Shown: positions 1-64,000 of the stretch, in pieces
Layout: every line of letters begins with the position of its first letter
Position numbering within the stretch: position 1 is the first letter of the stretch
NCBI GenBank assembly: GCA_034401795.1
Contig: CM067374.1
Location: 98,738,860-98,802,859 of the forward strand
Direction of reading: 5' to 3'
DNA: 64,000 nt
Origin: Chaetoderma sp. LZ-2023a
Lineage: Eukaryota > Mollusca > Caudofoveata > Chaetodermatida > Chaetodermatidae
Position numbers and translations under genes: made by a program
The notes under the pieces: model-generated
What the model saw: the letters and a program-made list of their open reading frames with translations, nothing else
The model's database searches: none
What the model was told of the DNA's origin: nothing

Positions 1-1860
1 CGAAATTTTCTGGAACTTTAAAATGCGAAAACAATCAATGAAGCTTGGGGTTGGTGTGGGGACGATATGGTTGTAGGTTTTAACATATGCAACGAGAACT
101 GATTGCTCAATTATTTTGGCAGTCATCGTGGATTTTCAGGAAATTTTCTAGAAATCATTTATAAGGTGTCTTCCTAAACTGCTTGGTTGATTTAAATCAG
201 ATTTGGCCTGATTCAGACCTTCTATTCAGAATTTTGATTGGTCCATTCTTTCGGGGGGCCATCTTGGATTTTCCAAACTTTTTCCAGAAATTCTTTAAAA
301 CTTTAGAACTTCTTGCTTATTGTGGTAGGATCCATAATATCTATTCAGAATTTTAATTGGTCAATTTTTGGAGACGATCTTGGATTTTACGAAGATTTTC
401 CTAAATGCTTTAAAACACTACTTAATCAATGGCCCGATTTAAATGAAACTTGGATGTAGCCATCCTATGGTTGTGGGCTTCAAAAGAGAATTTTGATCGG
501 TTAATTTCTGTGGAAGCCATCTTGGATTTGTTTGAAAAGCCTTTAGAACATACCGTCTAAACTGCTTGGCAGATTTTAAACACATTTGGCTGGAAGGATC
601 CTATGGTGATAGGTTTCAGAACTTCTATTCAGAATTTCAGAATAAGCCACTATTTTGACCAGATTTGACATATGGTTGTAGTACATGTAGGCTGCAGAAC
701 TCTATCAGAATTTTGATTCGTTCACTTTTTCTGCGGCCACCTTGGATTATCCAAAGGTTTTTCAAAAATATTTTCTAGAACCCATTAAAAACGCTACTCA
801 TTAATCAATGGCCTGAATTCATCCAAATTTGGGTGGAACCATCAACATATCAAACAGGAATTTTGTTTAGTCATCAATTTTTGGCTGGTCTTGGATTTTA
901 CAAAAATTATCCGGAAATGTTTTTAAATGTATCTCCTAAACTGCTTGACAGATTTTCATCAAATTTGGCTGGAAGAATCCAATGATTGTAGACTCCAGAA
1001 TGTCTATTCAAAATTTTGGTTGGTCCATTTTCTTTGACGATCATCTTTAATTATCAAAACATTTTCCAAAGGTTGTTTAAGCCATCTAAACCGCTTGGCA
1101 GATTTTAACCAAATTTACCTGGAAGCATCTTTTGGTGGTAGGTTCCAGAACCTTTATTCAGAATTTCGATTGTGTCAATTTTTTTCACCGAACATCTTCA
1201 ATTCTCCACAAATTTTCCACAAATCCTTTAACGTACTATGTCCCAATTTCAACGAAACATGTGTTGAATGATCCTAGTTTAGTAGACATCAACACTTCTG
1301 CCAAAAATTTGGATTATTGAGTTTTTGGCGACCATCTTGGATTTCCACAAATTGTTCAGGAAATCATTTATAATATTACTCCTAAAATGCATGGCCCCAA
1401 TTTGAACTTTTAAAACCTAAATTTCTGTTTCTAACCAGAAGCCCAGAACTGTTGAATTTCTGACAAAAAGGGGCTCTATATATATCTACTTGAAATGGCA
1501 ATGTTCCAGGGAGGGTTTCTCATACAGGTCCTTTTGAGGGTATGCATCTCAAAATGCAATTTGGAACTCCCAAAAGCTGTGGCACTGGATCCCATGGGAC
1601 TGCTAAAAATCTTGCATGATTGTTAAATACTAACTAGTTTTATAGGTTTTTACACAAACATACACACAAAATCTAGCATGGGTCCACCATAATTCCTAGC
1701 TGTGAGCTCATGGTACTCTCTAATTTTTGCTGGATGAGAGAACCTGCATGAGAATCCCAAATTTCCGGTTTGGGGCCCCCAATTTCAGGTTGGTACCCCC
1801 AGAGTTCTGTGAGAAACACTAGTTCCAAGTGAGCGATACAGGCCCCTTGGGCCTCTTGTT
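1..1860 (+). repeat. Degenerate 'CTCACCTGG' family repeat (family F), 5' end outside the window
   Basis: The whole stretch is built of diverged units of roughly 170 bases. The units repeat phrases such as 'gccatcttggatttt', 'gattggtcaatttttgg' and 'ggtaggttccagaacct'. The right end (about 1826-1860, 'gtgagcgatacaggcccc') matches the right ends of the copies at 29294-30509 and 54056-55502, so the left end lies before base 1. Short open frames inside (for example around 1132-1320) are by-products of the repeat. It is a non-coding interspersed element of unknown class. Confidence 0.7.
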
Positions 1861-2160
1861 ATTATATACCATTTTTTAATCTTTTATTCATGATGTGTAT
1901 TTACAATTGTTTTTCGGTTTTTGATTTAGACAGCTTTGTGTGGAATAGTTTAGGCTAATCAAACCACATCATTCAATAGCTGGCTATTGAAATAATTGTT
2001 TACATTGTTTTCATTGGGATCAACTTGTTAAACATTCACAATAAAGTTTTATGGGATAAAGCTTTGTATCGTTTCTTACATATGCCTAATTAGTTTCTGA
2101 GGATTAACTTATGTCAGTCTATTAACAGATTGCATACATTGTATTTTGGTGTGCTTTCAT
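1861..2160. other. AT-rich spacer, nothing recognised
   Basis: I see no coding frame, hairpin or repeat family that I can name in this stretch. It separates the family F repeat from the old LINE copy. Confidence 0.5.
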
Positions 2161-2491
2161 ACAAGACTCGGCATATCCATGGGGTATGGGTAAAGGTAAC
2201 AGCAATGGCGATGCCCTCAGGTGGTGTTAATTCAGTGCTCCTGATCGCTTTGGCACTAACATGACATTCAAGCACATAGGCCCTTACAGAGCAATGTCAC
2301 AGGGGCACAACAGCTATCTTTAGCGAAATTTTTAATTTGAGGGATTAAAAATCAATGCCAAAGGACTAGTCACTACTTCAGCACTGTCGCTCATACATTT
2401 TGTCATATGGTGGCACAGAAACCATACCAGCCAAAGAGGCAATACCAAATTTGACCTACAACCAGATAGGCTCATAACTGACACCACCACC

Positions 2492-2886
2492 CAATGGAGG
2501 AATCCAGTTTTAACTATGCCCCACCCAGCTTTAGCTAAGATCCACTCACACTTTGCACATGTTGGGATCAATCGATCCCTGAACTCGCTGATTAATCAAT
2601 TTCCAGAAAACTATACAGGAATATTTTGAAACAAATTTGACTTGGTGCTGTTGCTTTCATGGGCAGCAATGTTACAGCATCCAGTCAAATTAGTTTCAAA
2701 CTATTCAACAGCATGTTTATTAAATAGTAGACATATAATTCGTACAATAACGCTTAGTCCGTCATCAATTAAGCGTTTGTGACAAACTTGGCCACGTCAT
2801 TCAAGGCTTAATTGAGTATGACATCCTACACGTCACCGACTTGATTATGACATCATGATTGATTGATAAAGTGGAATCCTCCATTG
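2492..2886 (+). mobile_element. Family B MITE inserted in LINE-a
   Basis: Ends are an inverted pair: 'aatggaggaatccagtttta' at left and 'ggaatcctccatt' at right. The centre contains a hairpin of 'ttgacttggtgctgttgc' against 'catccagtcaaattagtttc'. Other copies lie at 12751-13122, 17194-17618, 21088-21442, 25565-28755 (interrupted) and 49206-49550. No coding capacity. Confidence 0.75.
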
Positions 2887-3997
2887 CCATTTACGAAGAC
2901 CCATTGGGGAGCAGATAGAAACCATCAACATCGAGTAAAATCCTAATAACGATTTAGCAGCTTATTCAAATACCTAGAAACATCAAGTTGTCAAGAATAA
3001 CAACAGATCTGGACTCTACTGCAGATCTCTTAGTTGTAAAGCTGTCCAAAAAATAGAAGGCATTAAGGCTCCTCATCTGTTAAAGAGTAAAGATGGTACA
3101 AAACTACATCAAGAACACAATACCATGTACTAAGTTAGACCATTAAATTACTGAAAAAACTTGCCACCCTACAAGCAGACACCTAGATAGATGTAATCAC
3201 AGCCACAAATCATTGTCACAAAATATTTAGGGTGGGCTGGGGTCTCGAGTTGCTGATTCACCACCATCACTTTCTGTGCATTAAGCACTGAAGGCTACTT
3301 CACTGGGACAGACCAGGGAAAGGCAGGTCTGATCAAGGAATGATTTAACTTTCATTTCACGATTCTAGATAATGAGCTATTACATCGGAATACACCCTTC
3401 TGTAGGCGATGCTAGGACACTACAAATGCCAATCGAAGCAATTGAAGTTGAGAAGGCACTTAACTATCTGCCTGCCAGGCCTGGGGTCAGTTAGATTTAA
3501 ATATAACTAGCTACAGTCACAGTTACATTGCACTATGTCAGTTACAGTTACAGTTACATTTGTTGAGCAATGTAACTAGTTACATTTCAGTTACTTTGCA
3601 TAATGTAAGTGAAGTTACGTTTCAGTTACATTAGTTACTTTGACTGATAATTATTATGAAGGACTATGTGAACATCAATGTCATCATAAAAGGTGTAATG
3701 TAGTCAACCAAATTGAGATATATAGTTGAAACAAAATAGCACTATAACCACTGATATAATATACTGACAGAACTGAATCCATTTCAGATATAAAATATAA
3801 AACTTGCTGAAAATTCTTTAATAAATTTGACTGAATTTTGTTGCTGCCATATGCAATAACAAATTTCAATCAACTTGTTTACAAAATAATAAGACACTAG
3901 TTTAATTCTACAGCCTTCATAGATGTACATATATATTTCTTCCTCTAACCTTTTCAACCCAGACATGCCATATAACAAACATTAATCTTATTGTAAG

Positions 3998-4095
3998 AAA
4001 TAATTGGTTGAATGTTTTGAAACAAATTTGACTGAAAGCTTTGCTACCATAGGTATCAACATTTTTCAGTGAAATCAGTTTCAAAGTGTTCAACA
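3998..4095. repeat. Family C hairpin
   Basis: Imperfect palindrome: 'ttggttgaatgttttgaaac' on the left arm is mirrored by 'tcagtttcaaagtgttcaac' on the right, around a short centre near 4045. It is the same core found inside family B MITEs. Confidence 0.6.
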
Positions 4096-4409
4096 GATTC
4101 CTTAGAGCATTGACTTTCTATGATAAGATAATCTGCTATAGCTAAACACTCAGAGCAGCAATTTCAGACAGGCCATAAGCTGGTACTCATGGAGCAAAAA
4201 CAGGCCACTTACCATGGATTAGGCTTCGTAATCGGACCAAGGGTATTGGATAATGTCATTAGTTTTGGATACGTCAGTGATCGCGTTGCATTTATCGACC
4301 TGGCTATACCAACGCGAAAGCGTAACCGCCACTATGTGTCGCATAATCAATGCATATTGGCCAACTACCGAAAGGGCTAAAGAGAATCCAGTTATATTAG
4401 ATTCCTTCT

Positions 4410-4817
4410 ATGCAGAACTGCAGAACTGAGCTATGCAGTACTATCCCAGCTAGATGGCAACTGTTCATGTGTGGCGATTTCAACTCCAAGCTGGGTAAAT
4501 TCGGAATTGCGGACAAAGGTTCAGGACTTGGCTCATGCATGGGATCGTATGGAGAGGGCACACACAACAGCAATGGAGATGCACTGGTGGCATTTCTTAG
4601 TTCTAGTGGCCTATTTGCCACAAATACAGCTTTCAAACACCCATGCTGCCACCGGACAACATGGACTGGACACATTGCTGATCGCAAAGCCCCAAAAGGT
4701 TCTAAGGCTACAAAAGCTGTCTTCAACCTTTCATACTATGCAAGACAGCAGCAAAACCCCTACATCGGGATGCTCATTCCTATGGAGGCACAGGCCTCAA
4801 TTCTGACCATAAGCTAG
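4410..4817 (+). pseudogene. LINE-b apurinic-like endonuclease fragment
   Basis: The frame contains 'MCGDFNSKLGK', the GDFN motif of the exonuclease-endonuclease-phosphatase fold used by LINEs to nick target DNA, followed by 'NSNGDAL' and 'FATNTAFKH'. The N-terminal part of the same domain sits upstream in other frames (4189-4380, with 'ISFGYVSDRVAFIDLAIPTR', and then about 4335-4410). The endonuclease is therefore split over at least two frames. No intact catalytic protein can be made. The same segment is present in LINE-a at about 2190-2330. Confidence 0.75.
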
Positions 4818-5429
4818 TCATTACATGCCTCCATATGAATCAGCTCTGCCTAATGTATAAACGCCATACCAGGCAAGAGGGTAGAGTCACCTACAAATTA
4901 CCCAAACTCATCAGCGACATTGACACTCAAATGTCATACAAAAAGGCCCTCGGGGAGTATATAGCTAACGTTGATGTCAGCTCCGATCCAAACGAAGCCC
5001 TAACCAATATACTGATATCTATGGAGTAATCAGCTACTAGCACCATAGGTGTTCTAAAAACAACATAACTAGGTATACTGATAACTCTCATAGTAAAACT
5101 GTCAGCAGAACAGAAAGCGTTACATCTGCGCATCTATCAAAGTGGCCAAAGTGAAGATCGCACCAAACTACGCCAGGAACGCAATAACATTCTGCGCCAC
5201 ATTAGCGAATGCTTAAAAGATCTTGCTATCCAACAAGCAGACGCCCTAGCAGATGAAATCACTGCCACGGATGACTGCCACAAAATGTTTCGGGCAGCCC
5301 GAGCCCTGAGAGTTGCTGACTACACACCACCATTAACTGTACACAACTCTGAAAGACACTTTATCGGGCAAAGCCGAGGCAATTCGAGAATAGTTCAAGG
5401 AACAGTTCACTGACCACGATGATGATCCC

Positions 5430-6246
5430 TTGCACCCATTCTCAGGCGACCCCAAGCCATTACTAACACCAATTAATACAGCAGAGGTTGAGAAGTCACT
5501 TAAATCCCTGATAAATGGACGTGCATCTGGACCTGATGGCATGAGCAATGAACTATTCAAATATGCAAGTGACATTATCTTAAAACCGATCACGCACATA
5601 ATCAATTCAGCTTTTATGCACCATCTTCCCATCGACGCAGTAGGCCAAGGCATCCTTATCGCGCTACCCAATCCCAAGAAGCCAACTGACCCCCCACCCC
5701 CCAGCCAGTCTGCGGCCCATTGTGCTCATTAACAGCATACAGAAAATCCTATCCAATGTTACTCTATGCCGCATTCGAGACCAGACTGACGACTTCACCG
5801 GATCATGTCAAAGTGGCTTCAAACGTGGACGCAGCTGCGCAGACATTGTATGGGCTCAACGCATGCTTGTGTCCAAACACTGGGATTTCCACAAAATGGG
5901 CATTGACATGTCACGAGCCTTCGGCATAATTAAACGCTCAAAGATCCTAGATGTACTACGCCAGGCCAGTTGCAATGAAGATGAGCTACGACTAGTGAGA
6001 CTACTGCTTGCAGACACCAAGCTAAGAGTACGAGTCAAGTCAGTGACATCTGTAGAGTTTGAGACATCAATCGGCTCCCCACAGGGAGATGGTCTATCTC
6101 CTGTGCTCTTCACCTGTTACCTGGCTGCTGCATTGAAATTCATGCGGGAAAACTCCACAGGACCAACCCACCCCCCGAACCCCGGTGTCAATACTGGGCA
6201 TGCTGCTGGAGATGGAATATGCCGACGATGTGGACTTTATAGATGA
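5430..6246 (+). pseudogene. LINE-b reverse transcriptase, frame-shifted
   Basis: Two overlapping frames make up the reverse transcriptase. The first (5430-5732) has 'GRASGPDGMSNELFKYA', the usual start of the fingers domain. The second (5722-6246) has 'CQSGFKRGRSCADIVWAQRM', 'IGIDMSRAFGII' (motif A, with the second Asp of the usual AFD replaced by Gly) and 'IGSPQGDGLSPVLFTCYLAA' (motif B). Motif C, 'EYADDVDFID', follows near 6212-6245 in a third frame. The order and spacing fit LINE reverse transcriptases. The frame changes show it is dead. Confidence 0.85.
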
Positions 6247-6299
6247 GGAAAAGAACCCCCTTGACGAACTTCTCCCAATAGCTGCAAGCAAACTAAAAA

Positions 6300-7007
6300 T
6301 TGAGAATCTCTATGAATGAATCCAAAACAGAGTTCACCCACATATATCTAGCTACAAAGCATGAAACTAAAGAAAATGGCGATCCACTCCATGGCGGCAA
6401 ACCATGGAGGAAAAGTAAAATCCTGGGCTCACTGCTTTACAGTACTGCTGACATTGCTGCATGCTGCATCATGGGGAACATAGCTTTCCAGTCCTTCTGG
6501 AAGCTATGGATTCGTAGATCAGAGATGCCCTTGGTAAAAAGACTACATTTATACAATACAACCTGCGTATCCTTGATGCTGTATAACTGTAACAGCTGGG
6601 TAGCTCCAAAGGCAGCTCTAGACAAGCTTGATGCCTGCGACCGCAAACACCTATGCACCATCACTGGGCACCAATGGCCAGAGAGAATAATTTCCAAAGA
6701 TGCACTATACAAGATGTGTAATATGCCGCTGCTGTCTGTAAAAGTCGCCCAGCAAAGATGGTCCATGTTCGGCCATGTGCTAAGGATGCCAGAAGACATA
6801 CCAGCACAGAGAGCCTTGGAATTCGCCCTACTCGGAGCCAGCAAATACAGAGCCAGGAGAAGATGTCATTGCATATATCTGCTAAGCGTGCTACGAGGTG
6901 ACCTCAAGAAAGCAGGATTAGGTACACTCAAGTCAAGAATGGACCTGAGGAAGCTAAGGATTTTGGCTGAGGACAAGACACAGTGGGCAAAAGCGAAGAA
7001 GGACTGA
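6300..7007 (+). pseudogene. LINE-b ORF2 C-terminal region
   Basis: The 235-residue frame contains 'LHLYNTTCVSLMLYNCNSW', 'CDRKHLCTITGHQWPE' and 'QQRWSMFGHVLRMPED'. This thumb/C-terminal signature is common to many animal LINEs, where it follows the YADD motif. It is open to a stop at 7007. The 3' untranslated tail 'gattgcagctgtatgatgt' follows and is shared with LINE-a near 9490. Confidence 0.8.
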
Positions 7008-7422
7008 TTGCAGCTGTATGATGTTTCTACTACTACAGCCGCAGAATACAGTAATCATACATACATACATAATCCGCCATCTACCATGGGACAATAACAG
7101 TTTCCGGTGAAATTAACTTCAAAATGTCCATCAGCTTTGATTTCAAATAGGAATTTAAACGTTTTGAAAATAATTTTATTACATTCATTAGTTGCAATGG
7201 TAGATTGATTGTTGATGGCTTGACTTTTATCAATGACATTGTCCTTTGATCTTTATCACCACACCTATGTGAATTGAATTTTGCTTGAGTATAATTGCTG
7301 AGCAATGATGTACTAAGCTGGCCTAATCAATAGTATATAAAGAAAAGAACATGACATGCTGTTAATGCATACTGCGGCAGATTTTAACTTTCTTTACAAT
7401 TCAACATTTGGTTTTTTAATCC

Positions 7423-7990
7423 TTTTAACTCTAACACTAAAGCTGGACAAAACAGCTTTTGCAGTGGTTTTGAGAAATTACCATTTTCAGACAAATATAA
7501 GATGTCTTTGAAAATTTACCACTGGAATGACTGGCTCAATAACCAAGCCAGTCATTTCACTGGCAAATTAAAAATAATAATCTCATGGTCAGCAAATTGA
7601 CATTTTCTATGAGAAAGCCAAAGTTTTCTTCAACATATTTAATCTTTAAAATGTAACAGTTAATTCTTTAATGATTTAATACACACCCTGTTTCTAAGCC
7701 ACACTGTAGGTTAGTGTAAAAGCTGTATAAGATTTTGATTTTAAAAGGTTGGTGTTGCCTGATGTAGCAATAACATTCATATTATCATTGCTAAAATATC
7801 ACATATACAGATATGGAGTGGGTTAACCCTTTAATGGTCAAGAAATGTCTATTTTGTAGGCTACAAGATTTATGTTTGAAAATTTACCACTGGAATGACT
7901 GCCCCAATAATCAAGCCATTCATTCCAATGGCAATTTTCTAAAATAAATATCACTGATCCTTAGAAATAAAGTTGTTGCCCATGGCATCA
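7423..7990. repeat. Two family D hairpin MITEs and half of a family C hairpin
   Basis: 7423-7665 and 7824-7965 each hold the family D hairpin. The left arm is 'ccactggaatgactggctc' and the right arm 'agccagtcattt(c)cactgg' around a short centre. The second starts 'ttaaccctttaatggtcaag', the usual family D end. Bases 7970-8035 resemble the right half of a family C hairpin. Confidence 0.65.
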
Positions 7991-9555
7991 ACATCTAGTC
8001 AAATTAGCATTAATGTATTCAACAGCTTACCTAAATGATTAAATTGAAATTGATATATTGGAGTGTCACATGTATAACAGTAGCTTGCAGCAAATTAAGA
8101 AAATTCTAATAAATTTGGTAAAAAGGTTTGAAATGTAACTGAAAGTAACTGAAATTTCAGCTACTTCTGCAATGTAACTGGTTACATTTCAGTTACAGTA
8201 ACTAAAAAAATTCTTCAGTTACAAGTTACTTCAGTTACATGAAAAATGTAACTAAGTTACAGTTACAAGTTACTGTTACCCCAGCCCTGCTGTCTGCTGA
8301 ATTTCTGCAGAATATATTTTTCATGGGGTTTAACTCCGGATTTGCTGAACATTATAAAAACAATTTGACTGAAAGTTGTTTGTTGCTAGCCCATCAACAA
8401 CTTTCGGTCAAATTGTTTTCAAAATATTCTGCAGGTCCGGCGTTAATGCCCATTGTTTGGTGAGGTGGCTTGCAGCAGGCAGACAGTTAAAAGACCCTGA
8501 ACAATAAACCTAGATCTGGACTTGACAGCTTCAGTAATGGGGTATGCAGGTGACAGTATCTCCAAACCAATCACAAACATGATAAATTCTGCCTCATGCA
8601 ACAGTTCTCCCTATCAACACTGTTGGGCAAGGTATTCTTATTGTGCTATAGAAACCAAAGAGGCTAACCAGACCACCAGCAAACATGCAGCCTATCATGG
8701 TCCTCAACTGCATCCAAAAGATCTTGTCCAATGTGAATTTCTGCCGCATCAGATAAAAGATTGACAGTTTCACTGGAGCCTACCAGACACGTCTGCGCCT
8801 TCGACTGTATTAAAGCTCCTTGACATACTGCATCAGGCTGGATGTAATGACGATGAGCTATGATTAATAAGACTGCAATTTGCAGATGCCAAGCTGCAAG
8901 TACAAGTAAAAACTGTGTATTCTGTAACGGTCGAGACTGCTAAATTGTTCTTCACATGGAGAATGCACTCTCCAATGCTGTTTACATGCTACCTTGCCAC
9001 AAGCCTGCAATCCATCCGGAAACACTCCACAAGACCAAACTCCCTAGTATCTACACGGCTTCCCACTAGAGACGGTGTACACAAATGATGTAGACCTGAT
9101 AGACGAGGAAAAGAAACCTCTTACGGACTTCCCGAAAGCTGCAGAACAACTCAAGATTCATGAATGAGGATCTCTTCATGAACGAAGCTGCGACCGAATT
9201 GACCAATGTACACCTTTAAGCAAGAAGCAAAGTCAACGATAAAGGTATCACAGTAAATCAGATTGTGCAATACAGTCCCACTGTCAGTCAAAGTGGGCTA
9301 CCATATATGGTCTAGACTTGGCCATGTTTTGCGAATGTCACTAGTCTTCACTCACAGAAGAGGCCACTGCACAAATCGGTTAAATGTGCTATGTATCAAT
9401 CTAAAGGAAGCAGGACTGGGTACACTGCGGATGTAGAAAATGCGGGAGTTAAGGGACTTTGGCGAAGGAGAGGAGTGACCAAAGAAGGACTGATTACAGC
9501 TGTAGGATGTTTTCAAACTACTGCAGCCATAGAATATAGTACATGTATTTGCAAG

Positions 9556-10393
9556 TTGCTGATTTCTGATCAATAATTAGACTGATCTGCTTTAAATCAA
9601 ATTCAGAAGATATAACTACTTTTTTTTTTGTCTCAGCTTCTGTAACATTAAGTAGTATTTCTACTCCCCTTGACAGGATGTCAGTTCATCAAATGTAACT
9701 ACCATTATGATAGTTTTTACACTGGTACCCATTTAGACTCCTTGGTAGAGTGAGACAATGAGGAGGGAAGGTGATTGGCCAAGTTTCCAATGTATTTAAG
9801 ATAGAGGCCATTAAGTTCAAATTCTATCAATTTTAATTGATATTTGGTGGAAGTGTAATGACCATTGAAATATTTAAAATTTGGTATTATGACTTTCTAT
9901 CCAATAACTTATATCAAACTGTTCTGAATTTAAGCCAAAGTTGACTATTATTGTAATGTTTACAGTACAGTAAAACATATACCTTTAAAAACAGGCAAAA
10001 CAGATGGTTGTCACAATATGGTGGTTATTTAAGGTGTGTTATCTTGCAACCACCATATTGCAGTGTTGCTCCTAAAACAAGTGCCCATTATTTGTCTTCA
10101 GTGGACTGCTTATTCCAGATACACAAACATTATAACCCCTCTGCATGTACATACCTCATGCTTATCACTACTCGGCTTGCACACGTGCACAGGTAATGGT
10201 TCAATAATTAACTGCATTCCTATCAAATTTGTTATGGCTCAGGAAAAAATTCGCTATTTGGTGTTAGGACTCACTAAAATACCTGTGATATATAATATGA
10301 ATATTACGTAGAATTTTTATCGTATATTGCTAGAACTGAGAAATTATTTCCAAAATAAGACTAAAACAGTGCTGCATTTTATGTTTCTTGCAG
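9556..10393. other. Intergenic or intronic sequence before exon 1
   Basis: I see no coding frame or named repeat family here. The last 30 bases provide the acceptor of the next exon: a T-rich tract ending 'tttatgtttcttgcag' at 10393. Confidence 0.5.
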
Positions 10394-10800
10394 CCGAAGC
10401 AGATTTTGGAATCAATGTTGGACAACTGTTTTCTCTTGTCAACCCGTATGGCGAGTACACAGGTGGCAGTACCTTTGAGATGGGACATTTAGATGAGGAC
10501 AGACTTGGTTCATCTTCCTTAGCTCCTCTTATGTCAAGACGACAGCATATCATGGCAAATCGTGCAAGAATGTCAACTTCCCATTCAACACCAGGCTCAA
10601 GGAAAGAAATAGATTTAAAGCAACAATATAAGGCAGATTGGCAAAGATTGAAGATGCAACGCGTAATGAATAAGGAGTTTGATGAGTCATTTAAAGCGAA
10701 ACAACGAGAACGCAAGCGAAGAAGCTTGCAAAGAAAACGTGAACTGAAAATGGCTGCTAAGATGCAGATAAATTTACAAGATCAGTTAAAAAAAGAGTAA
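10394..10800 (+). CDS. Terminal exon 1 of a repeated basic-motif exon family
   Basis: Product unknown. The exon opens after a T-rich acceptor ending in AG at 10393. Two bases (cc) complete a codon begun in an upstream exon, followed by 134 residues and a TAA stop. An N-terminal segment reads 'LFSLVNPYGEYTGGST', which aligns with the start of exons 2 and 3. The C-terminus (10672-10725) is 'KEFDESFKAKQRERKRRS' followed by more basic residues, probably a helical nuclear-localisation or DNA-contacting segment. No initiator upstream is needed: the frame is open across the acceptor but the region before it is non-coding in character. I read it as an alternative last exon of a gene starting left of the window. 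A stand-alone two-exon gene is the alternative. Confidence 0.75.
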
Positions 10801-11340
10801 CATTGCAGTTTGCTGAATTTTCTTATAACTTATTCTTCCATAGATTTGTCTGTCAGAAAATAGCTGTGTGTGTTTGTGCCTGTATATCTTGTTGATCGTT
10901 TGGATCTACAGATTATACCTGTTAATTTATGTGGCTGAGCTTTCTCAGTACATTACCTTATCTGACTTTCAATTCATAAACCTAAATACCAAGTGTATAA
11001 TAATAAGATTTGCTAATTAGTGAAAATTGGTGAATTGTATCTAAAGTATTTCTATCACATGCAATGGAATTTAAATCTGTAGCGATCGTAATTCGTGATA
11101 GCGGGCCGTAGTGCTACGCTTAATTGAGTCGTGATGTAGGAATTCCCAAAAGTGACCTTGGCAAGACAATCCGCTGAATGGCATCTGCCGGTGTCATCAC
11201 TAAGCAGCAAGAGGTCATGTAGATTTGAATGCATGAACTCATTTTCAGTGATTGCTGCCATATTATCCCACCGTCCTCTCGCATACCTGCCATTTGCCTA
11301 CATGTCCTCACACCTTTACTTAGCCATATCCTTTAATCCA
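10801..11340. other. 3' flank of exon 1
   Basis: Probable 3' untranslated region followed by spacer. I see no canonical AATAAA in it. Reading frames on both strands around 11055-11311 show no family resemblance and overlap each other. Confidence 0.4.
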
Positions 11341-11549
11341 CTTAACCCTTCCCACTCTGGTGTCAATATTCTATGTTTTACTGTGTCAACAGCGAAGAAA
11401 CTGGTGTACATTTTTCAACAATTTTGGTGGATGATGTTGCTGTCTATGACAGCAACATCTTCCACCAAATTTGTTGAAAAATGAACACCAGTTTATTTTA
11501 AAATTTAATTTTAAAGTTAAAAGTTTTGGCATCAGAGTGGTAAGGGTTA
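11341..11549. mobile_element. Family E hairpin MITE
   Basis: Ends are 'ttaacccttcccactctgg' and 'cagagtggtaagggttaa', inverted and flanked by TTAA. The centre is a hairpin: 'tggatgatgttgctgtc' pairs with 'gacagcaacatcttcca'. Copies also at 15325-15512 and 45786-45997. No coding capacity. Confidence 0.8.
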
Positions 11550-11737
11550 AATGTTCACGATTGGCCATGAAAATAAAAGTATTTGCTTATTGTATGTCTA
11601 TTTGCAGGCCAAGAGAAGGCTATTTGTGAAAGTTTGCCCCTAGAATGACTGGCTCGATTACCGATCCGGTCATTCTATTTGGGAAATTTTCAAACAAACA
11701 GAAGCAGTTCCTGGCCGACTTGACCATTAATGTCTTA
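11544..11737. repeat. Family D hairpin MITE
   Basis: Contains 'tagaatgactggctcgatta' mirrored by 'ccgatccggtcattcta', between a left half with 'tgtctatttgcaggccaag' and a right end 'cttgaccattaatg'. Confidence 0.6.
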
Positions 11738-11889
11738 ATAACCTTAAATTTAATAATTATTCATGACCTCAGGTCAGGCAAGTTCTATTAATGAAATGGC
11801 TCGATACATGTAGGAAATAAAGAATCATCATGGAAAATTCATCCTTTCAAACTGGCAGACCAGACATGACAAATTCTTTATGCCATCAC

Positions 11890-11980
11890 AAATATTTGGT
11901 TGAATATTTTGAAATTAACTTGACTGCAAGCTCAGCATCTTGCAATTAACTTAGTTTCAAAACTGAATTTCAACAGCTAT
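11890..11980. repeat. Family C hairpin (decayed)
   Basis: 'ttgaatattttgaaattaac' at left is mirrored by 'ttaacttagtttcaaaac' at right, with a shortened centre. Confidence 0.55.
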
Positions 11981-12750
11981 TCCATCTTGTTGCTTTTAAG
12001 TGGAGATATTTATTTCGTCAAGATATTTGTTTCAGCATTTTGCCAATGAAGTGACGTAAGCTAAAGTCTGATTGGTAAATCACAAATGCTGTATGCAATA
12101 TTGATTGTCTCTGTAATGTTATGTTCCATAGTGGGAGATTAAAATAGCTGAAAGTACAGCCACGTATTGAGAAACAGTGTGAGGAAGTGTATTGTTAGTA
12201 TGATGATATTAACCCATGTGTGTGGCAGCATTTACAATATATTCTTGCCTAATAGATTTTCAATTCATCCCAATAGGACGAAACACAAGGATGGCTCAAC
12301 ATTATTGTGAGTGGCATCCAGTCTCCAATTTGTGATTTAAGTAGAATGTTAGTTTTCACAAAAATGTGCTGTACAGCTCATAAATAAGTTAACATGTTTC
12401 CAAGACAAAATACATGGTAGGGAGTACAATTTTGAACACGATGTAAGAAATGTTCTTCTGAATAGCTTGAACATAATTGGATTGGAAGGCATTGAAAGAC
12501 AGAGCTTGTCAATTGTTGGTGTTCCGCAAATTACGCAATTTATTATTGGCAGTTGTATCTATTCTCTGCTTTGTTTAAAATGGATTTGATTGACTTCTAA
12601 ACCACTACTAAAAATACTTGTATTTCACCTTTCACCAGTCATGCCAGTGATTGAACATCAATGTGTTATTGAGAATTGAAGAATTATAATCTATTGCTTG
12701 AAATTTGAACATTGTTTCATGTCATGTATAACTAACTGTACAGTCATGAT
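11981..12750. other. AT-rich spacer, nothing recognised
   Basis: No coding frame longer than background and no repeat family that I can match to others in the window. Confidence 0.5.
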
Positions 12751-13122
12751 AATGGATGAATCCAGTTTTAGCTATGCCCTGCCAATCTCTAGCTAAGCTC
12801 CACCCATGCTTTGACTGTGTTGGGATCAATCGATCCCTGTACTCTGAATCTCAATTTCTAGAAAACTATGGAGGTAAGCTGTTGAATATTTTGAAACTAA
12901 TTTGACTTGGTGCTTTTCCTGCCTATGGAAGGAACAGCACCCAGTCAAATTAGTTTCAAAATATTCAACAGAATGTTTATTAAATAGTAAAGACATACAT
13001 TTCATACAACTTGACAGACAATTAAGCATTTACATCACTAAATCATGTCATTCTGAGGTCAGCCTACATGTGACGTTGATTATGACGTCATGTGCTTGAT
13101 CGATAAACTTGATTCCTCCATT
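12751..13122 (+). mobile_element. Family B MITE with intact family C core
   Basis: Runs from 'aatggatgaatccagtttta' to 'gattcctccatt'. The centre (about 12880-12972) is a long hairpin: 'gaaactaatttgacttggtg' pairs with 'cacccagtcaaattagtttc'. The region after the hairpin holds several 'atgtcatt' and 'tatgacgtca' stretches that are also shared by other copies. Confidence 0.8.
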
Positions 13123-13314
13123 GGTGTTGCGGTCACCTTCATGATGGAGAGGTGAGCTATATATGAAACCAGTGACACAGATATTATGCTCTTCACAGAT
13201 TGTTGAACTTAATCAAATGTATTTGAATTGTTAATTTTCTTCGACAAAATTCACCTGTGATCACAGAATGATGATTCTTAGAGTTTTATTCATCTTTTGT
13301 TCATGGTACATCCG

Positions 13315-14305
13315 TTAACCCTCTAACCATTTAACCCTTGAATTTGTTTAAGAAAATTTAAGTTTTCTCATAGAAAATGTCTATTGGCAGACCAAGAGAA
13401 GACTATTTTTTTTAATTTACCACTGGAATGACTGGCTCGTTTATCGAAAGTAGTCTTCTCTTGGTCTGCAAATGGACATTTCTGAAGACCACTGCAGAAG
13501 TCGTTTTTGGCTGATATGAGTTTTAAAGGGTTAATAGCCAAGATTAGTCATGAAAATCGAAATCTCTGCTTAGTGATTGTCTATTTGCGGATCAACTGAA
13601 GACTATTTTCGAAGGTCTGTGACTGGATTAACTGGCTCGGCTATCAAGCAAGTCATTCCAGTGGTAAATTATCAAAAATGGTCTCTCTTGGGGTGCAAGT
13701 AGACATTCTTCAATACAGAGGGCAATTTTGGCCAGCTTGACCATTAAAGTGATAATATTAAGTACTGGTGAATCTAGAGTTCTATGATTACATAATTTGC
13801 ACTTGATTTTCTTCATTGTTACTAATAAAACTTAACCCTTTAATCCAGTAATGGTCAAGCTGGCCAAAACCGACCTTTGCGTGCCAAGAGAAAACTAAGT
13901 TTGAAAATTAACCACTGGAATAACTGGCTCACTAAACTAGCCAGTCATTCCAGTGCCAAATTTTCTAAAATAATCTCCGCTTGGCCTGAAAATGAATATT
14001 CAGTAAGCAAACATTTTTATTTTCTTGACCAATCCTGACCATTAACCCTTTAACCCTCAAATTTGTTCTCACGAAAATGTCAATTTGCAGATGCAGACCA
14101 CAAGATATATTTTTGAAAAATTATCACTGAAATGACTGCCTCGGTTATCAAGCCAGTCATTCCAGTGATAAATTTACTATTGGAATGACTGGCTCCATTA
14201 TCAAGCCAGTCATTCGCGTGATAGATATTCAAACCTAAACTCTTGGACTGCAGATGGGCATTTCTCAAGAGGCCATTTCAGGCAGACTTGACAATTAAAG
14301 GGTTG
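13315..14305. repeat. Cluster of four family D hairpin MITEs
   Basis: Four family D copies lie close together: about 13315-13531, 13529-13750, 13834-14045 and 14042-14305. Each shows 'ccctttaa' or 'ccattaaagggtt' type ends, the phrase 'ggaatgactggctc' and usually its complement 'gccagtcattcca', plus the flanking 'gaccaagagaagacta' arms. The first copy has lost its hairpin centre. The cluster ends about 400 bases before exon 2. Confidence 0.7.
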
Positions 14306-14474
14306 ATAGGTTGATTATGCACTCATTTCTGCACTACAATACAGCACCGCCATTCACATGTTCATAAGGAAGTGCACAGATATTTCAATAACAATTGATA
14401 CATTTTAAAATGACAGTAACTAATTTTGTTCCAAGCAATCGTGTAACTTTATTTTGTTTGCAACCATACTGGAT

Positions 14475-14573
14475 ACCTGCTGGATAATTTTGAAAATAAT
14501 TTGCTTGAGAGTTGATGTTGTGTAGGGAAACATCAATTCTCAAGCGAATTATTCTTCAAATATTCAGGAGATT
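14475..14573. repeat. Hairpin related to family C
   Basis: The left arm 'aataatttgcttgagagttg' is mirrored by 'caattctcaagcgaattatt' around a 15-base centre. It lies about 130 bases upstream of exon 2. Confidence 0.55.
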
Positions 14574-14702
14574 GTTGATCAAGTAGTATAGTGGAAGAGT
14601 CTATGCGGCCCCTAACTATGTCTTTCAAGATTGTTGGTTTTAAAGAGTACACAACCGTTTCTTAAATAGGAATAAATCAGTATAGAATGTTATTTATTGC
14701 AG

Positions 14703-15202
14703 CGTTTTCAATTGTCCTGTCAGATCCTTACTTCACATACAACATTGGAAGCACATTTGTATCTGGAGATCAAGAGCAATGTTACAAAAGACATCAAGTG
14801 ATTACTGGCCCAAATGACGGTTTATATATGCCATCTATCACAATACAACAGCAAAAACAGCAGAGAAAAAGACGTGTGATGATGACGCCTCGTAAGAAAG
14901 GTCGTAGACCATTGCAACCTTCTGCAGAGACAATTTTGAATCATCGAAGACGGTACAGTAAGGAGCAAGTTGAAGACGCAAAGCGGATGCGTATGATAAG
15001 TAAAGAATTTGATGAAGAGTTTAAGTCAAAGCAACGTGAGCGAAAACGCAAAAGTGTGAACAAACAACGCACGATCCAACAAGCACAATTAGCAATGTTT
15101 CCAGAAGCTTCTGAGCAGCAGTATTCACCTGTGGTACTAACATATTCGAATGTGTGTGATAGCGGTGCATCCGCTGATCAATTGAGCATTGATAACCTGT
15201 AG
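14703..15202 (+). CDS. Terminal exon 2 of the repeated basic-motif exon family
   Basis: Product unknown. The acceptor 'gttatttattgcag' ends at 14702. Two bases (cg) complete an Ala codon, then 165 residues run to a TAG stop. The first residues, 'AFSIVLSDPYFTYNIGST', match exon 3 ('AFSLGLIDPYLEYSMGNT') closely. A basic middle part contains 'RKKGRRPLQP', which resembles an AT-hook but has RRP where the core is normally GRP. The conserved C-terminal block (15002-15055) is 'KEFDEEFKSKQRERKRKS'. A tail of about 50 residues follows that is absent from the other exons. Codon-level divergence from exon 3 with retained motif suggests selection. An in-frame ATG at 14687 lies before the acceptor and is probably intronic. 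Confidence 0.8.
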
Positions 15203-15324
15203 TGAAACATGACTTCCTTACAATTAGGTTTATTTACCAACAGGTCATTGTAATATGCTAAACCTACACTAATAACATTGGAAAGTCTATGTATCAAATT
15301 CATCCTCAGAATGGTTCTAGTAAT

Positions 15325-15512
15325 CCTTACCACTCTGATGTCAAAATTTAAACTTTACAAATTTAATTAAAGATGAACTGGTGTTCATTTTTCAACAAAT
15401 TTAGTGGAAGATGTTGCTGTCATTGAATTGTTGAAAACTGTACACCAGTTTCTTTGCTATTGACACAATAAAAAATAGAATATTGACATTAGAGTGGTAA
15501 GGGTGGACTTTC
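15325..15512. mobile_element. Family E hairpin MITE in the 3' flank of exon 2
   Basis: Runs from 'ccttaccactctgatgtc' to 'tagagtggtaagggt', with a shortened hairpin centre near 15415. It brings an AATAAA at 15467-15472, 265 bases after the exon 2 stop. That is a possible polyadenylation signal, but this is only position-based inference. Confidence 0.7.
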
Positions 15513-15989
15513 ATTGATACAGATCATAAACAAAGAAAACATCCAATCGCAATTTACACTAATGACAATGCAGATGGAAATTCCTTATGAGAATATTTCT
15601 GTGGTATTAACTAGTTTTGACCTGTAAGCCATTTATAAGTGTTCATAAAATTCCTACAGAACGTTATCAATATTACATGTACTTTTCTATGTATTTAATT
15701 GAGAAGAAAAATATTGCGATGACCGATTGTGTATACCAGATTGTTGACTCACGTTCTAACATGCTGCATAGATGGCCTGTGTTGTTATTATGTACATATT
15801 GCTATAAGACTAAAGTTTCTGTAAATTATGCTCCTCAACCAACTGGCAGTTCAGGTTTAGTTAGCATTCCATGAGGTTATATTTGTTATTACAAGTACAG
15901 TGACACATTTTCCAACCGAAATAACGAGACACTAATAAATTTGTCTGGTTTGAAAAATTTATCTGGTTTTGTGAGCATAGTTGCGTTTG

Positions 15990-16215
15990 GGAATTTCAGG
16001 GTAGAATCCTAATTTATTCAAGAGAATTTCAATTTTCTCATAGTAAATGTCTATTTACAGACCTTGAGCTGATTATTTTTGAAAATTTATCACTGAAATG
16101 ACTGGCTTGATTATCGAGCCTGTCATTCCAGTGGTATCTTTTCAGAAATAGTCTTGTGTTGGCCTGCATATGTACATTTCTCTGCCATCTTTAGACAGCT
16201 TGACTGTTAATGTTA
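15990..16215. repeat. Family D hairpin MITE
   Basis: 'actgaaatgactggcttga' is mirrored by 'cgagcctgtcattccagtgg', with the usual outer arms 'aatgtctatttacagacc' and 'ggcctgcatatgtacattt'. Confidence 0.65.
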
Positions 16216-16370
16216 ATATTATACTTTACATATACATTACATCATGTTTTCATATTTTAGATTCTTTGGCTTTCACATGTGTACGCACACAGGCATGCGC
16301 TACACATACACAGACACACTTCCACTCGGTCTCTCATTTGTGAGACAGCTCTGTTTTCATCTCATGTGCG

Positions 16371-16436
16371 CTCTCTCTCTCTCTCTCTGTCTCCCTCTCT
16401 CTCTCTCTCTCTCACACTCACTCTCTCGCTCTCAAT
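16371..16436. repeat. (CT)n microsatellite
   Basis: An almost pure CT/CTCC run of about 65 bases. The Ser/Leu-rich frames crossing it are artefacts. Confidence 0.9.
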
Positions 16437-16439
16437 ATC

Positions 16440-17193
16440 TAGGAACAATTATGTTGCATTCCTCCTTCAATATATCGCTAATTCTTGAACAAAATATATC
16501 TATCCTTAGTCTTGATATACATGTATGTCAATTTGCAAACCAAAATATTATTTTTGGAAAATTTGCCATTGGAAAAATCTTGTTTTGCATATACAGACAT
16601 TTCCTATAAAAAAAATTAGATTTGCTTTTAAATTTCTAATGTTCATATTTATACAATTGTGATTTTATTAATATCAAAATCATGTGTTTTATGTTAAAAC
16701 TTAAGATTTACTCTAAGATGTGTAATTTTGTAGGAAAATATGTTGAATAATAAAGTACCAATAATTACATTTTCATTAACTCTCAATCATGAACTTTTCA
16801 CTGTGGCATCAGCGGCCTCTGTTAGTCAGTTCCTCTTGGCATGATAACCTGTACTATTGCTGAATATTGTGTTACTCTAAGCTGTTGCTGTCATAGATGT
16901 GGTACAATAGATTGAAACAACACCACTTGCATGATTTAGAGGAGCCCTTTCCTTCCACCAGCTATCATACCAATATTGGTAACTCGCTATCAATTTATGA
17001 CTTTAAGGCTACAAACCTACAATGTCTTAATTGAAGTGGCTTCCTAAGGTTAGATACCATTGACTTCATAGCCTCATCTACCTATGCTAAGTGTGAAAGG
17101 GAATTGATTGTTTTTTCATCCATTTGTGCTGCCATCTCATACATGTTGCATACACCACATGTAGGTCATCTCATGATATAATTTATTCACACC
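16440..17193. other. AT-rich spacer, nothing recognised
   Basis: A decayed half of a family D-like arm may lie near 16525-16605 ('catgtatgtcaatttgcaaacc'). Otherwise no recognisable feature. Confidence 0.4.
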
Positions 17194-17618
17194 AATGGAC
17201 TGTTCCACTTTATCCATCCATCCTATGTCGTCATAATCAACTATGTGACGTGTAGAATGACGTTATAATGTTCAAATGATGTCATGAATGGCGTAGGTAA
17301 GTACGTCACGAATGCCTATTTGAAGACGGACTATGCGTTGTACGAATTGTATGTCTTTACTATTTAATAAATATTCTGTAGAATATTTTGAAACTAATTT
17401 GACTGGGTGCTGTTGCTGCCTATGGCAGCAACAGCACCGAGTCAAATTAGTTATAAAATATTCTACAGCTTACCTGTATAGGTTTCACGAAATTCATAGT
17501 TAGGGCAATCGGGGATCGATTAATCCCAGCAGGGCGAGGCGTGGGTGGAGCTTAGCTAGTGATGGGCAGGCCGTGGCTAAAACTGGAAAGTACATGGCTA
17601 AAACTGGAAAGGTTCATT
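17194..17618 (-). mobile_element. Family B MITE, reverse orientation, near-perfect hairpin core
   Basis: Reverse copy relative to 12751-13122. The core at about 17380-17467 is the best-preserved family C hairpin in the window: 'ctgggtgctgttgctgcc' then 'tatggcagcaacagcaccg'. The right end 'aaaactggaaaggttcatt' matches the end of the copy at 49206-49550. Confidence 0.8.
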
Positions 17619-18529
17619 GTTATGGGCCTTATATTAAGACACCTTTCTTACCTTTCTGTTACCAAGAGCTTCAGGATGACCATCCTTCCTAATTTTTACG
17701 AAATATCCGGATTTATAAAGCCTCCAGATTTCTGGTCAACAGTCTGGATTTTTTGCTTAAATGTTTCTGGGAGAAAATACAGACAAATTCTAGTTAATAA
17801 TGCTGGGTTAGTTCTGTGGTACGAACATACATCACTGGAAGGCTAATTATGCAATGTCGAAAAGATCAGTTCTTTCACAGGTAATTGGGAAATGGATAAC
17901 TAGAGTGGAATAGGGATTAATATGTTTCATGTTTGCAATTGTATCAGGAAAGCATTCGCGATATTGTTTTGCGATGGCCATTTTCTTTTCCCCACACCTC
18001 CAACGTAATAAAAGAACTTGTCAAATCTAAATCTGGCCTCATTCAGTTTTTGATGCCCCGTGTGTAAGACATGGGGGCAAAGCGCCCCAAATTTCAAAGT
18101 TACTTCACATAAAATGTAGATAAATCATGAATAGAGGACGCAAGAATGAAATGAATATGTTTATAATTACGTTCTATTCAATCCAGCATAAATACACATT
18201 CAAAATTGGATATAAATGTGTAGTTATTCTCAGACGAGGTAGTCCACCTTGCACGAACATCAGGACATTTTGGAGATATCAATAACGTTGACGTCATTGA
18301 TCCATGTGTAGTTCGACTCAATTCAATCCAATTAGTTTATTTGCATATCAATGCAAATGAGCTCTAAACAATGTAGTGGTGGAAATACTGGCGCTAAAAT
18401 GTGTGTATATATATACACCTAGCCACCTATCATAAATCTTAGATCATGGTAATATGTACACATGCACATTGTTTTTGGCAAATGGCAATTTTGGTAAAAT
18501 GTAAAATGATGTGGTTTGGTGTTGGTGTG

Positions 18530-18679
18530 GGCTATCAGTACCAGTACCACTACGACTACCACTATTGCTCCGCTACCAGTATCACCATCATCACGACGAC
18601 AACCAGCAACACCACTAACAGTGACGACGACGACGACAACAACCCTACTCCCTAACTACCCCACCCCCACCGGCAGTGG

Positions 18680-18741
<62 letters not shown>

Positions 18742-19060
18742 GGACGACGACGGCTGCTGCTAGTACTACCTCAGTTCCACAACGGGGACCATGAGCGCCA
18801 CAACGATGATGATGACGACGGCGACAGAGTTATATCTTGGCATTCGGAAGTCTTTAGGGGATCGAAATCCCTCCTTGTTTACAGAGCACTTGTTTCATTT
18901 CGATCATCATTATCATCATCATCATCATCATCATCAGTCATTGTCACTGTTGTCATCGTCATCCGCACGATCATCACCACCAGCAATACCATGTACCATT
19001 ATTATCAACAGCAGCACCAACTCCACCACCACCATCCACCACCACCACCCACCATCTATT
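18530..19060. repeat. Trinucleotide-rich microsatellite cluster
   Basis: Contains an (ACT)n run at 18681-18741, a (CAT)n run at about 18902-18936, and diffuse ACC, GAC and CAC repeats in between. The Thr-, Leu- and His-rich frames over it are translations of the repeats and are not proposed as genes. Confidence 0.9.
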
Positions 19061-19254
19061 CTTGTTAGTGCTTTTTTTTAATGTTCTAGCAGTCTTCGTC
19101 ATCACCATAGTATTCTTATCATGGTTATATTGTTTTGAGGTTGGTTGTGGTTGATAGTTTTCCCACGTGTTGAAACAAGCTCGATATAATCGCAGTAGCT
19201 ACGTGTTCCAGATTTGTTTATTTTCCAGATTTTACTGATTTTGTCACGTCACGC

Positions 19255-19560
19255 CTGTCATCCTAGTGTATGGTCAGACTTCTTTCTGTGTTAAAATGTG
19301 TGCCAAATTGGACCATTAGTTTCCGAGATAGCCACAGATCCAGTATTTATCTGATCCGGATCAGAATTCTTTATCTGGAATATGGCCAGTCTGCAAATCC
19401 TCATGTATGTCAACTTCTTTCATTGTGTTAAAATTTTAGTCAAATCCAGTGGTTTTTAGATATTTCCCGGAATATGCTTTTGTGATTGACTAAAGACTAA
19501 GGAAATGGTGGTTTAGTTAGCTGCGATCTGCAGCTAGCCACCTATAAGATATCCTGCCTG
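19255..19560 (+). repeat. Family G repeat
   Basis: Shares 'cctagtgtatggtcaga', 'ccaaattggaccattagttt' and 'agatccagtatttatctgat' with copies at 23880-24175, 53640-53935 and 60950-61400. Ends near 'ctgactaaagactaa'. Non-coding interspersed repeat, class unknown. Confidence 0.65.
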
Positions 19561-19819
19561 TCTTTCTGCCTGCCTGCCTGTCTGTCTGGAATCCAACCAA
19601 ATTGATTATGTGTTACCCATATGATCAGGGGTGTGATTAACAGTTTACTTATAAACATCTCTTTCTTTGCGATACATCGTCCAAAATCTTTCAGTGAAAT
19701 TCAAATGAATTTGTTATATGATTTATCCATATCTTTATCTCAGAGTTGAGTGGCAATTGGGCACCTCAAAAGGTGTGAACAAAGTGGAACTTTCGCAATT
19801 TAGTCTTTCTTGTTGCAGT

Positions 19820-20160
19820 GGTTTGTGGTGGTGGTAATGGTGGATATGATGGTGGTTATGATAGTGGTGGTTTGTGCTGATGGTGCTTTTTGCAGTAGTG
19901 GTGTTGTTTGCTATTGTAGGTGTTCTTTTGGCTGTCATGCTGGTTGAAATTGTTATTGTGATGATGGTGGTTCCGAGTTTCACAACAGTTGCAGCGCCAC
20001 AACTTGTCGTAGCCGTTACTGTTATGTTGTTATTGGCGGCGGCATCGGTGATGTGGTGTCAGCAGCAAGGGTGGCAGTGGTGGCCACAGCAGCGGCAATG
20101 GTGTGTGCGGGCATGTGCGTGCGTGTGTGTGTGAATGCATGCAGGTATGTGAGTGTGTAT
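19820..20160. repeat. GT/GGT-rich low-complexity stretch
   Basis: Dense 'ggtggtgg' and 'gtgtgcgtg' runs inside the family K element. Reading frames across it are low complexity on both strands. Confidence 0.8.
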
Positions 20161-20762
20161 GATGAGGCATTGGGGGTATAGAGTTGCTTATTAGTCTCCT
20201 CTCACCAAACCACAATATTCTTTTTTTATTTTTAAAAATCACACATAATATAGGAAAGTGCTTACACATTGCCGGACGCTCCCCTATTATATTACGAATT
20301 CCAGTCTGTGGGATTTTATAAAATCTTGGTGCAGATTACAAAAGCGCTCAGCAGACCAGATAGTACTATTTGGCTAGCACGGGTATCTTTGATATGCAAA
20401 TAAACTAAATGAATTGATCTATCCACTGATCGATGATGTCAGCGTTGTTGACATTTTCAACATGTCCAGGAGTTCGTGCAAGGTGGAATAGCTGGTCTGA
20501 AAGAGCATAACTACACATTTATATCCAATTTTAAATGGATATTTGTCATGGATGGGATAGAACGTAATTATAAACATATTCATTTTATTTCTGTGTCCTC
20601 AGTTCGTGATCGCTGTGTTTTATTTGAAGAAACTGATATTGGGGTGCTCGCTAGATGCGTTACACACGAGACGTCAAAAATGAATAGGACGGATTTAGAT
20701 TTGCAAAGCTCTTATTAGGCTGGAGGTGTGAAGAAAAGAAAATGACCACCGCAAAACAATAT

Positions 20763-21087
20763 GGTGGACGATTACTTGATACAAGTTGCAAACATGATTA
20801 ATTAATTCACTTACTATTTTTTTTTCTTAATTTCATAATGACTTCAGCTTTAAGTCATGTACTATATGATGTATATTCCAACTGGATGTTCATGACAAAA
20901 TCAGTTTTACTGGCTTACCTTATCAATTAAGGTGGGCTGATTTAAAATTAAGTTGCATGCCATCTCCCCCACCCCCCCTGAATTTCAAAATGACAGCCAT
21001 TTTGTAGTGTTGTCGAGCCCTATGCAAAGCAGAGGGTGGCTCCTCATAGCGATCCAAATGGGATCTGATGTCCGGAATGCACCGAGA
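20763..21087. other. Spacer between family K and a family B MITE
   Basis: I see nothing recognisable other than a poly-T run near 20817 and a C-rich run near 20970. Confidence 0.4.
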
Positions 21088-21442
21088 AAGGAGGAATCCA
21101 ATTTTAGATATGCCCCGCCAATCACTAGCTCAGCTCCACCCACGCTTTGCTGGTGTTGGTATCGATCGGTCCATGTACTCTCTGAATTTCAATTTCCAGA
21201 AAAATATGCAGGAAAGCTGTTGAATATTTTGAAACTAATTTGACTGAGTGCTGTTGCAAAGAATTCTACAGAATGTTTATTAAATAGTAAAGACATACAA
21301 TTTGTAAAATTGGATGGACTATTACGCATTTATAACGGACTAAATCGCATCATTCTCGACTTAATTGATTATTATGTCATCCTACATGTGACGTAGTTGA
21401 TTCTGATGCCATATGATGGACTGAGAAACTGGAATCCTCCAT
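21088..21442 (+). mobile_element. Family B MITE, core deleted
   Basis: Left 'aggaggaatccaattttaga' and right 'actggaatcctccattt' ends. The hairpin core is reduced to its left arm (near 21225-21255), then 'attctacagaatgtttatta' resumes. Confidence 0.75.
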
Positions 21443-21691
21443 TTGGTAAATGTTAAAGTTTTTCAATGAATATTTAATTCATCAAGGACTTAGTTGATCT
21501 CAATAAAACATTACAGATTTGTTCTATGCCATCATTGCATCCAGGCAGCATTATGATGAAAATGATTTTAAAACTTCCCCATTTTATGTGGTTTATTTCT
21601 GTATGCATCAAGAATTAGAAGAATGTTAAAGTTTTTGAATGGACATTTAATTCTTCAAGGGCTTATGTGATCTCAATAAAACTACAATTTT

Positions 21692-23243
21692 TATACCCCG
21701 CCAAAAGTTTGGTGGGGTATTATGTAATGGCGCCGGGTGGGCGGGTGAGAGGCAGAGTGGTTTCCGGATGATAACTCTGTTACCGTTTGTCGGATCGCAT
21801 TGAAACTTCATAGAGTGGTTGAACTAGGTCTGGGGAAGAAACCTATCGAAATCGACGATGATCCAAAATCCAAGATAGCCGCCATCTTGAAAATTTGTTT
21901 CCGGATGATAACTCCGTTATGGTTTATCGGATTGTTTTGAAATTTCATAGAGTGACTGAACTAGGTCTGCTGAAAAAACCTATTGAAATCGACAATGATC
22001 CAAAATCCAAGATGGCCACCAGCCACCAGCCACTGGCGGCCATCTTGAAAAAATTGTTTCCGGATGATAACTCTATTACTGTTTATCGGATCGCTTTGAT
22101 ACTTGATAGGGAGACTGGACTAGGTCTGGGGAAGAAATCTATTGAAATTGACAATGATCCGATATCCAAGATGGCCACCGTCTTGAAAATTTGTTTCCGG
22201 ATGATAACTCTGTTAGGGTTTGTCGGATCGCTTTGAAACTTCATAGCCTTGTTGGACTAGGTCTGCTGAAGAAACCTATCGAAATCGATGAGGATTCGAA
22301 ATCCAAGATGGCCACCAACCACCGGCGGCCATCTTGAAAAAAACCCTTTCCGGATGATAACTCTATTACCATTTATTGGATTGCTTTGACACTTCATAGG
22401 GTGGTTGGACTAGGTCTGGGGCAGAAACCTATTGAAGTTGACGATGATCCGAAATCAAAAATGGCCACTAGCCACTGGTGGACATCTTGCAAATTTGTTT
22501 CCAGATGATAACTCCGTTATCGTTTATTGGATCATTTTGAAACTTCATATGGTGGTTGGACTACCTCTACGGAAGAAACCTATAGAAATTGACAATGATC
22601 TGATATCCAAGATGGCCACCAACCACCCGTGGCCATCCTAAAAATTGGTTTCCAGGTGATGACTCTGTTATCGTGTATCGGATCGATCTGAAACTTCATA
22701 GGGTGGTTGGACTAGGTGTGGAGAGTAATCCTATAGAAATTAACAATGATCTGAAATTCAAGATGGCCGCCAGCCACCATCTTAATAATTGGTTTCCGGA
22801 TGATAACTCTGTTCCCGTTTATCGGATTGCTTTGAAACTTCATAAGTTGGTTGGAGTAGTTCTGGAGAAGAAACCTATCGAAATTGATGATGATCCGAAA
22901 TCCAAGATTGCCGCCAGCCACGGGCTGCCATGTTGAAAGTTGGTTTCTGGATGATATCTCTGTTACCATTTATCGGATCACTTCATAGGGTGGTTGGAAT
23001 ATCTGGTGAAGAAACTTATCAAAATTTACGATAATACAAAATCCAATATGGCTGCCAGTCGGCGGCGGCCAACATGACAATTGTTTTCCGGACGATACAT
23101 CCTTGACCGTTTAACAGATTGCTTTGACACTTCATAAGGCTAACTGGTCTGGGTCTGAGGAAGTAAGGAATATTTTCTGATAGCTCTCATTCATTGCCTT
23201 GTCATCGTGGCGGGGTATTATGTGATGTTTGCGGAGCTCTTGG
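21692..23243 (+). repeat. 'TATACCCCGCC' element with about ten internal tandem units (family J)
   Basis: Starts with a short palindrome (TATACCCCGCC...GGTGGGGTATTATG) and ends with 'ggcggggtattatgtgatg'. Between them about ten diverged units of roughly 136-160 bases begin with 'tttccggatgataactc' (near 21761, 21899, 22059, 22195, 22349, 22499, 22650, 22793, 22944 and 23086) and contain 'atccaagatggccacca'. Reading frames such as 21895-22236 repeat the peptide 'FPDDNS' because of this array. I do not regard them as genes. Confidence 0.8.
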
Positions 23244-23608
23244 TTTCTATGTCATAATTGCATGGAGTCTGCATAAATCTTTTCCCTACTTCTATGGTGT
23301 TTTTTTTGCAATGTTAATGAAACTTAGCAATTGGTTCTATGCAAAATAATACGATGCGTGCATCCAATCTATGTCATAATAAAAATAAAGTTTAAACTCT
23401 TTCAAGCTATGCCCGTCCAATTCAACCTAAAATCTGCCCATTTTATATGCATATTGGAATCAATTTTAAGACTGAAACCTGAATTCCCGGTATCTCAATT
23501 TCAAGAAAAAGACATCTGTGTGCTATTTTTGACAGAAAAAGAAGTGTTACATCTATTCTTAACAATAAATTTTGCAAGCATCCATATGCACATTCAAAAT
23601 GATCTTAA

Positions 23609-23840
23609 ACCTTTAATGGTAAAATTTGGTCAAGAAAATTTAAATATTTCTTATTGAATGTCCATTTAAAAGGCCTAGAGAATACAGTTTTTGAAAATTT
23701 ATCACTGGATTGACTAGCTCGGTTATCGAGCCAGTCATCCAGTGGTAAAGTTTTTTAAATTGTATTGTCTTGTCCTGTAAATGGGCATTCCACAAGACCA
23801 TAAGAGGCCGGATTTGGCTGGTGTGACCATTAAAGGGTTA
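23609..23840. repeat. Family D hairpin MITE
   Basis: Runs from 'taaacctttaatggt' to 'gaccattaaagggttaa', with 'tgactagctcggttatcg' mirrored by 'agccagtcatccagtgg'. Good example of the TTAA-type ends of this family. Confidence 0.75.
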
Positions 23841-23879
23841 ATGAATATGATCGATAAAATCTTGGTATGTAGCTGCGGA

Positions 23880-24175
23880 TTTTGTGGAATCCTAGTGTAT
23901 GGTCACACCCTTTCAGGTGTTTGTGCCAAATCAGACCAGTAGTTTCCGAGATATTCAGAGATCCAGAATTTGATCTGATCTGGATTCTTTTATTACTATC
24001 ACGGCCAACGTCTGGAAATCAGCTTGCCTGTCAAGTTCCTTCGTTGTGTTAAAATTTCAGGCAAATCGGATACATAGTTTTTGAGATGGGCCCCAATATA
24101 AACTTTTTTGACCGACTGACTGACTAACTAACTGACTAAGAGACATGATGTTTTATTGAGCTGCTACCCACTGCT
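23880..24175 (+). repeat. Family G repeat upstream of exon 3
   Basis: Carries 'cctagtgtatggtcacacc', 'ccaaatcagaccagtag' and the tail 'gagctgctacccactgc', the last also seen alone at 46060-46085. Ends about 95 bases before exon 3. Confidence 0.65.
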
Positions 24176-24270
24176 AAAAAAAGAATCAATGCTTTCCAAA
24201 TGGGAAGCTAATTGTTAAATTGCCTTTATAAAAATAAGCTTATAAGCAGAGAATTTTGTATTTCTTGCAG

Positions 24271-24635
24271 CATTTTCGCTTGGTCTGATAGATCCATATC
24301 TCGAGTACAGCATGGGAAACACAATTACATCAGAAATGCAACAACTTCAGTATCAAACACAAGTTACTAGATCAACTGGAAGTTTTCTGCCTACTGTGAA
24401 GATGAGACAGAAGCAACGGCAGCAGCACCATCATGCAACGATTACGGGTACACGACCTGCTAGGAAAAGTCATAGCAAAAACCACTGGGAACGCCTCAAG
24501 AAAATGCGTCAAATGAGTAAGGAATTTGATGAGGAGGTGAAGGCTAAGCAACGTGAACGGAAACGGAAAAGCTTGGAGAAACAACGTGCAATTAAATTGG
24601 CACAATTACTTTCAACATTTCCTGAGCAGCAGTAG
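24271..24635 (+). CDS. Terminal exon 3 of the repeated basic-motif exon family
   Basis: Product unknown. The acceptor 'tttgtatttcttgcag' ends at 24270. Two bases (ca) complete an Ala codon, then 120 residues run to a TAG stop. It starts 'AFSLGLIDPYLEYSMGNT', has a Gln/His-rich basic middle ('KMRQKQRQQHHHAT'), and ends with the conserved block 'KEFDEEVKAKQRERKRKS' (24519-24572) followed by 'LEKQRAIKLAQL'. The closest relative in the window is exon 2, which shares the opening, the motif and 'KQR.I..AQL'. Compared with exon 2 it lacks the long C-terminal tail. Same splice phase as the other five, so it would be interchangeable with them in one transcript. Confidence 0.8.
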
Positions 24636-25325
24636 TTTTGCTTCTCTGTGACAATAACTAATACAGTCATGACAGTAATCTTAAATATCTTAGTATGTAT
24701 TTTATTAAGTATGCTATCTATTTCCGATTAATACAACAGGAACCTGATTGTGTTTTAGCTCAGCTAAATTGTCCATTTAATGAGATATGGCGATGAGCAT
24801 TGATAATTACACTTGTGCATGTTTTTGTTTGCACATCATCAACAATAGCGACCAGATGCGCTGCCATCTATATAAGAAGTCTTACCCAATCTATGTAGAA
24901 TCAGTCAGTACTACTGAACTATAGGGCATGTAGCCTCAAAGGTGTTGCGAGGGTTAGGCATCTCAAGGCCTTTGATAAAGGCCATCTGAAACACTACTCA
25001 GGGTACATGACAATTTCTGTCGAGTCCTGTGTGAAGCAGATGACTTAACATAAGGGTCCAGCAGACAGCGTCCGAACTCAGAATTAGCTAGAATGTTAGT
25101 TTTTCAAAACGTCCGGAAGGCACACCATTCACAGATGCAGGCCTTTATTTTAAGCAACTACCTGTAGCAATATATTGCAAATGTTCATGAGCGTATGTTT
25201 GATAAAGAATCAAATGTGTAAGTATCTCTGTACAATATTCTATGTTGATCTATAGTACAACAAACCAGATTATTGTTACTTTTCAGCATTATGTCTGAGC
25301 TGGAACATTAGCGCAGTTAGTTCTG
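24636..25325. other. 3' flank of exon 3 and spacer
   Basis: Probable 3' untranslated region followed by unrecognised sequence. I see no clear AATAAA in the first 400 bases and no coding frame of note. Confidence 0.4.
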
Positions 25326-25329
25326 ACAT

Positions 25330-25540
25330 TAACTGTTTGCCTGCTACAAGCCACCAGACAATAATTTCAATGGGCAATAATTGTGAAAATAATTGTGGAC
25401 ATGCAGAATATATTGAAAACAGTTTGACTTGAAAGTTGTTGATGATTTAGCTACCAACAACTTTCAGTCAAATTGTTTTCAAAATATTGAGTAAGTCCTG
25501 AATGAAGAAACTAGTCTGCAGAAATTCAGCAGTCATAGCC
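25330..25540 (-). mobile_element. TTAA-type MITE (family A), reverse orientation
   Basis: Starts 'ttaactgtttgcctgctaca', the complement of the right end of the 3460-8490 MITE. Contains a hairpin, 'aacagtttgacttgaaagttg' region against 'caactttcagtcaaattg'. The far end stops near 'gcagaaattcagcag', just short of the full inverted repeat. Confidence 0.7.
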
Positions 25541-25735
25541 TTGAGTGAAGTGGATTGGGATAGCAATGGATGAATCCACCTTTAGCTATGCCCTGCCCAT
25601 CTCTAGCTGAGCTCCACCCATGCTGTGCCGGTGTTGGGATCGATCAAGCCTTGCGCTCCCTGAATCTAAATTCCCAGAAAACTATACAGATAAGCGGTCG
25701 AATATTTTGAGACTAATTTGACTGGGTGCTGTTGC

Positions 25736-26384
25736 CAGCATTGAACGCATCACATCTCAAGCCTCAAAATATCTCGCACAGATCCTGAAATCACTAGTTG
25801 GCAACTCAGAGCACCACATCAAAAATGCCAAAGATTTGGCCACCAAAATCCAGTCACTTGAAGTCCCTCCCACGCACAAACTAGTTTCCTTCGACATATC
25901 TTCACTCTTCACCAGCATCCCAGTGGACAAGGCTCTTCCAGTCATCCAGAGAGTTCTGGACCTACACCCTACATTGAAAGACTGGACCAGCCGCTGACCA
26001 TCCCAGATTATGAGCCTCTTGAAGTTCGTGTTAAACACCACCTATTTCATTCAGAATGGCTACTTCTACCACCAAACTCATGGAGTATTTATGGGCTTAT
26101 CAGTGTCGCCAGTGATCGCAAACCTTTATATGGAATCCTTCGAGCAACAAGCACTTAGTACAGCCACAGACCCCCCAAATTTCTGCTACTGGTATGTGGA
26201 TGACACATTCACATGCCTGCATCACTACAACATCCAACTTTTCACTGATGACCTCAACAGTATCAACCAATGCATCCAATTCACCAGCGAAGTCGAAGAA
26301 GATGGCGAGATTGCCTTCCTGGACGTCTTGGTACATGTCAGTGATTCCGGAACTACCAAACTTACAGTGTACAGAAAACACACA

Positions 26385-26452
<68 letters not shown>

Positions 26453-26740
26453 CAGATCAATATCTAACTTTTCACTCTAATCACCATTTGGAACACAAAA
26501 GGTCAGTCGTCAGAACTCTATTTCACCGCGCACACTCCATCATCACAGAAACATCAGACAAACAAGAACATCATCACATCCAACAGTCTCTCCTAGCCAA
26601 CGGTTACACTTCGTGGATGAGAAAACCGCACCCCCCCCCCCCCCCCCCTCCCACCTTGTAATAAATTTCTACATCCCGGAGAGGTAACTAATTTTTCCTT
26701 ATTATGAATCATCCTGGGATCAGGACCAATTTTTTCAGAA
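25736..26740 (+). mobile_element. Truncated Penelope-like element
   Basis: A fragment of a Penelope-like retroelement that covers the central reverse transcriptase. It lies inside a family B MITE. Beyond the reverse transcriptase it carries a (CACG)n run, more reverse transcriptase-adjacent coding similarity, a poly-C tract (26631-26648) and a short tail. The GIY-YIG endonuclease normally found downstream is missing, so it is a truncated, inactive copy. Confidence 0.75.
25760..26640 (+). pseudogene. Penelope-type reverse transcriptase, broken
   Basis: Reverse transcriptase fragment of the Penelope class. Readable motifs in order are 'PPTHKLVSFDISSLFTSIPV' (motif A, with the catalytic Asp in FDISSLF), a stop near 25996, '[18 protein letters not shown]' (motif B) and '[13 protein letters not shown]' (motif C with YVDD). 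Next come 'EIAFLDVLV' and 'LTVYRK'. A (CACG)n expansion (about 26380-26440) follows, after which the protein similarity resumes in a different frame with '[20 protein letters not shown]'. In intact relatives the YRK and the HTDQYL parts are nearly adjacent, so the microsatellite grew inside the coding sequence and shifted the frame. Confidence 0.8.
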
Positions 26741-26944
26741 ATAGTTTAAAGATATTCAGAATGTTTACTAAATAGTAAAGACTTGATAGACTATTAAGTG
26801 TTTATGATGGACTTAATTATGTCATTCATGACGTATTTGATTATGACATCAGGCTACATGTGACATAGTTAATTCAGGTTTCGTACTGGTCATTGAAATC
26901 CTAGAATGTCATGAAATTTGAGAATACTCGCCAGAGAATATATA

Positions 26945-28432
26945 TACTGAGCCAAAATTTTTTAGCATCATTGAAGTTTGGTTTGTTGTATTAAAACTAT
27001 GCGTCCATTTATAACCAAATTTGCAGGCATGTTTCGTCAATGTAATGTGTCGCTGATCATGAAGAAATGCAAATCATTTCTTGCATTTCTCGGCTGCACG
27101 CTTGCTGCATGTGAAAATGCATTTTTCATGCACTGGCCCACATTGGCGGGTAGCGAAGGCAAAAATTCACCATATTGCAAAAGCAGATAACGAACGTTAA
27201 CAGAAAACGCTTAAAAGTTTACCCTACTGAACATGGGCCGCCGCTCAGGGCTACCCGAAAATCAGCGCCGTGAAGCAATGGGAAGACTCGCTGCTGGGCA
27301 GAGCGTTTGCGCTGTTGCTCGACATTTTAATGTTCACGCCTCAACCATTTCCCGTCTCCGCCAACGTGAGCAGGAAACTGGACATGTTAATGACCGACCA
27401 CGATCTGGCAGACCGAGAGGAACAACACCACGAGAAGACCGCTACTTAGTGACGTCATCACGACATCACAAGTTTGAGACTGCGTTGCGACTGTCCCGTA
27501 ATTTGCACACCGCTACCGGCACTACAGTGCATGCACAAACTGTGCGAAACAGACTCCATGATGCTGGACTGCATGGCCGTCGTCCACTTGTTGCTGTTCC
27601 GCTTACAGAGCATCACATCGAGAATCGGTTTGCGATGGCGTGCTCAACAATGAAGCCACGTTTTGTTCAGTGACGAGTCAAGGTTTTGTGTGGATGTGGC
27701 GGATGGTAGGCAACGGGTTTAGCGACGTTTAGGAGAAAGGTATGATGCAACCAACATCATTCAGCATGACAGATTCGGTGGCGGCAGTGTCATGGCGTGG
27801 GCTAGAATCCATGAAAATGGCAAAACAGATCTTATTGTGATTCGCGGAAATTTAACGGCTCAACATTACTGTGAAGAAGTTGTCGCCCCTGTTGTCATCC
27901 CTTTTATGCAGCATCAAGCAGACTTTATGTTCCAGCAAGACAATGCCCGTCCTCATTCAGCTAGTGTCACCAGTGATTTCCTTGAGGCTAACAACGATCC
28001 GGTGTTGGACTGGCCAGCGCGATCACCGGACCTGTCTCCTATCGACACGTGTGGGACATTCTTGGCTGTATGGTGCGTGAGAACCATCCACATCTTCACA
28101 ATGTGCGGGAGCCGGAAGCTGCACTGCTCCAGGAATGGGATGCGATTCCTCTTCGTGACATCAGGTGCTTAAGTCGAAGCATGAGAAAGCGATGTACGGC
28201 GGTGGTTAATGTATGCAGAGGTCACAACCGGTATTGACAGCTCAGTGTCATTATTTAAATTGGACCCTTGTGTTAAAGGCGCGATGCTAGCATTACAGTA
28301 ATAAGAGACTGTTGTTCAAATTGGAAAATGACCTATCAATTAAATAATGTATTTGAATCAATTTATTGTTTTTGTTAAATAACATTTATACAGTAATATT
28401 CTCAGTGTTGCTAAACTTTTTTGGTTCAGTAT
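26945..28432 (+). mobile_element. Tc1/mariner transposon, copy 1
   Basis: The inverted ends are 'tactgagccaaaattttttag' (26945 onward) and 'ctaaacttttttggttcagta' (to 28432), flanked by TA-rich sequence as expected for TA target sites. About 1.49 kb long, encoding a broken transposase on the + strand. The second copy at 58838-60270 is in the opposite orientation. Confidence 0.9.
27233..28237 (+). pseudogene. Tc1-type transposase, inactivated
   Basis: Cut-and-paste transposase of the Tc1/mariner superfamily. Residues 1-60 of the first frame contain a helix-turn-helix ('VARHFNVHASTISRLRQRE') and a GRPR-like linker ('RSGRPRGTTPRED'). The second DNA-binding part follows ('TVRNRLHDAGLHGRRP'). The first catalytic Asp would lie in 'VLFSDESRFC', reached only after a frame change and stop near 27650-27673. 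The second lies in 'MFQQDNARPHSA' (in the frame 27792-28172). The segment expected to hold the Glu (34 residues later, DD34E type) is destroyed by a 2-base loss near 28043, which gives 'SPIDTCGTF'. The remainder continues in the frame 28049-28237. It cannot make active enzyme. Confidence 0.9.
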
Positions 28433-28755
28433 ATATTTTATTTCTATATTTTTTATCATAGGTCATGGAAAAGTCATGGAAAATAGTAATCATACAAAAA
28501 TTACAACAACTTATCAAAACAAGACTGGCTTGGTTGTTGCCAGACAATATATTTTGACATTTTACAGAATAACTCGGATCATAATTTATGTCGCTATGTC
28601 ATAAACGTAAACATCCTAGATTTTATTTCTCGGAGGTCACAGAGTTTGTTAATTTTGATCATGAAAAGTCATGGAATTTGAAACCCAGAAAGGTTACAAA
28701 CCCTGTGATTATGATGTCATGATTGAGCGATAGATTGGATTCATCTATTGCTTGG

Positions 28756-29090
28756 CCGTTACATTACCCACAACATGACTAATCATGGGATTGCATTTGA
28801 ACAAAATCTTTACCATGTATAATACATGTATGACGTTTTCAAAGATTTGGTATTAAAACAGTGTTTCTTGAGAATAAATTTGTGTCACCCTCACACATCC
28901 TAAATTCACAATTTGTTTTATGCATTCTTGATATGACTTGAAAAATGTACATCAAAGTTACTGGTCGTATGTGAGTAGTGGATAGTTCATGACAAGCCCT
29001 TGCATGAGATTGTGTCTCAATAACATGCATTATTTGTTAACCCTATTACCCTTACAGATTAGAAATGATAGGTTTTTATGACACTAGGGA
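28756..29090. other. Spacer, nothing recognised
   Basis: AT-rich sequence without a recognisable repeat or coding signal. Confidence 0.4.
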
Positions 29091-29091
29091 T

Positions 29092-29175
29092 ATTCTATTG
29101 AATATTTTAAGACTAATTTGACTGGGAGCTATTGCTACCTATATGTCTCAAATATATTCAACACCTTTCCCGTAT
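29092..29175. repeat. Family C hairpin (decayed)
   Basis: 'ttgaatattttaagactaat' and 'gactgggagctattgctacc' form the left half. Most of the right arm is lost and only 'caaatatattcaac' remains. Confidence 0.5.
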
Positions 29176-29293
29176 GGCTATCTTGAAATTGACACTCAAA
29201 TTTCAAAGGTTAAGCACCAAAGTTATCCCACAATTTATAAAGATAAGATTGAATTTTGTCAGGAACACATGACCAGTATTATTGATCAGTTAT

Positions 29294-30509
29294 TGGCTCA
29301 CCTCGCCAGAATGGCCAAGTAAGCTTATGCCGTGGCAACCATCCGTTGTCCATCCGTCAACTTTTCTTTAAACAACTTCTTGTTGAAAACCACTGTGCCG
29401 ATTTTGATTATATTTGATAGGAAGCATCATTATGGCATAAGAATCCAAGCTTATTCAAAGAAAGCTGATCGACCCATTAGGCCCCTGGCCAGCTTGGATT
29501 TTTTTGGCCGATTTTTAGAAACATCTTTAGAAATCTCTGAAAGCACTTGGAGGATCGATTCAAAACTCATGAAATATCATTCAGGCACTTAGAGCTGAAC
29601 CAAGTTTATTAAAAATATCTTGATTGGCCAAATAGTTTGGCGGCTATTTTAGATGACCCAGTTTTCACGAAGACTATGTCTCCAGAACAACGGAACGGAT
29701 CGGGCCGAAATTTGGGAGATACGATTAGGGGCTAAGGTCTGTTCAAAGGAATTTGATACATCAAAAACCATGGCTGCCATAGACCAATCAAAATGTACTG
29801 TAACGTGTTTGATGGCCATATTGGATTCTTTTTATTTGATGGCGTTTGAAGCTGAAATTGGTTTGCTATAGGTTTGTGGGTATGACGATTTCAAATTTCC
29901 ACTTTCGAAACTGTTGGATAGATGTTTTTGTGACCATCTTGGATCTTCCATACTAAAGCAATGGAAAATTTTAAATGTCTTCTCGAGAATCACTGGCATG
30001 ATTTCAATTATATTTGACCTGCGGTATCCGTGAGACATAAAGATCCAAGTTTGCCAAATTTGGCAGGCGGTTATCTTGGATTTTGACAGATTTTTAGAAA
30101 CATCTTTTAAAGATCGTCTTCTCCGAAACCCCTTGGCAATGCTTGAGTGATGGAGTCAAAACTCATGAAATATCATCTTGGCCAACAGCTGGACCAGGTT
30201 TGATCAAGTTGGCCAAATGGTTTGGGACTAAGGGCATTAAAGTGTGTTCAAGGGAGGTTTAATACGTAAAAAAAGACATGGCTGTCGTGGGTAAACAAAT
30301 TTTGCGTGTTTGGCAGCCATCTTGGATTTTCTGAAATTTTTTTTAGAAAATCATATAAAGGCCTACTTATTAACCACACCCAATTTTAATAAAACTTGGC
30401 TAAACCTTCTTCACAGAAATTAGATTGGTAAATTTTTCCAGTGGGCATCTCGTTTTATTTGGTTGCGTCAGTGGCCAATAATTCCAGGTGAGCAGTACAG
30501 GCCCCCTTT
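29294..30509 (+). repeat. 'CTCACCTGG' family repeat (family F)
   Basis: Left end 'ggctcacctcgccagaatgg', right end 'ccaggtgagcagtacaggcc'. The two ends are mutually inverted (CTCACCTNG against CCAGGTGAG). Interior units repeat 'ggccatcttggatt'. Small open frames (29332-29592, 29653-29871) fall inside and show no protein family. Confidence 0.7.
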
Positions 30510-31195
30510 CATATTATATTCACCAGTTTTAAGTTACATATATTCTGATACATACGCCATTATGTGCAACTCCTTCATTTAGCTCTGTCACAGGTTTCAG
30601 TAATTTGATCTCGCCATATGTAAATTGCTATAATATACAGTCAATTTGAGTCAAACCTTTAAAATGAGTTTAAATATCATCTATAATAAGTCCACTTCTA
30701 ACTAAGACCGCTTTACCAAAAGTGTCTAAAACAATACCATTTGAGTTTCCACAGAGATAACCTATCTCAATAAATTCCATATTTTCCAGGTTCCAAATGT
30801 GGTTTTAGCATCTCAATTTGGTTTTTGCCCCCCCCCCCCATTCTACGTTTATCTCATTGTGCTACCCTTTCTCAAGGACAAAAAGGCTATAAATTTGCAC
30901 TATTTTGTATGACATAAAAACCCAGTATTTAACAATTCAGTAACACAATTTATGTGCAATTTGTGAACGTTTTCACCTTCTATTGTTACTACGCACTCAC
31001 TCTGGCCATTACCATTGAACTGATTGTCTTTAGTCTTAGTTTTGCTGTATATATTGTGAATTCATTTTGTGAGTGAATAATTGCAGTGCTTTTTATAATG
31101 AATTATGATAGCTTTAAGATGATAAAAGATTGCGGGCATTATATACTAATTCCCTAGTATTTGTTGTTGATTAATGCATATAATCCAAATCTTTA
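30510..31195. other. Spacer, nothing recognised
   Basis: AT-rich, with a poly-C tract near 30829-30838. No coding or repeat signal recognised. Confidence 0.4.
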
Positions 31196-31400
31196 ATGAT
31201 CCAGATTTGTCATGTCTGTCAAGAAAATGTTAATTTTGTTTAGTGAATGTAGTTGTAATGGCCACGATTTTTAAGGGCTATTTTTCAGTATTTACTGCTG
31301 CAGTGACTGGCTCTGATATCAAACGAGTCATTCCAGTAGTAAATTTTCAAAAATGGTCTCTTGGCCTGCAAATTGTCATTTTTCAAGACAGCTGAAGAAG
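31196..31400. repeat. Family D hairpin MITE
   Basis: 'tgcagtgactggctctgat' is mirrored by 'aaacgagtcattccagtag'. Outer arms are decayed. Confidence 0.6.
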
Positions 31401-31692
31401 TCCAGTGGCGCTAGAATGAATTGTTGGTTGGGGTGGACCTGAGAGGGAGTGCCCCCTCACACGTATGTGGGTATGCAGCTGACCTCACCTAGATGAATTT
31501 TTAAATCTAAGTGTTCTTAGATGGCATATCACGCATTTCTCGATGAAAATTGATCCTAGAAACCTTTGAATAAATTTACTGTTTTTGGAAGACTAACTAT
31601 TGCGGTGTATATGAGTATAGGCATCCCCCTCAAGGCCATGATTGGAGGGGACATGCCCCCCCCCCCCCCAACCCCTCTTCCAGCGCCTATGA
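31400..31692. mobile_element. Possible short hAT-like MITE with GGCGCT ends
   Basis: 'cagtggcgctagaat' near 31402 and 'ttccagcgcctatga' near 31679-31692 are imperfect inverted repeats. G-rich and C-rich stretches (31430s and 31654-31668) lie just inside. Size about 290 bases. Supported only by the ends. Confidence 0.4.
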
Positions 31693-31734
31693 GCTTCACC
31701 ATAAAGATACTTTGTAATGAAAGAAATATTATGT

Positions 31735-32015
31735 TAAATATTTTAAAATTAGTTTTATTGGAAACTGTTGGCTATAATGGTTAGCAGTCAAATTAATTTC
31801 AAATTATTCTGAAAGCTTCCCTGTATTCTATTCATAATGGTAGCTCGGTATGTTTTTTTGACAGCTATGGTAACCCTTTAACTGAAATGTTTGTGTCTGA
31901 CTTTCAATTACAAGTCAACTATAGAAGTAATCTTTTGGATATTTTGACTTTTTACCGGAACCAGTGGCAGCGATAGCTCCAAGTCAAACTAGTTTAAAAA
32001 ATGTTCAACACACTT
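31735..32015. repeat. Two decayed family C hairpins
   Basis: One lies at about 31735-31815 ('taaatattttaaaattagtt' against 'caaattaatttcaaattatt'), another at about 31935-32015 ('ttggatattttgacttttta' against 'caaactagtttaaaaaatgt'). Confidence 0.5.
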
Positions 32016-32700
32016 ACCACACTATTCCTTATATCATAAAGAATTTGTCATTCTTGGGCCTTAAAAATGTGAGTGAACGGTGCATATTCACAGGCAAATG
32101 AGTGGGCCTAGATCTAATGAAACAAAATAAATCTTTACACATGATGATTTCTTTACGTATATATGAATATAATTATTTTAAGTTGTGAATTTTAACTAGG
32201 GACTCATGCCTCTATTTCAATTATGCAACTTAAAAAAAATTATGTTAATTTAAATGGAATGAAATCGTTATATGTTAACATTTATTTCGTTTCATTCCAC
32301 CTAATCACACAATCTAAGCCTCTAAAAGTATATAATTTTAACAATTTTATTTTCAATCATGCTGGTCTGAATATGCAACTTTAATAAATGAAACTTTGCA
32401 ATAGCAGTAAGTAATTTACCAATTTACAATTCAGAGAATTCCATCGGCTGCTTCTTGTGAAATTAATCATAATTTCTCAAACTGTTATCCAAAGTTCTAC
32501 CAACAGTGTACACCAGAAAATGGGCATTACAGTCAGTGGTCTCTAGCTCTTACATGTCTTAACCACTTCAACGCTACAGTGTAAACACAATTATGGTGCA
32601 AAAATATTCTTTGGAATATTTTGGGAATCTGATCAAATTCGTGGTAGTTTAAATTATCCAAATTCTTTGTGCCTGGCTGCCTTTAAATTAAGATTATGGG
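32016..32700. other. AT-rich spacer
   Basis: I see nothing beyond AT-rich sequence. No coding frame of note. Confidence 0.4.
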
Positions 32701-33870
32701 ATTTCATGGTTGGAAGGATTTTGTAGGTGAAAGCAAGTCAGTTGCCATAGGAAATTCATATGCTCTCCATCCGAAACTGCTTCCATAAGGTTGATTGATT
32801 TGAAACTCAAGAAACTTCATCTACATGGCAGTAGCTGATCTAAGTTTGTTCAGGAAAACATGATTCGTCAATTTGTCTGGTGGCCATTACTTGGATCCGA
32901 TGACCTAGTTTTTCTTTGCAAAAAACAATGTACGCAGAATCGCTGAAGGGATCAGGCAAAAAGTTGGCAAATATTATTAGGGGCTTAAGGACATTCAACT
33001 TTGTTCAAGGGATACTGGATGCATGTAAAAACATGGCTGCCCCAGGCATCAACCTATCAAAACCGAGCTATTGCCAGAGAAAATGATGACATATAGGTTT
33101 TGGTGTGTGTTAAATATGAAATTGAACATTTAAATCAGATTGGTCAACCAAGTTACTCAAATGAAACTGATTGGTCAATTTGGGCAGTAGTCATTGTGCA
33201 TTTTGCTAAACTTGGATAATGCATTATTTTTAGAAACACATTTAAACATTTCTGAAACAATTTTATGATTGATTTGAAACTACTTTGTTCAAGAGAATCT
33301 AATTGGTCAGTTTTAATGACTTACAGGTAGTTTTTACAAAAAACAACATATCCTCGTGACCCGCTGAAGGCACATATATTTAGGGAATGTGAACCATCAT
33401 TTAACTTTGTTTAAGAGAAGTTGGTACGTCTAATATCTAAATACATGGCTGCCATCAATGAATCAAAATTTAGTGTTTGTTAGTTGATGGATGCTGATAA
33501 TGAAAATGGCGATATACACTTAGCGGGGTGTTAAATAATTTTGGTGGTTGTTAAAAGAATTTGATACCTTTGAATCAGATTGATCTACTAGGTTGTTCAA
33601 ATGAATCTGATTTGGCCAATTTGATCGTGGACATCTTGGATTTTGTGCTTCTCTTAAAACACCTTTAACCATCTTCTCTGAAACCACTTGAACGATTGAC
33701 ATGAAACTAAAGACGTGTCATCTCGATGAAGAGGTGAACCATGCTTCATTTGCCTGACCTTAACCCTAATCTAATCGTGGATGAGCTTGTTTAAAAAAAA
33801 AAAAGACCTGAACCGCTGAAGGTATCGAGACAAAATGTGGCAACTATAATAGGAGACTATGAGCCATTCA
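32700..33870 (+). repeat. Decayed repeat related to family F
   Basis: Phrases such as 'gaaactgcttccataaggtt', 'aagtttgttcagg', 'ggtggccattacttgga' and 'acatggctgcc' recur and match the interiors of the family F copies at 29.3 and 34.4 kb. Ends are not clear. Confidence 0.5.
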
Positions 33871-33879
33871 AGTGGATAC

Positions 33880-36130
33880 CTGTCTGTCTGTGTCTGTTGG
33901 CATCCATTCTCAGTGAACTTTATCTCGGCAAGGTTTCACCCTATTGGGACTAAACTTGGACACATGCTTCCTTATGTCAAAGAGATTGAACATAAGGATG
34001 TTTAGGTCATGAGGTCAAAGTTCAAGGTCACTGTGACCTTGGAATAAAATAATTTTTTGTGGTTAAGTTTTGCGTTTATCTCAACATATCATCTTATATC
34101 TTGGCATGGCTTTACCATATTAGTACTAAACTTGGAGGCATGCTTCCTTAAATCAAGGGGATGGAACACAATGATATTGAGCTCAAAATTCAATGTCACT
34201 GTGACCTTGGTATAAAACTACTTTTTGCGGTTAAGTTTTGCATTTAGCTCAACATATTGTTTTATATCTCGGTATAGCTTCATTATATTGGGAATAAACT
34301 TGGAGGCCTGCTTCCTTATTTCAAGGTGATGGAGTACAATGATATTGAGGCCATGATGTCAAAGTTCAATGTCACTGTGACCTTGGTATTAAACGATTTT
34401 TAGCTCACCTGGCCATAATGGCCAAGTGAGCTTATGCCATGGCGACCGTCCGTCGTCTGTCCGCGTCCATCCGTCAACTTTTCTTTAAACGACTTCTCAA
34501 GAACCACTGGGCCAATTTCAATTATATTTGGCAGGAAGTATCCTTAGGGCATAGGGATCCAAGTTTGTTCAAACGAAGCCGATCGTCCATCTTTGATTTC
34601 GGCTGATTTTAGGAAATGTCTTTAAAAATCTTCTCCGAACCGCTTGGTGGATTGAAGCAAACATCATGAAATATGATCTAGAGCAAGAGCTGAACCAAGT
34701 TTGTTCAAGGGAACTTGAATGGTCAAATGGTTCGGCGGCCATTTTGGTTGACTTAGTTTTTGCGAAAACGACTTCTCCAGAAGCGCTGAAGGGACCGGAC
34801 CAAAATTTGGCAGATATGATTAGGGACTAAGGGCCATTAAGTTTGTTCAAGGGAAGTTGATCCGTCAAAAAACATGGCCACAGTTTTTATTTGATGGATT
34901 TTGAGGCTGAAATTGATTTTATATGTTTTTTGGTATTCTGATCACAAATTTGCAATTTTCAAAACTGTCGGATAAACAGTTTGGTGGCCATCTTTGGTCA
35001 TTTTCCCACCAAAAGCTCCAATACTAAAGCAATGGGAAATTTAAAATGTCTTCTAGAACTGCTGGGCTGATTTCAATTATATTTTGCAGGAAGCATCCTT
35101 ACGTTGTAGAGATTCAACTTTGTTCAAACCAAGCCAATCAGCCAATTTGTCTGGTGGCCATCTTGGATTTTGGCTAATTTTTAGAAATGTCTAAAAATCT
35201 TCGCCAAAACTGAGCGATTGATTCAAGTCATAAAATATCATTTAAGGCACAAGCTGAACCAAGTTTGTTCAAGAGAACTTGATTTGCCAAATGGTTGGGG
35301 GACCATCTTGGATAGCCTGGTTTTCATGAAAGCAACTTCGTCTCCAGAGCCACTGAACGGATTGGGCTGAAATTTTGGAGATATGATATTGATGACTAAG
35401 GGCCATTAAAGTTTGTTCAACAGAAGTTGATACATAAAGAAACATGGCCTCTATTTTCTGGTTACAAGTCTGGTCAACTCATTAGAGTTTTACTTATTGT
35501 TAATGACCATTCTAGTTGAGATTCCTATGGTCCAGGTGAGCGATATTTATGGTTCGTTTTTGGTTTAGCTCAATATAGCGTCTTATATCGCACCATGGCT
35601 TCAGCCATAATTGGGACTAAGCTTGGACACATGATTATATATATCAACTGAATGGAGCACAATGATATTGAGGTCAAAGTTTAAGGCTACCGTGACCTTG
35701 GTAGAATACTCTATTGTTTCCGGTTAAGATTTTGGTTTTGTTCAACATATCTTATATCTAATGATTGGTTTGTGACTAAACTTGGACACATGGTTACGTA
35801 TATCAACCAGATGTCGCACAATACTTTTGAGGTCAAAGGTCAAGTTCATTGTGACCTTAATATAAAACTATTATTTTCCATTAAATTTTTGTTTAGCTCA
35901 ACATATTGTCTTATATCTCGGGATCGTACTTGAATTTAACTTGGTTTAGCTATATGAAGTACAATGATATTAAAGTCAGAGGTTGTATAAAATACAGACT
36001 TTAACAATTTGGTTTTGCTTAGCTCGCCTGGCCTTTATCTCAGAATTGGCCAAATTGTTGGAACCAACCCTCAACCAGGAGGAGTAGCACAGACATTCAG
36101 ACCTTTGAGGTCAAAGTCATTGTGATCTTG
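33880..36130 (+). repeat. 'AAGGTCACTGTGACCTT' tandem repeat (family I), interrupted by a family F element
   Basis: Units of about 165 bases, each with 'gtcactgtgaccttgg', 'tatctcg' and 'gggactaaacttgga', run from 33880 to 34402 and again from about 35546 to 36120. The intervening 34401-35545 is a separate family F repeat inserted into the array. Confidence 0.7.
34401..35545 (+). repeat. 'CTCACCTGG' family repeat (family F) inside family I
   Basis: Left end 'tagctcacctggccataatg' and right end 'tggtccaggtgagcgatat'. Interior units show 'gccattttggttgactt' and 'ggaccggaccaaaatttggc'. The family I array continues on both sides. Confidence 0.7.
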
Positions 36131-36143
36131 AGACATAGTATAT

Positions 36144-36730
36144 GCGTGGTGCGTTGGCTCGGTTGGTAAAACCGTTGTGTCGCACATGCTTGAAATTCTA
36201 ATCCAAAAAGAGGGGTTCAATCCCGCGTTCAGGCATGTGATCAAGGTGTAAAAACCTGCGCCATTCCATATACGTCATTCACATGACACGTCCTTCGGAG
36301 GGGACGTAAAGCCGTCGGACCAGTCTCGTGTGGTGTCTGTGCCATGGGAGGCATAAAAAACTCACGCTGAGTGTCAGGCCCTGTATCGGGAGCTCAGTCG
36401 TGAATATGCTCTGATAGTGTAAATAGTAGATGTCGGATGTCAGCCCTGTCTCCAAGATGACATAACTGAAGCCTGTAAGACGCATATCTAAAAAGGTGGA
36501 TGGTACAGATGTGAGCAGACTGGACTTCACTGCGCGGCATAGTTGACAGCCTGCTCTAACCAACCTATGCTGTCGGTGGCTCCCTGGTTCACTATCTAGA
36601 CTGTCTGTAAATACGTTACAAATAATTGTAGAAACACCCCAAGAGGTGCGGATATGTGACCAGGAACCTCACTGAGCGGTGACGCTGCCAGGCTGGTCGG
36701 TGCTCCTATATACAGGAGGAAATTACGAAA
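36144..36730 (+). mobile_element. tRNA-derived SINE
   Basis: The first 90 bases look like a tRNA head with polymerase III boxes: an A-box-like 'tggctcggttggtaaaa' (36154 onward) and a B-box 'ggttcaatccc' (36213-36223). A longer unrelated body follows, containing 'cttcggaggggacgtaaagc', a phrase I associate with invertebrate SINE bodies. There is no cloverleaf acceptor pairing, so it is not a functional tRNA gene. The 3' end is uncertain. Confidence 0.65.
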
Positions 36731-36970
36731 TACAATACATAGCTAAAATTGCATTTGGAAAAGCAAAATGCCACAATTTTCGCCACTGTCCTGTCAGTGT
36801 AACACTGATGTTTTGTTAGTTTATAGATTTTGACAGCGAAAATTGTGATGTAGGTTTTTATAGGGATTGCTAAATCGGGTCAGTGACAATGAGAAATTAT
36901 TTTAACACAACTTGTGCATTTTGGCCACAATTCTTTCATTTCTGACCTGAATCAGAATACTTATGTTGTT

Positions 36971-37383
36971 ATTACACCACAAAAACATCCATTACCATTC
37001 AATCATTACTTGCTAAATCAATTATCTGCATTTAGCTACCAGAATATGATTTTTATGCTTGCATACACTCTTCCACATGCCTATTCCTATAAATATGGAC
37101 CCTCAACCAGGCTACTGGTTAGGTCCATCTCCAGTATATTAACTGATATAGACTGGCACCAGTCTGTACTCACTCCATAGTGACGCCTGTCACTAAGCGT
37201 AGTGACACCTGTCACTAAGCGCGCTTGCACATGCGCACTGGAGCCCAAATAGGAAAGATTCACTTTTCTGAATTTAAGTGCCAAATATTATAGGCAAATT
37301 CTCAAATCAATTCCACACGGGGTGGCTGAGACCGGGTCGTAGCGATTGAACGGTAAGTATGTTTTTATAGTGGTTAATAAAAC
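36971..37383 (+). repeat. DIRS left inverted terminal repeat
   Basis: Pairs in inverted orientation with 44005-44403. For example, 'gctactggttaggtccatct' here is matched by 'agatggacctaaccagtagc' at right, and 'accgggtcgtagcgattgaa' by 'ttcaattgctacgacccggt'. The inner end 'tagtggttaataaaac' is shared with both ends of the right repeat. Confidence 0.9.
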
Positions 37384-38121
37384 AGACTCACTTTTCAATT
37401 ATTCTGCAAGCAGAACAACTGCACAAATATTATCAGAAAGCTTTTATAGCTTTGCGCTGTGTCAGCTTACTTTCGAAGGGCTTCCTCACACTAAGATATG
37501 CCTACTATGAAGTCTATCCTCCCAAAATTATGTTTTTGGAAGTATTTCGTGGTTATATTGAACTTTATAACTATGTATATAAATGTTACTGGTTTTCGTG
37601 GGTTTCGTTTTCGTGGTAACAACTTTAATATGCCTAAGTCATCATCATATAAAAACACTATTACTCCAGTGAGCTCTTAATCACTTTCAGTTAAAAGAAA
37701 AAATAGTGCTTTACAAGGAATTTCATTTATTTCCCTATGATAGAAAACAATCTTGAATTTGAACTTTTCCGGCCTTTCTTTGAAAGGCAAAAGAAAGGCG
37801 TTTGCATGTTTCTAGACTCCTTTTATCGAAATTCTAAGCTGTATCCTAATTCTTTCGTAATTTTTTTTTGTTTTTTAAGAGTGTTTTAACGACCGATAAA
37901 TCAAGTGCACGTCCTCAATCTCTGAACGAGTTCACTTTGTGGAGTATGGAGGACATTTCTGTTTTAAGTGCACTACATGTACCCCCACATCGATGTGCGG
38001 ATTTTGCATAGGGTGGTCTGCGTTCGTATCTAATTTTCTCTAAGGATTATTCGTCTTTATAGCGCTGCCCTATTGTCGTTCTTCCCCTTCCTCCATTGCT
38101 AGTAGACAAAAGCTGTGTCTT

Positions 38122-38837
38122 TTGCAATATTCTAATATGTATAATCCAGCAGAAACGGAGGGGGAGGCTTCTTCGGCGAATTCGGAAGCAGTGATAGCTT
38201 TATTTACGAGATTTGAATCCTTCGCTGCAGTTTTGACTAAATCTTTAGGCGAAAGAATATCTTCTGCCATCATGGAGGCCAAGAAACAGGAAGTTTCTTC
38301 TGATTCCGACGATAGCCTGAGGGCTAGCGGGCGTTCCCGCAAATGGGGGAAACCGATTCCGCTAATGCCAATGCAAGTAATCAGGTCTCCTAAACAAAGT
38401 GTAGAGCGACTAAGCTCTCGAAGGTGGGCTCGTGCAGTTCACCGGGTCCACATTAGTCTTGAGGGTGATAGGCATAACCTCAAGCAGTGGTGGCGGAGGA
38501 GGAAGCTAACGTCCAAAAACCTTATGCTAATGCCAAAATTTTCGGTCATACCGGTCATCAATATTCTTCATATGTCGCCTATAGCCATAGTCCGCAATCT
38601 AGTTTTGCTAGTTCTTCCGGTTCCATTGGGGTGGATTCGGGTCCTCAGGACTCGGGTTTACTTCCGTCTTCTGGTGCTACTTCCGTTCCGACCGTTTCCG
38701 GTATGTCTTCCGGTTTTGCAGGACATCCGGGTCTTCAAGATCCAGTTCCTATTTCCGTTCCGACCGTTTCCGGTATGACTAATAAGCTCTTCCGACTTCC
38801 GCTTCCGGTTGGGACGTACTTCCGGTCTAGTGAATGA
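38122..38837 (+). pseudogene. DIRS gag-like ORF, frame-shifted
   Basis: The first frame starts MQYSNMYNP and has an acidic/Ser-rich N-terminus ('PAETEGEASSANSE'), a likely helical 'IALFTRFESFAAVLTKSLGE' and 'SSDSDDSLRASGRS'. It then turns into low-complexity sequence after a frame change near 38485. The second frame is Ser/Gly/Pro-rich ('SYVAYSHSPQSSFASSSG'). The position, right after the terminal repeat, fits the DIRS ORF1 (gag-like) protein. No zinc knuckle is visible. Assignment rests on position. Confidence 0.6.
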
Positions 38838-39240
38838 ATTAAGAATAAAGAGCAAATAATTAGAGCAAATAAGCTCTCGAAGGTGATCTCGAGCAGGTCA
38901 CCGGGTCAAACCCACGTGAGTCTTGAGGTTGTAAATAAGAAGAAAGGCATGACCTTCAAGCAGTGGTGGCGGTGGCGGAAGCCCCCGTCTTTAACATATA
39001 TACCAATGTCAATGTCTTAGATCAGTTGTATTGGATTCAGGTCCTCAGGACATGGGTTACTTCCGTTTCCGGATCTACCTCCGTTCTTTCCGTATCCGGT
39101 CTGACTTCCTGTTTGCATATTTCCGGTTCCTAAGCTTATTCTGGTTTTTTAATGTACATCCGGTTTCAGTTTCCGGTTGTCTTCCTCCATTTTGCGCATT
39201 TCCGTTTCCTATTTTTACACTTCCGGATTCATACATCCGG
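38408..39240 (+). repeat. Internal duplication within the DIRS gag region
   Basis: Segment 38408-38720 ('aagctctcgaaggtgggctc', 'agcagtggtggcgg', 'ggtcctcaggactcgggttt') is repeated with divergence at 38873-39130 ('aagctctcgaaggtgatctc', the same 'agcagtggtggcgg', 'ggtcctcaggacatgggtta'). Offset is about 460 bases. The rest is rich in TTCCGGT. Confidence 0.75.
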
Positions 39241-40235
39241 GGATAGGGTCATTACCAGTTTTCATGGCGTTCTATAACTATATTTCCGGTGATAGCTCTT
39301 ACTGAGATCCCAGGTTTGTCTTTCCTAGGATCTAGTCATCATTTTGTCTAAGAGTTAGTCTTATTTCAGTAAGTGCTTTTAAAATCGGAATGTTTAATCG
39401 CTGAAAATATTAATTCCGAGACATTGCCAGTCTTGAAGTCTCTCTTGGAATTATAGATATTCAACATTTATTCTTTTATCAGTGAAACATTTCAACGTAA
39501 TTAATGACTTCCAACTGGTTGCCGGATGGGTTTTTTGTTGCAGTCGATAAGTCAGTGTATTCTACACATTATCGCTAGACGTCACAATTAAAATTAATTT
39601 TTAATTTCATCCAGCTTTAGATGGCCAGTTGTCTTCGGGCCGTTCAGCCTTTTTTGCGCTCTTTTTTCCTCTTATGTCGGCAGATTGACATATTTATTTT
39701 AACCAAGGGAATTAATTTCTTGAAGAAAATTCCTGTTTCTAGCGTAATTCTTAGTCTAATTCTGACAGGCACTGAAAGGAAAAGATTTGGTAGTGGATTC
39801 ATAGGGAAGAGAATGGCTCTAAGATTAATGATTGCAAGAGCAAGAAAATGCTGAGAATAGAGAAATAGGATAATGGTGAAGAAGAAGGAATAAAAGCCGA
39901 GTTTTTTCTTCTGCATTGTCACAGTCCTGTGTTTAGGTAAGTCTTTTTGTTTTGATTTTACATCGCCTCTTGTCTTTCAGCGTTTTGTTTCGTGATTCAT
40001 CCCGTAGTGTTTAATCATAATCAAGTATCAGTGTTTTGTGTATTTAGCATCTAGCTGTTCCCGGAGATTCATAATCATTCTATCAATCATTCCTTTTATT
40101 GGCTTATCAAACTCTATGACATCCGTCTTTACAAGATGATAATATTGGTTCTACGTCTTTAACAATAATGAGTTAAGATAAGTATAGGTCTCGTCCTTCA
40201 TCCTCTGCCCCTTCTCCTAAGGTTTTCTTCTAGTC

Positions 40236-40736
40236 ATGTTCCCCTTCCTCTCTCTCTCTCTCTTTCTGTCTTCCTCCTTTTTCCCTCCTCTGGGGTTTTC
40301 CCATATTTCATCTTCTATCAATCCTCTCCAGGGATCTTCTGGTCCTGTTCTTTCCTCTTCATCTTCCATTCTTCTTAATTCCTCTCTTCCTCCTTCCTCT
40401 TCTTCCTTCTTTGATCATCTTGATCCGATTGTTTCTGTTGTTCTCTCTTTTGAGCTTGAGTTTCTAATTGTTGATTACGGTTTGGTTTTCTCATTGCTTT
40501 CTGTTCTTAGGGATTCGTCCCTTGTTCGTTCTTTCATGTCAGCGTTTTTCTCTATTCTTTCAAGGTTTTCCGCTAGTGACCTGATTCTCTTTCCATGTCC
40601 TCTGGTCAGGATGTTGTATCTGTTCACATTCCTTCTGATCAATCTTTTTCCTTTTCTGATTCTTTACAGTTTTCTTCTCTTCTAGCTTCTCCGAGGCCTT
40701 GCTCTCCTCTTTCCATTTGAACTGTTGATTCTATGG
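40236..40736 (+). other. CT-rich Ser/Leu-rich open stretch in the DIRS element
   Basis: The frame 40236-40685 is unusually long for the region, but almost all Ser, Leu, Phe and Pro because the strand is CT-rich. It sits where the C-terminal part of ORF1 or the spacer before reverse transcriptase would be. No motif is recognisable. Confidence 0.4.
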
Positions 40737-41159
40737 CCTCTGGTCATTCTTCTCACCATTTTTCTTCTCGATCTCCTAATCCTTCTAATTTTTCTATTCC
40801 CAAGTCAGTCAGGGCTGAGGAGATTTTGTCCAGTCAGGGTCTCTTCGGATGACTGGTCCCTGGCTCCCAGGTGGATTGCTTAGTCCCTTTCTCTTCCTTT
40901 TAAGTACGAGTTTTCTATAGACCTTCCTTCTTTTGTGTCGGCACTTTCCTCTTCTAATTTTTCTTTCTTATTTCCTCAGGTCCTCCCATTGTCAATTTGG
41001 TCATTAACATGTTAGTTTTCTTTGTGAATGATGTTAATTCTAAGGAATTTATACATACATTAGAGCGTTCAGCCTAGGGTAGGATTTCCTACCCTGTCAT
41101 TAAATCTTAGTAAAATGATCTCTATTCACTCTGAAACATTCAAATCTGCATTAATTTTA

Positions 41160-42230
41160 ATTTATCAAGGGGGTATGACATGATTAAATCTCATGATTCT
41201 TACTCCCAAGTCAAGATGGAGACCATCTCCCAGATCATTTTCAGTCTAGATCAGGTATGTGGTCGTTTTCCATCGACCAAAGTGGGACCTTCTTTCATGT
41301 TCTCATTTACCCTTCCTTCAGAAAATTCCTGAGATTTGCTTACTAAGATCGAGTTTGGCAGTTTCACTTCATGCCTTTTGGCCTGACCACGGCTCATTTT
41401 CTTTTTACTCGCCTAGTCTCAGCTGTGGCAGGAATTTTACACCGTCGTTCTATACATGTTTATATAGATGATTGGTTAGTAAAGCAAGTCTTCCTCAATT
41501 CTCTTAGGAATTCTTCCAAAGGTTTGCAGTCTGACATGCAACCTAGGGTGGATTTAAAATCTAAAGAAATCAAGCCTGGGTCCCTCTCAAAGCTTCACGC
41601 ATCTAGGCGTTTCTTTCGATCTAGCCCAGGGTCTAGTCTTCCCCTCAGATCCAAGAATAGAGGCTTTATCAGTGGCAATGGAAATCATGTCTTCTTCTTC
41701 CATGGTCTGAGTAAGATTTCTGCTAAGAGTGATAGGTTTGATGGTCAGCGTAGAGAATGTTATTCCATGGGTGATGCTGATGAGAAGATCCTTCCAAATG
41801 TATTTTATGTCCCTTTGGAAGCAGTCGTTTCACTCTATTTACCATCAGATTCCCATCAGAGAACACTTGATTCCTCTTCTAGATTTTTGGAAAGATCGTT
41901 CTCTGCTTCTGGTGGGTGTTCCACTGGTAAAGTCCTCACCTCAGGCGATTATCTTCACAGAAGCTTCTCAGGAGGGATGGGGAGCGGTCTGGTGCTCCCT
42001 GTCAGTTTCCGGTCTTTGGTCCCTTGAGGAGTCGACAGCTCATATCAACATTCTGGAATTGTGTGCTGTCAGGAAGGGTCTCCTTTCATGGTCAGATCTT
42101 GTGATAGGTCACAAAGTCTCGATTCGGTCGGACAATGCGACAGTGGTCTCTTATATCAACAGGCAGGGGGTACAAGGTCATCCCTCCTTTGTCTAGAAGT
42201 GTGGAACCTTCTCTTATGGTGAATTAGATT
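41160..42230 (+). pseudogene. DIRS reverse transcriptase and RNase H
   Basis: Copies the element RNA into DNA. Readable pieces, in order, are 'YSQVKMETISQIIFSLDQ' (41200s, the conserved block before motif A) and 'SIDQSGTFFHVLIYPSF' (motif A with its Asp, near 41268). An in-frame stop (41342-41344) follows 'RKFLRFAY'. Next are 'FHFMPFGLTTAHFLFTRLVS' (motif B, 41371 onward) and 'HVYIDDWLV' (motif C with IDD, 41456 onward). The RNase H part in another frame (41729-42196) shows 'AIIFTEASQEGWGAVW', where the usual first Asp (TDAS) is Glu, then 'HINILELCAVRKGL' and 'SIRSDNATVVSYINRQG'. These are the classic ELxA and SDN motifs. Confidence 0.88.
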
Positions 42231-42830
42231 CTTCTAGTGTCACCTCATGTCCCAGGCAGTCTGATTTTTCTTGCGGGCCAACTGTCACATCCCAGTAAAT
42301 TCGCCCACACAGAGTGGCAGTTAAAGAGGTCGGTTGTCAAAGCCATTTTCAGTCTTATGGATCGTCCTCTGGTAGATCTGTTTGCGACATTTCTGAATGC
42401 TCAGATCTCCTCTTACATGTCTCCTTTTCCGGACAGTCTAGCCCTGGCAGTGGATGCCCTGTCTCAGTCCTGGACAGGAATGTTCGTCTATGCGTTCCCT
42501 CCAACGATTTTGATTCCATTAGTGTTGAAGAAGGTCAAAGATCAAATCTGCGAGATTCTTTTAATAGCTCCTTTTTGGCCAAAGAGGATTCGGTTTGTTG
42601 ACCTTCTAGATCTCCTGGTAGACTTCCCTCGTCTTCTTCCATTCTCCCAGGATCTTCTCTCTCAAGTAAGAGGTCTTTGTCTTCATCAAAACCCAGAAAT
42701 CTTCAGTCTGTGTGCTTGGAGAATATCGAAACTAAAGTCTACAAGAATAAAGTTTCTTCAAGATCTTCAGTAATTATCTATTCTTCCAGAAGAGAGTCGA
42801 CCCGTAGAGTCGACTTATAATTTTTGAAGA

Positions 42831-43718
42831 ATGGTGTTCAAACAAAGGTCTCGTGCCGATTCTCTTTCTATTCCCCAAGTATTAGACTTTTTCACATATC
42901 TCTTTGATTCCTTACATTTACCAGCTAATACGGTTAGGGGATATAGATTTTCTCTGGCATCTTCTCTTCCTTGCTTTCTGTATGCTGATGTCAAGGACAC
43001 TAAGACCTTTAATAGTTTTTATTAGAGGTCTAGGCAATATTCGTACTCCGATAGCTAAGCCTTTATTTTCATGGAACTTGGCTTTGGTTCTTCAAGTGCT
43101 GGCAGGCCGTCATTTTGAACCTTTTTCCTCTATTAGTATTAACGGCCTCTGCTAGAAGGCGTTCAGAAATTCATGCTTTTTCTGCTGAAAGGGAGAGATT
43201 TATAGTTTCAGGAGATGGTTTAGTTTTATATCCCAGAAGGGATTTTTTTATCTAAAGCTCAGTCTAACCGGTTTCCTGCTCGTCCGATCATTTTAAAATC
43301 ATTTTTGTCTTTTTCGCCTTCTGACAAACTCTGGTGTCCTGTTAGGGCATTAAGAATGTACAAACAGCGATTTCAAAAGATTTGATCCGTCACTTATGGT
43401 TTTCTTATGCGGAAGAGTTAGCTAAGCCGGTCTCAAAGTTTACGATATCCTGATGGATTTGGGAGACGATTAAGCTTTGTTACGAGATTGCTTCTCCGGA
43501 ACAAATTAATCTCCCATATTAAAGCTCATGATGTTAGAGGAATGGCTTCCTCTTTTGCGCTTTTTGCCGGTTCGTATTTAGATGAAGTCATGCACATTGC
43601 AGGATGGAAATCTGAATCCTCTTTTACAACCTTTTATCTGAAAGATCAGAGTGCAGCAGCCTCCTTCTTTCGTAATATTACGATTTTAACCAAAGACTGC
43701 ATCTGTAAGAAATGGTGA
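42831..43718 (+). pseudogene. DIRS tyrosine recombinase, frame-shifted
   Basis: Site-specific recombinase that would integrate the circular element DNA. The N-terminal core-binding part reads 'ADSLSIPQVLDFFTYLFDSL' and 'LPANTVRGYRFSLAS' (42831-43025). After a frame change 'RGLGNIRTPIAKPLFSWNLA' follows, then 'LTASARRRSEIHAF' near 43138-43180, which holds the box I Arg. The C-terminal frame (43488-43718) contains 'KAHDVRGMASSFALFAG' (the HxxR box), 'HIAGWKSES' and 'FTTFYLKD' with the nucleophilic Tyr. All four RHRY-type elements are visible, but spread over several frames, so the copy is dead. Confidence 0.88.
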
Positions 43719-43913
43719 GAGTTTATTTTGGTTTTTATTTATCTCAAAGTTCAAGTTTTCCTTATTTGATAATCACGGTGTGATTGATTTAAATGCACTA
43801 TTATGTTATGTTATTAACATGTGGATAAGATTGGGTTGATTTTTATCCTTGTTTGTTGATTCTCAAATCGCCTCCCACCTAATGTTTTAAGTGGGGCACT
43901 GACCAAATCTACG

Positions 43914-44050
43914 GGTTTATCAAGTAGTGATTGAACGGTAATGGATGTTTTTGTGGTGTAATATCACCCCCCCACCCCCACAGACCCCCCTTGCGGGTTG
44001 GTCTGTTTTATTAACCACTATAAAAACATACTTACCATTCAATTGCTACG
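43914..44050 (+). repeat. DIRS internal complementary region
   Basis: 'agtagtgattgaacggtaat' followed by 'ggatgtttttgtggtgtaat' is the complement of the extreme left end of the element (36971-37015). The next part, through 'cttgcgggttggtctgtttt' to 'attaaccactataaaaacat', is the complement of the extreme right end (about 44370-44445). Together they reproduce the complement of the right-end/left-end junction, as expected for the template region of DIRS circularisation. Confidence 0.85.
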
Positions 44051-44403
44051 ACCCGGTCTCAGCCACCCCGTGTGGAATTGATTTGAGAATTTGCCTCTAA
44101 TATTTGGCACTTAAATTCAGAAAAGTGAATCTGTTTCCTATTTGTGCTCCAGTGCGCATGCGCAAGTGCGCTTAGTGACAGGCGTCACTATGAAGTAAGT
44201 ACAGACTGGTGCCAGTCTATATCAGTTAATATATTGGAGATGGACCTAACCAGTAGCCTGGTTGAGGGTCCATATTTATAGGAATAGGCATGGGGAGAAG
44301 TGTATGCAAGCATAAAAATCTTATTCTGGTAGCTAAATGCAGATAATTGATTTAGCAAGTAGTGATTGAACGGTAAGTATGTTTTTATAGTGGTTAATAA
44401 AAC
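44005..44403 (-). repeat. DIRS right inverted terminal repeat
   Basis: Inverted copy of 36971-37383, about 90 percent identical by eye with small indels (for example one 'gtcactaagcg' unit here where the left copy has two). Confidence 0.9.
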
Positions 44404-44445
44404 AACAGACCCACACGCAAGGGGTGTCTGGTGGGGGGGGGGGTT

Positions 44446-44763
44446 TCTTGTCACAATTGTAGTATTAGGATCTTAGATTGCCATGGTTTATACAACAAAG
44501 TTTGTAGATTTTGTTCCTGGTTCAAATACTGACAATACAGGTGAGTGACACAGACGCTTTGTTTTGACTCAATAAATACACACCCCATCCTAAAAGGCAT
44601 TTCTTTCTTAAGCTCTTAATTTGAGTGTAGAATCTTATATCTATAAAAATCTGTTGCACACTTATAGCAAGGTACTTCACACAATTCTACCATGGTACTT
44701 TCTGTAGTATTAAGTTAAGTCTAAGAAATTGAAGAATTCAGTGTAGGCATGTTTTCTTTTCAG
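44446..44763. other. Spacer before exon 4
   Basis: No recognisable repeat. The last 30 bases give the acceptor of exon 4: 'catgttttcttttcag' ending at 44763. Confidence 0.4.
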
Positions 44764-45065
44764 CGTTGATGGCTTTCGCCAGTACGACAGCTGGAATATT
44801 TCCTGAGAGACAATGGCTGACAAGTATGTATCCCGATAATCACAGCAGCATATCGGGACTGGAATTGTCCACCAGCCCAGCCAGTCCAAGGAATATGATG
44901 GGGACGATGCGCTACCTGAACTCATCCCGGACACGCCGTCGTCAGTTCGATCCAAATTATGATGAGTTTTGTAAAATGAAACAACGAGAATGGACTCGTA
45001 AACACCGATTAAAACAACGATTGAGATATACATCTCAAGAGCAGCAGAATTATGAAGAGTCGTAG
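44764..45065 (+). CDS. Terminal exon 4 of the repeated basic-motif exon family
   Basis: Product unknown. Two bases (cg) after the AG at 44763 complete an Ala codon, then 99 residues run to a TAG stop. The first part is Ser/Pro/Met-rich ('SGLELSTSPASPRNMMGTM'). A basic stretch 'SSRTRRRQFDPNYDEF' leads into the conserved block 'NYDEFCKMKQREWTRK' (44955-45002), followed by 'HRLKQRLRYTSQEQQNYEES'. It belongs to the distal subtype, in which the Arg after KQRE is replaced by Trp. An AATAAA at 45373-45378 may be its polyadenylation signal, although it lies beyond a MITE. Same splice phase as exons 1-3, which is the main reason to group them in one gene. Confidence 0.8.
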
Positions 45066-45172
45066 GAAAGGAATTCACATTTAGCTTTCTTTCATTTCAA
45101 ATTGATCATCGTTTTGTAGTTTCATCTTTGTGTTTGTTATCAGCCATAATCAGTATTGTTAATGGGCTTCTT

Positions 45173-45355
45173 AAGTGTCTGCCTGCTGAGTTTCTGCAGA
45201 CTACGTTTTGCATGATGTTTAACTATGGATGTGCGGAATATTTTGAAAACAATTTTACTGAAAACTGGTCATTGTTTTTTAAACATTCAGCAGAGTTATC
45301 GACCATTGTATGGTGGCTTGCAGCAGGCAAACAGTTAAGTGATGATGTACTTGGC
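45173..45355 (+). mobile_element. TTAA-type MITE (family A), complete
   Basis: Left 'TTAAGTGTCTGCCTGCTGAG' and right 'GCAGCAGGCAAACAGTTAA' ends, inverted and with TTAA on both sides. It lies 107 bases after the exon 4 stop. It provides the empty-site sequence ('gtctgcctgctgagtttctg') that proves the hAT-like insertion in the copy at 3460-8490. Confidence 0.8.
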
Positions 45356-45572
45356 CATCCATTTATTTGTTAAATAAAAACAATGTTGTCGATCATCAAC
45401 AAATGATGATGCGCCATAAACACAATTATGATGTAATAGTAAATGCAATATACTAGACTTCTGGGTCCGGTACAGTATCATGTCATGGTTAACAAGCCTA
45501 TATCACTATAGGTGTACGTGACCTTTTGAACCATAATAAACAGATACAACACATTCTTTTCGATGTAGCAAA

Positions 45573-45660
45573 ATATTCTATTGAATATTTTAAAACTAAC
45601 GCGACTAAAGGGAACACCAGCTTTCAGTCATATAAGTTTTGAAAATATTCACCAGCTTAT
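45573..45660. repeat. Family C hairpin (decayed)
   Basis: 'ttgaatattttaaaactaac' is mirrored by 'ataagttttgaaaatattca', with a shortened centre. Confidence 0.5.
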
Positions 45661-45785
45661 GTGTGTGATCATCGCTTATAAATAAAATATATAGATGAAT
45701 AAAGATTTTTGCAGATTTCTAATTTATCAGAATATTAGACTATTCAACATGATACAGTGTTCCATAATAGTACAGCAGAATACAT

Positions 45786-45997
45786 GTTAACCCTTACCAC
45801 TCTGATGTCAATATTCTATCTTTTACTGTGTCAATAGCAGAGAAATTGATGTACATTTTTCAACAATTTTGGTGGACGATGTTGCTGTCTACAACAGCAC
45901 CATCTTCCACCAAATTTGTTGAAAAAATGAACACCAGTTCATCTTTTAAGTAAATTTGAAAATTTAAAAGTTTGACATCAGAGTGGTATGAGTTAAG
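45786..45997. mobile_element. Family E hairpin MITE, complete
   Basis: Runs from 'ttaacccttaccactctgat' to 'atcagagtggtatgagttaa'. Centre is a hairpin: 'ggacgatgttgctgtct' against 'caacagcaccatcttcc'. It lies about 720 bases after the exon 4 stop. Confidence 0.8.
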
Positions 45998-45999
45998 CG

Positions 46000-46560
46000 C
46001 GATGTTCCTGCGCTACACATAGAGAACGATCAGGCTGACTAACTGACTTACTGACATGATCTTTCATTGAGCTGCTACCCACGGCAAAAAATATCTGCTT
46101 GTTTCAGAAATTCTTTTAGCTTTAAATAATTAGGCTTTCATCCTAAAAGGTAAATAGTCTCCCGGGTCATTTCAGCATGTATTTAGCTGTACTTAAATTT
46201 TGTACCAGCCATTTACAGGATGCTCATATAACATCTAGAAAAACCACAGTACCAAAATCACTAATGCTATATATGATGTAGCTCCATTACAAAAATCCAA
46301 ATATCTGTCAGGAAAGTCGACAAATTGTATGTCTTTCATAAATTTACAATTTAATAAACATCCTAGTAAATATTTCGATACTGTGGTAGCACCGGCCCCC
46401 AGGTAAATTACTTTCAAAATATAAATCACTCACCTGGATAGTTGCCTGAATATTTAGATTTTCAGGTTTCAAAGTCTCAATTTGATTGCAACACGCATAG
46501 AAGGTGGGTGGAGCTTAGCTAGTAATGGGCGGAGTATAGGACATTCTACCTACTTAAGCA
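46000..46560. other. Mixed repeat fragments
   Basis: Bases 46030-46090 match the 3' tail of family G ('tgagctgctacccacgg'). Bases about 46500-46540 match the left end of family B in reverse ('gtgggtggagcttagctag'). Bases 46320-46400 carry a family B-like 'aataaacatcctagtaaata'. No coding frame stands out. Confidence 0.5.
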
Positions 46561-46570
46561 CACCACCGTA

Positions 46571-47070
46571 ACCCTTTAACACTCATATCAGCAAAAAACT
46601 GCTTCTGCAGTGGTCTTGGGAAATGTCCATTTACAGACCAAGAGAAGACTATTTTTGAAAGTTTACCGCTGGAATGACTGGCTCGATAAGCGGCCCAGTC
46701 ATTCCAGTGGTCAATTCTCAAAAATAGTCTTCTTGTGTAAATGGACATTTTCTATGAGAAAATTGGAATTCTCTTGAACAAATCCGAGAGCTAAAGGGTT
46801 AATAGCAGGTGTAAACTGTAGATTGAATACAATCAGTATATCTGAAAGAATTCATCTGATAAAGTGAGGATTAACCACTTCACGATGAAGCTGGCCAAAA
46901 CCGGCCTCTGTAGTGGTCTTGAGGAATGGCCATTTGCAGGCCAAGAGATTATTTTTTAACATTTTGTAACAGAGCCAGTCATTCTCTGATAAATTTTCAA
47001 AATAATCTTTTCTTAGACTGCAAATGGGCAATCAATAAGCATATATTTTGATATTCAAGACAACATTTAA
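46571..47070. repeat. Two family D hairpin MITEs
   Basis: 46571-46801 is well preserved: 'cgctggaatgactggctcg' is mirrored by 'gcccagtcattccagtggtc', with outer arms 'agaccaagagaagacta' and 'atagtcttcttgtg', and TTAA at both ends. 46872-47070 is decayed but keeps 'gagccagtcattctc' and the 'ggccaagaga' arm. Confidence 0.7.
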
Positions 47071-47366
47071 CCATTTAAGTGCTAAAAGAAAAAAAACCAT
47101 GGGTGAAGAATGATCTTAGTAACCGGTGCATCATACTATTTTTTTCAAGCTGATGATTCCCCCTCTACCCCTCCCCCTTCATGTGGGTGTACATAACAGA
47201 TATATGTTGAATATACAGCTAGATGCTGATCTTGGGCACAATACCCTGCTTCTGGCGCTTAACCGTTTCATCATGCAAATGTAATATGTAATTTATTACC
47301 TTCCTTACCAGTCAGATGCTAGGACCCTCACACACCAGAAACAGCAAATTCTTTTTAATATAAGAA

Positions 47367-47458
47367 ATATTCTGTTGAATATTTTGAAACAAATGTGACT
47401 GGAAGCATGGCAGGAACATGTTCCAGTCAAATTAGTTTCACAATATTCAAGACCTTTC
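47367..47458. repeat. Family C hairpin
   Basis: 'ttgaatattttgaaacaaat' and 'gtgactggaagc' pair with 'ccagtcaaattagtttcac' and 'aatattcaa' around 'atggcaggaacatg'. Confidence 0.65.
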
Positions 47459-47779
47459 CTGGATAGCTGTCCTGAAATCAAGACATTGAGAATGTCAATG
47501 AGACATTGGAATGTCAATGGCTAAAGGTTTAATTGAATGTTGCTCCTATATTAGACAGCAACAATATCAGTGAAATTGCTTCTCCAAATACTGAACAGGA
47601 GGGTGAATGCATCATTTTCATTTATGTGTGTATTAGCTTATTATCAGTACTGTAGGCACCAGCATTTTGCCATTACCAGGGATGAGATCTTTCCTATTTT
47701 TATAGGAAATCAATTTTTTTGCTATCCAGATTTATAGGAATAATTGTTTTGAATTGCAGAACCAGTGTAGTCTTTTCCT

Positions 47780-47972
47780 GTTAATGGTCATGACTGGTCA
47801 AGAAAATCTAAATTTGTGCCAATTTTGAAAACTTATCACTGGAATGACTGGCTTAGTTACTGAGCCAGTTATTCCAGTGATAAATTTTCAAAAAATCCAT
47901 TCTCTTCTGCAATTGGATATTCCTTAGGGCAATTGGATAGGCTTTTTGACTCACCTGGCAATTAAAAGGTTA
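47780..47972. repeat. Family D hairpin MITE
   Basis: 'cactggaatgactggctta' is mirrored by 'tgagccagttattccagtga'. Ends 'gttaatggtca' and 'ggcaattaaaaggttaa'. Confidence 0.65.
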
Positions 47973-48266
47973 ATTGGTTTTAAGAGATCGTGACAATTTC
48001 TATGTCAAGAAGGACTGAGACACTTCGCATCGAGCCATTTCCTTTTTTTTTCCTTCGAGATCGATGACATCACTGCATTACTAACACGTGATTCATCCTA
48101 TAGCACATTAGAATTGTAATGATTTGTTTACAGCGGGGATACATACAGATATTCTAAAAAATCTGTAGCAAATAATATTAAAGGAATAACATTTATTTTG
48201 GCTATTCTTCTAGAAGAAATATAGCAAAATTTGCATAAAATCAAAATCAACTAAATTTATTTTCAG
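47973..48266. other. Spacer before exon 5
   Basis: AT-rich. The last bases provide the acceptor 'ctaaatttattttcag' ending at 48266. Confidence 0.4.
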
Positions 48267-48586
48267 CATTTCATTCCGAATGGAGACGACAAATGACCAA
48301 GCAAAGGATATCAGCAGCACATGATGAATCTGCATTGTCATGGCAACCAAGTGGGCAACTTGACCTATCACATTTTCATCCTGATGACCTGGGATTGATA
48401 GATTATTCGACGATTGATCAAATCAAGCGTAGAGTGTCTTATGAAAAGGTTAAAGATCGCAGAGAAGCGGACAAGAATTATGATGAGTTTTATAAAAGCA
48501 AACAGCGAGAATGGACACGAAGGTTTCGGTTACGACAGAAACTAAAGACACTTTCAAAGGAATTGCAATTTGATCCCAAATCTTAA
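48267..48586 (+). CDS. Terminal exon 5 of the repeated basic-motif exon family
   Basis: Product unknown. Two bases (ca) complete an Ala codon, then 105 residues run to a TAA stop. It opens 'AFHSEWRRQMTKQR', has an acidic/aromatic middle ('LDLSHFHPDDLGLIDYST'), a basic linker ('IKRRVSYEKVKDRREADK') and the conserved block 'NYDEFYKSKQREWTRR' (48476-48523), followed by 'FRLRQKLKTLSKEL'. It is closest to exons 4 and 6 (same NYD[ED]F and KQREW signatures) and the 'DRR.[AT]DKNYD' stretch is shared with exon 6. The last 40 residues could form one basic helix. Third-position differences from exon 6 are many while the motif is kept. Confidence 0.8.
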
Positions 48587-48990
48587 AATTATTGAATGTA
48601 ATGTCATTACTTTGGATTACATAATTAGTATATGATCTGCAGCCATTATTTCCAGATTAACACACTGTCTTTTTATTTGTTTAATAACATTAACAATCAC
48701 TAGTAACTATACTCGGTGTCTTCAGATCTGTCCGTAGCCTAGAAAAAGTTATTCGAAAGATCATGTCAGTCATAGGTTGACTGCATGTATCAGTCATGGT
48801 CTCATAAACAAACACAATAGGGGCAGCCAAAGTATGTTACTAATAGTCCTTTGCCGATCCTTTGATCGCATAAGGATCAGTAATTGCTCACTGATTTAGG
48901 AAGTAACAGACCTGGCTGGATGACTGTTTCACCAGAAGTAATTAGAGACAAAAAATTCAAACGAATTGGCTGATGGCACTTTATCTTTAG
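48587..48990. other. 3' flank of exon 5
   Basis: Probable 3' untranslated region and spacer. I see no clear AATAAA and no recognised repeat. Confidence 0.4.
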
Positions 48991-48994
48991 CTTT

Positions 48995-49206
48995 TAATTG
49001 TTAAGACACCCAAAATCAGCATCTGCAGTGGTCTTGATTGATGTCCATTTGTATGGCAAGAGTAGATTTTCTTAAAATTTACCACTGGAATGGACCGGTT
49101 TAGTGAACTAGCCAGATATTTCAGTGCTAAATTTTAAAAATGTCATCTCTTAGATATTGATTATGCAAAAGAATTTTCTTGACTAATCTGCACCATTAAA
49201 TGATTA
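48995..49206. repeat. Family D hairpin MITE (decayed)
   Basis: 'ccactggaatggaccggttta' is weakly mirrored by 'actagccagatatttcagtg'. Ends in 'accattaaatgattaa', directly against the next family B MITE. Confidence 0.55.
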
Positions 49207-49550
49207 ATGGAAGAATCCAATTTTAGCAATGCCCCGCCCATCGCAAGTTAACTCCACCCACACTTAGTCCGCGTTGGAATTGATCGATCCATGAACTCTC
49301 TGACTATCAATTTCCTGAAAACTACAGTATACAGGTAAGCTATCAAATTAGTTTCAAAATATTCAACAGAATGTTTATTAAATAGTAAAGACATACAATT
49401 TGTACAATAACGCTTAGTCTGTCATCAGTTAAGCGCTCATGACGAACCTATCTATGTCATTCATGACGTCACTGATTATGACAGCATCCTACACATGACA
49501 TGGTTGATTATGACACCATATGATGGATGGATAAACTGGAAAGGTTCATT
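49206..49550 (+). mobile_element. Family B MITE, hairpin centre lost
   Basis: Runs from 'aatggaagaatccaatttta' to 'ataaactggaaaggttcatt'. Half of the core hairpin is missing: 'gtaagctatc' is followed directly by 'aaattagtttcaaaatattc'. Confidence 0.75.
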
Positions 49551-49844
49551 ATCCTAATAATAGCAGTAAATACATTCAGAACATTTGAATTCTGTTCCTA
49601 GCTATGTTGTTCAGTGCAGATCATTATAAAATGGCAGGGATTTGTGAATTTTCCTATGTTGGCTTTACTTATCGCTTTAGACTGCCATTAGAAAGTTCAT
49701 TTCCAGCTCTGTCGGTCACCTGAAAGAGTCACCATATTGATTGATTGATCATCAGTTTTTCTTGCGATCAAGATCTTCTGACTATTTTTTTTAACAAAAT
49801 GAAATGGATGAACATGTTTTTGAAGATGCAGCACAAACCATTCT

Positions 49845-50077
49845 TAACCATTTAAATGTCAAATTTTCTCAAGAAAATTAAGATATTTGCTTATTGAATG
49901 TCCATTCGCAGGCCATTTTTGAAATTTTACAGCTGAAATGACTGGCTCATTTATCGAGCCAGGCATTCCAGTGGTAAATTTCAAAAATGGTCTTCCAGAC
50001 CTGCAAGTGGATATTCCTTAAGACCGCTACAGAAGCTACAGAGGCTGGATTTGGCCAGCTTGGCCATTAAAGGGTTA
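49845..50077. repeat. Family D hairpin MITE
   Basis: 'gctgaaatgactggctcatt' is mirrored by 'tcgagccaggcattccagtg'. Ends 'ttaaccatttaaatgtc' and 'ggccattaaagggttaa'. Confidence 0.7.
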
Positions 50078-50609
50078 ACTTGCTTTTGTTAAGTAAAATA
50101 AGATATTGTTAGATGGTATTTTGCAGACCAGGGCTGATGGCTACACTTAATTCAATGAAGACGATGTAAAGGATCTCAATAAAACTTCACTTCTTTGGTT
50201 ATATCCAGTTTGCATCATTTAGACAATGATTTTCTTAATCAAGTCTTTTTTTGTAATTTATTAGCATGTTTTCAATTAGTACTTAGTTCAACAATTGTTT
50301 ATATGATCAAGAAACACATTCAGATACAATTATTACATCAATCCCGATTGGATTTCACTTTTTAATAAAAAAAAGTTGTCTCCCGGTTGCAGTGGCATAA
50401 CCTGGTTTGCAAAGCTCTGGGTGTGCAAAGCACAAATTCCTACCTTGGTGATTAGGACAAAACCAGTTCAGTTGGTGTGGAAGTTAGTACATGAGGATAG
50501 CTGAATTAGTCTTCCAATAGACATTTAATTCAAGTTTTACATATATTTGATTTTAATAAAACCTTGCAGTTTTTCTTATGCAGTGATTGCATGGAGTTTG
50601 GATCACATG

Positions 50610-53260
50610 ATGTTTTATTATGATGTTTGACCATGAAAGACCATCATCGACCATGCAAGTTAAATGGCAAAACAGTCGAACCATGGTTGACCATGATCAA
50701 CAAATTTCTCATGACCATGATAAAACCATGTTTGACGGTCTCTGACAGACCATAGTCAAACAGAACATGGTCAGACCATGGTTTGACCATGGCTTGAATA
50801 ATGCCATTTGACCCTGGTTAAATATGATTGGCCATGGTCTTACTGTGGTGCCATTGAACCTGCATGGTTGACCATAGGTCAGCAACCCAGCTCCACTTTT
50901 TTGCCAAAATGCAAGACTGTACAGCCTACAACATTGTACTACTTTGGTCTTAGCCAAAAGGACGAGAAGTTATTACAACATTGTTGGCATTGTAAGCATT
51001 GCCATGAGCTAGTAGCTGCGGGAATAGTCATGAAGATATAAAATATTCTAGATATATAAGACTGAAAATTTTGGAATATTTAACCAACATTGACATTGTT
51101 TGAAATCAAGTTTATACAAGAATTTGGCATGTATTATTACTGGTATGTTTCTATGTATATGCCATTTTTACTATTCAAATGTCATAATTAATGATGATTA
51201 CATAATTTATGTGCAATAGAATAATTGAAAACTTTAAATGCAAAAAGACACATGTTTTCAGTAAAAGAGTTGCCTCCCTTATTAAAGTACACTAACCATG
51301 TTCAAAACATGGTCGACCATCGTCAAATAATTGATCCTGAAAATGTACAAAAACAGTTTTTAAAAGGGCATTTTTAGCACTTTAAAGTTTAAGAACTGTT
51401 CTTCAGTCATTCAAGAGCAGCTTAGGAACATTTTAAGACCTTAAGTTCAAGAATTGTTCTTCAGTAATGTCTATTTTTTAGATATTGAGTGACATCTCTG
51501 ACCATGATATCACTGTCAATAGGAATAACATTCGGTAACCATGGTCGACCATAATATATCATGGTCAATAATGGACTTTGATAATTGTTAAAAATATTTC
51601 TGACACATCTGACCATGATATCACTGACAATAGGAACTAGAGAACATTTACTAAAGTAACTGTAAATCTGCGATGTCTGGCCATGAAGAAATAGTACAAG
51701 GCCTCTTCTAATAAAGAGATGAAATAAGGTGTGTCTTCGAACATGATCTTTGAAGTTGCATAATGAAAGGCAGGTAACTTATGCCAAACATGGAAACAGG
51801 AAAGATTTACCCATGCATAACCTCGACACAAGGGAGATATTAAAATGTTCATTGGAAATTTCTTAGATCTCAATGTTCGAGAGTCTGGCCAGGTTTGAAG
51901 AGAATCGGAAGAAAACTATAGGAGATAACACTGTTCCAATATTGCTCCCATAGGTTTACTATAGGGATATGTGGCACACAAAAGCTGATATTCTCAAAAT
52001 CTGTCAGTGGGATCAACTTTAAATTCGATACCAAATCAACTCAGTATGAGACCTAGAAGTTCACCAGATTTCAAGTCGATCGGAGCAAAACTCATTTTGG
52101 CTGCCATTTTGGGTGATTTTTTTTTTCCAATGCATGTTCATTTCTGCAAAAAGGATTCTTGGTCATTTTGACCCCAAACAGTTCTGGTCGTCATTTAAAA
52201 AAAAAATTTGAAAAAACGAAAACTAGTATTTTTGGCCAAAATTTTTTCATGGTGGTCATTTTGAAAAAAATATTTTTTTCAAAAATAATCATCATTGGTA
52301 ACATCCTACCTAAGTATGGTAGTGATCCGATCAAAACTCTAGGTGTAGTGGCACTTCAAACATCCATTTGAAATCCCGATACATTTCCTATGGGACCTTT
52401 TTCCATGCATTCACGGGTCAAAGGGCTGGCGGCCATTTTGGAAAAAAAAATTCTTTGCAAAAACAAATTGCCAGTAATAACATCCTCAGCAAGTATGGTA
52501 GTGATCGGTTGAAAACTCTAGCTATAGTAGCACTTCAAAGATCAATTTTGAAAATCCCCATACATTTCCTGTGGGACTTTTTTGCCCACTTAAAGGTGGG
52601 TAGCTCGAAAACTATTGGACGGATCCAAAAGAAAAACAATAGCACACAATTCCGGCCTGAGTAGCAGAAGTTGACCAAAGTTGGAGTTGATCGGATGAAA
52701 ATTGTAGGAGGAGATAGGGTCCCAACATTTTGACGAAGAATAAAGAAGAAGAAAGATCCTGAGTGATTTCAATAATATGCGATTGACATCGCAGATTAAT
52801 AACATTGAAATTCTCCAGTGACCATGGTCGATCATGATATATCATGATCAATGAGGGACGTTGATAATTGATAAAAATATTGGTGACATCTTCCCATGAA
52901 CTAACCATGATTTCACTTTACAAATGATGAACAACATTGAAATTATCCAGTAACCATGGTCGACCATGCTAGGGCATGGTAAATGACATAGAAATTATGT
53001 TATACATGAACTGACCATCAAGTGACCATGATATCATGGTTGATAACAAAACCTCTGAAATTTATGGCAAGCATGGTCACACACGGTCTGTCATGGTCAT
53101 CTGACCATGATATACTAACCATGTTAACATGGTTATCGGACCATGATATACTAACCATGTTAACATGGTTATTGGACCATGGCCAGGTGAGTAAAATAAT
53201 AATGGTCGACCATGGTCAAGCTATGAACTACAATGGTCGACCATGACATCATGGTCAGCA
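50610..53260. repeat. GACCATGG/TGGTCGACCA palindrome-rich repeat region (family H)
   Basis: Three blocks (about 50610-50880, 51295-51640 and 52815-53260) are saturated with GACCATG and CATGGTC. Several full palindromes 'catggtcgaccat' occur (near 51309, 51540, 52957, 53204 and 53232). Units of the type 'taaccatggtcgaccat' then 'atatatcatggtcaatga' recur. At 53100-53180 a unit of about 50 bases ('ccatgatatactaaccatg' then 'ttaacatggttat') is repeated twice. The interval 51664-52797 is a separate insertion. No coding function is evident. Confidence 0.75.
51664..52797. mobile_element. 1.1-kb element with perfect 13-base inverted ends, inside family H
   Basis: AATCTGCGATGTC at 51664-51676 is exactly mirrored by GACATCGCAGATT at 52785-52797. 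The interior is unlike the surrounding GACCATGG repeats and contains internal repeats ('agtatggtagtgatc' at about 52313 and 52494, each with 'aaaactcta' and 'agcacttcaaa' or 'gcacttcaaa' downstream), plus 'gttgatcggatgaaaattgt'. No transposase is present. Class unknown. Confidence 0.6.
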
Positions 53261-53639
53261 GGAGATCAGGACTTTGCACAATCTAATTTGCATATAGTTA
53301 TTCAATCATTTATCATTTACGAGCTTAGTTGAGACATTTTTAGTGCAATATTGTATTAATGCATTTCATTAAATCAGGGGTTGAAATAAGTGCTTTTTTC
53401 ATGCACAATGGCTGTTGAATCTGAATTATGATCATATCCTGATTAATGTTGATCCCCCAACATTTCTACGATCGATATGGCGTTTCTTTATCGATACAGT
53501 ATTGTCAGTTCAACTTAATGTAACAAGAGCAATTAGAGATTGCAGACCCTCGCCTACCATGTTTGTCATTGTTAACAAACCTTAGTTTGACAAGTTTTTA
53601 AAGATTTTCTAGACTTTCTGATCACGTGCAAAGTTCTGA

Positions 53640-53935
53640 AATCCTAGGGTATGGTCACACCTTAGTTTACTTGTCTTAAAATTTGAGCCACATCGGACCA
53701 ACAGTTTTCAACCATAGATCCATAATTTGATCCGATCCAGATCCTGTTTCTTTTGTGTGGATCATGGCCAAAGTCTAAAAATCCTCTTGTATGACAAGTT
53801 CCTGTGTTGTGTTAAAAGTTAGAGTGAAAATGGATCAGTAGTTTTGAGATGTAGCTCTGGGAACATGCACACAGACAGACAGACCCAAATGCAATAACCT
53901 ATTCCCTTTACGGGTAATAAAAATTGGCTCCTCCA
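53640..53935 (+). repeat. Family G repeat
   Basis: Shares 'cctagggtatggtcacacc', 'cacatcggaccaacagttt' and 'gatccgatccagatcc' with other copies, and ends in a 'cagacagacagaccc' run and 'tacgggtaataaaaa'. Confidence 0.7.
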
Positions 53936-54055
53936 TGAACTATTGGAATCTTTATTAACACAAGCTTATGGGAGAGCTGTGGAATATTTCCTGCATATGG
54001 ATTATAGAGTTGAAAGTGTTAAATTCGTATGTAACAAATTATGTATAATTGTTGT

Positions 54056-55502
54056 TCGCTCACCTGGACAGAATGGACAAGAGAGCTTATGCCGTGGCGA
54101 CCCTCCGTCGTCCATCTGTCCATCAACTTTTGCTTTAAAATGTATCTCATAAACCGCTTTGCAGATTTTAATCATATTTGCCTAAAAGGATCATATCGAG
54201 GTAGGCTCTAGAACATCTTTTCATATTTTTTATTTTTCAATTTTTGGGTAAAAAATCTCAGATTTTATAAAAATTTACCGGAAAGTGTCAAAGCGCATCT
54301 CCTCCTTAACTTCTTGACAGATTTCAGCCAAATTTGGTTGGACGGATCCTATGGAGGTAGGCTCTAGAACCTCTATTCACATCTTTGATTGACCAATTTT
54401 TTGGGTGAAAATCTTAGATTTTGTAAAAACCGGAATGTGTCAAAACGCATCTCCTTAGTTTCTTGAGAGATCTCAGCGAAATGTGGCTTGAAATATTATA
54501 TGGATCTTCTATTGAAATGTTTGATTGGTCAATTTTTGTGGTGAAAATCTTAGTTTGTAAAAAATTTACCAGAGTGTCAAAATGCATCTGCTCCTTAGCT
54601 TCTTGACAGATTTCAACAAAATTTTCTGGAAGGATCATATAGTGGTAGGCTCTAGACCTTCTATTCAGATTTTGGATTGGTCAGTTATTTTGGTGAAAAT
54701 CTTGGGTTTTATTTTTTTTAATTACCGGAAAGTCAAAATAGATCTCATTAAATGCTAGGCAGATTTCAATCTAATTTGCCTGAAAGGACACTATGGGTGT
54801 GGGTTTCTGAACTTGTATAGACTTTTTATTGGTCATTTTTTTGGATTAAAATCTTATTTTATGAAAAATTTACCGGAAATTGTCAAAACACTACTCATTC
54901 ACCGCTAGGTGGATTTCAATCTAGTTTGGCTGGAAGGACTCTATGGGTGTAGGTTTCAGAACTTCTATACAGTAGTTTTATTAGTCAATTTTCGGTGAAG
55001 ATCTTCCATCCTGGCTTTTCCAAAAGTTTTGTGGAATCAGTTGGAAGGACCCTAGGTGGGTAGGCTTCAGGACGTATATACAGAATTTCGATTGGTCAAT
55101 GTTTCTGGTAGCCGTTTTGGATGTTCCAGAAATAGTTTACAATGATAATCAATGGCCAGATTTCAACGAAACCTAGGTGGAATGATCCTATCGTAATCGG
55201 CTTCAAGATTTCTAATGAGTGTTTTGATTGGTCATTTTTTTTCGGCAGCCACCTTGGACTTTCCAAAAAATTTCCAGAAGCATTTACATCACTACTACTA
55301 CTAATACGGCTCAATATCAAACACATTTGGGTGGAACGACCCTTTGATGATAGGCTTCAAGAAATCAAACGAGAATTTTGATTGGTCAATTTTCTTGGTG
55401 GCCATCTTTGATTTCCCGATAATTATCCATCATGTCTATTTAAATGCAAACGTTTCAAATGCTAATGGTCCAGGTGAGTGCCACAGGTCCTAGGGCCTCT
55501 TG
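54056..55502 (+). repeat. 'CTCACCTGG' family repeat (family F), most complete copy
   Basis: Left 'gctcacctggacagaatgg' and right 'ggtccaggtgagtgccacag' are mutually inverted. The interior has about eight diverged units of roughly 170 bases, each with 'ggtaggctctagaac' and 'gattggtcaattttt'. Short frames on both strands inside it are incidental. Confidence 0.75.
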
Positions 55503-56093
55503 TCATGTCTACATTTGGCTACTAGTAAATTCTATCAAAGATACAAGTGAACCAACAACCTGTCTTAAGGAGCCATTGACTCATTTAGCTTAGCGCTTTA
55601 ATGACCAAATTTGGTCAAGAAAATTAAATTATTTGCTTATTCGCAAGGCCACTGTAGAGGCTGGCTTCGACATAAAATGGTTAATGGAGGGTATCAGTCA
55701 ACTATCTGAAGTCATAATCAAATACATCACATGTTAGCTGATGTCACAATCCTAATGGCATAGATCCATCACTAAAATTCGAAAGTCTATCACAACATCG
55801 TAAGAAATGTATTTCTTGCCAGCCTTATTTGTCGCCGAGACATTGACACTGTTGTATAATATATCTGATCCTTTCCATAATTATGTAATTACATTTCTCA
55901 TTGATGGGTCATGCTAAGTTCTTTTACTAATCTGAGCGAAGCTATGCATGTCACGACACCAAGCCAAACTTTAAAAAAAAATTCTGCTATCTTTCATTTT
56001 ACCAGTCACACTAGCATATGTTCAAATGCAAGATCAACTAAGTTGATAAGTCGATGACACGTCACCACAAATCCTCACGTTCACCGCTTTGAA
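55503..56093. other. Spacer with a deleted family D remnant
   Basis: About 55594-55683 retains only the two outer ends of family D ('gctttaatgaccaaatttgg' and 'taaaatggttaa'). Otherwise nothing recognised. Confidence 0.45.
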
Positions 56094-56720
56094 CTTTTGA
56101 CCCCACCCCACGACCCACCTCAGGGGTTGGAGCCAAATGTAAATGTCCTCTTGCACTCCGCAATCATATGGGTAACTCACATACCAAATTTGCTTGAATT
56201 CTGTTCAATGGTTTCGGAGGAGTTGCATTATAATCAATTTTTTGACTTTTTGACCCCTTTTCCCCACCCACTCCTGGGGGTGGGGCCAAATATAAATGTG
56301 CTCATGCACTCCACATCGATATGGGTAACTGACATACCAAATTTAGTTGAATTGTGTCCAACGGTTTCGGAGGAGATGCGTTACAATAAATTTCCACAGG
56401 TTAAAATTTAACCTTTTGCATTGGAGGCGGAGCCAAATGTAAATGGCCTCTTGCACTCCGCAATCATATCGGTAACTAACATCAAATTTGGTTGAGTTCT
56501 GTCTGACGGTTTCAGAGGAATTGTGTTACTAGTGATTTGACCTTTTTAACACCCCCCCCCCCCCCCCGATGGTGGAGCCAAATGTAAATATTGCCTTCCA
56601 AGGCGGAATCAAATGGATAACCCACATACCGAATTTAGTTGAAATTCACCCAACGGTTTGGGAGGAGATAGTGTGACGGACAGACAGATGGATGGAGGTG
56701 ATTACAATATTCCACACACA
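56094..56720 (+). repeat. Tandem array of about four 155-base units
   Basis: Units contain 'ggagccaaatgtaaatg', 'ttgcactccgcaatcatat' and 'acggtttcggaggag' and start near 56094, 56245, 56405 and 56540. A poly-C tract lies at about 56551-56566 and a CACACC run near 56715. The 104-residue frame over it repeats the same peptide and is not a gene. Confidence 0.75.
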
Positions 56721-57118
56721 CACCCCCACACACCCCCAATGCTTTTTTTAAAACGGGATAAATATGTGGTGTACATTATATTTGTGCATATGCGTATTAC
56801 CTGCACAGTTTCTTAACATATACACTGCTAAAGTGCCGGTTTTCATGAACCATCATCTGTTCAGGTTTAAGCTGAATTTATACTTTTTATGCGGCTACTG
56901 TTCAGGATTGAATCAGCAGTTTCTGTTTTGTAATGTTATCGCTAACCATGCTTATGTACTGTGTGTGAAGTGTCTCACAATTGGTATCACACAGTGTGAA
57001 GAACTAGCAACCTATACTACAGACTAGTACAGATACTATAGAATCTCTTTGCTCTTATTATGGTATAAAAACTCAGTGCTATTGTTAGATATAAACAGAT
57101 GATAATTCTCTTTTTCAG
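56721..57118. other. Spacer before exon 6
   Basis: A Cys/Phe-rich frame at 56764-57027 has no recognisable family and I leave it uncalled. The acceptor 'gataattctctttttcag' of exon 6 ends at 57118. Confidence 0.4.
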
Positions 57119-57504
57119 CTACAACCTTTTCAGAGGAACCGCCTTTCAACATGTCTGAGGCCTATGAAACACAGCACATGGCTCCATCGCAAGAAGCAAT
57201 GTATTTTGATAACACCACCGGTGAATGGCTATCAGAAATGGGAGTAGATTCTAGACTGTTGATGACGAAAAGAGGGCGTCCGAAAAAGTACCCTGATTTG
57301 CAGGGTCTCACTACCGAGTATAGTGGTTTGATACATGAGGATATTGTTAAGCAACAGATGAGATACCAGCGAATGACCGATCGTAGACAGACAGACAAGA
57401 ATTATGATGACTTTTGTAAGCACAAGCAACGTGAATGGGCAAGGCGGTATCGGCAAAGGCGTAAAGAAACCAGATCTCTAAGTCATTACCATGGAAACCA
57501 GTGA
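57119..57504 (+). CDS. Terminal exon 6 of the repeated basic-motif exon family, with an AT-hook
   Basis: Product unknown. Two bases (ct) complete an Ala codon, then 127 residues run to a TGA stop. After an acidic start ('ATTFSEEPPFNMSEAYE') and 'FDNTTGEWLSEMGVDSR' comes 'TKRGRPKKYP' (57262-57291), a textbook AT-hook core (RGRP flanked by Lys) that binds the minor groove of AT-rich DNA. The conserved block 'NYDDFCKHKQREWARR' (57400-57447) is preceded by 'MTDRRQTDK' and followed by 'YRQRRKETRSL'. The AT-hook is the strongest hint in the window that the family acts on DNA or chromatin in the nucleus. A possible AATAAA lies at 58065-58070. Confidence 0.82.
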
Positions 57505-58660
57505 ACACATTGCTCAAATTAAGTGTTTTATCTTAGCATGCAGTAGGTACTTGTAAGCCAGGCACCATATATGATACCATGGTCATTATATGCGGATGTT
57601 ACTGTACATGCTTATAAATTGTGGTGTTGCGATAACAGATCTAATACGATTTAAGTGTGTGTTCACTGTCTTAATACGTTAGGTCTTATTATCCAATCTT
57701 TTATGCACTATCTTCATTTGGTGTGTTCTTCCTTTTGATACTTATTGATTTTAACGGGTGATCTGTAAGAAAGCTGAATAGGATGATTGTTCAAGATTTC
57801 TCCTACTTGACTCACAGAGTTCTGCATGAAATTTATGCTGATGGAATTTAAACTTGAAAGAATCTTGATGTGAGTGTACAAAATCTACTGTATTTATGTA
57901 CCGTGTCTTCTCAGATAAGGTCCTATTTTCATATGGTTTATGTTTGTTTCAATCAGTGCATTCTTCCTCATTATCAGATGAAAGGTGGAATCTAAAAGTG
58001 AATGGGGATATCAACTCTTTAGTGGTAATAATTGTATATTATATTATATTTAATGCCCACCCCAAATAAAAGGGTTACATTTAAACACGACTTTTATTGC
58101 AGTACATTATTTGACTGGTGAGGTTATTATTAAAACAGCTTTAAATGAGTTCTCGAATGCCTGAATTTGAAAATTTCTCTGGGGAGGGGTGGTGAGGGAA
58201 GGACCCCAAGATCCACTACTCATGGGATGGGGACACCACCTCCCAGACACTCCCCAACCCCCCCCCCCCAATTTGAAATCATTCCGCCGCCCTTAATTAG
58301 AGGGTTAAACACAGATTAAAGTAAAAACACAAGGGGGGCAATAAAAGATTCAATACATGATATCTGTAATATAGGAGCTGTACCATTGCTTATCCATTGC
58401 TGGCTACTGGGCATTAGAAGTCCAGGAATTTATACTTTAAGAAAGATCAAACTCACATTTAACAAACAGATGTGAACATTAGTCATTACGATGGCAAACA
58501 ACAGCAGTACATTGAAAATGACAAAAGACATGCAGTGTCTCAACATTTATAACAAATAAAAATTGCAAAAATTAAATTGCAGTCAGCAGCCTAGCTGTGT
58601 GGTTGTTTTGAAATGGTTGAAACCAAATCTACGTATTGCCATGACTATACTTTCCATCAT
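57505..58660. other. 3' flank of exon 6 and spacer
   Basis: Probable 3' untranslated region to about 58090, where AATAAA occurs at 58065-58070. Beyond it, 58180-58310 holds G-rich then poly-C sequence ('gggaggggtggtgagg', 'ccccccccccaattt'), like the ends of short MITEs. No coding frame is recognised. Confidence 0.45.
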
Positions 58661-58689
58661 TTTTACACAATATATCTTCTAATTATTTT

Positions 58690-58785
58690 CTAATTATTTT
58701 GAAAGCAATTTGACTGACATTTGTTGATCCCATCACATTAATTTGAGTAAATTCAGTTAAATAGCTTTCAAAAGAGGCATGCAGT
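58690..58785. repeat. Decayed hairpin resembling family A or C core
   Basis: 'attttgaaagcaatttgact' is partly mirrored by 'aatagctttcaaaag'. Confidence 0.35.
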
Positions 58786-58837
58786 AGGTTTGATATCTAG
58801 ACCTATTAATTCAACTTTGAATATATATATATATATA

Positions 58838-60269
58838 TACTGAACCAAAAAAGTTTAGCAACACTGAGAATATTACTGTATAAATGTTATTTAACAAAAA
58901 CAATAAATTGATTCAAATATAGTATTTAATTGATAAGTCATTTTCCAATTTGAACAGCAGTCTCTTGTTACTTTAATGCTAGCATCGCACCTTTAACACG
59001 GCATCATTCAACGGAAGGGTCCAATTTAAATAATGACACTGAGCTGTCAATACGAGTTGTGACCTCCGCACACATTAACCACCGCCGTACATCGCTTTCT
59101 CATGCGTCGAATTAAGCACCTGATGTCACGAAGAGGAATCGCATCCCATTCCTGGAGCAGTGCAGCTTCCAGCTCCCGCACGTTGTGAAGATGTGGATGG
59201 TTCTCACGCACCATACGGCCAAGAATGTCCCACACGTGTTTGATAGGAGACAGGTCCGGTGATCGCGCTGGCCAGCCCAACACCGGAACGTTGTTAGCCT
59301 CAAGGAAATCACTGGTGACCCTAGCTGAATGAGGACGGGTGTTGTCTTGCTGGAACATAAAGTCTGCATGATGCTGCATAAAAGGGATAACAACAGGGGC
59401 GACAACTTCTTCACAGTAATGTTGAGCTATTAAATTTCCGCGAATCACAATAAGATCTGTTTTGCCATTTTCATGGATTCCAGCCAACATCATGACACTG
59501 CCGCCACCGAATCTGTCGTGCTGAATGATGTTGGTTGCATCATACAGTTCTCCTAAACGTCGCTAAACCCGTTGCCTACCATCCGCCACATCCACACAAA
59601 ACCTTGACTCATCACTGAACAAAACGTGGCTCTATTGTTGAGCACGCCATCGCAAATCGATTCTCGATGTGATGCTCTGTAAGCGGAACAGCAACAAGTG
59701 GACGATGGCCATGCAGTCCAGCATCATGGAGTCTGCTTCGCACAGTTTGTGCATGCACTGTAGTGCCGGTAGCAGTGTGCAAATTATGGGATAGCCGCGG
59801 CGCAGTCTCAAACCTGTGACGTCGTGATGACGTCACTAAGTAGCGGTCTTCTCGTGGTGTTGTTGCTCTCGGTCTGCCAGATCGTGGTCAGTCATTAACA
59901 TGTCCAGTTTCCTGCTCACGTTGGCGGAGACGGGAAATGGTTGAGGCATGGACATTAAAATGGCGAGCAACAGCGCGAATGCTCTGCCCAGCAGCGAGTC
60001 TTCCCATTGCTTCATGGCGCTGATTTTTGGGTAGCCCTTGTTCGGTAGGGTAAACTTTTAAGCGTTTTCTGTTAATGTTCGTTATCTGCTTTTGCAATAT
60101 GGTGAATTTTTACCTTTGCTACCTGCCAATGTGGGCCAGTGCATGAAAAATGCATTTTCACATGCAGTAAGCGTGTGGCCGAGAAATGCAAGAAATGATT
60201 TGCATTTCTTCATGATCAGCGAGACATTACATTGACGAAACATGCCTGCAAATTTGGTTATAAATTGAC

Positions 60270-60270
<1 letters not shown>
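58838..60270 (-). mobile_element. Tc1/mariner transposon, copy 2
   Basis: Same family as 26945-28432 but on the minus strand. The transposase 3' side end 'tactgaaccaaaaaagttta' is intact at 58838. The other end is lost: similarity stops at 'ggttataaattgacg' (60270) where a (TA)33 run begins, so about 55 bases including the 5' inverted repeat are missing. Confidence 0.9.
59047..60061 (-). pseudogene. Tc1-type transposase, inactivated (copy 2)
   Basis: Reading on the minus strand: the helix-turn-helix part ('VARHFNVHASTISRLRQRE') ends at a stop where copy 1 has the first Arg of 'RPRSGRPR' (CGA to TGA). A 13-base loss also removed the start region seen in copy 1. The middle frame (59836-59612) ends at the same frame break as copy 1. 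The last frame (59493-59047) keeps 'MFQQDNTRPHSARVTSDF' with the second Asp and 'WPARSPDLSPIKHVWDIL', in which the position 34 residues after that Asp is Lys instead of the catalytic Glu. The C-terminus is otherwise complete. Confidence 0.9.

Positions 60271-60336
<66 letters not shown>
60271..60336. repeat. (TA)33 microsatellite
   Basis: Pure TA run of 66 bases directly replacing the end of Tc1 copy 2. The Tyr/Ile-repeat frame over it is an artefact. Confidence 0.95.
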
Positions 60337-60339
<3 letters not shown>

Positions 60340-60950
60340 TGGTAAGTGCTAAAATCTTTATAAAGCGCTTATCAGTATCACCAATATAAGTAAATACTTT
60401 ATATACAGGTTTCTGATAGCCATAGTGAATCATTTGTGCAAAACTCATGTACAGCACCTGAGAATAGTAAGTTAGCTTAGCATGCTGCCCTTTCTGACAT
60501 TCTATCAGTAATATACAAATGCTTTAATGTTTGTTTACTAAATATGACATGCAAATTCGTTATTATTAACACATGCAATTATGAAATAAGACCTAATAGT
60601 GTGCTGTACAGATTTAGGTAGTTTCCATTTTCCAAAATAATTATCAACATGTCTGTAAAAATACAGAAATCAGTGCAAGTAATTATATGTCAAAATCTTA
60701 CTTTCATGTGCAATCATGTGTTTCTGTGTAATTCTCCACCTAGGCATAATGTGTGCATAGACTGAACGGTCAAGGAGAAATCGCTTTAACATCCACAGGT
60801 TTTGGGTGTTAATGCAATTTATAACATACAGTAATAAGTCATTCTGTAGATGTGATATCCAGTGAGCAATATCAATCCAAATTTTAGTGGATACTACAAC
60901 ATGGTCGATAGAATCTCGAAGGTTATGGGTTTTTTCAGATTTTTCGGATC
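60337..60950. other. AT-rich spacer, nothing recognised
   Basis: No repeat family or coding frame that I can name. Confidence 0.4.
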
Positions 60951-61400
60951 ACTCACAAAGATGTGTAATCTTAGTATGTGGTCATGCCCTTCCTGCATCA
61001 AAATTTGACCCAAATCGGACCACTACTGAGTAGTTTCCACTATATCCACAGCCATAATTCTCCTGAATTTTCATGAACTTTATTCCTGGTGATGGGATAT
61101 TTGCATGTGTGATAGTATGACATGAAAATTGAAGATTATTTGCCACTTCTAACTGAGTGCTCCAATCTAATGGAGGAATATACGGAAACAGAACAGAGAA
61201 CATAATTTGATCATCCAAATGTTGGTCCTTTGATCTACATCACTGCCAAAGTCTGGATATCTTCTCGAAAGGCGAGTTCCTTTCATGTGTTAAAATCTGA
61301 GACAAATCAGATCGACGGTTTTCTAGACACAGACTTGACTAAGCTCTTATGACCAACTGATTCACTGACTAACTGACTGACTGACTGACTAACATCTTAA
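60950..61400 (+). repeat. Family G repeat
   Basis: Contains 'cttagtatgtggtcatgccc', 'cccaaatcggaccactac' and a terminal 'gactgactgactgac' run. An insertion of about 140 bases separates its two halves (61035-61215). Confidence 0.6.
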
Positions 61401-61452
61401 CCCTTTCACTGATAAATTCCATGCATCTCAATCTTTAGGCAAACAAACAGGA

Positions 61453-61570
61453 AATCTGTTGAAAATTTTGAAATTAATAAAACTAGAAGCAATTGCTGCC
61501 CAAGGTAGCGATGGCTTCCAGTCATCGATTGACTGGAAGTCATCGTAATTTCAAAATATTCAACAGAAAA
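61453..61570. repeat. Family C hairpin
   Basis: 'ctgttgaaaattttgaaatt' is mirrored by 'gtaatttcaaaatattcaac', with a partly duplicated 'gactggaagtcatcg' centre. Confidence 0.6.
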
Positions 61571-61832
61571 TGATATACTGTGTAAATTTACTTTTTCAGA
61601 GATTTGTCATTAAAAGGGTTAGATCGGCATTATCATGATTAGAGAAAAAATCTGGGAAAAAGAAATATCAAAAATGATTTAGAAATAAATCTGAAAATTG
61701 AGCCCAAACCCCAACCCCACCACGTCGAATTAATGGTGTACAACCTCCTGGATATTTCGACTGAGAAAACACTAATCATATTATTGAGTACTCTTAGGTC
61801 TGTTCACCTAATTAGAGAGCTAATTTAGAAGT

Positions 61833-62060
61833 ATGTCCAATCGATCACAAAATTCTGTTTTACTGTACTCTAAGAAGTTATACATTGGTAAGCACCCTGC
61901 ACTTGAATATGCCATGGTCTCCTGGGGCACAGCTGATAAGAGCAACTTCCTACAGATTGTGACAGGTGGACTTCGCTCCACTATCGGGCATGTGGTCTAC
62001 AGAAGAGAAGAAGAAGACAAACACCCTCTCCAAGATTTCAAACTTCCACAGGATTCATAG
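61833..62060 (+). pseudogene. LINE reverse transcriptase C-terminal fragment
   Basis: The peptide includes 'ALEYAMVSWGTADKSNFLQI' and 'VTGGLRSTIGHV'. It resembles the post-catalytic region of many LINE reverse transcriptases ('LEY...WG', 'I.NGALR.ITG...T'). Only a fragment remains and upstream motifs are absent. Assignment is by pattern only. Confidence 0.5.
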
Positions 62061-62399
62061 TCGCCCTATGAATCAAAGAACCAAGTTGCTTGCAAGGAGC
62101 CGAATCAAAAGGCCAAGCTTTTTTCTATCAGCAAAATAAAAAATTAACAAGATTACGCTGAGTTGTCCAGAAGATAACAAGTTGTGAATCTTGAAACGTG
62201 TCCCCGTGTATTGCCCTTGGGGTGTAAAGAAATATATTAAAAGCTGGGGTTAAAAGGGCCAAACTCGGCCTGCATATTGCCCTTCGGCTGTGGACATAAA
62301 TTTTGGCAATCTCGAATTGTCGTTCTTGTTTTAATGGGTGTTACCGCCTTTCTCAACGGTTATCGTGTGGATAAGAACAAAGTATTTATAGTGGAGTGC

Positions 62400-62650
62400 C
62401 AACGCGGATGGGTGTGCATGTGTGCCTACGCTGATGGGTGTGTGTGTGTGCGTGCGTGTGTTTGTGCAATAGTCAAATGTACTCGCATGCATATCTATAC
62501 GCATACGTGTGCGTGCGTGCGTGAGTGCGTGCGTGAGTGCATGCGTCAAATGTACTCGCATGCATATCTACACGCGCGTGTGTGCGTGCGTGCGTGTGTG
62601 TGTGTGCCCACGCGCATACGTGTGTGTGTGCGTGCGTGCGTGTGAATGCG
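62400..62650. repeat. GTGTGCGTGC microsatellite cluster
   Basis: Alternating GTGT/GCGT/ATAC runs, with 'caaatgtactcgcatgcata' repeated at about 62473 and 62547. The Cys/Val/Arg-rich frames are artefacts. Confidence 0.9.
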
Positions 62651-62900
62651 TAATCCCAAATTGTGTAGGTGATCAGTGAAAAGTTATTGTTAATACTGAA
62701 ATAGAAGCTGTTGCTGTAATAAATCGAGTAATATCTTGCAGGAATAACAACTCAATTTTATTGGATGAGATAGCTTCCCAACAGATTCCTTTGGAGTCTG
62801 AAAATTTCCTCACTGATAAAGGAAATGGCAAGCGCTGGCGCTGGCCTCTGTCATATTCTTCCATGCTTACATTTACCAAGGCATCAATTCAATAGACTGG
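62651..62900. other. Spacer, nothing recognised
   Basis: No repeat or coding signal that I can name. Confidence 0.4.
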
Positions 62901-62934
62901 AAGAGCACTAAATGTATTGGGCATTTTTAAGAAG

Positions 62935-64000
62935 GGGGAAAGAAAACGAGTATAAAACTATCGACCAGCATCTCTTATCTAAGTCACGTATAAATTACTA
63001 GAACATATCTGTAGTACCTTCATAGACCACATGGTAAGATTTTCCGTCTTGTCAAATACACAACACATCTTTTGTCGAAAGCAACATTCATGCGCGACAC
63101 AACTAATCAGTAACTTCCATAGCCGGGCATGAAGTGTAGAAAACAAGCTCATAGATACATAATACTACTAAACAAATTGGAATATGGTATAAGAGTGAAC
63201 AGGTGGATCAGTGGCATTCTTGGAGAACACAAACGGATGGTGCAACACCATAGTAACAGGCAGCCTGTGTGGAGTCAGGCACACCTCAAGGCAGGGTTCT
63301 CAGCCCATGCTTGTTCCTCGCCAGAAATTTCCCTGATGATTATTCTCTACAACAATATTAGATCAGAAGACTAGAGCTGCAAACAAGATCATGTGAAAGG
63401 GGTTGAATGATGAAATTTCACCATAATTAATGTCACATAATTCATTCGCCATCAAGAAGAGTCATATCTTGAGGCCATATAATGTTCATGGATACACACT
63501 TGATAAAACAGACAGAGCCAAATATATGTGCATAAATCTGCAAAAACTTTAAATAAAACATTTTAAAAATAAATCTGGCCACCAAAATGAGGAATTCAAC
63601 CCAAGCTTTTCCTTAGAAATCGATGCCAATGCCTGAAACAAATCAAAGAGCTATGTTTCAAAACTTTTTTAAGATCTGTTACCTGGAATCTTAATAGATA
63701 CCAACATAAAGCAAGTGGAGATGGTTCAGAGAAGAACAGCCACATTTGCAATGATTCACTCGGGGAAAATCATTAGTGTTGCACAAATGGGCACCAATCT
63801 TCAATGGATGAAGAGCTTGGGCCAAAACGGTTATGATACACCCCATTGTACACTTACTGGTGGACATCTCGAGTAAGCACTTAGCGCCTGTTGTATAACA
63901 ACGCATGGCATGGACAAAGGCTCATTGTACCGCATGCCAATACACTCTGCTCAGAGCTCCTTCCCTGATGACATCAGACTGAAATATCCTGCCATCTCGA
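62935..64000 (+). mobile_element. Decayed LINE reverse transcriptase region, running off the window
   Basis: Patches of LINE reverse transcriptase appear in order on the + strand, in changing frames. Near 62955 is 'YRPASL', then 'YKLLEHICSTFIDHM' and 'HIFCRKQHSCATQLISNFH' (the usual 'NYRPISL', 'LLE.I' and 'QHGFR..RSC.TQL' blocks). At about 63160-63240 is 'LLNKLEYGIRVNRWISGIL', and near 63715 'KQVEMVQRRTATFAM'. The catalytic YADD is not legible. This belongs to a different LINE family from the elements at 2-9.5 kb. Confidence 0.65.

Follow-up and report, generated by a model that had tools for sequence, protein, structure and literature searches.

Six exons that encode a shared lysine- and arginine-rich domain lie on the forward strand of a 64,000-nucleotide stretch of the Chaetoderma sp. 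LZ-2023a genome (C16:98738860-98802859; assembly of 2.44 Gb), referred to here as the window. A molluscan source is indicated by 44 matches above cut-off to the hemocyanin beta-sandwich family PF14830, which is the type of molluscs, and by repeat types of molluscan appearance. Coordinates are counted from its first letter; negative values and values above 64000 denote the same contig beyond the window, the genomic position is 98738859 plus the coordinate, and 100 kb of flank on either side was searched on both strands with a profile of the six exons. A first-pass annotation had described the six, e1 to e6, as interchangeable 3'-terminal exons, and its account of their structure was borne out. 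Each begins in the two-base phase at a CAG acceptor that follows a T-rich tract (6/6), and its two opening bases complete, after a preceding G, an alanine codon (GCN) in all six. Each carries its own stop, the two-base phase being the sole long frame (other phases, ≤42 aa), and the motif [FY]D[ED]xxKxKQRE[RW] is found in every one. The features of the locus are collected in Table 1.

Table 1. Predicted exons of the locus, in window coordinates; a slash marks the acceptor boundary.
Feature	Coordinates	Strand	Details	Sequence
NX, start exon	-103906..-103768	+	46 codons (~45 residues), leaves G before GTAAGT	
A, linker exon	-94017..-93127	+	296 codons, enters with two bases, leaves G	
BEN-like exon pair	-47274..-47073; -46429 to stop ending -46218	+	phase 0	
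QRICH1-domain exon	-38860..-38204	+	32.2 bits (cut-off 30.8); enters with two bases, leaves G	
DUF3504-like last exon	-35354..-35092	+	20.6 bits, below cut-off 29.7	
eU, intact basic-motif last exon	-21888..-21464	+	six-exon profile, E 1.4e-8	FDEYFKQRQRER
e1, basic-motif alternative last exon	10394..10800	+	CAG/CC, 134 aa + stop	FDESFKAKQRER
e2, basic-motif alternative last exon	14703..15202	+	CAG/CG, 165 aa + stop	FDEEFKSKQRER
e3, basic-motif alternative last exon	24271..24635	+	CAG/CA, 120 aa + stop	FDEEVKAKQRER
e4, basic-motif alternative last exon	44764..45065	+	CAG/CG, 99 aa + stop	YDEFCKMKQREW
e5, basic-motif alternative last exon	48267..48586	+	CAG/CA, 105 aa + stop	YDEFYKSKQREW
e6, basic-motif alternative last exon	57119..57504	+	CAG/CT, 127 aa + stop	YDDFCKHKQREW
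eD, intact basic-motif last exon	70682..70968	+	six-exon profile, E 2.9e-12	IDEYYKQKQREA
eP, decayed basic-motif copy	about 84807..85160	+	six-exon profile	
C2H2 zinc-finger last exon	99758..100140	+	phase-matched	

A profile built from the six exons and run against a six-frame translation of the window scored 111 to 165 bits on the e1 to e6 reading frames, which are its own training set, and ≤6.6 bits on every other frame; five residue-shuffled sets of the reading frames scored ≤7.4 bits. Single-sequence phmmer searches connected many pairs (e3-e2, 2.7e-19; e5-e6, 1.3e-13; e1-e6, 3.9e-4), though not all, and a query with e6 failed to list e2 or e3. By these comparisons e1 to e6 are homologous. 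The 30 nucleotides upstream of the acceptor tracts are also alike, their pairwise-summed likeness exceeding that of 3000/3000 random acceptor sets, with e6 in no single pair at p<0.05; either common ancestry or a common signal for splicing may account for this. The claim that the sequence between the exons is unrelated proved too strong, as interspersed repeats are common to these stretches.

The array extends beyond the window. Two further intact members (eU and eD) and one decayed copy (eP) were found in the flanks, so that six exons is too low a count; with them the basic array spans 107 kb, all on the forward strand. The motif deviates at one residue in eU and at two in eD, and in the two-base phase a preceding G gives alanine in seven of the eight intact exons and valine in one. 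Genome-wide searches with e2, part of e6, eU, and eD confined the family to this locus at E<0.1, a search with part of e3 found relatives at this locus only (E<0.001), and copies elsewhere in the genome were thereby ruled out. Unrooted trees separate eU, e1, e2, and e3 from e4, e5, e6, and eD, matching the map order (support 70/86 and 85/85, none starred); support in the trees is modest, and branches are long. Local tandem duplication is the probable origin of the basic exons. Separately, two copies of what reads as one dispersed repeat, L028 and L030, encode a weakly similar motif, with genome-wide E values of 0.43 and 0.96.

The preserved frames had been taken as a sign of selection, and substitution rates in a 30-codon core agree: dN/dS (NG86) was 0.16/1.9 for e2-e3, 0.20/2.1 for e1-e3, and 0.25/2.95 for e5-e6, so that dN is much smaller than dS in each of the computed pairs, in all of which dS is near saturation; no dS was obtained for e4-e5 or e4-e6. 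The core is under constraint. The decay of eP, together with the motif in the two repeat copies, would fit exons that are decaying or mobile-element-derived fragments without function, but 8/9 frames have stayed intact despite the near-saturated dS, the core is constrained, and acceptors and split codon are retained; we consider this explanation extremely unlikely.

The first-pass annotation did not recognize the domain, and neither did our searches: none of the six window exons has a Pfam match above cut-off, BEN included. No relative of the basic exons was found in NCBIfam (e2 and e6 queried), in the PDB, or among viral contigs. A match of e2 to Pao peptidase (18 bits; cut-off, 22.3) and other subthreshold matches were judged to be chance, and an AT-hook match in e6 is likewise below threshold (14 bits; cut-off, 17.4). 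From its composition we would guess that the domain may form a single extended helix for binding nucleic acid or a partner.

A candidate common 5' coding region, phase-matched and with donors that leave a single base G, is present in the genomic sequence upstream of the array. It consists of a start exon, NX, and a linker exon, A, which share the strand of the array and precede the window by 104 to 93 kb; both were predicted by homology and splice-site scores on genomic DNA. The NX start codon sits in what we take to be a good context. Exon A is serine-rich, with an acidic run and a VKKEKMD stretch that presumably resembles a SUMO site, and a codon score trained on the array exons gives it +22.2 in frame against -52.1 and -122.2. 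NX had no significant match in Pfam or the PDB (two PDB hits at E about 1 were judged to be chance), and none in NCBIfam, prokaryote contigs, or viral contigs; NX joined to the start of A had no Pfam match.

Within the genome, by contrast with these databases, NX has 32 matches at E<0.01, itself included, and none of the 32 contains an internal stop. The next copy starts at C16:98896009, past the array, with a paired linker, A', at 98902544, and closes a territory of ~261 kb between successive NX copies; no NX match was found from 98634947 to 98896009 at E up to 10. A' has the same phases as A and scores +3.9 in frame against -33.0 and -61.1, and the alignment of A with A' covers only 33 residues. 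NX/A pairs occur at nine loci, the present one included. All nine exon-A matches with an open frame of ≥300 aa have a same-strand NX 1.6 to 22 kb upstream, a placement with a chance of about 0.0002 per match, while 0/21 of the remaining A matches, which are shorter and often stop-bearing, have one. Five of the nine paired matches, A' among them, are weak on their own (E 0.04 to 0.17), and at 23/32 NX matches no A was detected.

No copy of NX or A was detected between the array exons, nor between the two flanking NX copies. In e1, e2, and eD the first in-frame methionine is at residues 29, 42, and 51, and an FS..[DN]PY..Y stretch of e1 to e3 is located before the first methionine; an upstream coding exon is therefore needed for e1, e2, and eD. 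In eU, e3, e4, e5, and e6 a methionine lies within the first 14 residues, so an internal start is possible for these five. We scanned for coding exons ending G/GT (at least 8 codons, donor score >3, best 16 of each kind considered) and found no strong candidate between the array exons. The best two such exons in about 273 kb are A and the QRICH1 exon, although the scores were partly trained on both.

These results bear on whether the array could be a series of small independent genes in tandem, each with a private promoter and a short 5' exon and with nothing shared. Tandem duplication would preserve the phase in that case too, neighbors do group in the tree, five of the eight basic exons carry an early methionine, and first exons that are noncoding or shorter than 8 codons would escape the scan. 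The absence of NX and A copies among the basic exons, the late methionines of the other three, and the low scores of the G/GT candidates listed from eU to eD (≤10, apart from a piece of e6 at 14.3; higher ones at 90951, 140338, and 148249 are outside the intact basic exons) speak against such a series, which we judge to be quite improbable. A single locus with interchangeable last exons, as first proposed, agrees with the same-strand NX and A upstream and their G-ending donors.

Further candidate exons lie in the territory. The QRICH1 exon scores +13.8 in frame against -34.3 and -60.5. The codon score gave no support to the DUF3504-like exon (-3.5 in frame against -4.4 and -18.2), the zinc-finger exon (-24.7 against -45.2 and -35.8), or the first exon of the BEN-like pair (-6.6 against -5.6 and -9.9). 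The pair gave a local BEN match of 16.2 bits (cut-off, 23.2) with its two exons joined and an X at the junction, and its phase 0 entry rules it out as a direct partner of A; the top BEN match genome-wide is found 9 kb past the neighboring A' exon. Leaving the BEN pair out of the count, the 10 intact last exons (eU, e1 to e6, eD, DUF3504, and zinc finger) are all on the forward strand with their own stops, and only the two-base phase is long-open in them (86 to 165 codons against ≤48). NX plus A reads in frame into 10/10 of these, as does NX plus A plus the QRICH1 exon.

The QRICH1 exon could also be read as the common exon of the array, belonging to a separate Crypton-derived gene, with NX and A part of another. 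Its donor, with a score of 8.0, is the strongest phase-matched one in the vicinity of the array, and its seven other matches in the genome, 22 to 35% identical, include none near an NX copy. The QRICH1 exon nevertheless enters with two bases itself, A is the sole other strong G/GT-ending exon found, and relatives of the zinc-finger last exon past the array are located after NX copies. We hold this arrangement to be rather unlikely.

The reading that we consider highly probable from the genomic sequence is that of one gene with eight or more clustered alternative last exons and a common 5' part formed by NX and A, in a territory of ~261 kb, the gene being a member of a family of NX loci. The common part would comprise NX, which would encode a short conserved N-terminal domain, the linker A, and perhaps the QRICH1 exon, and would end with the codon base G. 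Any single last exon, entering with two bases, would be joined to it and bring its own stop, so that exon choice would swap the C-terminal module: the basic domain in eight versions, a C2H2 end, or a DUF3504-like end. We infer both the splicing and the exclusive choice of one last exon. Of the earlier proposal of at least six isoforms, the plurality of last exons thus stands, and the number appears to be an underestimate. The basic exons would have multiplied by tandem duplication, with turnover continuing, as the one decayed copy suggests.

Two routes to the mature transcript can be envisaged. The precursor may run through the array, from A to e6 over about 150 kb, with one last exon selected. 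Alternatively, the last exons may be transcribed from internal promoters and trans-spliced to the common exons; the architecture, stretched across more than 90 kb, is the same as in mod(mdg4), whose last exons are reported, in the available text, to arise in this way (PMC12692577). Because all the exons that we found are on one strand, trans-splicing is not required, and we allow this variant only a small chance.

Since the basic exons are absent from other NX loci, the case for a family rests on the zinc-finger exon. It has at least 94 relatives at E≤0.01, itself included (150 of 462 candidates scored), 91 of them free of internal stops. For 69 of the 94 (again with itself), a same-strand NX is found no more than 250 kb upstream, and this holds for 61 of the best 62 relatives besides itself; the other 25 lack an NX copy over that distance. 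The matches so placed are distributed over 11 of the 35 NX copies considered, with none assigned to the remaining 24; their groups number up to 13 on C16, and 8 and 22 on C9, where one member of the group of 22 stands apart. Nine of the 11 loci have at least two, and one has about 21. As controls, 16 matches are also followed by a same-strand NX at up to 250 kb, which is to be expected of loci arranged in tandem, and 17 have an opposite-strand NX within 250 kb. The present locus thus seems to be one member of a lola-like family of exon-swap loci, with phases read at this locus and at A'.

The annotation had likened the locus to Drosophila lola and mod(mdg4), where large-scale swapping of C-terminal modules is best documented. 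The modules are C2H2 zinc fingers in lola and FLYWCH domains in mod(mdg4). At both, C-terminal modules are exchanged through a large choice of alternative 3' exons behind one common 5' region (PMC4667647, available text). The likeness holds for the architecture, since the last exons of the present locus share phase and strand and each brings its own stop; a single one of them is a C2H2 exon. It does not extend to the BTB N terminus. A genome-wide BTB search (128 candidates scored, 77 matches) found none near the locus, the nearest on C16 being about 2 Mb from the window, and no match came closer than 1.6 Mb to the C16 arrays, 6 Mb to the C9 arrays, or 50 Mb to the C11 arrays. An upstream BTB exon was ruled out by this search, and we therefore do not place the locus in the lola/mod(mdg4) BTB group. 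It also differs in that most of its C termini consist of a basic domain that has no counterpart in Pfam (e1 to e6 scanned), in its unrecognized N-terminal domain, and in the presence of several such loci in one genome.

Other known systems offer partial parallels. Vertebrate KIAA1958 takes two DUF3504 ends from different exons (PMC3212892, available text) and, given the QRICH1 and DUF3504-like exons here, is a smaller parallel; it has two alternatives against ten, and no basic or zinc-finger alternatives are described for it in the available text. In comparison with the Crypton-derived QRICH1/DUF3504 genes, the QRICH1 match here is above the Pfam cut-off and the DUF3504 match below it. The BEN-like pair recalls BEN-domain proteins, but its match is under the cut-off and its phase is different. 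In the literature, as far as it was accessible, we found no description of such a molluscan locus, which does not prove that none exists; the terms "terminal exon" and "alternative splic" do not occur in the available text of a paper on cephalopod C2H2 genes (PMC12513265).

A role of the locus in transcription or chromatin is presumed. We lean, with some reserve, towards the view that molluscs evolved, independently of the insect BTB genes, a multilocus regulator repertoire that pairs NX, through splicing, with one out of many C-terminal modules, and that one of its loci turned to a basic domain in eight versions. A BTB-less version at many loci of a molluscan genome would point to repeated evolution of this solution, and would add an unrecognized N-terminal domain and an unrecognized basic C-terminal domain to it. 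It would also provide parallel arrays for testing how exons are chosen, whether splicing occurs in cis or in trans, and how exons are born and lost. If this is true, the choice of exon could give cells distinct regulator identities.

A CAG lies about 22 to 31 nt upstream of the acceptor in four of the nine acceptors examined in the basic array, those of candidate last exons e1 to e4 (window 10394, 14703, 24271, and 44764); the comparison rate for such an upstream CAG is 13% of acceptor-like sites. These triplets may be branch point marks or decoy sites. The start of e1 (window 10394-10430) falls 11 residues upstream of those of e2 and e3, and the CAG of e1 that is homologous to the e2/e3 acceptor was judged, by reading, to be out of phase. 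From the sequence, it is as if an upstream site had replaced this CAG as the e1 acceptor.

The introns contain mobile-element relics in five window segments: three reverse-transcriptase frames, one of them above the Pfam cut-off, part of a Tc3-type transposase, and a DDE_3 fragment.

Mobile-element relics and dispersed repeat copies (window coordinates unless prefixed by chromosome)
Feature	Position	Context
Mobile-element relic	5644-6243	intron
Mobile-element relic	25998-26477	intron
Mobile-element relic	27215-27670	intron
Mobile-element relic	41347-42024	intron
Mobile-element relic	59050-59562	intron
L028	C6:69677542	dispersed repeat copy
L030	C12:124027227	dispersed repeat copy

Same-strand groups of C2H2 exons with upstream copies of NX, the short start exon, were seen at C9:20.198-20.996 Mb (8 and 22 exons, groups no smaller than the window's basic array) and at C11:183.59-184.02 Mb (5 and 4 exons). 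Separately, eight BTB matches, with open frames of 933 to 1073 aa, are spread on both strands over ∼0.44 Mb at C3:58.97-59.41 Mb.

Two copies of a dispersed repeat, L028 and L030, were judged alike by reading. The repeat codes for an R..D..Y....R.K.RE motif weakly resembling the basic motif shared by e1 to e6, and is a possible origin, or mimic, of that motif.
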